Assembly (NCBI GenBank): GCA_025738555.1
Contig: JAOVFP010000001.1
Location: 248,001 to 312,000, forward strand
Direction: 5' to 3'
Length of the DNA: 64,000 nt
Source of the DNA: Cyathus striatus
Lineage: Eukaryota; Basidiomycota; Agaricomycetes; Agaricales; Nidulariaceae
Part shown: piece by piece, positions 1 to 64,000 of the stretch
Position numbering within the stretch: the stretch's first letter is position 1
Layout: each line of letters opens with the position of its first letter
Position numbers and translations under genes: made by a program
The notes under the pieces: generated by a model
What the model was told of the DNA's origin: nothing
Databases searched by the model: none
Seen by the model: only the letters and a program-made list of their open reading frames with translations

Positions 1-312
1 TAAGTACCAAAATCTCTATTCTGTCTTTGAGATACTTATATTCTGAATGCCCTAAACTATGGAAAGCCGGAGCACCACGCTCAAAACCATCAATATAAAT
101 CAAATTCCGCGCTTCGGCAAACCATATGCCGATTTATGATCTAGATTTACAGCGCTTTGCATATCGATATAGACCTACGATTTTCTTAGTACACATCTGA
201 GTTCCACCGGCAGCATGATCCGAGCCAGTCTGCTGGTAGGATCAACAGGCTATTCCTTAAAAGGGTTATGACGTCGTGGACGCTTACTGTATGACGCTCG
301 ACGCGCCAGTTC

Positions 313-657
313 TCAATCATCTGCGGCGGTCTCAAGCAATATGTCCCTTAGTCGTTGGAGACGATGAGCACCGAGGTTTGAGAACGCCACCACATATTGG
401 CATAAGTACCTAGCATTAGTAGCTCGAGCTTCATAGGAGAGATTGTCAATATGTCTCATAATGCAATCAGTACTATCCAAACCCGAGACCACCTCCAGCT
501 CATCCTCAAGATCCTGTACAACCATATCCTCCTTATTATGCCCATAATTCTCCAGAAACACAGCATCTCTTCCGATATACACCTCCCCACATCCTGCAAC
601 CTTATCAGCAATTTGTTCCACCTCATTTTCTTCACCACCACGAGCAATATCTCCCAT
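313..657 (-). CDS. hypothetical acidic protein fragment (uncertain)
   Basis: This is an open frame of 114 codons on the minus strand, rich in Glu and Asp in its first half and ending in a Leu/Arg-rich stretch (LQRLRDILLETAADD). I recognise no domain. An overlapping minus-strand frame is also open upstream to about 791, so a short intron could join the two, but I could not fix a convincing splice. There is no partner gene nearby. It may be a small lineage-specific gene or a chance frame in otherwise gene-poor DNA. Confidence 0.2.
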   Translation of the reverse strand: MGDIARGGEENEVEQIADKVAGCGEVYIGRDAVFLENYGHNKEDMVVQDLEDELEVVSGLDSTDCIMRHIDNLSYEARATNARYLCQYVVAFSNLGAHRLQRLRDILLETAADD

Positions 658-799
658 TTAATCCAGCTATGTTTCATAACTACGCTCTCCAGGCCAACGG
701 ACCCATTATTCACGACCTTCGTGGCCCAGAATTGAACCCTGCCTAGGTGCAGGATGGGTGAGGAGACATAGCAGCGGTTGGGACACTGCAACGCGGTAG

Positions 800-2340
800 C
801 GCAGTGGAGAGCAGCAGGGCAGCCAAGATCCAGTGGTTTGGCTGTGGATCCGGCAATGATGGCCGTATAACTCCGATGTATACTAACGAAATTTTAAGTC
901 TATATCGATATGCAAAGCGCTGTAATTTTCGGTTGTGCTTTTTCGGTTACGAAATTCGGCTAAGGGCGGTCGGGCGTCGGGAGGCTTCGTTGGGGTTGCG
1001 ACATGGGTGCTTGAGTATACTTGGAGCATACAGGAGCATAACCTCCAGCATATTTTTGATAGGTACCATATTATAAGTTAAATAAATTAAAGGAATGTGT
1101 GAGGTCTGTAGAGCAGACATTGTGCCCTACAAGTACCATGTGGGATGAGTTGACAGTGCGACAAGTTCTGCAGTGCAATCGCATGCAATCATGTGTTGAA
1201 TGTGAAACAATTTCAACGCGTTATCATCTCTTCAACATGCTCTCCAACGCTCTCCATCTCTACTCCACTCGCCACAATTATCACCACTGAGACAACACCA
1301 AGGCCACTACAAAAATGTTCATAACACAGACTAAAGTATCTGAGAGAGCGCTCAACAGTGCATCAATTAGTTCACAACATTAGGGGAGTTCACACTTGGT
1401 GATACACGATACAGCTACAGTTATTTTGTAACATGTGCTAAGCTTTTCAGCAGGATTTGTAGTGTTTTGTAGTGACTGATCTATGGCAATGCGACAAAAC
1501 AGCCAAGTTTGAACTACTCTATTGGCACCTCAAGATCTTATCACTCTCTTGTCAATATCTCAATATACCCTCTCCCTCTCCTTATATTCTCATTCTGTAG
1601 AGCAGGAAATTTGCTTGCACTGCAAAAACATGTTTTCATTTCATTTTACATCTCCACACATAATCCGCATGTATCCCTACTTAAGTACTTGTACCCACTT
1701 TCTTTTAATACAAGTTTGCTTCCCCCACTTTCTCTTTCTCTCGCAACTTCACTTAGATCCTGGAGGGATAGGCAGATGTCTTCCCACTTGCAACTCTTTG
1801 TATAAGAATTCCTTCAACCAGGAATATTCTTCCATACATTCAATCTTTGCGTTATACTCCAAACAACTTAATTGTCTGTTGGCTCCGTGAATTGATTTAT
1901 TTATTTATTACTCACAGTTCACTATTTTAAGCACTGTATTCTCTCTCTTTTTTTACTTAAATACAGTGAAGTAACCATATCGCTTTTTATCTAAATAACT
2001 CATCTTCGTTCTCTGTCACTGTCTACAACATTCTATATCGATCTATTTGCTCCAGTTCATTGTACAAACTTTGCTCACTCAAATAGACACACCAGTGACT
2101 CGCATTTATATAAGTAGGAGCCTTCCCTAGTTATCCCCTGCAGGGTACACTGTACAGGAACTTTAAGAAACCGAGTGCAAAATATTACCGACCTCGAGTG
2201 CACAAATTAAAAACTTAAGTGAAGGAGACTTAGTGTAGACTCGAAATTGAAATGGGTACTGTGGGATTCATGAAGCAACCCATAGGGTTTTCTTATATTT
2301 CATTTTATTAATGACATTAGATCTATTAAAAGTGAAAGAA
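800..2340. other. gene-poor stretch with LTR-end-like sequences
   Basis: I see no gene here. Two positions, 1107 and 1596, start with TGTAGAGCAG and continue like the reverse complement of the 3' end of the solo-LTR family described at 13163, 15592 and 28554. They may be decayed reverse-oriented LTRs; their other ends and target duplications could not be found. The part from about 1700 to 2000 is pyrimidine-rich. Confidence 0.3.
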
Positions 2341-2459
2341 AGGTGGCAATTACTGTATTGTCTAATTACACATTAAATGGATACATTACTATTGCAGTGA
2401 ATTATAAGATGTTAAACATTCTTGGAAGCACTATGTTGAATCTGAGAGTATTATATGAA

Positions 2460-3090
2460 GCTGAACACAAATTAGAGACAATTTTGGGCATAAGATTAAG
2501 GCAGAGTACAAATCAACAACTCATAAACACTGCATGTACAAGCAGAGCAGAAGAACATGTATGTGCAAATACGAAGGAAGCAAATCATGGGATAACGCTG
2601 GAATATAGAGCCCAGAAAAGAATGAGATTGCTTAAAGTAATACAGGAAGCAGAAGTCTGGTACATACAGCCTAAGGACTATGTCAAGAACACAATAACCA
2701 ACGAAGCACTTTAATGATGGCTTGGGAAATTTATTCAGTGCGTGATGTTGACACATGTAGTCTTAAAGTAATGTTGGGAGTATAAATTAGAAGCAGATAG
2801 CTTAAGAGTAATACATAGAGCATAATATATTCGAAGCATCGGACAGCCTAAGAAGGTGATTAGAGTGTGAGGTTGTCAGAAATAGACACAGACAGCCTTA
2901 GGGAAATATTGGGGTTATAAAATTCGTGGTGTAGACCTTAATACTGATACAAAAAGCTTGTATTGATAATAGATATCCATGGAGAAATGCTGAAGTCATA
3001 AATTTGAAGCAGACAGCCATAGAGTAACACTGAGGGCATTTCTTCGAAGCAGTTATCATAAGAATGAAGTATAATATTGGGTTTCAGCCT
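2460..3090 (+). repeat. degenerate short tandem repeat region
   Basis: Short related phrases such as GAAGCAGACAGCC, AAGCAGATAGCTTAAGAG and GGACAGCCTAAG recur at irregular spacing of about 50-70 bases. This looks like an old, decayed tandem repeat. A 123-codon open frame at 2343-2714 overlaps it; its protein has no recognisable features and I do not call it as a gene. Confidence 0.3.
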
Positions 3091-4030
3091 TATTTTGCTT
3101 CCTTTTGTTAGGGTATACTAGCTTAGTCTATAAGTACAAGTATTATACCTCCACATTTCTACTTGCTTAATGTATTTAACTACTAGCCTACACTTTTTCT
3201 CATATGGAACGGGATGTTCTATACTTTAATATACCTTTACAGAACCTTATAGAATAGTCTCGCTTGCTGTAAAACATATGTGATGCTACTAGATACCATC
3301 ATTTCATCGCTATATAGGCTTGATGTAGTTGATCAAAATAGATCATACCTTTTTTACAGTTAGCACTTGCAATCTGAGCTCTAAGTCAGCTAGTACCATT
3401 TCGACGCTACTAGACTCCTATGCTAATTCAAGACTTACTACATCGCTGCTCAACCATCAAGACTACGCTCTGATTATCCGTGATAACTACTTCATGCATC
3501 GCTTGTAGTTACCTCCAGTGGTACCCCCAGATCATTCAATCATCAAGAACGACTTGTCTAACTCATTATTGACTTAACTATATTCAGATAACTCCCTCAT
3601 ATCACGAACCCAAAGACCAGATACAAGCACTACTACTAACAATTGTATTCAAGGGAACTTTACACCCGTGTGGTATAGACACATGGTACATAACACCTGT
3701 TCGTGTTCATGCATACATTATGGTTAACTCCTAAAGGGTACTTTGAGACTTGAATGGGTGCATAACTTCAATCATGGTTATTGCAATATATCTTATTATG
3801 CAACTATCAACTCGTCAATAATTTGAACTCAAGACTAGAAGAATGAACATAATTACAGGAAAGTTGTCTACACAACATTGGTGTTCGGATCGATAATGGT
3901 AAAAGATGTTAATTCCGTGTTTATTCCATGGAAGCCATATAAAAATATTCAGTGGTGGTTCTCTTGTGCGAATGATATGGATAGGCTGCGATCGGTTGTG
4001 TAGTCCTTATTTTTGTGTGGTACAGTTCGA
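3090..4030. other. intergenic, nothing recognised
   Basis: AT-rich DNA with no long open frame on either strand and no repeat that I could recognise. Confidence 0.5.
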
Positions 4031-4034
4031 ATGT

Positions 4035-5370
4035 GGGAGGGAAATGGGGGCCGTTGATCTAGTGTGAAGAGTATAAGAGTATCTTGCGCGTGGTTTCTAA
4101 ATGGGTTTGAAGGTGTAGAAGGTGATGTAGGAGGGGAAGAGGAGGGGTAGCATGGAGTAGGTTCTCCTCAGGCTACGAATGTAGATACTTCGATACCGTG
4201 GTTTAATCGTGGGAGGAGTAATCTGAATGGGCGTGGGAGGGAATTTGATGAGCCTAGCTGAGCTACTAAGTGGGCTGAGTGGACTTTTCCGCCCGCCGCT
4301 GATATCAGCTCACCTCGAACACCTCGAAGTTGAACCTGGAGATGCAGTTTGGCCACAACGCCACGTATCATCGCTTCTCCGAAAGTGGTATACTAGTAAC
4401 CAACCGAAGAATCTATGTATAGTGAGTTGTTGGATAAGAGACTGACAAGTCTCATCCCTGTTATCTCGAATAATCACTGTATATCATGGCGATTTGCTTC
4501 TCAATTTAACGTGAGTTACAGATGCCACCAGCTTATAAGGACCGTATACCGATTGCCATATGAACAGACATTAATCATACTGTCAAATATCAATGTACCC
4601 AAAATGAATAACATCAGAACTTTCCATCTCCCTCGAATCCTACCAATCGAAATCAGCAATCACACCACATCCCAAAGCCACAATTAAAAAAGACGAACCT
4701 TCAACCCAACAATCCGCCCTCATCAACCACCACTGCTTTATACTCGTATATTCCCTTCGAAATCGTACGTATGTAAGGTATATGTGAAATAATGGGTTCT
4801 GGGGATGTGCTCACTGATTCCGGATGGCCGGTCGGGAGAGATTATGTAATGAGCTCCTATTCACAATTTGCTGAATTCGTGTTAGGGGAGGAGCATAATG
4901 AGATAGCTTCTCGAACTGTCCCCCTTCCAAAGTCCAAAACCTCGATATGGCGCCGCCCTAGGATAGGAACCGAGAGACGAACATGATGAGTCCCGCTCAT
5001 AAGTGTCAGCCAACCCCATCCTGGCTAGTCCACTCCAGAGAATGACACCGGTCACCGTGATACGAAGCTTTGCGTTGATAGGCGGTGGCACTTGGAGGGG
5101 AGGAAGAAGAGCCGTACGATGGTTTATGGGTCCTTTGTACGAGATGTTAGGTTCATGCTCAGGTGTTGTCGAAGGTGACGTGGTGAGGAGGACCCTGGAG
5201 AGATATGAAAGACGGCGGTGGTGGAGAGGAGGGCGGCGGTAGTTGTGAGGGCCACTATTAATGTGAGCACGATACGGCATCCTCTCATTCATGAAGTGTC
5301 TTGGACGTCGGGTTGGCAGCTTTGGTGACGAACTCCACCAGCGATGACCGTAATATCTAACCATCCGAAT
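4035..5370 (-). pseudogene. fragments of F-box/beta-propeller-like genes
   Basis: Two decayed pieces on the minus strand match parts of the larger pseudogene at 10.9-12.64 kb. At 4040-4235 the frame reads LLPRLNHGIEVSTF, a stop, then a Pro/Ser-rich linker and DTLILFTLD; the other copy has LLPRLNHGIEISTF and DALILFTID. At about 4600-5000 a second piece reads HIEVLDFGRG and its 3' DNA matches 10.9-11.2 kb. The pieces lie in the opposite order to the longer copy, so they come from two events or a rearrangement. Frameshifts and stops rule out function. The open frame at 4882-5364 overlaps the second piece. Confidence 0.45.
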
Positions 5371-7476
5371 GTCTAGCGATAGTTGTCTTCCGGAGGTGTC
5401 TGTAGCTGCGATCAGCGTTAGCGCTACCCGTGTGGACGATACGAGTGAATTCCTTATTTACCTGGTGCCGAAGTGCGTCACGGATGCCTCAAGCAACCAA
5501 GATTCCCCTCCTATACCCACTTCCAATCGACCAGCCGTCAGCGTCAGTCCACTTCCAACAGCACAGGCATCAATGCTTAGACGCAAACCCCAGCTACGCG
5601 TTGCGTCGAAGGCTGTTGTATTGTGCCCCTATGTAGGGCTGGTAGGGCTCCTGGGCGTGAAGCTCTGACGGGGGATTATGAAGTGGGGGGAGGGTGGCAG
5701 GCTATCCACAGTGATAGATCTGCGAGGCTAAAGTTGGGGGGGCGGGTGGGATTCTGCGTGGGTTGACGTGTTCGTTGTAGATGTTGTTACCTACTAGGAG
5801 GATTGGTTGTCGGAGCTCTGGAGGCTGAGGCGACGAAAATGGGAGGAAGGCGGTGAGAACGTTGAATGCCATACTATTCTTCGACAAGAAGCGTCCAGGA
5901 ATGGAAGAGCCTCCTCCAGTAACCGCGCTCCCACTTCCAATATCATACATTTCATCGACCCCAGCTCTGAACTACCTCTGTCAGCAATCCTGTACCAACC
6001 ACATCCATCGAGTACCTTTCCAGCACAGAAGCACACCTCTACCCAACCAGCAGCATCGCTCGGTATTCATAGATACCCCACCTTCTCCTCGGCTCGATTG
6101 GTGCACTCCGCATTGGAATCTGTTGGACTGCCCGGCTACTTGCCGTCATTCAGTTCGGCGTGTGCGGTTCTGGCGGTGGATTTGAACGTTACGTGGAGAG
6201 GCGATGTAGGTAGGGGAGCTCTTCTTCCGATGAGACGAGAAAGGGCGAAGACTGGAGAGGCGGCCGATTGGTTTTGGACTTTGGAGAGTTAAGAATGGCA
6301 AGTCTTCGTCTTCTCGTCTACGCGCGACAAGCCGGGAGCCCACTCGAGCCTCGAGTTTGAATGGAGAGAAAAAAACCTTTTACAGCAATGAGAGGCAAGT
6401 TGAAATTCAGGACAAGCAACTTGATCAGCAACGAACATCTGATGTTGGCCCCGATTTCCATTCCTGGTCCGTGCGGATATCAACATGTCACGTGTAAATT
6501 ACAACGTTGCAGCTTATGACATCATTAAGAATCTACATACCCAGGACTTGGGCGGCCGGGACTACTTACTCCTCAGAGAACTTCGCAAAGTTCTCTGAGA
6601 GTTTCTTCCCTCCGTCGTACTCGACTCGCGTCCTACGTTCAACACTGAAAAAGTAGCATAGATGTGAGGTGGGATGGATTGATCACTATGTACTCGGGGA
6701 AAACGCTAAGGAATCATATAAAGTAAATTACCGATTTCTCACCATTTTCATTTTGAATTTGATTTTAACGTCACTCTTTCACTGCTTTCATTGAAAAAAT
6801 AAATCAAAATAGAAGCATTTTCCTCCGCATGGCCCCTAGCCTCCAGGTATCAAGAACGTGGTACATAATGATGTCCATGCGGATGATTTACGGCACGCTG
6901 CAGCTTCCGCATTAAAGGCGTTCACATTTTCTTCGAATACGTAGGTCCAACTTCAAGCTATTCTTAGACTAATACTCAAAAATCGACATGTTTTGTTGAA
7001 GGTGACTTCATTGTTGCTGTGCTTCCAAGCTGTACATCCAGTTAAACAATGTAAAGGCATAACTACGGATAGACTTTCTTTCTGATTCTCGATTCGGAAC
7101 GGTTTCACAGATACTTAGTCGAAATGAAGAGTACATCCGTTATGCTATTATTTCTACAACGTTGTTGAAAATGATGTCGTCGGAGGTTCTCACCCCTTTG
7201 GAGCCCTCTTGTTAAGCCTTCATTGCAATACAATTCTATGCTAGATACTCCACTTCAACATCGCAGGCATAAGAACAAACAAAGCCCCACAATTTACACG
7301 TACAAACACAACCCTTTCAATGCTCACGGTCCCAATCTGGACCAAAAAAAAACATCTACAACTACCCGAAGAAGTCTCATTACGTTCACGAAAACCATAT
7401 AAAGAACTCGTACCAACCACCTCATAATCTTCAGAACAACTCACAAAGTCGTCGTTCACAACTCCCAATACCAAAT
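5370..7476. other. unresolved region, possible decayed gene remnants
   Basis: Several overlapping open frames of 65-161 codons occur on both strands between 5369 and 6486, the longest being plus-strand 5807-6292. None shows a domain or a consistent exon series, so I call no gene. A perfect hairpin sits at 6572-6599. From about 6600 to 7476 I see only the upstream region of the hydrophobin gene. Confidence 0.3.
6572..6599. other. perfect 12-bp stem hairpin
   Basis: CTCAGAGAACTT, a CGCA loop, then AAGTTCTCTGAG make an uninterrupted 12-bp stem with a 4-base loop. There is no gene end next to it and no T-run after it, so its role is unknown. It might mark the tip of a small palindromic element. 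Confidence 0.6.
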
Positions 7477-7922
7477 ATGCAATTCAAACTCTCCACAATC
7501 ACTCTCGCTCTCGCAACTCTTGCTGTCGCCACACCGACTCGTCGGAACGACACCCCCGCTAGCGATTGTGACACTGGTGACCTCCAGTGCTGCGATACCA
7601 CCGGCACCGCTACCACCCCAAGCATTGCTACCCTCCTGACGCTTTTGGGCATCGTCGTGCCCGATATCACTGCTTTGATTGGCGCTACTTGCTCGCCTAT
7701 CTCCGCTGTTGGTCTAGGAGGGAATTCTTGGTGAGACTTCTTTCAATTTTGTGTCTTGGATGATGTCACTAATAAAAACGTTTTATAGCACTGCGCAGCC
7801 CGTATGTTGCACCAATAATTCCTTCAGTAAGTCCTGGCATAATAGCATTGAATACACAACTGACTATTCATTTAGACGGCGTCGTTGCTTTGGGATGCAC
7901 TCCCGTCAACCTCAACCTTTAA
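7477..7922 (+). CDS. class I hydrophobin
   Basis: Three exons (7477-7730, 7789-7826, 7876-7922) encode 112 residues. Hydrophobins are small secreted proteins that assemble into amphipathic films on aerial hyphae, spores and fruiting bodies. A signal peptide is evident: MQFK followed by a hydrophobic Leu/Ala stretch to about residue 19. The mature part carries all eight cysteines in the class I order: C, then CC (LQCC), C (ATC), C (NSC), CC (PVCC) and C (LGC). The long hydrophobic segment between the second and third groups (IATLLTLLGIVVPDITALIG) is typical. Both introns are short GT-AG introns that keep the frame, and both lie near positions usual for the family. The gene looks intact. It stands alone, with about 430 bases before the next gene. 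Confidence 0.93.
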
Positions 7923-8352
7923 GTCCGGAGGCTGTAGGACGGAGGCGAGTGGGGGATTTTAGTACTATATAAATTGTACTATGATCATAGTATGAAATAA
8001 GTTGGAGAGAACGTTGCATGAATTGATATAAGAAGCGTTATATCGGGTCCGAGCACTTATCTTAATGTACACCGAACCTAAGCGCTCATATGATTGCGTC
8101 GCTAAGTACTGACAGCTACTTGTGTACACAGATCGAATGACCAGTAATCAATGGGGAGATCAACTTTGAATCAGCTTAGTATGAAGCAGTGTCGATAGGC
8201 TGTGAGAGGCTGTACGAAGTTCGTAATACAGCAGAGGCTGTGTTTTGCGAACTATTCGGCTATAAATAGTCATGATTGCAATCTGATGGTCTGCGGCCAG
8301 CACTCTTTTCTTGCTCCTCTATCTATCCTTCAACCACAACTTCAAACGATAG

Positions 8353-10119
8353 ATGGACTCACTGTGTAGTATTCCTCTTGGGAGTCAAGGACAGGCATTT
8401 ATCGTGTACGTTCAGGACTTATAGAACTCTGCCTTATATCAACATTCATACATATGTGCATTGTTAAGGGCCCCAAGCGAGATATGTCAGTCTTGCCGCA
8501 ATCCTAGTGGTCCGAAGTTCGTTCTTTCCAATCTGAGAGGGCCTTCAGATATACATCGCAACAATGGCATTCCAACTGGCGCAGATCGTGACGTGGCAGA
8601 GTCAAATATATCCTACGCGCAATCAGAGATATCCCACTTGGATAAGGAGATTAACCGTCTTCAACAATCTTTGGAAACACTGAAGAATCGACGCGATGCA
8701 CTACAGCAGTTTCAATTACAGGAACAAGGTCTATTTTCGCCAATTCGAAAATTGCCTACAGAATTGCTGCGTCAGATATTTCTTCAACCTCACCTACAAC
8801 CCTACCACATTTCAGTTTGTTACAACCCACGTGCATTTATTCGAACGGTAACTCAAGTATCCTCTTACTGGCGCTCTATCGCCCATTCTTGTGCTGTTCT
8901 ATGGTCGAATTTCATCGTAAGCCCAAATTCTGATATGTCATCAGCCGTCATAGCTATGATTGGGCCATTTATTGAAAAGTGTATATCGCTTTCCAAGGAA
9001 GTTCCACTTTGTTTTACCATTGGAAGCGATTGTACCACAGAAATTCTGGGTGAAAGCTGCATTAAAACAATAGCGCAGAGTGTTCATAGATGGAGGGATG
9101 TCACAATTCGGAACGGAGAGCTTTTAAAAGCCACAGAATCCCATATACCAACACATATATTGCTCACACATTTACAGCAGCTAAAACTTGCTAAAGTAAC
9201 TGACCCTGTTACTCTGAAGTCTTCTCCAAATCTCATATATCTCAGTATATGTCAATCAGGGCTCATAGATCTTAATGGCCACATCAGTTTTCAATCGGCC
9301 CCTTCGCTCACACATATCACTATCCAGGAAGTGACGAATCCTTTCACATTTTTCAGTAACCTTCCCTGGGCACAGCTTACAATATTTGAATCAGATGGGA
9401 ATCAATTCTCATCTGACGAGCTTTACCATACACTTCAAAGTATGCCCAATCTTAGATCTTTGAGCTTGAAAGGGCCTACTGAGACAACTCGGCCCATTAC
9501 ACTTCCATGCCTAGAATCACTCAAGCTACATGGATTCGAGGACACGAATGCATTAGAGATTCTGACAACACCTCGTCTCAAAATGCTACATCTGGACCAG
9601 GAATACAATCCTGACTCTGTGGTTGAATTCCTTCAGCGATCCCGGTGCTCGCTGGAGGAATTTAGAATTTATGCCATATATATCGATAGTACCTGGCAGA
9701 TTCAAGAGCTTAAAGACATAAAGAAATTACACTGGGAGAATCCTCAATCTTTTGCTGATGGTGTCAATTGGCTAACAAATGGAAATTATACCGACATCGA
9801 AGATCTATTTCCTCAGCTGGAGATTTTATATGTGCATGGTATAGGTTTTGGTCTAGACATACCAGATGTCCAGGTGATCGAAGAATTGATATACATGCTG
9901 AAGTCTCGACTTCCACCTGTTCAGCTGCAACTACCAGAGATGTCAGACTCTACCAGCACTGTGCATTTTTTAAAATCTGTGCATATCACATTTGATAAGG
10001 ACCTTCGTGCAGATGAAATTAGTTGTTTGAAGAATTTCATACAATCAGATGTGGTACGGCTGTCCAAAGTTGAAATGCTCATCAATGATTATGGAGAAAC
10101 GATACTCATGTCTATGTAG
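8353..10119 (+). CDS. F-box-like protein (paralogue 1)
   Basis: Two exons (8353-8405 and 8469-10119) encode about 567 residues. I chose ATG 8353 because the first exon (MDSLCSIPLGSQGQ) matches the first exon of the paralogue at 12960 and its donor at GTACGT keeps the frame. Order of parts: a short Cys-containing segment (EICQSCRNP), a coiled coil at about 60-95 (EISHLDKEINRLQQSLETLK), an F-box-like helix region (LFSPIRKLPTELLRQIF), then a long leucine-rich region without clear repeat boundaries. F-box proteins of this type are numerous in Agaricomycetes and are thought to recruit targets to SCF ubiquitin ligases; the target is unknown. No lesion is visible. Confidence 0.85.
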
Positions 10120-10501
10120 TTTCTTTTATTACAAAGTATCCTCAATGCAAGTAAACATATGCTCTTACATTCACAGTGTTAACATACTTAAGATCGACGG
10201 AATAAATAACGAACTTCTCCACGTTGTCTTTGAGAAGCCCAATCTTCCCATTTTTTAGTTTCAATCGCATCAAGGCCTAATGATACGTGAAGAGGAACTT
10301 CTTCACGGTCTACTAGTTTTGAAAAGCACTATAAAGTGACTGCAGCTCAGCAAAAGTAAATGACAAAAACAACCCTTGCCTTTAAATGCAAATACGATCA
10401 TGTACATTTCAACTTTGGAAAACGACTACTGCGTAGTATACTGTATATCGACGATACACCATTATATCAATGTAAAAATGAACTCAAATAAGAACCAACA
10501 T
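10120..10501. other. F-box gene 3' flank, nothing else recognised
   Basis: AT-rich DNA between the F-box stop codon and the tRNA gene; no open frame or repeat worth calling. Confidence 0.5.
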
Positions 10502-10590
10502 TCGGATACGGGGAATCAAACCCCGAGCTGCCGCGATCCTAGTTAAGAACCGTTGAGAGGCGGCAATGTTAGCCGTTACACCATATCCGA
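10502..10590 (-). tRNA. tRNA-Glu (CTC) with intron
   Basis: On the minus strand the acceptor arms TCGGATA and TATCCGA pair perfectly. An A box (TGGTGTAACGG) is followed by an anticodon stem GCCGC/GCGGC with loop CTCTCAA, giving anticodon CTC (Glu, codon GAG). The T arm CGGGGTTTGATTCCCCG is perfect. About 18-19 extra bases between the loop and the 3' half of the anticodon stem are read as an intron just after position 37, the usual place in nuclear tRNAs. The sequence resembles other fungal tRNA-Glu genes. Confidence 0.9.
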
Positions 10591-10895
10591 GTTGTATGTT
10601 GCAATGGAATGGGCAGCTATATTTCGGTGCACTGGCTCAGACTTACCGACATCCAGAAGGACTTAAGGAGAACATCCAGTAGCTAAAAGTTCTCAGCCTC
10701 AACAGAATTGATCAGTAATCGGCATTGAGAACTGGCAGCGAGAATAGCATCATCGTAGTCTTCTTCTGAACTTTAAACGCAGGAGCTATGTACATATATT
10801 TACATTGTAAGCACTCAGTACACCTACCCGAAATAGATAACATCGAAACTTCTAGCCTCCCTAGAATCCTACCAATACTATCAGCAGATATAATC
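10591..10895. other. intergenic, nothing recognised
   Basis: DNA between the tRNA and the end of the F-box/propeller-like pseudogene. I see no open frame with support. Confidence 0.4.
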
Positions 10896-12640
10896 ATGCC
10901 ACCAAAAACATAAAGAAACGAACCTTCAAACCAATAATCCACTCCTCATCAACCAACACCGCCTTATAATCGAACACCTCTTCGGAAGTTGTACGGATAT
11001 ACACTAAGGTAAACACAAAACAACAGGCTCCAGGAACGCGCTTTCCGAATCCGAGCCAGCAGAGATTGTACTTGGACGCGTAACAACATCGCATGTATAA
11101 TGTTCGGAATCCGTATCCGAGTTGGTGGAGCGTAGCGAGATTGTTTCTCGAACGCTCCCCGTCCAAAGTCCAATATTTCGATGTGGCGCAGAGGAGTGAG
11201 ACGGACATATTGAGTCCCACTGGTAGTCGTTATATATTCAGATATTTGTTAGCCGTAGGTGAATCATCGGGTAATGTTGGGGCCCCATTCGGCCCAGTGT
11301 ATTCGAGGTTGTGGGACGTTGTGGTGGTGAGGTTCTTCGGAGGAGATCGAGATCGATAGACAGTTGTCTGTTGAGTAGCAGTGTTCAGCCGTTGAGGTTG
11401 TTATGATGTGGGACGGAACTGGCGTGATTGAACGACTAGACGACAGTATTGGAGTAGATCCTGAACTCTTTGCATCATGATCAGAAACCCCAAATCCAAA
11501 ATCATTTTCTTCTTTATGCTCCCCTTCAGCTTCAGCCGAATAACTCTCAACCCGACTCAATGCAGAAAAACCATCCCATCCGAACTCCTCCTACCTCCGA
11601 GCCGTCCCATTCAAACCATGTACAAAATCCTGCAAAATGAGCTCGAGGAGCATATCCCTATGCACGACAAACGCGAAGCTCTCAAATGGCTGTTGATCAA
11701 GTGCATAGCGTGTGTCTATCGTGAATAGGATAAGGGCGTCTGATGGACGATATCGGAATCGATTGGTAGCTGTAGGAGCTGGAGGACTCGATGATGGTGA
11801 AGGAGGAATGGAAGAGGGATCGCGTGGACTAGGTTCTCCACGGGATATGAAGGTTGATATTTCGATGCCATGGTTTAGACGTGGGAGGAGGGATTTGAAT
11901 GGGCGCAGTCTGATGGGATTTTCGTCGTTTAGAAGGGTGGTTGTATAAGAACTTGACGGAGAGATGTAGTACGCGTCTAGACTGAATTTGTCCGGGTTTG
12001 GTAGGATGAAGATGCCGTATTGGAGGAATACGACACTGACGTTCGATGTGCGTACCAGTTTCTTATCATTTACATCAGATGTGAAGTTTAAATGAAAATA
12101 TTTGAAATGAAACGTACGAATTTGGATACTCCACTTTCCCAATCGTAAGCGTATATTAACGGACGGTGATCAAGCGATTGTGGATAATCGAGGCAAAGGA
12201 CAAGCGTGTCCCTGCTGATGTCCATCGTAGCGCTCGGTGAGCCTTGGTGGATGACCACGTCGCGTACTTGAATGACCGGTTCGAGAGCGTGTGGGTGTGC
12301 GGTGCCGGAGGGGAAGTGGAGGAGGTGAATGTCGAGGCCCAGTGGGAAGTTCGACGTGCTTTTTCTGCTGTTATGTTTGCGTTATTCATCGGGAAAGCAG
12401 TGAGGAGAGGGGAAGGGACGTACTAGCATGATAAAGCAACCAACTCGTTCTCATCGACTGATAAGCCGAAGTCAACTACCGGCTTCCCAACAGATATTGT
12501 TTTCCATTGAACTTCATCCTCCTGACGACGAGGCAAAACAGCATATTGAATCGCGTGAGTCCCAGTACGACCAGTCCCACTCCCGAGGAAATACTCAGCC
12601 CTTGTGAGATCGTAGATCTCCGTTGACTGGAGTGTCACTT
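10896..12640 (-). pseudogene. F-box/beta-propeller-like protein pseudogene (N-terminus missing)
   Basis: On the minus strand a spliced frame reads WKTISVGKPVVDFGLSVDEN, then after an intron NFPLGLDIHLLHFPSG, ALEPVIQVRDVV, MDISRDTLVLCLDYP and YAYDWESG. After another intron come ILPNPDKFSLDAYY, LLPRLNHGIEISTF, DALILFTID, WAEWGPNITR, HIEILDFGRG and finally FDYKAVLVDEEWIIGLK. This string of short beta-strand-like blocks matches the C-terminal part of a large Agaricomycete family whose N-terminus is an F-box. No F-box is found upstream. A stop at 11591 could be avoided by a 42-base intron, but stops after GPNITR and a frameshift near the end remain, so this copy is broken and truncated. Low-complexity Ser/Thr linkers are expanded. 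Fragments of sister copies lie at 4.0-5.4 kb. Confidence 0.6.
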
Positions 12641-12959
12641 CTATACTTCATATGAACTTGTAAGTGAATGCGTTCGAACATCTTCACGGCCTTGCAGCGA
12701 CGCACGACGTTTTGTTATGGGTAGTGAACAAAACGAGGCATCTCAAATAACACACCGATATATATAGTTGATGGCGTCGCTGTAACGCCATGGTAATCTA
12801 TAAATATGCTACTGTAGACGTCTTAGAGTCGTGATAGGTATCTACTAATAATTCAAAGAATCAACATCGATAGTAACCACCACTTGGGGTAACCGACCAC
12901 GATAATCCCATCTTCTATATAGTTATATCTTCGTTTCGTTCAACTGTACGCAACAAACC

Positions 12960-15513
12960 ATGTCGGAATCATTCTATAGTGTTTCGCATGGAACCCAGAT
13001 GCAAGAATTCATCGTGTACGTCCAATATTTAAGTCCTCTGTTGAGAAATGCTAATCGATACTATCGATAAGGGCGCCTAGAGAGATATGTCAGTCGTGTA
13101 ATAGTCTCAGTGGTGCCAAGTTCTTCCCCTCGATTCTTAGAGGACCTTCAGCCATGCACCGATGTAAGGGTGAAGGTGCGCTTAACACCTAAACAAAGAA
13201 AATAAATGCGAGTCGGTCGAACGTCCGTTCTTCCTGTGACGTCCTAAGGTGTCCGAACGAGCTGTTAGCAAGATAACGAGGCGATTGGGAATGTAACGTT
13301 GGCAGTAAAACTCCGAAATGAGTTCTAAGTAGATCCTCAGAGTGTTTGAGGAGTGAGAAGTCAATATATAACTAATATGAGACGGTAAAAGGTTAGAGAC
13401 GAGTGGAATGAGATAGAATAAGAGACTGAGGGCGAATGTAATCTGTTCGTGAGTGGGGGATAAATTCACTGGGGTGTAAGGTAAGGTAGATACAGGTTTT
13501 TATATGAAAGAAAATCAGGTATGTTACTTAACGAGGATTAGTTCTATGACGTAATTAGGAGGGATCTGTCCGTATAGTAAACGTAAGTTTTCGAGAGACT
13601 TGGGGTGGTGTTTCGAGTTGGAAAATAATTTTTTCAAGGAGATTCCGAGATGGGGAGGCTCGGTTGATGCGAGGTGCCAAATTTGGTACGACGTCGGGGT
13701 TTCTTGCGCTACTTTAGTGTGGGACAGATCAATATCTTCTTCCTTGTGCGTAATTGGCGCTTTGGCGGTGGCGGACAGCGAGGGGATCGAGCGAAGCGGT
13801 GAAGAGAGTGATAGGAAAGACATATAATGCGTGAGCGGTAGTTTGATGCGTCGCTTACATTACGTAGTGGTCACGTGACTTGGTCGCTGTACTTCGAGAG
13901 ATGTCAAGTTTTGTAGTGCAGGCCGAACGCCTGCTCTACACCGAAACAATGTAATTCCAACAGAACCTGAGCGTGAAGTGGCAGAGTCAAACATCGCTTA
14001 TGCGCAATCAGAGATCAAACGATTGGATATGGAAATTTCTCGCCTGCAGCCCACTCTCGAAGCACTTCAGCAGCGGCGGGATGCCCTCTGCCAATTCGAG
14101 CTACAGGAACGTTCCCTATTCGCACCAATTCGAAAACTTCCCGTAGATTTGCTTCATCAAATCTTTTTTCAATCGCAGATATATTCGCACTGTATCTCTG
14201 TTTGCTCTCCCAACACATTAATTCGAAAGATCACACAAGTATCTTTCTACTGGCGCTCAGTCGCTTACTCATACGCTCACATGTGGTCAAGTGTCTATGT
14301 CGAACACGAGGAAAAAATGGAATCCGCTAAAAAAGCTATGGTTGGGCCATTTATCGAGAAGTACATTTTGCTATCCAGAGAAGTGCCACTGCGTATTGTG
14401 CTGCTGGGAAGCAGTTGGACTCCAGAAATTCTGGGGGACAGCTGCATGTATGCTATAGCGCAAAATGCTCATAGATGGGAAGAAATTACAATCGGGAATG
14501 GTGAACTTCTTAAGGCCATAGATTCCTATATCGGTGATACGACATTTGCACAACTTGAATCACTGAGCCTTCATGCACCAGCCCATTCATTTTCGTTTAA
14601 ACCCGCTCCCAAACTCACCAGCATCACTATACAGAACATTAACGATCCTACATGCCGCATTACTGTTCCCTCAGCGCCATTGCTCTTCAGTATCAAACTC
14701 CAGAATGTTACCAACCCTTTTGGGTTATTCAAACGCTTTCCCTGGTCACAGATAACGTACTTCAATTCAATCGTCAATACATTTTTACCAGACAGGTTTT
14801 CTATTATTCTTCAAAATATGCCAAATCTACGCCATTTACACTTAAATGGACCTACGGACACATCACAGCCAATCTTCCTCCCACATTTAGAAATACTGGA
14901 ACTGGATGGGTATTGCGCCACGGTTGCCAAAGCATTGGACATTCTTGTGACCCCGTGTCTTACAACATTGCTGCTGCATAAACAATTCAGCTCCGAATCC
15001 TTGGTAGGGTTTCTTAAAAGATCCAAATGCTTTCTTGAGGAGCTTAAATTTATCATGAATCCAAACATTGGCGCAGTTTTGAAAACTCGAGAACTCAGGG
15101 GCATTACGAAATTGCATTGGGAGACTAGTCGAATCACCGTAAAAGATCTCAGGTGGCTCACAAGAGCTCCTTCGGGTGGTTCACACACCCGAATCTTCCC
15201 TCAACTGGAGATTTTGAATTTAAAAGTCGTTAGCACTGACAGGAAGGATGTAACGAAAGAGTTGATCAAGATGCTGAAGTTGCGGCTTCAACCTGTACAA
15301 GCTAAAGTTCCGCAAGGAATTGACATCTTGAGGTCGGAGGGCACCACTGAAGAGATGCGTTATCTGAAATTTGCGGAAATAGTTTACTTGTGCAAGCTAC
15401 CTGCTGATGATTTTATTGAATTAAAAGAGTTTCTCGGGTCAGATTTGGTACGAATATCTGGAGTACAGATTACAGTTAAAGACTCCTTACAAACGATATT
15501 TACATCTACATAA
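12960..15513 (+). pseudogene. F-box-like protein (paralogue 2) split by an LTR insertion
   Basis: Exon 1 (12960-13015, MSESFYSVSHGTQMQEFI) and the start of exon 2 (13072-13162) match paralogue 1 at 8353. The frame is then interrupted by 778 bp of inserted DNA (13163-13940) plus a 4-bp duplication, and resumes at 13945 as NNVIPTEPEREVAESN. Without the insert the frame is continuous at about 572 residues, with the same order of parts: Cys segment, coiled coil at about 60-95, F-box-like region (LFAPIRKLPVDLLHQIFFQ) and a long leucine-rich region. As it stands the full protein cannot be made unless the insert is spliced out or a downstream start such as Met in RLDMEISRLQ is used, which would keep the F-box. 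The two F-box genes lie about 3 kb apart in the same orientation and look like a local duplication. Confidence 0.75.
13163..13940 (+). mobile_element. solo-LTR-like insertion (copy A)
   Basis: The insert starts TGTAAGGGTGAAGG and ends GCCTGCTCTACA, so it has the TG...CA ends of a long terminal repeat. It is flanked by the 4-bp duplication CCGA (13159-13162 and 13941-13944). Its 3' end contains an inverted pair, GTAGTGCAGGC and GCCTGCTCTAC. It has no coding capacity. Copies with the same ends lie at 28554-29243 and, sharing mainly the 3' half, at 15592-16356. A single LTR left after recombination of a retrotransposon fits best; a MITE-type element is the alternative. Confidence 0.7.
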
Positions 15514-15591
15514 TTTACTGCTATACATGTTTCAATCCACTTCGTATGACAATGACTGTTCATATATGGATAGAAAATATGGTATAGGACG

Positions 15592-16356
15592 TGAAGAGGA
15601 GGAAGTGTTGTTGAAGGTTCCTCGACGAAGAATGCGAGCGGTTAGCGCGTCCGTCTAACCTTAAGGTTCTAAGGTAGGGTAAAAGAGTGTATTAGCGACG
15701 TAATTGAGTGAAACGACGACGCAACAAGGAGCAGAACTTCGAGACGAAGTTCTGGAATGAATTCGGAAAAATGAGACTTGGTGAGAACAATCAGAACGAG
15801 TGATACGACGACTCAGAGACAGAACGAGAGAGAGTGAGAGGTAGAAACGAGGGGTGAATTTCACTAAAGTACGATAGACCTAGATACACAGTTTAAATAA
15901 GAGAAAGAGAACGAAATATACCTAAAAGGAGTGAATAAATTTTTATTAAGCCCAAGGAGGTGATAGGAACTTGACTACGGTTTCAAGGAGTGTAGGACTG
16001 GAGGAATGAAAAATAATTGTAGAGAAGTCTTGAAGCGACGGCGAGGGGGGGAGCAACTGTAGAGTTGTTGGTCCTGCCAATGTGGTGAGACCGATGCCCG
16101 GGTGAAACTTGCTGTCCTATGCATGCGTATCGAGGTCCGTTGCTTTGCAACTCTTATTAGAGTATCTGGGGAATGCTTCCGTGTGTGTCCGAGGTTTGAG
16201 ACTTGAGCGGATTCGGTCCGACGCTGAGAGCGTTGAGATGCGTTCAAGATGATTCAACAGCAGACGCGTTGACGCGCTTGATGGGAAGGTCACGTGATGT
16301 CATCGGAACGCGTCAGAACGTCGATTCTACAGTGCAGGCAGAAGGCCTGCTCTACA
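15592..16356 (+). mobile_element. solo-LTR-like element (copy C)
   Basis: This begins TGAAGAGGAGG and ends GGCCTGCTCTACA, flanked by GACG at 15588-15591 and 16357-16360. The 3' half is clearly of the same family as copy A, with the same purine-rich GAGAGAGAGTGAGAGG stretch and the same terminal inverted pair; the 5' part is different. The sequence at 15630-15680 (GCGAGCGGTTAGCGCG followed by GTCTAACCTTAAGG) resembles the first half of a tRNA and might come from a SINE inside the LTR. It starts 78 bp after the stop codon of the second F-box gene. Confidence 0.6.
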
Positions 16357-16479
16357 GACGCCTCACTATATGCTAAAATCTGTATAAACCAAAATGGCAT
16401 TTGATCGAGTGTATAACGTGTATTTATTGTAAGAATTGATCCATTAACATATATAGGAGGAAAAATATCTTACATAACT

Positions 16480-16745
16480 GAGAAGGTGAACATAACAGTA
16501 AGTAGTGAGTATCGAACTCGCACCGCACCTACTAAAGTTCGAACGGGTAGCCATTCACTGGTACACTTTACCGCCACTGGAAATCCAGTCTTTAATGCAA
16601 ATAACAGAGTGTACGTCTCATGGATCTTCTCATATAAGACTTCAATATACAGGCAAGAGCTGGCTTTCATTAGTATTGGCAGCAGTAAGGGTCGATAACT
16701 GACAGCTTTATATAGCTAAACTATATTACCACTGAAAATGCACCG
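16480..16745 (-). repeat. tRNA-related dispersed repeat (copy 1)
   Basis: On the minus strand the unit runs from AGTGGTAATATAG at one side to a tRNA-like 3' half ending GGTGCGAGTTCGATACTCAC, which looks like a T arm with a B box. A similar block of about the same length is at 63545-63815 and a partial one at 60180-60310. The layout of two tRNA-like pieces joined by about 120 bases suggests a tRNA-derived SINE or a tRNA-like dimer. A functional tRNA is unlikely because the anticodon arm does not fold cleanly. Confidence 0.45.
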
Positions 16746-16814
16746 AATTCTTCGACAGTTAATCGGCTCAGACCTCCAGTGGGAGTAGACGTAAAGCATC
16801 TTATGCAAGATATA

Positions 16815-17494
16815 CAGTGATTGGATGTTCCTTGACACACATGATTGAAAATCCCATTTATCTTGACAACAAATAGTAATTTTGTTTAAAAAACTTTATA
16901 TACATATAACGTACCATCTATAGAGCTATTATACAAAATTTTGAGGTAGAATTATATGTTGAAATAATTGTAAGATGAGGATTATTGAGAAGAACGCTTT
17001 TCAGTCAAAAACCGCGACTTGACACAGTAATGTCACGGGTGTCACAATGATTCACATCCGCAAGTTTGGGTGGGACCAAGAGCGTGTGACTTGGATGTGT
17101 CACTCTCTGGAACCATCAAATATACTACTTTTTGATTATTTCATTTTTCAACATTGCATTTCTGTCTTAATGAGGATACAAGTTGGGGAAAATATTTACA
17201 CTTACTATATAAGTATACATAAAAATCTGTAAGATACCACCTTGGCTAGGGAACTCAAAAATTTGGTTGCAAAAATGTGTCAAGATGAGATTTTTACCTG
17301 ACTTCGGAGTAATCCTTATTTATCTTTCCTTCCAGTGAGCATAATCTTTTCAAATTTTTTTGTAGATGAGGCAATATGTATTAAAATGCGTATGCAGATT
17401 TTATAAGTCATAGAGCGAAAGGTTGAGGCAGGAGAATGAAAAGAGTGGAGGTGTGTCAAGGAGTGTCGCTGTGTCAAGGAACGTCCAAACACTG
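16815..17494. mobile_element. 680-bp MITE of mariner/pogo type
   Basis: The ends are inverted repeats of 25 bp: the left starts CAGTGATTGGATGTTCCTTG and the right, read in reverse complement, starts CAGTGTTTGGACGTTCCTTG, both continuing ACACA. A TA dinucleotide flanks each side (16813-16814 and 17495-17496), which is the target duplication of Tc1/mariner/pogo elements. Additional GTGTCA motifs recur inside. The open frame at 17047-17232 has no recognisable content, so the element is non-autonomous. Confidence 0.75.
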
Positions 17495-18041
17495 TAGTTA
17501 GACTAGTAATAATTAGTACCAGTCGCTATGCTATGATGCCTCCAGGCTCCTAAAACCATCCTCTCGCCTCGCTCGAATGGCCTTACATAAGAGACAGCTA
17601 CAGGAACAAACAAAACATAGTGGCCAAACTCACGAGGGAGAGGCTGGCAAACATTATGACTGGGGGATCTCGGTATGTGACAATACCTTGGGAGCCACTC
17701 GTAAGAAATACTTCACTTATAAAAAATGTCCAACTTCACACGGCAATAAACTAATATAATATTGAGACCCTGTGATGTGATTGATACAGGGTACTGGAGA
17801 TTGGAATGGACCCGAGGGCTGAGGTCGCAGATAATGTGACCAGATTGTGTATTCTTATCTCTCGTTGCACGCAGCTATCATCAGTTCAAAATAGCTTGAC
17901 CTCTATAGATAGACATGTACTCCCATGAAAAACATTGAAGAACGAAGTGAATACTATTTTAAATGAGTTGCATGCCCTATAAGAGAAGAGGTAAAATAAC
18001 ATCTGATCAGCCAATGCTTTTCCTACATCCTCACACTCCCC

Positions 18042-20779
18042 ATGGATTTAAAAATAGATCACACACTTCATGCACTTAAAGAATGTAACATTGGCATTGT
18101 TGACTTCATTGATGGCCTTCTAGCTAATTCTCGGTTCGGAAACCACCCTGCCTTAATTGATCTTACACCTAATGCTAACAAGCTGCTAAATTTACTTCAC
18201 TCCACTATGGCAACAAGAGACATTGCAGAGGCTTGGGCAACAGATCGCACAATAACTCTTTGTAGATCTCAGATCAAAATCTCACTATGAAAGAAACAGG
18301 ATTCCACTTTTCTGCTAGGAATGCTACAGAAAAAACACTTCATGAATTTGACATAAATGATATAATTTATCAGTGCATCAATCTTGCGCCAGATGTATGG
18401 CAGCTTATTGGAAGCCTTATGTCATCAAATGAAAAACTTAACAGCCAAAGACGTTCAGGAGAAACAAATGTAGATACCACTATCAGGACTATGGCAGATA
18501 ACGATGGGGATATTAGTATGAATGATGCATTCATCCAAGCCTCCAATATTCAAAATGAAAGTGATTATTTGGGTGAAGATTTATTTCTACATGTAGATTC
18601 AGATTCAGATGCTCCCGAAAATATTAAGGAGCAAGTAGAAAATGAATTAGACAAGTTAATAAGCATTGTAAGCAAGTTTTATATCTTAAAAATGTGTTCT
18701 ATCTCTAATGAATTTATGAAGAAGACTGTTACATGCATTAGTATTTTAATGCAGAGCACAAATCGTCACTGCATGCATTTCAATCTCTTATGGGTGTATT
18801 TTTGCACTCAGCAAATACACCAGAGACAGTGTGGGAACTCTTAGCAAGACTTGGATTGTCGATCTCTACGACTACAATTAACAATGCTATAAGATCACTC
18901 TCAAATAGTGTCGAAATTGAAATGAAGGCACTTGGAAAAAAAATGCTTACATTATATGCCTATGATAATCTGGACATTGATCTGAAGCATGCTGTTCCAA
19001 CAGTTGAAAAGCCCCAATCTACACTTGTTCATCTTACCTCTGGCACTATGATCCCATTATCACACAAGATTAAATTGGAAGATCTCAATCATTCTGAACA
19101 ACTTTGGAAGCAGTCGATGTTGAATCTTAACATTAGACCTCCAAATACTTACTTGATTAAATTCGAAGATCTTATCAAAATTCACCCAGAGCAAGCACAC
19201 CCATCTGGTCTAACACATCGTGAATGACGCAACAAGTGGACATTCCTGCACGATCTTGTACATTTTGGTCCAGAGTTTTTTCAGAAATTCAAGGATATCC
19301 TGGGTGAACCAGAATGGATTGAAGTGATTGATATAGTTAAAACAACTCAGACTCCACTATGTGGTCAAGATATTAGTCCAATTACACCTGCTCAAAATGC
19401 TGAAGTACTTGATGCTTTCTTTCGCCAGTCTGGAGTTGGTGATCCTGCAGATAACCCTGATGCACAAGATATATGCAACTTTGTTATTCTTGTGTGTGGA
19501 GATCTTCTGACTAGTCAGCATGTGCATAGTCTTATGAAATCAAGATCAGAAGAAGATACACCATGGTGCCGGTTCCAGTTTATTGTCTTTATCATGGGAT
19601 TGTTTCACTTGATAATGGTATGTGCAGATGCCATATGGAGGATTTTTATCCGCCCAGTAAAATCACAATCTGATCCAACTAGTCTCACAAAATATGTAAA
19701 GCAGATCTGGCCAAAGGAGCATGGAAAAATTGAATCCAAACCAGGTTTTCGACAAATGCACAAAGTTATCCAGCATGTTGGTATTGTTTTGCATCTAAAT
19801 GCTTGGAAGACAGAAGTATCAAAATCATATGCCAATATATCTTCACTGGAGGAATTTGCTCAAACAAGCCCTTCATGGGAAGAGCTTGAGTCTATTGCAC
19901 AGAAACTTGCCTTAAATTATGTGGCTAAAGCAGACATATCTGAATACTGTTCAGAAACCCCACAGGCATTACATGATGAACAGCGGGAAAATTCACTCAT
20001 TCAACAGCAGTACTTCCTTCTGTATGAGGAGATGTCTCATGCACTTAATTACGGAGACATTGGGCAGGTGGAGGACTGTTTTATTCCATGGATGATGATA
20101 TTTTGGGGCTGTGGAAAACATAAATATGCTGCTGAAATGAAACAATATCTTGAGAACATGCATTTTATCTATCCAAAGAGTCTTAGGTATTCTTTCATTC
20201 ATAAAATCTCACTCTTTGCTGACTATTCTTTAGCAATGCAATCAGACAAGATATTCTAATTAATCCTACAAATAAGCCAGGTCATTTCAGAGCAATTGAT
20301 TGGCTTGTTGAGCATAATAATTTGTACACGAAGGTCAGTAGTCAAAGAGGATATAAATTATCAGTAAAGACTAAATACATTGAATGCAGTGCATCTATGG
20401 TGGAAAGTCTTCCAGTCATCAAAAATCACGAATCCTCAATGAATCACCATTGATAGAGGTGTATAAGAACACAAGAATACAGTTTGAGAAGATGTTCTGT
20501 TTGGAACATAAAACAACAAAACACTCACCACTGAAAATGCAAAAGACATTTAAAAAGCTTGGCAAGTACATGGAGAGAGAATGAGCTAATGAATCTATTC
20601 CTGGCCATAAATCAAAGTACAGCATACCAGACGTAATCGACAATGGATTACAGAAAATGATGAATAAGGTACAAGGTAATGTCACTGAAGACAATAATGA
20701 CAATGAACCAATAGAAGTGCAATGGGAGGACTTATATGATGAGATAGAAGTAGAAGATGATGGTAGTCTAGACACTTAG
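18042..20779 (+). pseudogene. DUF6589-family protein, multiply broken
   Basis: The frame starts at ATG 18042 and the protein can be followed to TAG 20777-20779 through several lesions. There is a shift near 18287, another near 18780, an in-frame TGA at 19225-19227, a shift or intron around 20259-20400 and an in-frame TGA at about 20582. Conserved blocks recognised from this basidiomycete family include LSISTTTINNAIRSLS, YAYDNLDIDL, HPSGLTHRE, WTFLHDLVHFGPEFF, RFQFIVFIMGLFHL, PGFRQMHKVIQHVG and GHFRAIDWLVEHNNLYTKV. The biochemical role of the family is not known to me. The acidic tail (EDNNDNEPIEVQWEDLYDE) is seen in the last frame. It converges with the RecQ-like gene. Confidence 0.75.
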
Positions 20780-20990
20780 CACAAATGGCAATAATGTGCG
20801 GAAACATGTCTTGCATCTCCCTGGGGTTCTGGCTGTTGCAGAGGAGTATTTTCATCATTGTGAGTAAGGTGACATTGTGCATCTCCAACTTCAAGGCGAT
20901 GACGATGAGCTTCCACCTTCTTTGGACACATATTGTTTGCACCTACATAGTATATCAGCAAGTAATAATAATAATCATAGGTATAATAAT

Positions 20991-23900
20991 TTACTTACTT
21001 GTATGACCAAGCCCATTGCATACACTACACTTTACTGGACCCCGCTTCCATGGTCTGGAAGGAGCTGAAGATAGTGGGGGTGATGGTGCATGCTGGGCGA
21101 TAACATTCAGCAAGAATTCACCTAACTCTAAAGCCCATTCCCTGTTCCAGTTGGTTTCCTTTAAAATATGCTTGACCGTCGAAATCTTGTGAGCATGTGC
21201 ACAACCTACAATGTGCAAGAGAACAGCTTCAGGCATAAGAAGTTTTGCACTGAGTGTGTGAACAGTCAGGTCTCCGAGTTTTGTAACAGCATTTTCACAC
21301 CTTCACTGATAAAGGGCAGATTTGAGCTCTTGGTCTGCAGAGGTTAGTTTGAATGCCTTGATGTGTGATTTTGATGGTCCTTTGGAGCCACGCATTAGGG
21401 GAACATTGAAGTCTTCAAACTTTTCAGGGTGACAAAGGTCACAGCACATAGTTGGTAGCTTTGGATGACAGTGAGAACATCCACCTGGAGTCGAGCTGTC
21501 ACAGCAAATGTGGTCACTTGTAGCTGAAGAAGTGTAAGTGAATGACAACGCGGCCACCGAAAGCTACAGGTAAACTCACAGGCCTTGTCATTCCCAAAAT
21601 AGATGGTGGGTATAGACCAGTGACAATCAAAGCTGTTGATTGATGGATTGATATAGTCGTCCAATGGACTTCCAATCTCAATGTCGTGTCCCTTTCCTTT
21701 CCTACCACTGTCTGAATTGGCCACCTTATCCATACTTGCATAATGTGCTCATCATTCATCACTTATTTCATTTGTATGTGAAGCGTCTGACTTATTGTTC
21801 CCACCTAGCATGCTATCTTGTTTCTGTTGAGTATCTACTTCAGGAGTCTCATGATTGACATGAGCTGAAGTATGGTCAGCAAGTGCACAATGTTTTGAAG
21901 GTACGTTCAATTGATCAACTGCCTTTCTTTTAGTCCCAGCGCTCTCCTTCAACTTTTTCTTCACTCAGGCCTCTGCACTATCGGCCTTTTGTTTTCGGCC
22001 TTCATTGGTGTCTTTTGCCTCAACCAAAAGGATAGCAGTGGCCTTCCTTCCTGCACCATGCACAGCTTGACCAAAATGTTGCCCTAATGTACAAATATTG
22101 CATGTTGCCTTATACTGAACAACAACATCAGGAAATACCTAACATACATGATTAGGAGAAATAACTGCAGTAAAGCATATATAAGCAATGAATAGCAATT
22201 TAAAGGCAATTAAAGCAAAATTAAGCAAAATTAAGGTCTATAAGTTGTTTTAGGCAAATTAGGATTGGCCCCCTCCTTATTTTTACTTTGATTCACCTAA
22301 TTTTACCTAATTTCAACTTTTTCCACCATATTTCAACATATTTTCAAGAATAAGCATTATTAAAGAATGTTTTAGCACTGAATTAATTGGTTATCTGACA
22401 TGTTGTTTCATAAATAAACAATAGAAATCATTAACATTGAATGCACTACTAGATACATGAACTATGTACTGACTAACATAACTAAGACATATACAAAGCA
22501 CCCCTTCAATAACCAACATAACATGTACCCTAACATGTGCACTCTCAATCATAAAACATATAACATACCTTATACACCCGGTACACCAAATCACAAGTCT
22601 ATAAACATGATGAGTGCTAGTTGTTATTTGTGAACCAAGGAAATGAAAAAGAGGAGGTACTTACATACAAAACAACCAGAAACATATGGTGAACTTCAAA
22701 AGAAAGCTGAGAACGCAGAAGTTTTTGAACAGTCTAATGAAAGCAAAGGGTAGTGAGCAAAGAGGAGCATATGTATCAGATAGCGGGCAAAAAAATTCAA
22801 GGCAAAAAGGTGAGGAGTAGGATGTGGTCTGAGGGAACGAGCACGTTAAAGGGGTGCTGGCAGAAAGCAGCCAAAACACATCTAGGCGGATTCCATTTCA
22901 GAAAGGGCGGGCAGAGTTCGAGTAAACGTACACTGAAATCCCCCAACGTGGTTCCAGACGTGGTCCTGTGGGCAAAGGTGGAGTACGGGCAGAGGTGGAG
23001 TATGGGCAGAGGTGGAGTACGGGCAGAGGTGGAGTACGGGCAGAGGTGGAGTACAGGCAGAGGTGGAGTCAGCCATGGTGACAGAGGCAGAAGAGCAGGC
23101 TTTGAGGATGAAAATCGACGTCAACATGAGCAAGAGGTGAAGACAAGCTTGTATATGTCATAAAGGGGAAGAGGGAAGAGGAGCAGATAGGCAGGAGGGG
23201 CAAGAGGACGGCAGAGGGAGGGAAGCAAGAATTGGCAAGCGGTAAGATTTGGTTCAAGTTGAATTCAGGCTCCAAAGAGCTATGCCGACACGTTTACATG
23301 TTGATGACAACGTGGCAAATCCAACATGTCACATGACCGGATTAGACCGGTGCGAACGGAGTTTGAAATGACAAACGAAATCCTGTCCAGTGTCAACTCG
23401 TCACTCCCCGGGTGATGCGTTGACACATTGACAAGTTCAATTGGCATTAAGTACTCGCTCTTTATATCTCTCCTCCATAAATTATGTACGTAAATTACAG
23501 AGTTTAACTAACAACTACTAAGTACTACAACCTACTGACAACCTACTGACAACCTACTTAGAAGTAGTATAGATAATAGTTTCCATAAAAACCATGTACT
23601 TGATGAAATTCAAAGTGATTTACACATAACACTAATGGTAGTCAAATTAAGTTGAACATAATACATTTTAGGGATGTATTAGTATTCCCTTTACTTAGAA
23701 ACACTTATTCTGTCCTAACCCAATACTTTATTATCTTAATATTTTCACATTAGCTCAAATTAGCTAAATCTAGTACATATTTTGTACATATTAGATACAT
23801 CGTACCTTATATTAACTTAAATACACTAATAATCTCTAAATCTGACTACCTTTAACTTAGATACACTAATTATCTCTAAATTTGGCTAACTTTACTAATT

Positions 23901-25030
23901 TAGCCGGTGGAGAATTTCCTGATGAATGCTGATATCTGAAAGGTCCATTCCCTGCCGAAAATATCTGAGTTTCTTTGTTCTGTCTTTTGTATTTGACCTT
24001 ACTTACCATACCAAACACATTGGTACAGCAATCCCCATATATCTCCAATCTTCATCTCACCAAGACGTTTCTCTCAGTATGTCATTGTCATAGTAGAGTG
24101 AAACCACCTAATATTGTTTCGAAGTGCATGCAGAATCAGTGTTCTCAAGTATGTGCAAGCCACTTTGGTCTCCTTCATGCTATCAAAAAAAATAAGGAAC
24201 CTTGGTGGAGGTGGGTCACCATCATTCAAGTCTTTTGGGATGAGAAATGCGAGATCTTTGAAGCTGTTGGCAGGGTATACAAGCCTTCACACCATGAGGC
24301 CAATCTCCGGGCGATCATTTGAGCAAAGAAAATACTCTGTCTTCTCAGTGTGTAACTGAAGGATACTTGCGACTTCTCGAAGAATTCCACATGGAAGCAT
24401 AGCAGATGGCACATAAAATGGAATCTTATCTGATATAAGGTATCATAGTGCTCCAAGGCTAAGGTATTGTTTTCGAAAGCTTGCCCATTGGCTGACACAA
24501 TGGCCTTCATCAAATATAAAGTTGAGTATTTTCTCTACAACGTGCACTTCCTTCCACATTTCTTCAAATGCTGGGTGATCCATTAGAATCTCAGGATTTA
24601 TAACAACTACCTGGTATATACCAGCTTCAATATCCTTACATGGATATGTGTCAGCTGCATGTATTGTATAAACCATGGTAAGACCAACCTTTATACTCCT
24701 GGAATTGATACTTTCATGTGCAACTGAAATTGCTGTGATTCCCAGTTTCTCCAAGATCTCCACATTCTGCTTTCCGAGAAGGTTTAAGGGTGTTATGACA
24801 ATGCTCATCTTATTTTGTCCGTCCTTCTTGGCCATCAACAGTGGGATCCAGAATGTTATCGTCTTCCCAGCACCTGTAGCTAGACAAGCAATAATGTCCT
24901 TTCCAGAATACAGTGTCACAAAAGTCTGATTTACCTTGGAAGGCATTAAGCCTTTACTCTCGTAATAATGCACCATAAGATAATTATAAGATAGTACGGC
25001 AAACATTACAATGAGACCACAATTCATCAT
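20991..25030 (-). pseudogene. RecQ-like DNA helicase, broken and interrupted
   Basis: The minus strand carries an N-terminal helicase piece at 24443-25030 with motif I (ATGAGKT), SIVITPLNLL and motif II (DEGH). The second helicase domain follows at about 23900-24440: PPPRFLIFFDS, WFHSTMT, GDIWGLLYQ and, across a short intron, GMDLSDI. The C-terminal part is at 20991-21964: LDDYINPSINSFDCHW, IYFGNDKACEF, CCDLCHPEKFEDFNVP, PSKSHIKAF, HAHKISTVKHIL and a final CSVCNGLGH zinc-knuckle-like motif. Stops, frameshifts and about 1.9 kb of unrelated AT-rich DNA (22.0-23.9 kb) break it. RecQ helicases unwind DNA 3' to 5'; in fungi such genes are common in repeats and subtelomeres. Confidence 0.7.
22971..23069 (+). 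repeat. 18-bp minisatellite
   Basis: Five to six copies of an 18-bp unit (GGGCAGAGGTGGAGTACG with small changes) stand in tandem. They lie inside the DNA that interrupts the RecQ-like gene. The surrounding plus-strand open frame (22753-23163) is a by-product of the repeat and is not called as a gene. Confidence 0.8.
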
Positions 25031-26536
25031 AAGGTATGGGCTTTCCTATAGTAAATTATAAGGCCACTGGTACTATACAAGAGATATTAAGGTATCTCTA
25101 AGATTATGGCATAATTTCAAGGTAACAGCAATCTTACCCTACCCTCATATTCCATTGCAGCATGCCTAGTATATACATATTACAGGAGTGTATATATTGA
25201 CTCTAAAGTAGCCTTTTAATATATTGATGACATTGGTTTACTTGTCTACCTTACCATTAGCCAGAAAGAAAATAAATTTCTATGAATGGCGAAATATAAT
25301 TTCATTACTATGGTGGTTATATTTTATAAGGTTTGTGACATGGATTAACATTGTGAAGCGGCAGAGCGTAAAACTAGATAGAATTATGGACAAGCCTAGA
25401 GCATCTAAGCCTAACGGGACACAGCCCAGAACTTAGAGCTGAGACTATGCAAGATCCGGTTGAGTGCTGACTAAAGCACCAACCTAAGACATATAAAAGG
25501 GCGACAATAGTAAGGGCATTATGCTTGTCAAGTCTTCATGACTTGACCGAAGAACTATAGCCTGTAGGTAAGTTACATAATGTAAAGGTAAGCAATAAGA
25601 TAATATGGTAAGTACTATTCTTAGTGAGACACATGTACTAATCTGTTTTACTTATCTCCCTAAGTATACAGTAGTATTAGTTGTACTGTATGTATGTAGG
25701 AAGAAGAAATTAAGACCTTTTATTTAATACTCAATGAAAATTTTTGCATATACTGGAAATTTATTTGAACATTTCTTTTACATTTTTGGATTATTCCTAT
25801 ACAAGCCTAAAAGTCATTGAATGACATTGACTTTATTGTAAGACTCAGTACTGAGCCTTACAAGTTATCACACTTGTTAACATGCATTATGGGGCCTCCA
25901 CAAGTCCCCAGTGCCGTCTAAGATTTCATTCTCTTGGGGGGCAGGAAATGCCTTAAGGCATTAACATGCACTGTAATGTGTTGGGTGGCAAACTAGGTTT
26001 TCATGACAAGAGCCATTGCAATCTTGACTTGTATCCAGCAAGGTCATACCCCGAGTCTTGTCTGAGCCAGTTGGAATACATCTTGGAATGTCCATATCCA
26101 TACTTGAGTTCCAGACATTAAGCAATAGAAGAGTTCTTCTATAATAGCTTATGGTATTACTGCTAAAACGAGCCTCTTCGATTGCCACATGCCTTGTCAT
26201 CAATTCCTATGGAAGCAAGAATTTATTGCCGTGTGAAGTTGGACATTTTTTATAAGCAAAGTATTTCTTACAAGTGGCTCCCGAGGTATTGTCACATACC
26301 GAGATCCCTGGTCATAATGTTTGCCAGTCTCTCCCTCGCGAGTTTGGCCACTATGTTTTGTTTGTTCTTGTAGCTGTCTCTTATGTAAGGCCATTCGAGC
26401 GAGGCGAGAGGATGGTTTTAGGAGCCTGTGATGCCTCTTATTTGTGTTGTGTCCCATTTATAGGTAAGATTTGTATATGATGTTTTCTATTTATATTAGC
26501 ACTTGGAAGAAAATAAGGCATCATATAGCGTAGCGA

Positions 26537-28549
26537 ATGGCTGCAAGTCTAGGGAATTACAGTGATGTGTCCCCTGTTACTATTCGATTCACAGATATAG
26601 TCCAAATGCAGTAATTGCTGATGCCAGTGAAACCCGAGAACATGCTGGCTCACTCTCACAGCTGAACCAAGTGTTTGGCATTAGCTTCCCGTTGTTTGGC
26701 TGCGCGCCGCCTTGTGCGTGCGAGAGCCCTTGAGGAGCCCCACAGTAAGCATAACACTAGTGGCATCCTAAATGCACAAGTAAATAAGTAAAGTAAGGCT
26801 GGCAAGCAGCAGGGCCCACTACCTTCCCCTGTTGCTGTTTAATGTATTAGCATTACTTAGTAAATATGCAGTAGTTTTTGTATTTAGTGATATAGATTAG
26901 TCATAGTACATACATAGAAGGTGTCACTGGTTGACATGGTCCCAAACACACTGAAACATGTGTGTAGTGCCATACTCTAGGCTCTCACTGGTCTTGCTTC
27001 AGCTCACGACAGCAGACATTCAATGTCAACAAATAAGTCTTCTCTATACACTCCCCTCTCCACCACCAATATCATTGTCAGATTTTGGTTCTCCTGATAA
27101 ATGATAGTGTGCTTCTAGGTGATATGATGCTGCATGCATGCCCACAGGTGTATGGGTCATGGAAATGTCTGGAGATGGCTAGCAACGGTGTAGGTAAGAC
27201 TCAAGTGGACTGCGATTTTCACTTGATGCAGCTTGGTTGGATAAGATTAAGAACCCAAACCATTATGATAATGGGGTAATGAGACTATTATTGCCAAGAA
27301 CAGAATAAGATGATAGTGTTTGTTGAAAACACCAGAATTATCAAGAGGGATTCTGGGGAAGTGGTAGAGGTCCTGTCAGCATGACAGAAGAAATGGATGT
27401 ACGGGAAAGTGGTAGCTTGCTGAGTGTCTTCTCCAAGTCAGATTCTGTGCTGTTTTTTTTTGCAAATAAAAGGCAGAATACCAATGAGGACCCCTGCCAG
27501 GACTTTTGGGCGTGACAGATAGTGTCAGAATAACTGTATATAGATCCCGCTCATGATCGTTCTCTGAGTTCTGGTGGTGAAGAGATCCCAATGTGCCCAA
27601 TAGAATGCTTCACGAATCATTGACCTGAGGTCACACTTACTCAGCATCAAGCTTTCAAGTGCAGTTGGCACAGTGACGTTCATCCATGCTTTATAACAAG
27701 CTAATAATACTAACGAAATCCATAATTCCATTCCCCAACGACTGTTAGAACAAGCAATGGTGTAGGAAGTAGCATGAGCACAAACCGATGATAGGATACA
27801 TGCACATAAATTGATGTGAATTTCCGCATCTGACCATAATCGAGAACACATATACTTGATAATGCTGCCACGTACTACGAAAGAGCCTGTTATTTGCGGT
27901 ATTACTGGATAACTGGCTGTTGGGATGAGCAGGAAAGAGGTCGATTACAGTGTTGCAAACAAAAACAAACTTTTACCATACAAGACTGGTTTTGATCCAG
28001 TGCAATGTCGAGTGATCGACCTGCAAAACGTGTTTTTGAAAAGACCACATAAACCCTACTACCTAAAGGTAGTGGGAATATTCTCAGGTATTTTATTAAA
28101 GGCATATATATAGTTAGAGTTATGTAAAATTAAAATAAATTGAATAAAAATGCGATATTAGATGCAGACCAGTGCCAGTTTTAACTGTGTTCAGTATACT
28201 GTATACCAGTAAGCATGAAGTTTTTAGTCTCATTTTAATTAATATCCAATGATTTTTGAATATAGCACACTAGCTTAAAGAAATATTAAATCGTAGTGTA
28301 CACTGATCCTATGTAGATCAATTAACGTTGGAAGTTGTGCAACTTGCATCATAATTCATAACACCAAATATCAAATGAAATTTATATAATAGTGGAAGTA
28401 CAGTGTTTTACGACTCTTTAAATAGTAGTGTAATGCTAACCACTGGATAGGGTTTGCAGATCAGAAAGGATATCAGTGGCCCGAAAGGTTAGAGATGATA
28501 TACTTCCAATACTAAATAATACTAACAGGTGAACGAAAATTAACACGAT
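26537..28549. other. intergenic, nothing recognised
   Basis: Two kilobases without a supported gene. Open frames of 60-108 codons on both strands (for example 27525-27851, minus) have no recognisable content and no consistent splice partners. Confidence 0.45.
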
Positions 28550-28553
28550 AGCA

Positions 28554-29243
28554 TGTAAAGGTGAAGGTGAGCCTGGCACCTAAACAAAGAAATAAAAATT
28601 AATGAGAGTCGGTTGAACTCCATTCGGCCTGTGGTGTCCTTAGGTGTCTAGAAAGGGGGATTAGTGAGTTAAAATAAAACGAGAACGTAACCATAGTCTG
28701 TGACGCAAATACGACGAGAGAGAGATAGAAAATCAAAGAATAACGAGATAACATGCTTCAAGACTAACTTTGAGTGGGACAAACTTTCACTGAGTTGGGA
28801 GGGAGTAGATACATGGTTTTTAAAGAAAATTAGAATAAAGAAATCGCCTAATGAGGAATGGTTGAACAAAATGGAAATTAAAGATGTAGAAGTCGTAGAT
28901 TATTAGAAGAAAAATGGAAAGTGTGAAAAATAGAGCATACTGATGAATGGAAAGAAAAAGTTGAAAAATAAAACTTGGGGGAGGGAGACATGGTAGTGAC
29001 ACAGGCTTCGGTAACATCATTTTGCTATATCCAGCGGAGCTTGGTAGTGCGCGATACCGACTTTCTTGCGTTCTTGCATAACTGCGGCGTTCGTGACGAT
29101 ATAACAGCATCGGCGATGGAAGAAATTCGACGGAGATAGTGAAATGAGTGCGAATAAAATGCGAGTAATGCGAACAAACACATCGACGCGCATACAAGTT
29201 AAAATATTGATTTTTGTAGTGCAAGCGGAACACCTATTCTACA
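28554..29243 (+). mobile_element. solo-LTR-like element (copy B)
   Basis: This 690-bp element begins TGTAAAGGTGAAGG and ends CACCTATTCTACA, with AGCA on both sides (28550-28553 and 29244-29247). The first 100 bases, including the phrase CACCTAAACAAAGAAA, match copy A inside the second F-box gene, and the 3' end carries the same imperfect inverted pair. No coding region is present. Confidence 0.7.
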
Positions 29244-29943
29244 AGCACACCAAAATCACCAAAGAATGGAGACTAAAACATATATAACGGAGCAGTGGTT
29301 CCATGACAAAAGAATATGTGTGACAGAAAGAAAAACAGGATAATAACAACATAAACTTAAATAATATAACTGACGCAGGGCCATAAACTTACATTACTAA
29401 TACTTAAGTACCAATAACAGTGTCTAACCGCGCAAATTGGCTCACGAAATGGTGAATAAATGCCCAGCTAGGCATGCGGGCTGACAGCGAAATGAGCCGT
29501 GAGAATACACATATCCCTGAGAGATCCAATCGGATAGTAACAGGGGACTACAAACTCAGGGAATTACTATCGCCAATCAGATGTTCGGGTTGATCACTGG
29601 TTCGTGTTGGGCAAATATCTCACTTTTATTGAGCTTATCTGGCTTCAAAAATTCATATCTGTCATCTAACTATGCTATAATACATGAATATAACTTTTTT
29701 TATGGAGAATCGCTCAAAATTCAAATGTATGTTTTTGGAAGGATGTCACGCTGGCCATATATCGGCATAGCGGATTCTGAACTTTTTGATCGTTTTGATC
29801 GGGTTGATTGATGGACGCGCCCCACGTGAGTCGCGTTAAGCGAGCAGCTGCTCGTTTATTATTCTTGGTGTGTTAACACAGACTACACTTTAAGAACTGC
29901 GTCGCATTTGTTATGGGGTTACTTTCAGTTGTCAGTGTCTCCT

Positions 29944-31251
29944 ATGGCTGGTCCCAGGAGTAAGAGCCGTGCGTACAATGATCCAGATTATGAAATTCAT
30001 ATCCAGGTGGCTATTCAAGGGACAAAGGATAAGAAGTATAAGAACTACAAAGAAGCAGCTTTGGCAGAAGGTGTAAGCACTTTAACTCCTTTTGATTATC
30101 TTCTTGATTTCATAAATTCTTCCAGGTCGCACATCAAACAGTTTTAGATCGCGCAAAAGGAAAGCACAAATGCCATAAGGATGTGGCTGAAAGCCGTCGT
30201 GTACTTAACTCTACTGAAGAGGCGACACTTCTAAATTGGTCTGCACATGATGCAGAAAAAGGCGAACCATGGGATCGTCGTACTTTACGTGACCATGCTT
30301 CTGATTTGGCTGGTCAGTGAGCAGGAAAATGTTATGCATCTCGATTGATTAGCCGCCATCCAGAGATTGTTCCAGCCAAACCATCCAAACTCGATCCAAA
30401 GCGCGCGAAAAACTTCAATGAAGCTGTTGTTTCTGATTTTTACGATAAACTCAACTCAATTTACGATCAATATGGCGAGATACCCCCTGAACATATCTAT
30501 AACATGGATGAAAAAGGGATACAGCTTGGTGGAGGTCGGAAAAGTGATCCTCGGAAATATATTTACTTCCGCAAGCATCGTAATCGATACAGAATCAGTA
30601 GTGATAACCTGGAGTTAGTCACTGTTGTTGAATGCATATCAGCTGCTGGAAGTACAGTACCACCGTCATTTGTTCTCTCTGATGGACCTCTTCCCAATCT
30701 CTCACGTCTACCAGAGGGTAGCATTGGAAGGTATGTAACATAGTCATTGCATGCTCACTTGTTCTCAAATTTAATATAGTATCGCAACATCACCATCTGG
30801 ATGGACTGATGATGAGCTCACATACAAGTGGATGGAGAAAGTCTTCATACCACACGTGAAGGAGAACATTGTTGATAGCTCTAAGCCTATTGTACTCATA
30901 TGTGACGGACACGGCTCACATGAGACCCCAGAGTTGCAGAAGATTGTCTATGATGCGCTAGAAGAAGGACTCACAATAATTGTTCTGTGTTTCCCTTCTA
31001 AGTGTACTCATAAAATGCAACCACTCGATGTTGTTGTGTTCACACATAGTCAACGTCAATGGAGGGAGCATTGCGATGATTGTCTACATCAAGGGATTTA
31101 TGTCAACCGGTACAACGTTGTACAGAATTATCTCAAGGTTCGGAAGAAACACATGCTACCAGACTTAATAAAAGAATCCTTTCGTAAAACTGGTCTTTAT
31201 CCATTTAATCGGAATGTGTTCACAAAGGAGGATTTTGCTCCAAGCAAGGTC
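29944..31251 (+). pseudogene. pogo-like transposase, 5' part (DNA-binding and DDD domains)
   Basis: Exons 29944-30072, 30126-30730 and 30780-31251 give the first ~402 residues. The protein starts MAGPRSKSRAYNDPDYE and has a psq/CENP-B-type helix-turn-helix region (NYKEAALAEGVAHQ; EATLLNW; WDRRTLRDHASDLAG). The catalytic domain has NMDEKG (D at about 171), CDGHGSHET (D at about 287) and MQPLDVVVF (D at about 328); this DDD triad is that of the DDE_1/pogo group. An in-frame TGA at 30318-30320, right after DLAGQ, breaks the frame. The reading frame is then cut after codon GTC (31249-31251) by the KDZ element and resumes at 54362. Such transposases cut and paste their own element at TA sites. Confidence 0.85.
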
Positions 31252-31670
31252 GAGGCATGTAGCGGCATATGTGTGGTTCCACAATGGTACATAAATTGAG
31301 CCAAACGAGAGGTACATGGGTATGTACCTCTAACACTTTGAGGTACATGGGTACGTACCTGGACCTATCATAACCTAGTAATTCGTCAGTGCAATGTTTA
31401 ATAGTGAAACCTATGTAGCAATATAAGACTACATTCATATTAGGAAAGTGGTCATACTATGCCACATTGTCAAAATTATAAATATGTGGTTCAGCTAGAC
31501 TACAATTTTAACATGCATAAACCACATCCTGTGCTCACCTCGATACCCAAAATTTGAATATCAAGCTAATATAAATGCTAGAATATTATTTTGCGGTACA
31601 CTAAGTTGACAATATGTCTGTAGAATGTATAAATTGTAACGTGAAATGTAGTCTATAACTGGACTGGAAT
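31252..31670 (+). repeat. left terminal inverted repeat of the KDZ element
   Basis: About 420 bases align with the reverse complement of 53940-54353 over nearly the whole length with many substitutions. Shared landmarks are GTTCCA..TGGTACA, two AGGTACAT hairpins (31310-31329 and 31341-31360), ATGTTTAATAGT, TTAGGAAAGTGG, AATATGTGGTT and TGTCTGTAGAATGTATAAATT. The divergence between the two ends implies that they have evolved separately for some time or that only short parts are needed for transposition. Confidence 0.8.
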
Positions 31671-34600
31671 AATTGATGGGATGGACAGATGTAATAAGCG
31701 TGTGATATATGTTTTCCGCGTTCTGAAAATGACAGATGAGTCATCACATGAACGCAGCACGACGAGACTAGATTTCTGTCATCTGGTGAATGTAGCGGAA
31801 GGAGGCAAGATCTTAATTTTCACTTTTTCGCATTTATTAATGCATTATGAGGATGTATAATATGGAATAATTATATTATGTTATATCTATATCTAACTGA
31901 ACGGATCGTGCGTATTCTACATTTCTAATAGCGGTGTAGAGGATGTAAATTAATGTGGTAGAGGTGGTGCATGTAGACTGGATATCTTATAATTGATGGG
32001 ATGTGCCATACGCGGACAGAAGTGATGAGTGCGGGATATTTGTGATGCGCATTCCGAAAATAACAGATGAGTCATCACATGAACGCAGCGTGACGAGACT
32101 AGATTTCGGTCATCTGGTGAATATAGCGGAAGGAGGCAAGATCTTAATTTTCACTTTTTCGCATTTATTAATGCATTATGAGGATGTATAATATGGAATA
32201 ATTATATAATGTTATATCTACATCTAACTGAACGGATCGTGCATGTTCTACATTTCTAATAGCGATGTAGAGGATGTAAATTAATGTGGTAGAGGTGGTG
32301 CATATAGACTGGATATCTTATAATTGATGGGATGTGCCATACGCGGACAGAAGTGATGAGCACGGGATATTTGTGATGCGCATTCCGAAAATAACAGATG
32401 AGTCATCACATGAACGCAGCATGACAAGACTAGATTTCGGTCATCTGGTGAATATAGCGGAAGGAGGCAAGATCTTAATTTTCACTTTTTCGCATTTATT
32501 AATGCATTATGAGGATGTATAATATGGAATAATTATATAATGTTATATCTACATCTAACTGAATGGATCGTGCGTGTTCTACATTTCTAATAGCGATGTA
32601 GAGGATGTAAATTAATGTGGTAGAGGTGGTGCATATAGACTGGATATCTTATAATTGATGGGATGTGCCATACGCGAACAGAAGTGATGAGCGTGGGATA
32701 TTTGTGATGGGCATTCCGAAAATGACAGATGAGTCATCACATGAACGCAGCGCAACGAGACTAGATTCCTGTCATCTGGTGAATGTAGCGGAAGGAGGCA
32801 AGATCTTCATCTGTAATTTTTCGCATTTATTAGTGCATTATGAGGATGTATAATATGAAATAGTTATATAATGTTATATCTACATCTAACTGAATGGATC
32901 ATGCGTGTTCCACATTTATAATAGCGATGTAGAGGATGTAAATTAATGTGGTAGAGGTGGTGCATGTAGACTGGATATCTTATAATTGATGGGATGTGCC
33001 ATACGTGAACAGAAGTGATGAGCGCGGGATATTTGTGATGCGCATTCCGAAAATGACAGATGAGTCATCACATGAACGCAGCGCGACGAGACTAGATCCC
33101 TGTCATCTGGTGAATGTGGCGGAAGGAGGCAAGATATTCATTTGTAATTTTCGCATTTATTAGAGCATTATGAGGATGTATAATATGGAATAATTATATT
33201 ATGTTATATCTATATCTAACTGAACGGATCATGCGTGTTCTACATTTATAATAGCGATGTAGAGGATGTAAATTAATGTGATAGAAGTGGTGCATGTAGA
33301 CTGGATATCTTATAATTGATGGGATATGCCATACGCAAACAGAAGTGATAAGCGTGGGATATTTGTGTTGAGCATTCCGAAAATGACGAATGAGTCATCA
33401 CATGAACACAGCGTGATGAGACTAGATTCCTGTCATCTGTTGAATGTAGCGGAAGGAGGCAAGATCTTCACCTGTAATTTTTCGCATTTATTAGTGCATT
33501 ATGAGGGTGTATAATATGGAATAATTATATTATGTTATATATACATCTAACTGAAAGGATCGTGCGTGTTCTACATTTCTAATAGCGAAGTAGAGGATAT
33601 GAATTAATGAGGTAGAAGTGGTGCATGTAGACTGGATATCTTATAACTGATAGGATGTGCCTTACGCGGACAGATGTGATAAGCGTGGGATATTTATGAT
33701 GCGCATTCCGAAAATAACAGATGAGTCAGCACATGAACACAGCGCAACGAGACTAGATTCCTGTCATCTGGTGAATGTGGCGGAAGGAGGCAAGATCTTC
33801 GTTTGTAATTTTCACAATTATTAGTGCATTACGGAGATCTATCATATCGAATAATTATATTGTGAAATATCTACACCTAACTGAATAGATCGTGTGTTTC
33901 CTACATTTCTAATAGCAATGTAGATGATCTAAATAAATGAGGAAGAAGTGGTGCATGTAGACTGGATATGCTATGATTGATGGGATGTGCCATACGCAGA
34001 CAGATGTAATAAGCGTGTGGGATATTGGTTTGCACATTCCGAAAATGACAGATGAGTCAGCCCATGACCACAGTGCGACAAGACTAGTTTCCTGTCATCT
34101 GGTGAATGTAGCGGAAGGAGGCAAGATCTTAATTTTCACTTTTTCGCATTTATTAGTGCATTATGAGGATGTATAATATGAAATAATTATATAATGTTAT
34201 ATCTACATCTAACTTAACGGATCGTGCATGTTCTACATTTCTAATGGCGATGTAGAGGATATGAATTAATGAGGTAGAAGTGGTGCATGTAGACTGGATA
34301 TCCTATGATTGATGGGATGTGCCTTACGCGGAAAGATGTGATAAGCGTGGGATATTTGTGTTGCGCATTCCGAAAATGACAGATGAGTCAGCACATAAAT
34401 GCAGCGCTATGAGACTAGATTCCTGTCATCTGGTGAATGTGGCGGAAGGAGGCAGGATCTTCGATTGTAATTTTTCACATTTATTAGTGCACTATGGAGA
34501 TCTACCACATAGAATAATGTTATATCTACATCTAACTGAACGGATCGTGCGTGTTCTACATTTCTAATAGCGAAGTAGATAATCTAAATGAATGAGGAAG

Positions 34601-37140
34601 AAGTGGTGCATGTAGACTGGATATCCTATGATTGATGGGATGTGCCATAAGCGGACAGATGTGATAAGTGTGGGATATTTGTGATGCGCATTCCGAAAAT
34701 GACAGATGAGTCAGCACATGAACACAGCGTGACGAGACTAGATTCCTGTCATCTGGTAAATGTGGCAGAAGGAGGTAAGATCTTCATCTGTAATTTTTCG
34801 CATTTATTAGTGCATTATGGGGATGTATAATATGAAATAATTATATTATGTTATATCTATATCTAACTGAACATATCGTGCGTGTTCTACATTTATAATA
34901 GCGATGTAGAGGATGTAAATTAATGTGATAGAAGTGGTGCATGTAGACTGGATGTCTTGTGATTGGTGGGATGTGCCATATGCGAACAGAAGTGATAAGC
35001 GTGGGATATTTGTGTTGTGCATTCCGAAAATGACAAATGAGTCAGCACATGAACGCAGCGCGACAAGACTAGATTCATGTCATCTGGTGAATGTGGCGGA
35101 AGGAGGCAAGATCTTCATTTGTAATTTTTCGCATTTATTAATGCATTACGAGGATGTATAATATGGAATAATTATATTATGTTATATCTACATCTAACTG
35201 AACATATCGTGCGTGTTCTACATTTCTAATAGCGAAGTAGAGGATATGAATTAATGAGGTAGAAGTGGTGCATGTAGACTGGATATCTTATGATTGATAG
35301 GATGTGCCATATGTGGACGGATGTGATACGCGTGGGATATTTGTGTTGCGCATTCCGAAAATAACAGATGAGTCAGCACATGAACGCAGCATGACGAGAC
35401 TAGATTCCTATCATGTGGTGAATGCGGCGGAAGAACGTAAGATCTTAATTTTCACATTTTCGCATTTATTACTGCATAATGGCGATCTATCATATAGAAT
35501 ACCTATATTATGAAATATTTACAGTGTGATGATTCCTGAGTTATTTTTATCTTGAGTGTTCAGAAAACGACAGATTCCTAAAGCCTTTGCCAATCATGTA
35601 CAAATAGCGCACATTTGCTGTCATCTGGTGAATGTGGCGGAAGGAGACAAGATCTTAATTCTTAATTTTCGCATTTTTCAGAGCATTATGACGATCTATC
35701 ATATAGTATCATTATATTGTGGAATATCTGCATCTAACTTAATGGATCGTGTGTGTTCTACATCTCTAATAGCGAAGTAGATGATGTGAATTAATGAGGT
35801 AGAAGTGGTGCATGTAGACTGGATATCTTATGATTGATAGGATGTGCCATACGCAGACTGAAGTGATAAGCGTGGGATATTTGTCTTCCGCGTTCCGAAA
35901 ATGACAAATGAGTCAGCACATGAATGCAGTGCAATGAGGCTAGATTCCTGTCATCTGGTGAATGTGGCGGAAGGAGGCAGGATCTTCGGTTGTAATTTTT
36001 CGCATTTATTAGTGCACTATGGAGATCTACCACATAGAATAATGTTATATCTACATCTAACTGAATGGATTGAGCATGTTCTACATTTCTAATAGTGAAG
36101 TAGATAATCTAAATTAATGAGGTAGAAGTGGTGCATGTAGACTGGATATCGTATGATTGATAGGATGTGCCATACGCGGACACATATGATAAGCGTGGGA
36201 TATTTGTATTGCGCCTTCCGAAGTTGGCAGATGAGTCAGTACATGAACACAGCGCGACGAGACTAGTTTCCTGTCATCTGGTGAATGTAGCAGAAGGAGG
36301 CACGATCTATATTTTTAATTTCTCGCATTTATTAGTGCATTATGAGGATCTATCATATGGAATATGTATATGATGAAATATCTACATCTAACTGAATGGA
36401 TCATGCATGTTATACATTTCTAATAGCGATGTAGAGGATCTAAATTAATGAGGTAGAAGTTATGCATGTATACTGGATATCCTATTATTGATGGGATGTG
36501 CCATATGCGGACAAAAGTGACATGCATGGGATATTGATTTGTGCGTTCTAAATATGACAGATGCATCTGATAATTATACCAGTGCGACGAGACTAGATTC
36601 CTGTCATCTGGTTAATTTGGCAGAAGGAGGCAAGATTATAATTTTCACTTTTTCGCATTTATTAATGCATTACGGGGATCTATCATATGGGATAGGTATA
36701 TTGTGAAATATCTACATCTATCTGAATGCATTATGCATTTCCTATATTTCTAATAGCGAAGTATAGGATTTAAATTAATGAGGAAGAAGTGGTGCATGTA
36801 GACTGGATATCTTATGATTGAACAGATGTGCCATACGTAAACAGATGGGATAAGCATGGCATATTAGTTTGCGCGTTCTGAAAATGACACATGAGTCAGC
36901 ACATGAACGCAGCATGACGAGACTAGATTCCTATCATGTGGTGAATGTGGCGGACGAACGTAAGATCTTAATTTTCACTTTTTCGCATTTATTACTGCAT
37001 AATGGTGATCTATCATATAAAATACATATATTATGAAATATTTACAGTGTGATGATCCCTGTGTTATGTTTATCTTGAGCGTTCAGAGAATGACAGATTC
37101 CTAAAGCCTTTGCCAATCATGTACAAATAACTCACATTTG
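31670..37140 (+). repeat. left subterminal array, 331-bp unit, about 16 copies
   Basis: Unit starts, taken at the phrase TTGATGGGATGTGCCA, fall at about 31993, 32324, 32655, 32986, 33317 and 33648 (spacing exactly 331) and continue less regularly to about 36.8 kb. Each unit has a conserved core, GACAGATGAGTCA followed by CACATGAACGCAGCG, then CATCTGGTGAATGT and GCGGAAGGAGGCAAGATCTT. Copies near 32-33 kb are most alike, so they were amplified or homogenised last. A truncated unit at about 35500-35640 and the inner edge at 37040-37140 share a unique phrase, TTGCCAATCATGTACAAATA, which shows a block duplication of about 1.5 kb. Open frames of about 62 codons in many units are by-products. Confidence 0.92.
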
Positions 37141-37323
37141 CTGGGGTATCGCTCCTCGACACTCCAACATTTATTAGGGCATCATACTGCTTTATCTTAA
37201 GCAATAGTTATGGAGATTACATTCGTAATAGCGAACTACGTGACTGGTTATTCCAGCAATTTCAAGAAATACATTATTCATTATTTATTTTACATTACAT
37301 TTCTTGTTCGTTCTGCGTGTCCA

Positions 37324-38424
37324 TCATATTTTTAAATAATGTATGTCATAATCTTCCTGCCGCCACACTACATTCCAGTCCGGCTTCATTGTGCTCCATT
37401 CTTCGTACGTTCCATTGTAATCAAAGCGAACCCATGTCAACTTCTTACCCACTTCATTCAAGTTGTATTCTCCTCTTGAAGACGGCAACCATCCATTACC
37501 ACCACTGGACCGCATTCTGTACCAGCCTGAGATATCTTGATCAGTAGGTGAGGCTTCATGTTCGACGTTGGAGCTGGATGCCGATGGTGGCATTGGCGGA
37601 GTAATTTGGGTCACAAGGCCCTCCCAAAACCTTTCCAACGTTGGGGGCGCAGGAAATTCGGACGCCAATTGTTGTGCTTCATTGCTCCACTGCAAGTATT
37701 CGTCTATATCGTATGTATCATCAACCAGTCCATATAGCTGAAGGATTTCCTTGTCGAATAACCCTATGATGTGCGAGTCGAGGGCCGGGACTACAATTTT
37801 TAGAATGAAGAGCGCATAGCGTGCATATTCAAAATTGAGGTACAGATACCGCGCTACAACGGGCGGATTACCGTACTCTAGTAGTATGGACATATCTGCA
37901 TAATTGATGTTAATTCAATTTGTAATCTATAATAATATATTCTTACTTTCGTGGATAATGTCGCGGCTCAAGACAGGAAGGAGGGTGAGTTTTGGATGAC
38001 TTCCTATCCCATGACAGTTCTGTATTCCTTCAATACTGCATCGAGAGCAGTTAGGGGGGCCGTGGACGAAGTCAATTGTGCAGGCCTCCTCTACCAGAAC
38101 GCGAAAGTAGACTTAGTATAATCAACATTTAATTGACTCGATTGACATACCTGCTTCAAAGCATCTATCGCATGCATACTTTTTCGTGTACTCTCTCAGT
38201 TCATTAACTATATTTTTCAGCGTACGCCAGACTGGAATCACGCCTTGCCCCAAATTGGAGTATGGCCGCACATAGGGTCCCTAATGATCAACCAGTTAGA
38301 CAAGACGCACGCCGAGAATAAGACTCACTGGAATGGTGTTGAGAATGAAGCTCCGGAGTGGCCCCCCCTTCATGCCGACCACATAAAAATATTGAGGGAC
38401 CTTGGTGGAGATAGTTTCCTGCAT
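37324..38424 (-). CDS. KDZ-element cargo protein A with Zn2Cys6-like cluster
   Basis: Four exons on the minus strand (38424-38329, 38280-38151, 38090-37947, 37895-37324) give 313 residues with consistent phases. The start is supported by the first exon, whose Met-Gln-Glu start leads into FYVVGMKGGPLRSFILN and matches the first exon of the gene at 49711 (FYAVGMSDSPLRSYIIN). Residues about 65-100 hold cysteines in the spacing C-x2-C-x6-C-x10-C-x2-C-x7-C, with PNCSRC in the second half. That spacing fits the fungal Zn2Cys6 binuclear cluster, although the usual basic residues after the second Cys are absent. A conserved helical region follows (ARYALFILKIVVPALDSHI) and the C-terminus is Trp/Tyr-rich. 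Function is unknown; a DNA- or protein-binding role is an inference. Confidence 0.7.
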
Positions 38425-38449
38425 GCTGGCGAGACTGGAAGTAGAAACT

Positions 38450-38640
38450 GAGAGAGGGTGGGTTGGTGTAGGGAGATAGTGAGTCGGGAAGTGATGAGTA
38501 CGAGTGTTTTAAGAGGGTGGGTTGGTGTACGAAGGAAGGAATAGTGAGCCGGGAAGTTACGAGGACGAGTTTTTTGATGTGCAACTGAGCTGGATATGTC
38601 CGTGTTTCAGGGATACGAGTTAAAAACACTACGGCTCACC
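38450..38640 (-). promoter_or_regulatory. upstream region of cargo gene A with shared motif and short repeat
   Basis: A two-copy repeat of about 70 bp (GAGAGGGTGGGTTGGTGTA...GGGAAGT) occupies 38452-38575. At about 38590-38630, some 170-200 bases before the gene A start, the phrase CCCTGAAACACGGACATAT (minus strand) is found again at 49589-49607 upstream of the gene E start, in the same orientation relative to that gene. Conservation outside the coding region suggests a promoter element or a remnant of the inverted arm duplication. Confidence 0.5.
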
Positions 38641-38919
38641 AAAGATGTGCCTAAATTCAAGTTTTCCATGTTTTCCTCTAGCCTATTAGTATCACCGATG
38701 CCGGATATAGATTATCTATTTTAAGTAATTCTAACGGGACCGGATAAAGACCAGTATAGTAATAGTTCTGATGGGGCTTGTTTCGTCGTATCTATGTGTT
38801 CTCCATTTGAAGTCGTCACATCCACAGAGAAAACTGCTCTTCATTTGCTGCTGTAATGACAAAAGGAAGCAAAGATGGCTGTACTATGGTGACAAAGTGT
38901 TAAACATTATTTTCTACCT

Positions 38920-39757
38920 TTAATACACGGGGCTATCGAAACTAAAATCCACTAGTCGTAGTCCTTTGTTGTGTATACATTCAAACAACATGCTTCTATA
39001 AGATTGTACCTCTTCTTTAGGTGGCAGCCATTGAAGAGCTTTACGTGCCGTCCATCCTATGTAGTCATATCCTTCGGGATCGTCATCGGGTAGAATTAAT
39101 TTATTTGCCAGGAGGACTGATACCGGGAGTTGCTGCAATCGTCGAAGAGAAGGAACAACTTCCCCAATGAGGTAATATATATATCGATAGAATTCCGCCC
39201 ACCGATACCGATCAGCGTACCTGTGGCTTGCGCGGTTGTAGGCAAAAAGTATACAATTCACATCTTAAAAATTTTTTAGTTATGAAAGTTAAAATAAATG
39301 GTGTGTTGAATGAAGACTTACTGTTATTTGTTACTTCGATTGCGTGACGAGGCAAAATGTGTAGAGGTGGAAATTTAAAGATATTATCCATCTCGGCTGG
39401 AAATTTGCAATTGATTCGATGTTCTATTTCACATTGATAACAATACGTATATGGATGCTCGAAGTCAAACCGGCAGAAATTATTTGAAGCGATGCATGTC
39501 CGACAACGCCGTGAACGATGGAAGCATATGATGAATTTTAGCAATTGATCGACGATCCAGAACGGCGACAATTGTATCTCCCTTGGTGGGCGGAACTCGG
39601 TCAAATGCTAGATGGAAATTAGCGTATGTAAACAGAGGGGATTGAGAGGTCTTACCCTTGTCGTGTACAAGGTAAAAAGTTGGAGGCGTGGGAAATCAAC
39701 GTCGAAGTCAATGTAATTTCGGGAATCGTTTTCATCAGAAGTAAGGTACCAAGGCAT
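38920..39757 (-). CDS. KDZ-element cargo protein B with Zn2Cys6-like cluster
   Basis: Three exons (39757-39656, 39607-39322, 39263-38920) encode 243 residues. The cysteine spacing C-x2-C-x6-C-x10-C-x2-C-x7-C (RRCRTC ... FCRFDF ... YCYQC ... NC) is identical to protein A, and the downstream helix (RWAEFYRYIYYLIGEVVPSL) lines up with ARYALFILKIVVPAL of A. Intron phases differ slightly: the intron between the third cysteine and its neighbours in A is absent here. It shares little else with A, so the split between them is older than that between A and E. It lies about 500 bp upstream of A in the same orientation. No lesion is visible. Confidence 0.65.
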
Positions 39758-40075
39758 GTTCAAGAGTAGATGGAATGGAGAATGGTCAGTGCAGCCCTTC
39801 AATTTATATCATTTTTTATATTCATGCGGAACAGTTCACTATTTTCCCTCGAGGTAAGTCAATCTGAATCTAGTTATCGGAGAATTCTAAGGAACGTATT
39901 AAGTCCACACATCGAGCATATTGCAAACACCCATAATGGGACATAGACATCAACAAATTGAAACATGAATTCTATTTTAGGTCGACGGACATACAGCCAC
40001 ACATGCATTGCCATGCACACTACACAGGGTCCTTCTGCAGACGAATAGGGGAAGCAAGCTCCCCCAATTATTAAA

Positions 40076-42526
40076 CTAAATTATACCCATCCTTTCTTCG
40101 ACAGACATGCGATCATAGGAATCTACATCTATAGACATGAGTACAAACCGCTGTGTTCGGTTGCTCCTAGCTGCAAGTTCGTTCAGACGTGTGATATTGC
40201 GAGTCACCATCGTCATGCGCCTCCTCTCCTCATCCTGATCAATCGTAATCTCCACATCTCCTGTGAAGTAATCGTTAGCCATGAGCAAGGTTTCCCTTGA
40301 GATGTTCTGCGCGATCATATCTCGTGTCTGAGGAGTCACAATGTCTTTCCAGAAAAAATCTTCGGTAACTACCGTACCTGTACTGACTTCAGTACATCAG
40401 AGGGACGTAATCTAAATAATTAACATACCTTCAACGAGTCCAGAGACATTCCAAGAATGATACCATTGCAGCTCGTGTATGGCTGTTTCCACGAGACATC
40501 CACAGTCGAGGGTGTCAGAATTTTTAAGATTGTAAAGCGTCCTACGGGAATCTTCCGCGCTCCGCTTCGAATCATCCTGACCCTTAACAGTATTCTTTGC
40601 CCCTGGAACCCCAAGAACGAGAAATTTTGAGCTATTTTCTTCCCCATTCCGTTTGGTGGCCTTAGATCTACGATGCGACAGGCAGATCGTATTGTTAACA
40701 TTTGTAGCGAACGCCTCTAGGGTTAGAAGTCGGTCGGAAAATACGGTGGCGGGCAGTTGCGACAGTCCTTCTTCCCTTTTTGCTGTCGCTAAATGTCGAG
40801 TACTTGAGGTAAGTATGTTTGGGCCGTCGTCAATGAACTGCTTTAGCTCAGCTATCGTTAAATATTAGAACAATAAGTCATTTCAAACCAAAAGCAGAAA
40901 CATACTAAAGCTACCCTTCAAATCGGTTGGTGCTGTATTGACAAATGTCGATCTATTTTTAGAATACCCAGTCTCATAAGAGTATGGGATTGGATCACGA
41001 TTTCCATCGTTCCGTGGGGCTATGCTGTATGTTAATACAGGTTATGTGGGTGCAATATCTAATCACACATACGGATGTAAAGCCCTTCTTCGGAAAAATA
41101 TTTGTGACTTGTAGCTTTTAATTTTGCTAAGGCATTCGGGATATAATTGGATGCTAATGTTTGACGAACTTTGGGAACGTCGCCTTCCCAGAAGATTGAC
41201 CCAGCGATTGGATCAGTAGCGATAGTAGTGGTAGGAGCAGTGGCGGGTGGAATAGTTCTATGAACATCAAGGTCTATTTAATATACGTCAGTATAAGTTC
41301 AACATAGCACTAGGAAGATACTTGCCCATGGCTGCTTCCGACCCAGCGTTAGCAGCAATAGCGGTAGGCAGAAAATTATTTTCTGCTTCACTATCACTGA
41401 CGAGGTCCTTGCCTATATCTGCATCCGATGCAGTAGTGGTAGGCAGTTCCTTAGTGCCTCCTTCGCTATCAGCGTCAAGGTCTATTTAATATATGTCAGA
41501 ATAAGTTCAACATAGTGCTAAGAAGATACTTGCCCATGGCTGCTTCTGACAAAGTGTTAGCAGCAATAGCAGTAGGCAGAAAATTATTTTCTGCTTCGCT
41601 ATCACTGATGAGGTCCTTGCCTATATCTGCATCCGATGCAGTAGTGGTAGGCAGTTCCTTAGTGCCTCCTTCGCTATCAGCGTCAAGGTCTATTTAATAT
41701 ATGTCAGAATAAGTTCAACATAGCGCTAAGAAGATACTTCCCCATGGCTACTTCTGACAAAGCGTTAGCAGCAATAGTGGTAGGTGGAAAATTATTTTCT
41801 GCTTCACTATCACTGATGAGGTCCTTGCCTATATCTGCATCTGATGCAGTAGTGGTAGGCAGATCCTTAGTGCCTCCTTCGCTATCAACGTCAAGGTCTA
41901 TTTAATATAGGTTAATATAAGTTTAATGTAGCGCTAGGAAGAAACTTGCCCATGGCTACTTCCGACGCAGCCTTAGGAGGAGTAGCGGTAGGCAGCACGT
42001 CATTTCCTCCTTCGCTAGTAAAGTCAAGGTCCTTGCCCATATCCTTGCCCATTTCTTCATCCGATGCGGTGTTAAGACCAGTAGCGATAGGCACCACGCT
42101 ATTGCCTCCTTTGCCAACAATGTCAAGACCAGAAGACGTTGTAATTACTTTGGTCAGTATTGACATGACCGAGGATTTTCCCAGGGGATCCTAATATCAT
42201 TTTTCATCATTAAATAAATGTATGAATAAAAAGATGCTTACAACCACCGGATATAATGGAGGAAGGTAAGAAACCTCAGGAAATTGGGAAATAAGGCAAA
42301 TGGAACATATATTTAGATAACAACGTACATTTGGAGATGAAGCTGGCTTTGTCATGTCTCCCCCAGGGTTTTGTTCCGTGACTGGAGTTGAAATTTTTTG
42401 TTTCTTAGTTATCTTGCGCTTGGAAAGACTAGTGGAAGGCTGAGATGAAGTGCTCTGTAATCTAGACGACTGTCTGATGTTCGTGGGATGGGGAGTAGCC
42501 GGAGGAGTGGAGGACGACTTTGCCAT
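40076..42526 (-). CDS. KDZ-element cargo protein C, unknown function, duplicated exons
   Basis: The minus-strand gene starts at ATG 42526 (MAKSSSTPPATPHPTN), with a Ser/Thr/Pro- and Lys-rich N-terminus (SKRKITKKQK, a possible nuclear signal). Next come four related acidic exons: one diverged (about 42180-41948) and three nearly identical (41899-41325). Each reads like DSEGGTKELPTTTASDADIG and ends AAMG before a GTATCTTC donor. Further exons follow: IFWEGDVPKVRQTL, APTDLKGSFS, AELKQFIDDGPNILTSSTRH, a segment with DCGCLVETAIHELQWYHSWN and a last exon (IVTPQTRDMIAQNI ... MSVEERMGII). I recognise no family. Several splice sites near 42.2-42.3 kb are uncertain. Confidence 0.5.
41271..41940 (-). 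repeat. 209-bp tandem exon-intron duplication
   Basis: Three near-identical units and the start of a fourth repeat every 206-210 bases, marked by AAGGTCTATTTAATAT at about 41270, 41480, 41690 and 41896. Each unit contains one whole exon and its intron, so each copy adds about 54 residues to protein C without changing frame. Confidence 0.8.
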
Positions 42527-43495
42527 GTTCCGCAACTTTGGAAATCTGGCGATAGAAAACCACCTCTGAATATAACTAAAATTTGACATGTCATCATAAT
42601 TGCTAGGCTGTTACTTAAGCCTGTGGATTTTCTGGTGTCGAACCACAAAACATGAGTTTTGCAGATGCACTGGGGTATGTTCCGCCAAGCATATTGTTTG
42701 AATACAGAAAATCCGATCTAACATTTGAGATCATAAATGAGTTGAATTTATCTAACTGGAGATAATGTTGAAAGGTCAATTTGTTTTAAAACCTCTACCG
42801 AGGAGATAATGGAGAAATAAATTTTTTTGATATATTTTAGAAGACCACTGCATAGCCATAAACCCTGTTTACTAACTTGGAAAGTCCGCCCGTGGGTCGC
42901 TGATGGATACTATTCCATTCAACGTTACTATCATGATCAGAGTGTTGCAAACTTTTTTGGAAACCCCTTCGGATTTCTTCATTATTGCTTGTATCCACTT
43001 CATATTTTACACACAGATAGGTATACATCTGAAATATATTACTTACAAATTATATGAAAACATACTTACTGCTCAAAATTGTATGAAGCACATAGTGAGG
43101 CCTAGTCCAAATCAGTGGCGATGGGATTCGTAAGCAAATCACGGCATTGTCCACTGGCTTCAGTTCGGTCGTCCCTTTGATCGTGATGGATCTTCAAGGG
43201 GAGATTGGAATTCAATGCGTCTCAAGAATAGATGTCACTCTCTGCATCTTCAAACAGAATATCTTCACTTCTTCCTACTCAGTTTCCATTCTGTCTTTTT
43301 TATTAGTTCGTCTCTGCGCATTGCGTGTAAATCTTGACATTGACTTCAAGCTCAAGCAGTACAAAATCAGCGAATACCTCATAATATTTAGTGTCTACTC
43401 CTTTTTCTTAGCATATTCATCCACAAACGGCACGATTCACGAGATCTCTAATTTATTAGCGCTATCATTGAAGAAACACTAGTAAGCAGGACTAT

Positions 43496-45140
43496 CTAAT
43501 CCGCAACTGCACCACCAAGTAGCCCAGTCATTTGTAATAGCTGTGTTCTCTGCTCTTCGATTTCTTTTTCTTTTCTCTTGAGCTCCTTATTTTTCTCGTC
43601 GAGCTCTCGCGTCCGCGCTTCAAGCTCCTTCATCAAAGAATGGCTGTTTGCAACCCTAGCTTGTTTCAGCTTTGATGTTAGCTTTGTGAAGAAGTTTGCC
43701 AAGTCAACACATTCGCTATTGGCTTCATTGTGCAATGTCTTTGACACGAAGTGAATGGCTCCACTTGACTCACCGGTGTGACGGGCGAGGACGAGAACCC
43801 AAGCCCCTGTTGATAATGACAACCTCTCCATCTATTCGTGATATTAAATGAATATTCATATGACTGGTAGGACAATTGTGTACCTTAGCGATGATGGGCC
43901 CGATGTCTCTGTTGAAACGCCGACTTGCACTAGCACGGTCTAGTATCTCCGGTTCCAATTTCTTTGTCCGGACTATCTCTGAAGGTGGTATGAAAAACTA
44001 TATCAAAGTTAAACATTAGATCTATTACATACTGTAGTTCAAGCTACCCCGCTGAACACCTTCCACAGTTCCAAAACATTTCTTGTTCTCTTCCATGGTT
44101 ACAGGTTTTCGACACTCAAGGAAGTTAACCAACCTTGGATCGTAGCTGTTCTTATTTGTACCCGCCAGAAGCGCTGGTGGTGACTCTGAAGGGTTCATGG
44201 TAAGAACAGGGTCGATAAAACTATTGTCAATAAGTCCATGTGTGTTCTAAGAGATATATCAGTACATCACGCACGAAGTAATAACAGAATCTGTGGCAAG
44301 ATGAGTTGGTGAGGACTCCAAAGGGTCCATGGCAAGAAGAACAGGGTCAATGAAACGATTGTCAATAAGTCCAGGTGGGCTCTAAGAGATATATCAGTAC
44401 ATCGCGCACAAAATAATAACCGAAACATGATTTACAGTTAATATGGTCACAGACTCATCAGTAGTGGCAGGATCGGAGCTAAGTGACTGCGCGTCCTTAT
44501 CACCTGCTGGCGAATTGGGGGCATGTGCGCTCTAATAAGTATTAGTAAGTCAAGCAAGATAATAAACAAAACATGAATTACGGTTGGTACATTCTCGTAT
44601 CTGCCAGGTTCAGCGACACCAGGAGAGGTGCCCAAATCTAGGGACTTTAACTGCATAAAAAGATGAGCAAATACTAAAGCTCTAAGACACACTGAGAGAT
44701 AATTCTGTCCAGCCTTCGTATGGGGGCACTGGCTGCGAAGTGGCTGGTCAGTGCATACGTTACATCGCCTCTGACTGCAAGTGGTAGGAATAGGTTCAGG
44801 TGGGCTCTAAGATTACATCAGTACATCACGCAAAGTAATAACAAAAAGTGATTTACGGTTGTGTTCTTGTCTCCATCAGGTTCAGCGACAACGGGCGAGA
44901 TGTCCATATCCTGGGACTTTAACAACATAAGAAATGAGTAAATACTAAAGCTCTAAGACATACTGCGAGATAAAGTTGTCCGGCTTTCGTATGAGGGCAC
45001 TGGACGCGAAGTGGCCGGCCAGGACATTTCATACATTTTTGTGGTGTGCTATTGTTCTTGGGGAGTCTTGTCACGGTTTCCTTCTGGGGTCTGGTGGACT
45101 TCTTTCTGCTGGAATTCGCTTTCTGGCCCTTTGATTTCAT
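43496..45140 (-). CDS. KDZ-element cargo protein D with paired CxxC/CxH motifs and coiled coil
   Basis: A multi-exon minus-strand gene. Exon 1 (45140-44964) starts MKSKGQKANSSRKKSTRPQK, basic and probably nuclear, and contains CMKCPGRPLRVQCPHTKAGQ, a C-x2-C-x8-C-x-H motif. A later exon repeats it as CNVCTDQPLRSQCPHTKAGQ. Further exons are also doubled (GLIDNRFIDPVLLAMDP / GLIDNSFIDPVLTMNP). Then come FLECRKPVTMEENKKCFGTV, a segment EPEILDRASASRRFNRDIGP and a last exon ending in a coiled coil (ELEARTRELDEKNKELKRKE). The motif could bind one zinc. The gene is transcribed away from the KDZ transposase from a shared upstream region, which suggests that it helps the element; that is inference. Exact central exon borders are uncertain. 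Confidence 0.5.
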
Positions 45141-45260
45141 GGAGAAATGGGTAAGAGGTGAACAGATGGAGTAAAGGTGAGAGGTATTTTTTGGCAGCGG
45201 AAAAAACCAAGGCAAGTATAAGGCACAATTTGTGCAGGATGATATGGTACCTGTTTTCTG

Positions 45261-45542
45261 TTTCTTACTTCGACACTAAGTGCCAATATCAGAGGCATAC
45301 AGATGCAAATATGTGCTGATCGGATTGTACACAGGAAATGGTCACGCTTCATACCTATTAAATCAAGTTTCAAATGTCAAAATTAATAGTTAGTCTTTTT
45401 TCAAACACCGTATCTTTCTTACTTCGACACTAAGTGCCATCATCTGAGGTATACAGATGCAAATATGCGCCGATCGGATTGTACACGGGAAATGATCGCA
45501 CTTCATACCTAGTAAATCGAGTTTCAAGTGTCAAAAAGAATA
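45261..45542. promoter_or_regulatory. duplicated block in the divergent promoter of gene D and the KDZ transposase
   Basis: Two copies of a block of about 125 bases start at 45261 and 45415 (period about 154). They share TTTCTTACTTCGACACTAAG, ACAGATGCAAATATG and CGATCGGATTGTACAC with few changes (the first copy has TGATCGG for CGATCGG). They fill the gap between the start of gene D (45140, leftward) and the KDZ transposase start (45591, rightward). Preserved doubling between two divergent starts points to a regulatory or transposase-binding role. Confidence 0.55.
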
Positions 45543-45590
45543 GATATTATTTTTGAAGCACCGAATCGTTTCTTACAACTATCTCCTGCA

Positions 45591-48500
45591 ATGTCCTCCA
45601 TTCCACGTAAACGTCGCGAGAAATTTAAGGAGCCAGAGGAGATCAAACGTATCCCGGGATTATATGCTGAAAGAGAACCAGAAAGGATAGTGCGTGCCCC
45701 AGGACTTTTTAAATCCTCAACGCTATCATTATCATCATTTTTGTCGGCTTCAGCGTCTGTGTCGGTTTCGTCATCTGGGTCCTATGAGCCAGTCTCATCC
45801 CCTCAAAAAAAACAGCGATTGGTGAAGAACCCACGCTCTAATACTGGTCAACATCGATCATGCAACCCTATGTCTGTGTCGAGGAATGATGAAATATCCA
45901 GTGAATTAGTTCCAATTATCCATGGAGGTTCAGATGTGCTCCAGGAATATGATGATAGTCTACCATTGCGGTCTGATGGGACGAATGAAGAATACATTCT
46001 CAATAATTTTCCCTTCCTAAATGATAGCAGTGCACCTTTCAGTGAAGTGGATCTCGACGACATCTTTTATTCATACCATGTCGGCGTGTTTTATGGTGGG
46101 ATTGGTTTTGAACGAGTTAGCAAGGAGTTGTTTCTTGTTCAAGGTTGGGATTCCACAAAGAATAACAGTATTCCAGTAAGTGGTTCATAGATCTATTTTC
46201 TGTGTACGGTATTACTGATGACCAAAATCTAGAATCGTTGGTTTCATCTGCAATGGTGGCTAGTGGATGGAGATATGACTGCAGTGTGCACCTGCAATTC
46301 CAAAAAGTCACCTTGCATACACGCTAAATTTCTGTATGTCTTTGGTAAGGAAAGGTTCTCGAATAGTAATGATATTCCCAATGGTATTTTTTCGCAACTT
46401 CAACACATATCCCATAACTAACTCATTCATATAAAGTACCATCTGATGTGACACTATTTCATCGCGAAATATTTCCAGAGTCCAATACATCGTATCATTT
46501 GTTTTCAGTGAATATGGGAGCAGGTCTCCTTGATCGAATTATTATATCACATGAAGGCTTGGACGATGGTAGTGGCAACTGGGAGTGCCAGAAATGTAAC
46601 CTGTCAATGTGCCCGCATATTGTTAAAACATGGCACAAGCTCCAGCAAATCCTGCACTGCGATCCTGAGGCATGAGATGACATCGCACTCAATTACGACC
46701 TCTTGGAGAACTCAAGTAAGCTAATATTTCATACATGTTTCCCTGCTGACACGTTCCATACAAGGTCAACAATTCCACTCTGATTCTGATCCAGACAAAG
46801 GGATATCGTATCTACCGATAATGCCCCCTAGCTGGGCGCGTTTGGAAACAGACGCCAAGCTCTACCATAAAAAGCCGAGGCCACTACCTCCACCACCTCT
46901 TCTTATTGAATTAGGTGAACATATGCGGTGTATATGCGGTTCTGGACTTGAAAATTCAGGACCAATGGTGATCAAATCATGTACTGTGTACGGGCTTAGT
47001 GGTGCACATGTGACCAAAATTCAACTTCGGAAGTGTAACAACTGTCTTTGCTCAGACCGATTCATCGGTCCCAACTGCAGAGATATCGAAATCCTGAATC
47101 TTAATAACCATTACTTATTTACACACGAGCTTCTGGAGCACTATACATCGGCTTACACCATTTCTCCTACTCCTTTCGTGGCTTTCGTTTTGGACGTCAG
47201 TCGTGGTTACGCAGACAATGGAACCGGGATCCCTTTTGTCAATGATTTCATCTTCCGTGCCACTTGGTTCACATATGCCGATCTCTTATGTTTAGAAAAT
47301 GACATGCGGTGTCACATCTGCGGTCCGGCTCCAGATAATGTAATTTTTGATGGTGTCTCCATCTCGTTCAGCCGCAAGCAGCTTCGTTCCTCCATTAAAC
47401 CACCGACCACTATATCACCACATTCGGAACGAAAAGACAAAGTATCTTATGTCAGCAAGCAGCAGCTCATACTGGACCATAAACTACGGAAATTAATACG
47501 TACCGTCATGTCCAAAAAAACACATATTAATAATTATTTCATTCGTGGTGATGACGAAGAAAGTATGCTTCTGCAACTACCTGATGTCAATCCGGCATTG
47601 GGACGTCTGGCGGCACGTTTATTCATGGGAGACACTTGGCCAGATGATAGTTATGTCTATTTGTTTTCGGAGGTTCGTATATTATTATTCCAGTAAATAT
47701 TTAGATATTAACTATTGTTTCAACAGATAGCAGCAGAAGAATCGATTGTACAGATGGTGAACAGGCTTGGCTACGAAGCCCTTAGAAATTTCAATCACAC
47801 GAAAAGTGACGACACCCTCTCTCGATTGGTAAACATTCCATCAATCTATCTGGTTTTGCGACACGAATATACCAAAGAAAACACTTGTTCGGAAGACCTA
47901 ATTGATGTTTGCATCTGGATAGAAAGCCGTGCACATGAGACGTTGGATAAGCTTATAGCGCAAAGTCCGTCTACTAAATCTAGTCCTGTTTCGGAAACTC
48001 CAAAAGATGACTGGAAATTGGTAAGTGTCTGTTTTCGCTTAATCATTTTCGTTCGTTGCGACCCGTAATATTAGACAGGTAGTTGCTACAGCATGCCGCA
48101 GATACGACATAGGCCAATCTATCCTGGGTTGAAACACGATAGGTCGCAAGACAAAGGTGGACAAGACCGGGGTGCTGAGTGTTCGAAGTACTATGCTCAG
48201 TACTCGCCCCAACGCCTGACCGGAGGAATCATGGCCGCCTGGTGTACACATTCCATATGCTATGGTTTTCATTCTATGCCAAGCAGCGAAGGTCGCGATG
48301 ATGTTTTCTCGGCTCTCTATACACGATGGAGAGTTCCGCCAAAGCGGGTGATTTATGACTTCGCTTGCGCTCTGGGTCCTTACTGCATGACGCGAGAAGG
48401 GGATTTTTTTTCCGAGACTAAGTTTCTAATTGACCACTTCCATGCCGCAGGTCACAAAAAATGTTCAACAGCCTGCTTTCTGAAACGATCTGTTACTGCA

Positions 48501-48692
48501 GATCCCCGATTAAAAGGTCTCAACTCGAGCACCGCCGAGTGTGGTAACTCGGTGATGGCGCGTATCCGCAAGTCAGTCAGCTACATGGGGCAATACCGTG
48601 CTACATTGTACATGAAGACTTTTCTTTGTATCTGGAACCGCACCAAAATGCAAAAACTCGCTGGATATAATGCAATGCATAATAGTAGTTAA
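45591..48692 (+). pseudogene. KDZ-type transposase (cysteine-cluster type), one in-frame stop
   Basis: Six exons (45591-46175, 46233-46344, 46437-46715, 46765-47672, 47727-48020, 48075-48692) join in phase to 931 codons. Parts in order: a basic N-terminus with a doubled RxPGL(Y/F) phrase; a SWIM-like zinc motif (VCTCNSKKSPCIHAKFL); a second cluster (CQKCNLSMCPHI); CICGSGLENSGP and CNNCLCSDRFIGPNC clusters; then the conserved catalytic-type region RHRPIYPGLKHD, CSKYYAQYSPQRLTGGIMAA, WCTHSICYGFHSMPSSEGR, VIYDFACALGPYCMTRE, DHFHAAGHKKCS and STAECGNSVMARIRKSVSYM. This matches fungal proteins named for KDZ (Kyakuja-Dileera-Zisupton) transposases and their CxC clusters. The only lesion is TGA at 46673-46675 inside exon 3, so the copy is either recently dead or needs readthrough. 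Confidence 0.85.
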
Positions 48693-49710
48693 GAATACTA
48701 CTATTCTTCGTTGTAGTAATCTGTTGACATGGACAATTAAATAATTTGATTAGCCATTTGCAAGGCACTGAAGAAAATATGTGTGCCAAGGGTGCATAGA
48801 TACGAAAAATTTGAAAAGATGACAGTGATATCTCGATGATATGTCAAAAGGGTTACAACGCGGCGCTCTGTGAGCTGACCTCTAAGCTATGCCAAAAAAG
48901 ATAAAATAAGGGGTGATAACAAAAGATAATCAACTTGAATTCTGAGCTGTACGCGGAAAAAATACGATAACGACATGAAAAATTTAATCGGAAAGGCACT
49001 GTAAGAAATATGTACCATCAAGGGTGTAAAAATCTGAAGAAATTGAAAAAGATGCCGGCAATGTGGCGTTGATATGTCAAAGGAGAAAAAATAATGGTGT
49101 TCTGTGAGTTGAATTCAGAGCTATACCCAGAAAAGATAAAATAACGGGTGATAACAAAATGATAATGGACTTTAAGCTATAACCAGAAAAGAGAAAATGA
49201 CAGTGTTCGATGACTCCAATGATTCTCAAGAGAAATAATTCGGAATAATCCGAAATGCGGATTTGTTATTTTGGTAACATGCCCGTATGTCGCTACTTCG
49301 ATGACTCCAATGATTCTCAAGAGAAATAATCCGGAATAATCCGAAATGCGGATTTGTTGTTCTGGTAACATGCATGTATGTCGCTATGGGGCTAATAAGG
49401 TAATGTACCTTCGATCGCACCCACTGGCTCTCAAACATACATACTTCTAATGAGAAAAAGCTACAGAGAAACCTTATCGTACAGAAGTGCACTACGTCAC
49501 TATGCGAATCCTGCATAAGGTTCGGGAGTACTGATTCACGCGAATTTTTATTTGGTAGTAGTACGTAACGCCGTTTCTTAACTCTTATCCCTGAAACACG
49601 GACATATTCAACTGAGTCTGTCATGTACTTTTATAAAACACTCGTCAGTGTCCTTTATTAATTTCTATCAAACTACTCCCCCACCTTCAAATCTTTTGCT
49701 CATACCCGAC
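48693..49710. other. internal spacer of the KDZ element with short tandem repeats
   Basis: No gene. At 48790-49170 three loosely related stretches share phrases such as GATAAAATAAGGGGTGATAAC. At 49208-49385 a unit of about 91 bp (starting CGATGACTCCAATGATTCTC) is present twice with few changes. The part from 49570 to 49710 is the upstream region of gene E and holds the motif shared with gene A. Confidence 0.6.
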
Positions 49711-50674
49711 ATGTCCAACAGCCAGTTCCAAAATGCAAGGGTGTTCTTCTATGCTGTAGGAATGTCCGACAGTCCCTTGAGATCATATATCATTAACTCC
49801 ACGAAAGTAAGTTAATTTCATGAGTATGTATAATCTCACACTCACGGTTTTCAGTTTCCAGTAAGCCTTTTTGGCCTCGACTACCCCGACGAGGATGCAA
49901 TCGTTACCTCGCGGTTACGTCGCGAGGTGAAGGAAATAGAAGATTACCTCAACAAATATATATGCAAAGATTGTTTTACCGACGGTATGGAAATCCTATA
50001 TTCTAAATGTGACAATATTTACTTAACATATGCTCATAGATGCTTATTGTGTCGTGGATTTTGGAAATCTTGGCCCGACCTGTGAAAGGTGCAAATCGAG
50101 GGGTGACAGCGAGAACTGCTTGGGGAAGATGGCTGGATTCCAGAAATGGACTTTCTACCTGCGAAGAGTTTAAAACATTATGTTAAAAGTACGTATGGTT
50201 TCTTTCATGTTACTACCACAGATATTAACGTAAAATTACATAGATATCCTTGTTTTAAACAAGTACAGGATACCACCACAGATTGCACAATTCCAGTACA
50301 CGCATTATGAAGCCGCGCGATACGCTCATTATCTTATCGAAATTGTTGTACCGTCTTTAGTTAACCACATACGCATGGTTGGAAGCTTGGAGTCACTACA
50401 AATGAACAATATCGTCGACTCACATTTCAACTATGATGATTTTAAGACATGGGGCGACGACATCACATCCCTTCTACGAAAATTGCCCCGCGAGAACGAA
50501 TTGGAGGTATTCTGGAGGAACCTATCGAAGAAAAACATGACATTGCCGCCATCGCCTCCATCGACTCAAATGACGTCTTCAGGATGGGGTAATTGTAGCA
50601 AAATGGGATTTGAACTGGCACATCCCATCAGTGAAGGGAAATCCAGTCTACATGCACCACTTCTACCTCATTAA
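49711..50674 (+). pseudogene. KDZ-element cargo gene E, relative of A, truncated
   Basis: Exons 49711-49806 and 49855-49984 have the same lengths (96 and 130) and phases as exons 1 and 2 of gene A. Exon 3 (50040-50188) continues the cysteine pattern C-x2-C-x6-C-x10-C-x2-C-x8-C (YICKDC ... PTCERC ... NC), but its 149 bases do not fit the expected multiple of three: after CLGKMAG the matching residues (LPAKSLKHYVK) are in another frame. The last exon, from about 50240, matches gene A (ILVLNKYRIPPQIA; ARYAHYLIEIVVPSL) and then runs into the 331-bp array at about 50640, losing the C-terminal third. So it has a frameshift and a 3' truncation. It is transcribed toward the right end, as A is toward the left. 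Confidence 0.65.
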
Positions 50675-53600
50675 TTTAGATCCTCTACATCGCTATTAAA
50701 AGTGTAGAACATGCAGGATCTGTTCAGTTAGATGTAGATATGTCATAATATAATTATTCGATATGATTGATCCCCATAATGCATTAATAAATGCGAAAAA
50801 GTAAAATTAAGATCTTGCCTCCTTCCGCTACATTCAACAGATGACAGGAATCTAGTCTCGTCGCGCTGCGTTCATGTGCTGACTCATCTGTCATTTTCGG
50901 AACGCGCAAATAAATATATACCATGCTTATCACTTCTGTCTGTGTATGGCACATTCCATCAATCATAGGATATCCAGTCTACATGTTCACATCTACCTCA
51001 TTAATTTAGACCCCCCACATCACCATTAGAAATGTAGAACATGCACGATCCATTTAGTTAGATGTAGATATGTCACAATATAATAGTACCATATGATAGA
51101 TCCTCATAATACTCTGATAAATGCGAAATATTACAAATGAAGATCTTGCCTCCTTCCACCACATTCACCAGATGACAGGAATCTAGTCTTGTCGCGCTGC
51201 GTTCATGTGCTGACTCATCTGTCATTTTTGGAACGCGTAAACAAATATACCACACTTATCACTTCTGTCCGCGTATGGCACGTTCCATCAATCATAGGAT
51301 ATCCAGTCTACAGGCACCACTTCTACCTTATTAATTTAGATCCTCTACATCGCTATTAGAAGTGTAGAACACGCACGATCTGTTCAGTTAGATGTAGATA
51401 TATCATAATATAATTATTCGATTTGACTGATCCCCATAATGCATTAATAAATGAGAAAAAGTAAAATTAAGATCTTGCCTCCTTCCGCTACATTCACCAG
51501 ATGACAGGAATCTAGTCTCTTCACGCTGCGTTCATGTGCTGACTCATCTGTCATTTTCGGAACACGTAAACAAATATACCACGCTTATCACTTCTGTCCG
51601 CATATGGCACATTCCATCAATCATAGGATATCCAGTCTACAGGCACCACTTCTACCTTATTAATTTATATCCTCTACATCGCTATTAGATGTGTAGAACA
51701 CGAACGATTTGTTCAGTTAGATGTAGATATATTATAATATAATTATTCGATATGATTGATCCCCATAATGCATTAATAAATGAGAAAAAATAAAATTAAG
51801 ATCTTGCGTCCTTCCGCTACATTCAACAGATGACAGGAATTTAGTCTCGTCGCACTGCGTTCATGTGCTGACTCATCTGTCATTTTCGGAACGTGCAAAA
51901 AAATATACCACGCTTATCACTTCTGTCCGTGTAAGGCACATTCCATCAATCATAGGATATCCAGTCTACAGGCACCACTTCTACCTTATTAATTTAGATC
52001 CTCTACGTCGCTATTAGAAATGTAGAACAGGAACGATCTGTTCAGTTAGATGTAGATATGTTATAATATAATTATTCGATATGACTGATCCCCATAATGC
52101 ATTAATAAATGAGAAAAAGTAAAATTAAGATCTTGCGTCCTTCCGCTACATTCAACAGATGACAGGAATCTGGTCTCGTCGCGCTGCAATCATGTGCTGA
52201 CTCATGTGTCATTTTCGGAACACGCAAACAAATATCCCAGGCTTATCATTTCTGTCCGCATATGTCACATCCCATCAAACATATGATATCCAGTCTACAT
52301 GCACCACTTCTACCTTATTAATTTAGATCCTCTACGTCGCTATTTGAAGTGTAGAACACGCAGGATCTGTTCAGTTAGATGTAGATATATCATAATATAA
52401 TTATTCGATATGATTGATCCCCAGAATCCATTAATAAATGCGAAAAAGTAAAATTAAGATCTTGCCTCCTTCCGCTACATTCACCAGGTGACAGGAATCT
52501 GGTCTCGTCGCGCTGCGTTCATGTGCTGACTCATCTGTCATTTTCAGAATGCGTAAACAAATATCCCACGCTTATCCCTTCTATCTGTGTATGGCACTTC
52601 CCATCAATCAAAGGATATCCAGTCTACATGCACTACTTCTACCTCATTCATTTAGATGATCTACATCACTATTAGAAATGTAGGAAATGCACGATCCGTT
52701 CAGTTAGATGTAGATATTTCACAATATAATTATTCTATCTGATAAATCCTCCTAATGCACTGATATATGCGAAAAAGGAAAATTAAGATCTTGCCTCCTT
52801 CCGCTACATTCGCCAGATGACAGGAACCTAATCTCATCGCGCCGCGTTCATTTGCTGACTCATATGTCATTTTCGGAACGCGCAAATAAATATACCACGC
52901 TTATCACTTCTGTCCGCATATAGCACATCCCATCAATGAAGGTAAATCTAGTCTACATGCACCTCTTCTACCTCATTTATTTACATCCTCTACTTCGCTA
53001 TCAGAAATGTAGGAAGCGCATAATGCATTCAGTTAGATGTAGATATAGCATAATACAATTATTCCATATGATAGATCCTCATAATGCACTACTAAATGCG
53101 AAAAATTAAAAATGATGATTTTGCCTCCTTCCGCCACATTCACCAGAAGACAGGAATCTAGTCTCTTCACGCTGTGTTCATGTACTGACTCATGTGTCTT
53201 TTTCGGATCGCGGAAAACCAATATCCCACGCTTATCACTTCCGTCTGCGTATGGCACATCCCATCAATGAAGGTAAATCCAGTCTACATGCACTACTTCT
53301 ACCTCATTAATTTAGATCGTCTACTTTATCATTAGAAATGTAAGACTCGCACAGTCCATTCAAATAGATGTAGATATTTCACAACATAACTATTACATAT
53401 AATAAACCCTCATCTAATGCACTAATAAATGAGAAATATTAAAAATAAAGATCTTGCCTCCTTCCGCTACATTCAACAGATGACAGGAATCTATTCTCGT
53501 TGCGCTGGTTTAAATTTCCAATGCATCTGCCATTTTCAGAACACGGAAAACTATTATCCCACGTATATCACTTCTGTCTGCATATGGCACATCCCATCAA

Positions 53601-53935
53601 TCATAGAATATCCAGTCTACATGCACCACTTCTACCTCATTTATTTACATCCTCTACTTCGCTATTATAAATGTAGGAAATGCACGATCCATACAGATAG
53701 ATGTAGATATTTCATAACATACCAATTTCATATGATAGATCCTCCTAATGCACGAATAAATGCAAAAAATTAAGAATTAAAATCTTGCCTTCTTCCGCCA
53801 CATTCACACAATGACAAGGATCTAGTCTTGTAGCGCTGCGTTTATGTGCTGACTCATGTATCAATTTCGCATGCAACACAAACTACTCACGCTTATCACA
53901 TCTGTCCATATATGGGGCATCCCATCAATTATTCA
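50640..53935 (-). repeat. right subterminal array, inverted 331-bp unit, about 10 copies
   Basis: The same unit as in the left array, in reverse orientation. Landmarks (ATCCAGTCTACA next to CATCAATCATAGG) fall at about 50.95, 51.28, 51.61, 51.94, 52.27, 52.60, 52.92, 53.25, 53.59 and 53.91 kb, a spacing near 330. The core again holds TGACTCAT (reverse complement of ATGAGTCA) and AAGATCTTGCCTCCTTCCGC. The array starts inside the 3' end of the gene at 49711, whose normal C-terminal coding part is missing. Confidence 0.92.
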
Positions 53936-53939
53936 AGTC

Positions 53940-54353
53940 CAGTTCTTATAGACTACATTTTACATTACAATTTATACATTCTACAGACACGTTTTCAACT
54001 AGGTGTACCGTAAAATGATATTCCATCATCTATAGTAACTTGCTGTAAAAATTTTGAGAGTCGAGGTGACCACAGGATATGATTTTTGCGTGCTACAATT
54101 GTAGTTTAATAGAACCACATATTCATAGTTTTTGAAAATGTTAGCGGAGTATGGCCACTTTCCTAATACAGATATAGTCTTTTATCGCTACAATGTATTT
54201 ACTATTAAACATCACACTGGCTAATATCTAGCTCACTGTGCATTGAGGTACATGGGTATGTACCTGTTCGTTTACAGGTACATACCCATGTACCTGTCAT
54301 TTAATATATTTTTTGTACCACTCTGGAACGGCACATCACAGACTACCTATCTG
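53940..54353 (-). repeat. right terminal inverted repeat of the KDZ element
   Basis: This is the inverted partner of 31252-31670. It contains two AGGTACAT hairpin units at 54246-54265 and 54276-54295. The first has stem AGGTACAT / ATGTACCT around a GGGT loop; the second is the same unit in the opposite orientation. It ends exactly at the 8-bp duplication. Confidence 0.8.
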
Positions 54354-55741
54354 GCAAGGTCACATCGACGGTGGTTCATACACCAGATGACTATCCGGAT
54401 GATATTCCTAGCTCTGACCCTGCAGTCATGACTTCTGACGAAGATACAGATAATGGCGATACACCCTCCACTATTTTGCATGGAAAGAAGCGAACAATTC
54501 TTGACCTTGAGCTCTCAGATGAAGGCAGTGATTATGCAGAATGGGATAATGACAATGATGACGACTTCCACGTCACAATGGATGACGATAATAGCGATAT
54601 CGAGCACGATACACTTGGTTCAAGTGTCAATAGTCATCGTAATGAAGGTGATAGCAACGAAAATTTGGAGAAAGAACTTAATGATTATGCAGAATCACTG
54701 CGCTATGATACACGGCATTCTTCTCCAAATTTGTTTACACACGCAGATAAACTTATTCACGAGTGTCTTAAGGAAATGGCTAGCTTCACAGATATTTTGG
54801 ATGCGGCAAAATCTACGGATGAACTTCTAAAAGAGGTTTATGCATTACGACGCCAGGTTTCAACTCTGACTGAAGCTCTTCGAAGTCAGACTGCGCTTAC
54901 AACTGCAGCTAATTCTCACTGCACGATAATGGGCCGTGTAAATAGTGATCTTCGAACTCGACTCGAAAATTCCCACAAGAAGTCCAATCGTGGTGCTTCA
55001 ACGAAGATAAAGGGAAGGTTTCTGACACATCCAGAGCTTATGGAGGCCCATAAGAAAGATTATGAAGTGCATGCTGCAAAAATAAAAGCCGCAGAGGAGA
55101 AGCAAAGGCAGAAGGACCATAGATTGGAGGAAATTGAAGCACGCATCCGTCACGACGGCGTAAGTAAAACATTTGATCATCCACTTTCGTCGTACAAGCG
55201 CAAGGATGAGCTTCGTACAATAGCTCGGGCATTAGGCCTCGCTGAGGATGGGAAAATGACAGTTGTATCTCTCATGGGTAGTATTCGTACTCACCTGACA
55301 GAGAATGAATTGACGTTGCAGAAAGATCCTCGATTTTCAGGTCTCTTTATGAATAAACGGCGTCGTTTAGATGCACCTCTTCTAGAACAGAATGCCGATA
55401 ACAATGGAGATGATAACGACACAATCAACTTGGCATCATCTTCTAGGACTGAGGTATTTGGTGATATGGGATCTCAACCTCGTTATCCGCATTTACCCCC
55501 CCATGCTATTTATAATCCTTCACATATACAACACTACTCACCTGCGATAGGAGGTTCAGTGACATTACAGGCGGCTTTTCATGGTGCACACTCCAATCCG
55601 AGTTATCAGATACATCCTGGTACATTACCCACGAACCCACACAGTCATTGGAATGGACGTCACTATACTGATGATTACCAGAACTACTATACCCAACCAC
55701 CAAATTACGGCTCTCATCCTGATCACGCTCCAAGGCCATAG
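54354..55741 (+). pseudogene. pogo-like transposase, 3' part (acidic linker, coiled coil, SAP-like region)
   Basis: This is the displaced second half of the transposase whose first half ends at 31251. It begins in the duplicated GCAAGGTC, in the same frame, and reads TSTVVHTPDDYPDDIPSSD, then an Asp/Glu-rich stretch, a coiled coil (LLKEVYALRRQVSTLTEAL), a charged helix (AAKIKAAEEKQRQKDHRLEE), a SAP-like segment (PLSSYKRKDELRTIARALGL, then DPRFSGLF) and a Tyr/His/Pro-rich tail ending HPDHAPRP. The internal ATG at 54371 could start a 456-residue protein, but the match to the usual C-terminus of this transposase family and the precise junction show it is a fragment. About 300 bases of AT-rich DNA separate it from the right terminal repeat. 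Confidence 0.85.
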
Positions 55742-56315
55742 TGCCGTATACTAATACTTCCAGCAACTATAAACCTCATAACTTACGTGTTCATATTAAT
55801 GCATATTTTAAATACTTGACATGTAAATTACCTTACTCATGTATATTCTTCATAAACTACCATGTATATAATCCTACAGTACATAGTTATTAAATGTAAT
55901 TTGTACTTTGTTACTGACAACCTGACCGGTAATGAGTGGCCGCTTGGCTACGCGAAGCTCGACTAAGGGGCCTGCCAAATGCCATCAACACGATCAATGG
56001 AGTTTGAATTTTACCAGTGGTCACACCTGGTCACACTGTAACAACACGAACCAGTGATCAACCCGAACATCTGATTGGCGATAGTATGTGCGGTGGCATT
56101 GATGGATGTCAATGACTACAATTGCAAATATGGACAAAGGTGAGAAGAAGCGTGGGAAATCTTGAACAAGGCGAAATGTTGAAGGAAAAGACGGGCAGTT
56201 AAGTATACTTGAAATAGCAATAGCGAGTCCAGCTGTTTCAATAGTGGTTACTAATTCTACAACATACATATCATTTACGTAGACAATTCAGAACTTAAGT
56301 GTTAAAGTAAGGCGG

Positions 56316-57530
56316 CTAAACTTTATCAGCAAGGAACTCTCCTAACGCCTGATTCAACTCGTCCGGTTTCTCAAACATCACCCAGTGACTCGCGTCAATT
56401 TCCTTCACAGTTAAATTGTCACAGAATCTCCGGAGTGTTGCCTCATTCGTCGAAGGTAAACAGATATAATCTTTCAACGTCGCAACGAATAACGTGGGCA
56501 TGTTGAACTTATAGTTCTCTTCGGGAACAGCTGAGAACATAAAGTGAGAATGCGATAAGAGAAGCAGACACGGAGTATCATGATATCTCACTTTCATCAT
56601 CTTTGTTATCCAAAGCTCTTACTCGAGCAGTGTAGTAGTTAAGTGGTCCTTGAAGGCCGCCATGCATTAAACGAGCTTGGTGCTTAAGTTTGTCCTATAG
56701 GATGATATACCGAACGATGATGATGTAGATATTCCTACAGAGAGCTCGACTTACCTCTTCTGTCCAGTAGGATGGCAAATCAGCCTGTCTGTTACTTTCA
56801 ATCCAAGCGCGTATCTTTCCTCTAGGAGCCATGTCTGTTATCAACAAAGTAGGATCTGCCGGGAAAAACAAGCTGTAAAAAGAGTCCAGCTATCAAGTTG
56901 TTAATGGTTGATATGTGCCATGGCTGCTGGTAATCACGGCAACAACTTACATTCTTTTCAATTAAACTGGCAGCGTCGGCAGCAGCAAAGAAGTCCCAGT
57001 ATCCATAGATATCGTAACCTAGGGTTTTGTTATAATGCTGAATTTCCCTTTCCCAGTCCCACTGTGGATTAGGCTGGATGCATCCGATGGAAATGGATAC
57101 ACTGGCCAACACACGATCTGCGTGATAGTTAACCAAGCGTGTGCCAACGATAACTCCCCTTGAACATGTTTAGCATAATCACTCGTAATGACGTAAAAGA
57201 AATGTCGCACCAGTCGTGAGAGACAGATACAGCTTTCTGCACTCCCTCCTTGTCCAGAATATCAACGATATCTTGAGCCATAGGCTTGGCTCTGTACGCG
57301 TCGGCATCAGTAGGCTTATCAGTCCCACCGTACCCAAGCATATCAGGCGCAATGACACCGTAGTCATGTTTAGCGAGGTAACTGTATTGAGATGACCAGT
57401 CCTGTGCAGTTGAAGGAAATCCCGCCAAGAGGAGAACAGTTGGCCTTCCCTTGTTGGGGTTGGGAGTATGGTAATAACCATATGTATACCCACGTTGAGT
57501 GACAACTTTGTTGTAAGATGCAAATTCCAT
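56316..57530 (-). CDS. alpha/beta hydrolase, epoxide-hydrolase-like
   Basis: Five exons on the minus strand (57530-57211, 57158-56951, 56889-56755, 56694-56592, 56530-56316) give 326 residues with all phases consistent. The fold's markers are in order: strand and oxyanion region TVLLLAGFPSTAQDW (AGFP where epoxide hydrolases usually have HGxP), DMLGYGGTDKP, nucleophile elbow VSHDWG with Asp as the likely nucleophile at about residue 106, a lid region around WDWEREIQHYNKTLGYDIYG, and the catalytic His in DASHWVMFEKPDEL. An Asp nucleophile with a Trp next to it points to soluble epoxide hydrolases, or less likely haloalkane dehalogenases. The enzyme would add water to epoxides in the cytosol. 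The gene looks intact, unlike most of its surroundings. Confidence 0.85.
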
Positions 57531-58500
57531 ATCAGTGCAGATTTGAGTTACATTTCGAGGTCAAATACAGGTATTAAATACTTCTGCTGGTCTTCGTATT
57601 CTCGGCGCAATGTCCAAACTCGGGTGGCGAGACGGAAATAAATGACCTCTCTGATGCGTATCACCGTGTATTTCGCGCTGATCGCTTGTTTGTATCGTAT
57701 ACTCCATTTCACGAATGTTGGTTCTGTCTTACTAAACACCAAAGTTCCGAAATCTATATTAAGTATATCTTAGAAAATGATACATAAGCCAGACAATAAT
57801 ATGTCAGCATAGCAAAGTTTCGAGTTACTAATGATCATATAAGCTGCTTACTTGGAACCCAAGGAATTTGTAATTTCTTTGTGATATAATATGTAATACA
57901 GAGTTATCTGAAAGCCTACAGTCTGCCAGAATATATCAAGTACACTCGTACTGCTAGGTAAAAGAAGCTATTAAGAAACATATTGTTTCTTACTATCTAG
58001 CGGTACACTATATACAGATGGTTCGTCGTAAGTATGATCATGCATATATGTTATAATACAATGGGAAAATCTCAGTCTAGCCCCCTTGTGTTCGAATGGG
58101 TTCCTAGTATGAAACCAGTACATTCTGCGTTGTGGACCGTATAGGTTATTATAATAAGGTGTTCTGATCCTTTAGCGACGTCGTTTGATGCTCTTACATC
58201 AAGCAATCCTCATATCTACACAATGTCTTTCTATTTAATTTGCGTATCTGCTTCCTGAGAATCAGCCAATGTATAGAAGCACCTGGTGAGTGAGCATATC
58301 AATACTAAATGTCTGATAGGATAATACTTAGATAAGAGGCATACTTGCTTACCCTTATTTACCTGGGCCTGCGACCGCTTCTCGGCTCGGTTGCCGTATC
58401 CAGTTCGCTGTTTCCGATTGGTTTCCGAGACCCTCCTCCTCAACTCCTCCTTGCAACCTGCCATCCGATAACCCAACTGCCTCCTTCAAGTTGTCATTCT
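57531..58500. other. intergenic, nothing recognised
   Basis: Upstream region of the hydrolase gene and AT-rich DNA. Minus-strand frames at 57548-57742 and 58231-58476 show no recognisable content. Confidence 0.45.
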
Positions 58501-58501
58501 A

Positions 58502-58890
58502 ATGCCTCTCGTACAACCGCGCTCCTCTCCTCGTCCTCCTCCAGACCCTGACTCGACTTACTGGCAAGTGACTGGCAACCACATTTCGTGCTATTCAACG
58601 CGCAAGACATTCGTACACGCGTACATCCACTCTCGAGGGATAGCTTATCATCATTCCTCATGCTGGGAATGGGCTGATGGAGTGCTTATGGGAGCGAAAA
58701 GAGGATGCAGCGTTGTTGGAGGGTTCGACTATCGGAGGAAGGGTATCACGCGGTACTGGTTGAAGGTCTCTGTCACTTCTATCTCACTTTTTCATTGACA
58801 TTGTAGGTGTTTCCAATCTCATCAAAGCCAGAGAAAGAGCTAATTGACGCCTCTCCACATTCAAGGCTATATGCACTCCCTCTCCATTGA
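58502..58890 (+). CDS. hypothetical small protein (uncertain)
   Basis: ATG 58502 opens a frame that can be spliced at GTCTCTG (58766) to an AG at 58805-58806 and ends at about 58890, giving 115 residues. The protein has a Pro-rich start (MPLVQPRSSPRPPPDPD) and a middle rich in Trp, Tyr, His and Cys (CWEWADGVLMGAKRGCSVVG, then YRRKGITRYWLK). I recognise no family. A polypyrimidine-rich stretch follows at 59080-59280. It may be a fragment of a larger lost gene. Confidence 0.25.
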
Positions 58891-60180
58891 GCAGATCGAC
58901 GTTATCCCAAGCAACTTCGACAGCTCGGTGTTCCAGTGCGAATTCGAGGATTTCTGGTGGAACTAGAGTTCATTGGCGTATGTAAATTCAAGCCATCAGG
59001 GTGTTGTCAATGTGAGCGATATGGTCATGTTCTTCAAGTTTCTCCTTAGCTTTTTGTCTATTCCACTTCTATTTTGAATTAAACCCTACATCTGTCCTTC
59101 GTTTCTCTTTTTCATTCATATCTATCCATTTTTTTCATTCTATTCTTCTCTCTCGTCAATCGTCTCCCCACCCATATTCCGTTCCCTTTCGACTCTTATT
59201 TCCCTCTCATCTACCCTCATTCCCCTCCTCTCTTCCTTCTCCTTTTATGCTTCTGTTCCCTGTTCCCTGTCCTCTTAACTACATATGCTCACACATTCTT
59301 CCGACGAAATTGAAGATCTCGCTGTCATACTAAGGGCCCATTTTGCGATGCTATACAATATTGATCTCCGAGAACGTGATTAAATAGTTGTAAACGCCAT
59401 GCTATCGTCGTATTCATCGCTGAGGACTTATTTTGACTGCAATAAATCATTCCACTTCGCCACATCTATAACTATGGTCGGACGGAAACGGTTCTGCAGG
59501 CGTTTCAGATCCACGTCATGGATGGAGAGGGGATAACTGGGGATATCTATGGGGAGTGGATCGATAGGTAACGAATTGTTCATATGGGGGTTGATGGATA
59601 GTGAACATCGTGCTCAACTTCGGCCTTCGTGTCTATGTCTATCGCTCAGCTCCTTCGGATCACTCATCTTCACCGCATCCTCAGCCATTCCTTAGCTATG
59701 AATATATGACTAGCCAGATAGGCCTCTGATGGCATTTTGGGTCTGCAGGGTGTCTTACAATTGCGCTGTGGCTGGTGCTATTGGAAGAGGGTCGATAGGA
59801 ACCGAATCGTTTGAATTATTCACCATTTTCGTCCTTATCTTCCGTCACATTGAAATATGTCTTCAATATCAACCCTACCCCGCCGAGGAAAGTACTTCAG
59901 TGTGGTAAAATAATTACTTTTCAATCGTCCTTTTCAACCGATTAAGTGAAGTCACTAGCAGCTGGCGGTAAGTTATCCTGTATGTTCAGTGCGACAGCAG
60001 TGAGACTCGAGCGTCACGTGCGCACTTACTATATCGCCATATTCAATGTAATGGATGGTAAAGCAGGCCAGTGAATTTAACCTTTACGGAAGCTACAAGT
60101 TACATCAAATGGTTGCTTGAAGCATCTGCCGACAATGATTCCATATATGTATTAGGCAAAATATCTTACAGAGCCCATCG
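58890..60180. other. intergenic with pyrimidine-rich stretch
   Basis: About 200 bases at 59080-59280 are almost pure C and T on the plus strand. The rest shows no supported open frame or repeat. Confidence 0.45.
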
Positions 60181-60310
60181 TGTATTAACATTAAAGTGAG
60201 TAGTGAGAATCGAGCTCACACCGCACCTACTAAGATGCGAACGGGTAGCCATTCACTGGAGCACTATTATACCACCACTGGTCATCCAGTCTTTAATGAA
60301 AGTAACAGAG
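60180..60310 (-). repeat. tRNA-related dispersed repeat (copy 2)
   Basis: The minus strand starts near AGTGGTGGTATAATAG and ends GGTGTGAGCTCGATTCTCAC followed by TACT. The first seven bases AGTGGTG can pair with the last seven CACTACT (six Watson-Crick pairs and one G-U), as in a tRNA acceptor stem, and the T arm is tRNA-like. It is closely related to copy 1 at 16480-16745. A separate tRNA-like piece on the plus strand at about 60505-60580 ends GTGCGTGAGTTCGACACTC. Confidence 0.45.
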
Positions 60311-60849
60311 CGTGCAAGAAACGATCTATAATATATCAATACGTACCAGTTATCGTAACCATACAAATTATGACAGAAAAATGTTCTAACAACTGTAACT
60401 TACTATGTAGCACTTCGGAATATGCGAGTATAGAAACCCCATCAGTTTCCGTTCGTTATTCCGCCTACCATATATAAACAACGAATAGTAATGTATTTCC
60501 GAGTAGTGGCTAACACAGAAGCAATTGTGTGGTATCATTAGCACCTCGAAGTGCGTGAGTTCGACACTCTCTATTGTCACTATTATTACAACTCTCAGTA
60601 GAAGATCTCGCAAGTTGAATAAAGTAAGTAGGTATATTTGGTAAATAACGATATTAACCTATTGGTTATTTTTCGCTCATCATACTCACATTGAGTCTCA
60701 ATCACAATCAGCAGCCAGAACCACTTGTGATGTAATAATATCACCACTCGTTATAAATTAAATACGACTTGAAAAAAGGTTTGTGCAGCTATGTGTTTCA
60801 CCAAGCTCAATCAGTTACAGCAGTGAAAGTCTAGCATCAATGTTCGAGC

Positions 60850-63370
60850 GGGCTGCTAACATTTCGAGTTCCTATCGAGTTTTTCGAGTTAAACTCGAGT
60901 CACACTTAAGTTACAGTCGAGTTCCACTTTTGAGCTCGCTTATTTTTTTCGAGTCAAAGTTAAGTTACCTTGAGTGGCCTTTTCATATTTCGAGTGGACT
61001 TAAGTTCCTCACTTTTTTTTTTTGGAAAAGTCAAGTTCCGTCGAGTAAACTTAAGTTCATCACTTATTACTTTTTTGAGTGAAAGTCGAGTTCCTTTGAG
61101 TTAACTCAGTTAAGTTAAGTTACTCACTTGTATTTTTTGAGTGAAAGTCAAGTTCCTTCAAGTCAAGTAGAGGGGATGCTAATATTTCGAGCTCCTGTTA
61201 ATTTTTTCGAGTTAAAGTTAAGTTTTTTGAGTGAACTTAAGTTCTTCAATAAGTTTTTTTTGGTGAAAGTTGAGTTCCGAATATTCTAGTTTCAAAAGTT
61301 CAAATGTACAGTAAATATACCCTAATCGTTCCCATACCCCCGCCTGATGTTTTCTACAGCTCTGCTCAACAATTCCCACGCACTCCGCCCGCCTTTATTT
61401 ACACACATTTGCATGTGTGTTGTACTATCCATCACTTACATCAACACAAATATTCATCACCGCAACGTCAACGTGTGAACACATCGCGGGATTGTTGATG
61501 AGCACTCTTCCTAGTCATCATCCTTAACAGTGAGCAAGTCTTTCTTAAATTTTTTGCTCAGTTCTTGCTCTTATTCTTTCAATCTTTTTGCATCACTTAA
61601 TGTAAGTTGTTATACACATATTAGACCATATTATATTAAGTAATAATGCAAATAAACTTATAAAAAATGCGAGTTACATATGTATTTAGCCTGAAAAGCG
61701 GAGGCGTGGGAAAATATGAGCGGGAGGGCGGGAAAGCGAAAAGAGGTCGGAATGATCAGCGAAAGCGTGGGAAAATGTTGAGCGGGGATGCGGACAGCAG
61801 TGAACAGTAGAAGCGGATGCATGGGAAATAGAAGTGTACAGCAGTGAGCATCAGAAGTGAAAGGCGGAGGCGTGGGAAACTATGAGCGGGAGGGCGGGAA
61901 TGATGAAATGCGCGGGAAATTGCGAGCGGATTAGAGGAGAAGCGAAAGCGTGGGAAATGCTGAGCGGAAAGCGGACAGTAGTGAAGCAGAATAATAACGG
62001 AAGCATGGGAAATCATGAGTGGGAGGGCGGGATAGCATAAGCAGAGATCAGAATGGTAGCGGAAGCGTGGGAAACACTGAGCGCGAAAGTATGTAGGCGC
62101 GATATGTTAAGCGGAAGCGTGGGAAATTATGAGCGGAGGTGCGGGCAACAATGAGAATGTGCAATTAATAAGAAATGAATAAACATTGAATTATAGGCGT
62201 GGGAAACAGCGAGCGGGGGGGCGGGAAACAACACAAACTATTGTATAATTATTGTAAGGTACTCATACAATACAGGTATACAACTTGCTTATTTTTCGAG
62301 TAAAAGTTAAGTTCCCTTGAGTAAAGTTAAGTTTCTCGCTTATTTTTTTGAGTGAAAATTAAGTTCCATCGAGTCGAGTTGAGTTCCTTGCTTATTTTAT
62401 TTCGAGTAAAAGTTAAGTTCCATCGAGTTCCTCGCTTAAGCTAAATTCAAGTGTCAGTCGAGTTACCATCGAGTTACCTTTGAGTGGTAAATGACAACTC
62501 AACTCCACTTGAATTTGAGTTGAGTTCCATTCGCATTCCAGTTGAGTTCCAGTTAAGTTCCTACTTTAAGTTCCTCAAATTCCATTACTAAAAACCCATA
62601 CTTTATTATCGTGCTCATTGTTGTCATGATCCCTTAGCTCGTTGTTTCCCACGCCTACCCCTGCCACTGGGGATGTGTAAAAATAGCACCATCACATCAG
62701 TCATCAAATCCCTGATAACTCCACTTGCTTCTGATCTGATGCATTGATGGTGATCACGTCGCGCTTCTTCCATCATCATGCTCAGCAGTGAGCACGTATT
62801 TTGTGCATTCTTCTCTCACTTTTTGGATTCTTCCTGTAATTTTTTTTTTAAAATATGAAGCTAGTTATTTTGTATGTAATATAACATCTTAGTTGCATAA
62901 ACATCATGTACTGTGCTTACATAAAATATAGCATTAATAATAATAAATTGAGCTTATCATACTATTTCATAGGTAATTTAGCTGTACAGTTGAAGCATTT
63001 AATATACATTCATGTTCACAAAAATATTGAGAGGAATTGCCAAAAAAACTCGGCCAGAAATGAAAATAATGGGTGCTCACTGTTTATGACAATGGTGAGA
63101 CTTATGAATGCGATCAAACACACCGTGGAAAACAACGTGCGGCACTCATTGATCAATTTGATGGAGATTCAGAGGCATGGGAAATAATGAGCACCGAGGC
63201 GCAATAATAAGTGAGCATTAATCTAGTAATCCATAGCAGCATCGGAATGTCTGTGATATATCATACAAATTCAGATAATTTACATTTTTCAAGTTACAGG
63301 TGAGTTCCTAAGTTGAGTTCCAGTTGAGTTCCATTCAAGTTACCAGTAACTCAAAAAGTTGACGGCCCTG
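60850..63370. mobile_element. hAT-like non-autonomous element with subterminal repeats
   Basis: The right end, read in reverse complement, starts CAGGGCCGTCAACTTTTTGA; the left end reads GGGCTGCTAACATTTCGAG, a likely decayed partner. Possible 8-bp flanks TTCGAGCG and TTTGAGTG differ by two C-to-T changes. Inside, phrases like GAGTTCC, AAGTTAAGTT and CGAGTTAAAG recur many times (60860-61280, 62290-62580, 63290-63360), while 61680-62240 is filled with GCGTGGGAAA and GAGCGGGAGGGCGGGA units. Subterminal repeats and a CAGGG end fit hAT elements, but no transposase is present. The open frames inside are products of the repeats. Confidence 0.4.
61685..62240 (+). repeat. degenerate tandem repeat, GCGTGGGAAA type
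   Basis: More than a dozen irregularly spaced copies of GGAAGCGTGGGAAA or close variants alternate with GAGCGGGAGGGCGGGA-like purine-rich phrases. They sit in the middle of the hAT-like element between two blocks of GAGTT-type repeats. Confidence 0.7.
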
Positions 63371-63544
63371 TTTGAGTGGGAAGTAATTTATAACTAAGCA
63401 ACATATCAGAGCCTCATATTCAATAGAATGGATGTTAAACTACGCTGGCGAGAGCTTTCTATGAAGCTACAAGTTACTAAATATTTGCTGGAAGTATGTG
63501 TCCAAATATTTAGCAGGCAAAATATAATTGACAAAACTCTCGAA

Positions 63545-63815
63545 TTTCTACTGTGATGATAGTGAGAATCGAACTCACACTGCACTTAATAAAGTGAAAA
63601 TGGGTTGTCTTTCACCGATGCTCTATATTGCCACTGTCAATCCAGTGTGCATATATGATACTAAGAAGTCTCATGAATCTTGTCACTAAAAGATTTGTAT
63701 AAATACATGGGCAAAAAATGATTAATGTCTTGTAATCTGGATGTTTACAGCAGGAAGAGTTGAAAACCAATAGCTGTTCTATACAGCTGAACTATATTAC
63801 TACTGAACATATGTT
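63545..63815 (-). repeat. tRNA-related dispersed repeat (copy 3)
   Basis: The minus strand runs from AGTAGTAATATAGTTCAGC to a tRNA-like 3' half ending GTGTGAGTTCGATTCTCAC, and is collinear with copy 1. A further T-arm-like phrase (GAGAATCGAACTCAC, plus strand) at about 63961-63976 shows another copy starting at the window edge. Confidence 0.45.
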
Positions 63816-64000
63816 AACTTTCTCCACCCATCATAGACACAGGCATCTGGGAGAAGAAATTATACCTATAGTACAATATACAGGTGAAGCCCAAGATTAT
63901 TGATGTAAAATTGATAAACAAGTGACTATACTTCAACTACTATTACTGAGATTACAAAATTGAGAATCGAACTCACACACATTCATTCGACGTACCAAGA

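Follow-up and report, generated by a model that had tools for sequence, protein, structure and literature searches.

Features of the locus

The window, a 64,000-nucleotide stretch of a Cyathus striatus contig (JAOVFP010000001.1), contains an insert of 23,102 bp at 31252-54353 that interrupts the reading frame of a pogo-like transposase. The features of the insert and its borders are listed below by window position.

30775..31251, plus strand: part of the host pogo-like transposase frame that precedes the insertion (PF03184 DDE_1, 51 bits)
31244..31251, no strand: left 8-bp target-site duplication, GCAAGGTC (from the sequence and the end comparison of copies)
31252..54353, plus strand: whole element, subfamily II (from borders, copy alignments and end alignments)
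31252..31650, plus strand: left end (GAGGCATGTAG...), matching the right end as an imperfect inverted repeat
31683..37046, plus strand: left subterminal array of ~331-bp units (31683-35523, 11.6 copies; 35618-37046, 4.3 copies)
37324..38424, minus strand: gene A, modelled with four exons and 313 aa, containing two CxxC pairs and paralogous to F
38920..39695, minus strand: ORF group B, a doubtful gene, codon-position signal absent
40076..42610, minus strand: gene CD, with a basic N-terminus, repeated acidic segments and a conserved C-terminal domain
43496..44246, minus strand: gene E, model; adjoins KDZ in divergent families too
45591..48692, plus strand: KDZ transposase gene, 6-exon model, 931 codons, TGA in frame at 46673-46675
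49711..50674, plus strand: gene F, mirrored counterpart and paralog of A, with a provisional join of the 3' exon
50616..53929, minus strand: right subterminal array, 10.1 copies of a 329-bp unit running opposite to the left array
53954..54353, plus strand: right end (...CTACCTATCTG)
54354..54361, no strand: right 8-bp target-site duplication, GCAAGGTC (from the sequence and the end comparison of copies)
54362..55741, plus strand: continuation of the host pogo-like frame, right of the insertion (joined-frame alignment)

The 8-mer GCAAGGTC was found at 31244-31251 and 54354-54361, with a third copy within the window at 26038. Without the insert and one 8-mer, the host sequence reads ...FAPSKV followed directly by TSTVVHTPDDYPDD... 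in a single open frame of 618 residues, with the insertion site at residue 159. A genome search with the left flank returned five more pogo-like copies at 71 to 74% DNA identity, and residue 159 was crossed by the tblastn alignment of the joined frame in 5/5 uninterrupted paralogous loci (spans 1-175 in L050, 1-505 in L051, 1-523 in L052, 1-367 in L053, and 1-189 in L054). At the insertion site, L054 reads APSRVTST. Judged by these alignments, the five loci are equivalent empty sites, paralogous rather than strain-level. The initial annotation had placed the flanking 8-mers at exactly these positions, and its claims that the pogo-like frame is rejoined in phase and that the element is nested inside a pogo-like transposon both agreed with the restored frame, the DDE_1 match in the left flank and the uninterrupted paralogs.

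Elsewhere in the window, a frame at 19324-20259 matched PF20231 (DUF6589; E 7.8e-64), long frames at 8461-10119 and 13978-15513 gave weak F-box-like matches, and a 17-bp tandem repeat of 5.9 copies was located at 22970-23069.

Ends and copies of the family

The genome searches covered the 107.45-Mb assembly (G000) alone and disregarded introns. The left 400 bp of the element produced 40 scored matches, 33 of which began at base 1 or 2 and extended through base 400; the remainder were four matches cut short and three cross-matches to right ends. The last 400 bp produced 67 matches, many being pieces or cross-matches. Both ends were present in 21 copies (single-ended copies were not counted), of which 18 were compared; C22:101197-123782, C2:1153879-1177149, and C4:193651-234951 were left out of the end comparison. 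Element ends were fixed by homology, independently of any duplication search. The terminal sequences were common to all 18 copies, one of which has two right ends, and the 8-mers just outside them were identical in 15/18 copies, agreed at 7/8 positions in two, and agreed at 3/8 in the recombinant copy described below. All 15 perfect duplications differ from one another. The predicted outcome of a search with both 400-bp ends, namely, other copies with the same ends and different 8-bp flanks, was therefore obtained, and the exact borders that had been proposed were upheld.

The imperfect inverted repeats noted at the inner edges of the 8-mers were likewise recovered, at 76% over 383 bp (53954-54336 against the minus strand of 31269-31650). 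Hence, two of the features by which KDZ elements are recognized were found, the 8-bp target-site duplication, as in Zisupton, Dileera, and KDZ1, and terminal inverted repeats. Target preference was weak, with a purine at position 1 in 15/17 duplications and A or T at position 4 in 16/17. Copy length ranged from 17,553 to 37,719 bp, and copies differ by segments that are present in some and absent in others. The window copy is without an intergenic segment of ~1.1 kb, made of repeated ~385-bp units, at 43298-43306; this segment is present in full or large part in 6/7 other fully read copies and as a 183-bp remnant in C14.

The KDZ transposase

The KDZ domain PF18758 was detected in the last exon at 28.9 bits (E 1.2e-6), above the cut-off of 26.6; on a 587-aa piece of the transposase it scored just below that cut-off, at 25.7 bits (E 1.1e-5), and on the relative P0087 at 25.4 bits. 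The KDZ-associated CxC domain was also present, as PF18717 (CxC4), at 121 to 122 bits. A protein search with the transposase found 184 relatives, the named ones among the 120 listed being from mushroom-forming fungi, and full-length identity to protein-database relatives reached 45% among the matches listed, a level at which proteins of the host itself would seem to be absent from that database. In an alignment of 44 sequences, D177, D477, and E537 of the 587-aa piece occupied invariant or near-invariant acidic columns. A confident structure model of the relative P0016 was closest to the ISCth4 transposase and retroviral integrases, with modest scores; no KDZ structure was named among the matches listed, which excludes nothing.

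Substitutions were biased toward third positions in all six transposase exons. An intact transposase was found in 0/8 copies read: the window copy carries one in-frame stop, each of the eight carries one to four, and two carry a frameshift in addition. In two copies, 118 and 58 bases were missing from the transposase reading. Present activity is thus unsupported.

Cargo genes and their association with the transposase

Genes A and F are 31% identical (E 9e-22), occupy mirror positions beside the two arrays, and are both read outward. A single-sequence protein-database search with gene A yielded no relative among 315 candidates, and ORF B matched A over 17 residues only. In gene CD, the conserved C-terminal domain is encoded by exons at 40429-40851 and 40076-40377, and a 208-bp tandem occupies 41267-41995; in L056 and L059, the corresponding tandems measure 171 bp and 117 bp, respectively. 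CD was treated as one gene because, in the relative P0123 (623 aa), the basic start, acidic repeats, and conserved C-terminus are united in a single protein. Beyond this genome, a protein search with the CD profile found nine proteins, all from Cyathus striatus; matches of P0122 in this genome reached 89% at most. The profile had no PDB match and, against domains, only a weak match to PF12965 (E 0.0055). The last exon of gene E ends in a lysine/glutamate-rich stretch that appears coiled-coil-like by eye.

No known domain was found for E, CD, A, or F in domain searches. Matches of gene A to PF18769 (APOBEC1; E 0.047) and of gene F to PF14599 (E 0.051) were too weak to be counted as evidence, and a structure model of CD was discarded as too poor (pLDDT 41). 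No Pfam match to TET/JBP was found among the ORFs scanned; a genome-wide Tet_JBP search gave no signal, but its controls were silent too, and it was hence uninformative.

Third-position bias was observed in cargo exons A4, C2, E2, D1, F1, and F4, and was not observed in A1 to A3, C1, C3, D2, E0, E1, F2, F3, or ORF B. Synonymous and nonsynonymous substitutions numbered 44 and 39 in E2 and 50 and 65 in C2. With such a mixed frame signal, parts of the gene models may be wrong or weakly constrained. The contents assigned to the insert by the initial annotation can be judged accordingly: the KDZ-type transposase was confirmed by PF18758 in its last exon and by CxC4, and the gene is not intact, given the in-frame TGA; of the five other genes, cargo was indeed present, but ORF B showed no sign of selection on its frame.

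The order and orientation expected for KDZ, E, and CD were found at 24/32 giant-family E matches and at 12/18 divergent E matches, one of these 18 being a 70% fragment. The rows counted were 50/52 for E, 50/54 for CD, and 56/70 for KDZ, those omitted being mostly second pieces of included loci. Protein identity to the divergent families was 34 to 42% for E and 32 to 44% for CD, with a few short fragments left out. A second, divergent family was represented on C5, C6, and C16 (L056, L058, L059, and L060 to L063), where the KDZ genes are 76 to 78% identical to that of the window in the last exon. They are accompanied by E and CD and lie beside arrays of ~320-bp units, which in C5 and C6 had no blastn similarity to the 331-bp unit. 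These arrays are inverted as far as read (77% for a left unit against the right array in C5; one side only was read in C6 and C16). At L056:7554-8298, beside KDZ, open frames occupy the position of the giant-family gene F and are not F-like at first sight.

Since E and CD stay with the transposase across families, they may be helper proteins, although with no known domain to go by, this role is guesswork. Alternatively, they could be chance passengers kept by descent and without a role in transposition, as would suit the same want of a domain and a purifying-selection signal that is modest and absent in several exons. Mere passengers would not be expected to retain synteny and mostly open exons across families at 34 to 42% and 32 to 44% identity; we regard the passenger explanation as the less probable of outcomes, yet one with considerable weight.

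Inverted arrays, subfamilies, and core inversion

The large repeat arrays ascribed to the insert proved to be inverted ~331-bp arrays on both sides of the core. Left and right units (329 to 331 bp) were 79 to 87% complementary in the 25 longest pairs listed, and the inverted layout was found in 8/8 copies read, one right array being reduced to two matches. Closer to the termini, the motifs GGTACAT/ATGTACC occur four times at 31286-31348 and four times at 54247-54294. In eight copies, every one of the 16 ends had two to seven such motifs within ~140 bp (four or five at 12/16), against 0.15 per kb in the window outside the element. The end alignments also contain a 31-bp minisatellite that varies between copies.

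Fixed differences at both ends divided the copies into subfamilies I and II. Seventeen copies have a single left and a single right end; in the 11 of these that belong to subfamily I, the core is inverted relative to the ends, and in the 6 of subfamily II, including the window copy, it is oriented as in the window. End type and core orientation, the latter read from the strand on which the KDZ and E exons lie, were concordant in 17/17. When the core itself was compared in seven further copies, it was inverted relative to the ends in 4 of the 6 that have a single end of each kind. Core alignments covered four subfamily-I copies, one retaining only about half of the core. In C4_651, only about 7 kb of core is left. 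Left-end identities had raised the idea that the window copy is a chimera of the two subfamilies; this was dropped, as it belongs to subfamily II at both ends.

The remaining copy, C12:3959729-3981544 (L026 to L028), carries a right end at both termini, one of type I and the other of type II, and flanks that match at 3/8 positions. Its 445 diagnostic sites are almost all of type I as far as element position 16634 and almost all of type II from 17405 onward, the switch falling in the transposase region. The missing duplication fits a crossover that joined two insertions, and this copy is such a crossover hybrid.

These data are best explained by one inversion through the arrays when the subfamilies originated. 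Frequent flipping of the core is unsupported because neither subfamily is mixed. The inverted state could also have arisen by an older exchange of ends between elements with opposite cores, without array recombination, and we give this route substantial, though lesser, credence. In its favor, end types are fixed per subfamily, and the C12 copy demonstrates that core crossovers can give a copy new ends; against it, each end is closely alike between the subfamilies, and inverted arrays with the complementarity given above, in the 25 longest pairs listed, stand at the borders of the core.

Sequence decay

In the core of eight copies, 714 singleton changes were counted, of which 404 were CpG transitions. 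The C-to-T rate was 79.6 per 1,000 at CpG versus 5.4 elsewhere. Such strong loss at CpG is a mark of methylation-linked decay. In the core of the window copy, the CpG observed/expected ratio is 0.88; that CpG is still so frequent points to a recent insertion.

Interpretation

Taken together, the insert is very probably a member of a family of giant KDZ-superfamily DNA transposons, of the cut-and-paste type, in a mushroom-forming fungus. For its movement, a D/D/E transposase supplied by some copy would bind the GGTACAT palindromes near each end, cut at both ends, and join these to the target DNA through a staggered cut of 8 bp. Stop-bearing copies such as that in the window would have moved before they decayed or been moved in trans, and E and CD would act as helper proteins of the element. 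The inverted ~331-bp arrays may extend the inverted repeats to about 4 to 6 kb and may provide the substrate for the recombination that would once have turned the core around between the subfamilies. Recombination of the core between copies also occurs, as the one hybrid demonstrates.

A quite different possibility is that only the ends and arrays form the mobile unit, which would be foldback-like and nonautonomous, with the 15-kb core as passive, captured host DNA. The symmetry of arrays and ends, relative to which the core inverts, the broken transposase in all eight copies read, and the short core of C4_651 (about 7 kb) would all be compatible with such a unit. However, the core encodes a KDZ transposase, and enzymes of this kind are known to produce 8-bp duplications; the trio of KDZ, E, and CD also occurs together in a family whose array unit is unrelated; and most of the core is kept in 6/7 other fully read copies. 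We consider this account improbable. An assembly artefact or a chance 8-mer, for which the third occurrence of GCAAGGTC in the window might speak, is already refuted by 17 further copies, whose terminal sequences agree and whose flanks are independent, and by the host frame restored in phase, and its probability is negligible.

Returning to the KDZ transposon, a more far-reaching proposal can be offered tentatively, and we would doubt it sooner than adopt it: that this KDZ lineage is a four-part machine of transposase, helpers E and CD, and inverted satellite-like arrays, in which the arrays are working parts that also enable the core flip and recombination between copies. Under this proposal, the length of the array unit (~320 to 331 bp) would be conserved and its sequence would not, and the repeat tract of CD would grow by tandem duplication.

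The family provides a clean, multicopy example of a giant mushroom DNA transposon whose borders are proved by numerous independent insertions. Two orphan proteins, E and CD, are tied to its transposase by cross-family synteny and are thereby testable as transposition helpers. Giant elements with inverted arrays are seen to invert their cores and to recombine with one another, which bears on the argument, put forward in passages of PMC12477816, that ectopic recombination limits element size.

Comparison with known systems

The comparisons below draw on passages of the cited papers. Starships are giant, cargo-carrying fungal elements with a tyrosine-recombinase "captain" (PMC13066641); the Cyathus element has a transposase of another kind, KDZ. 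Teratorn of medaka is a giant element in which piggyBac-type ends are joined to a herpesvirus-like genome (PMC6431247). It shares with the Cyathus family long inverted repeats and a division into two subtypes distinguished by an inversion inside the element, whereas its transposase is unrelated to the Cyathus KDZ transposase.

Among KDZ elements, the TET/JBP-carrying Kyakuja, Dileera, and Zisupton occur in fungi, including mushrooms, and carry a second gene (PMC12730594). Dileera and Zisupton make 8-bp duplications, and the Kyakuja families described there have 7-bp duplications and no terminal inverted repeat (PMC12730594); the Cyathus element, with 8-bp duplications and terminal inverted repeats, departs from Kyakuja on both counts. 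In Cryptococcus neoformans, KDZ1 to KDZ3 have terminal inverted repeats of 139 to 241 bp, are about 9 to 11 kb long, contain CxC1, and have been shown to move, with duplications of 8 bp for KDZ1 and of 4 to 8 bp for KDZ2 and KDZ3 (PMC12810828). KDZ1 and the Cyathus family have in common the KDZ transposase, terminal inverted repeats, and the 8-bp duplication. They differ in that the C. neoformans elements are CxC1-type and ~9 to 11 kb, with no arrays mentioned in the passages concerned (PMC12810828), whereas the Cyathus family is CxC4-type and giant and has arrays.

The closest parallels in size are algal. KDZ elements of Ectocarpus reach 30.3 kb, the giant families having nested insertions, accessory genes in many cases, and an often broken transposase gene, and a mobile 31.7-kb KDZ element of Chlamydomonas is cited in the same paper (PMC12477816). 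The giants of both share superfamily and size with the Cyathus family, and those of Ectocarpus also share nested insertions, additional genes, and broken transposases. Particular to the Cyathus family are its fungal host and three features that were not found in passages of PMC12477816, namely, conserved E and CD, the inverted ~331-bp subterminal arrays, and the core inversion; the word "subterminal" has 0 occurrences in its text. The initial annotation had held a 23-kb KDZ element with such cargo and architecture to be undescribed. Larger elements in PMC12477816 remove size from that claim; cargo synteny, arrays, and core inversion stand. In the literature searched, which mostly excludes subscription papers, there was no description of the Cyathus giant KDZ family or of its combination of features. 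The kind of element is therefore already known, and what is new, as far as that literature extends, is the combination of cargo synteny, inverted arrays, and core inversion.
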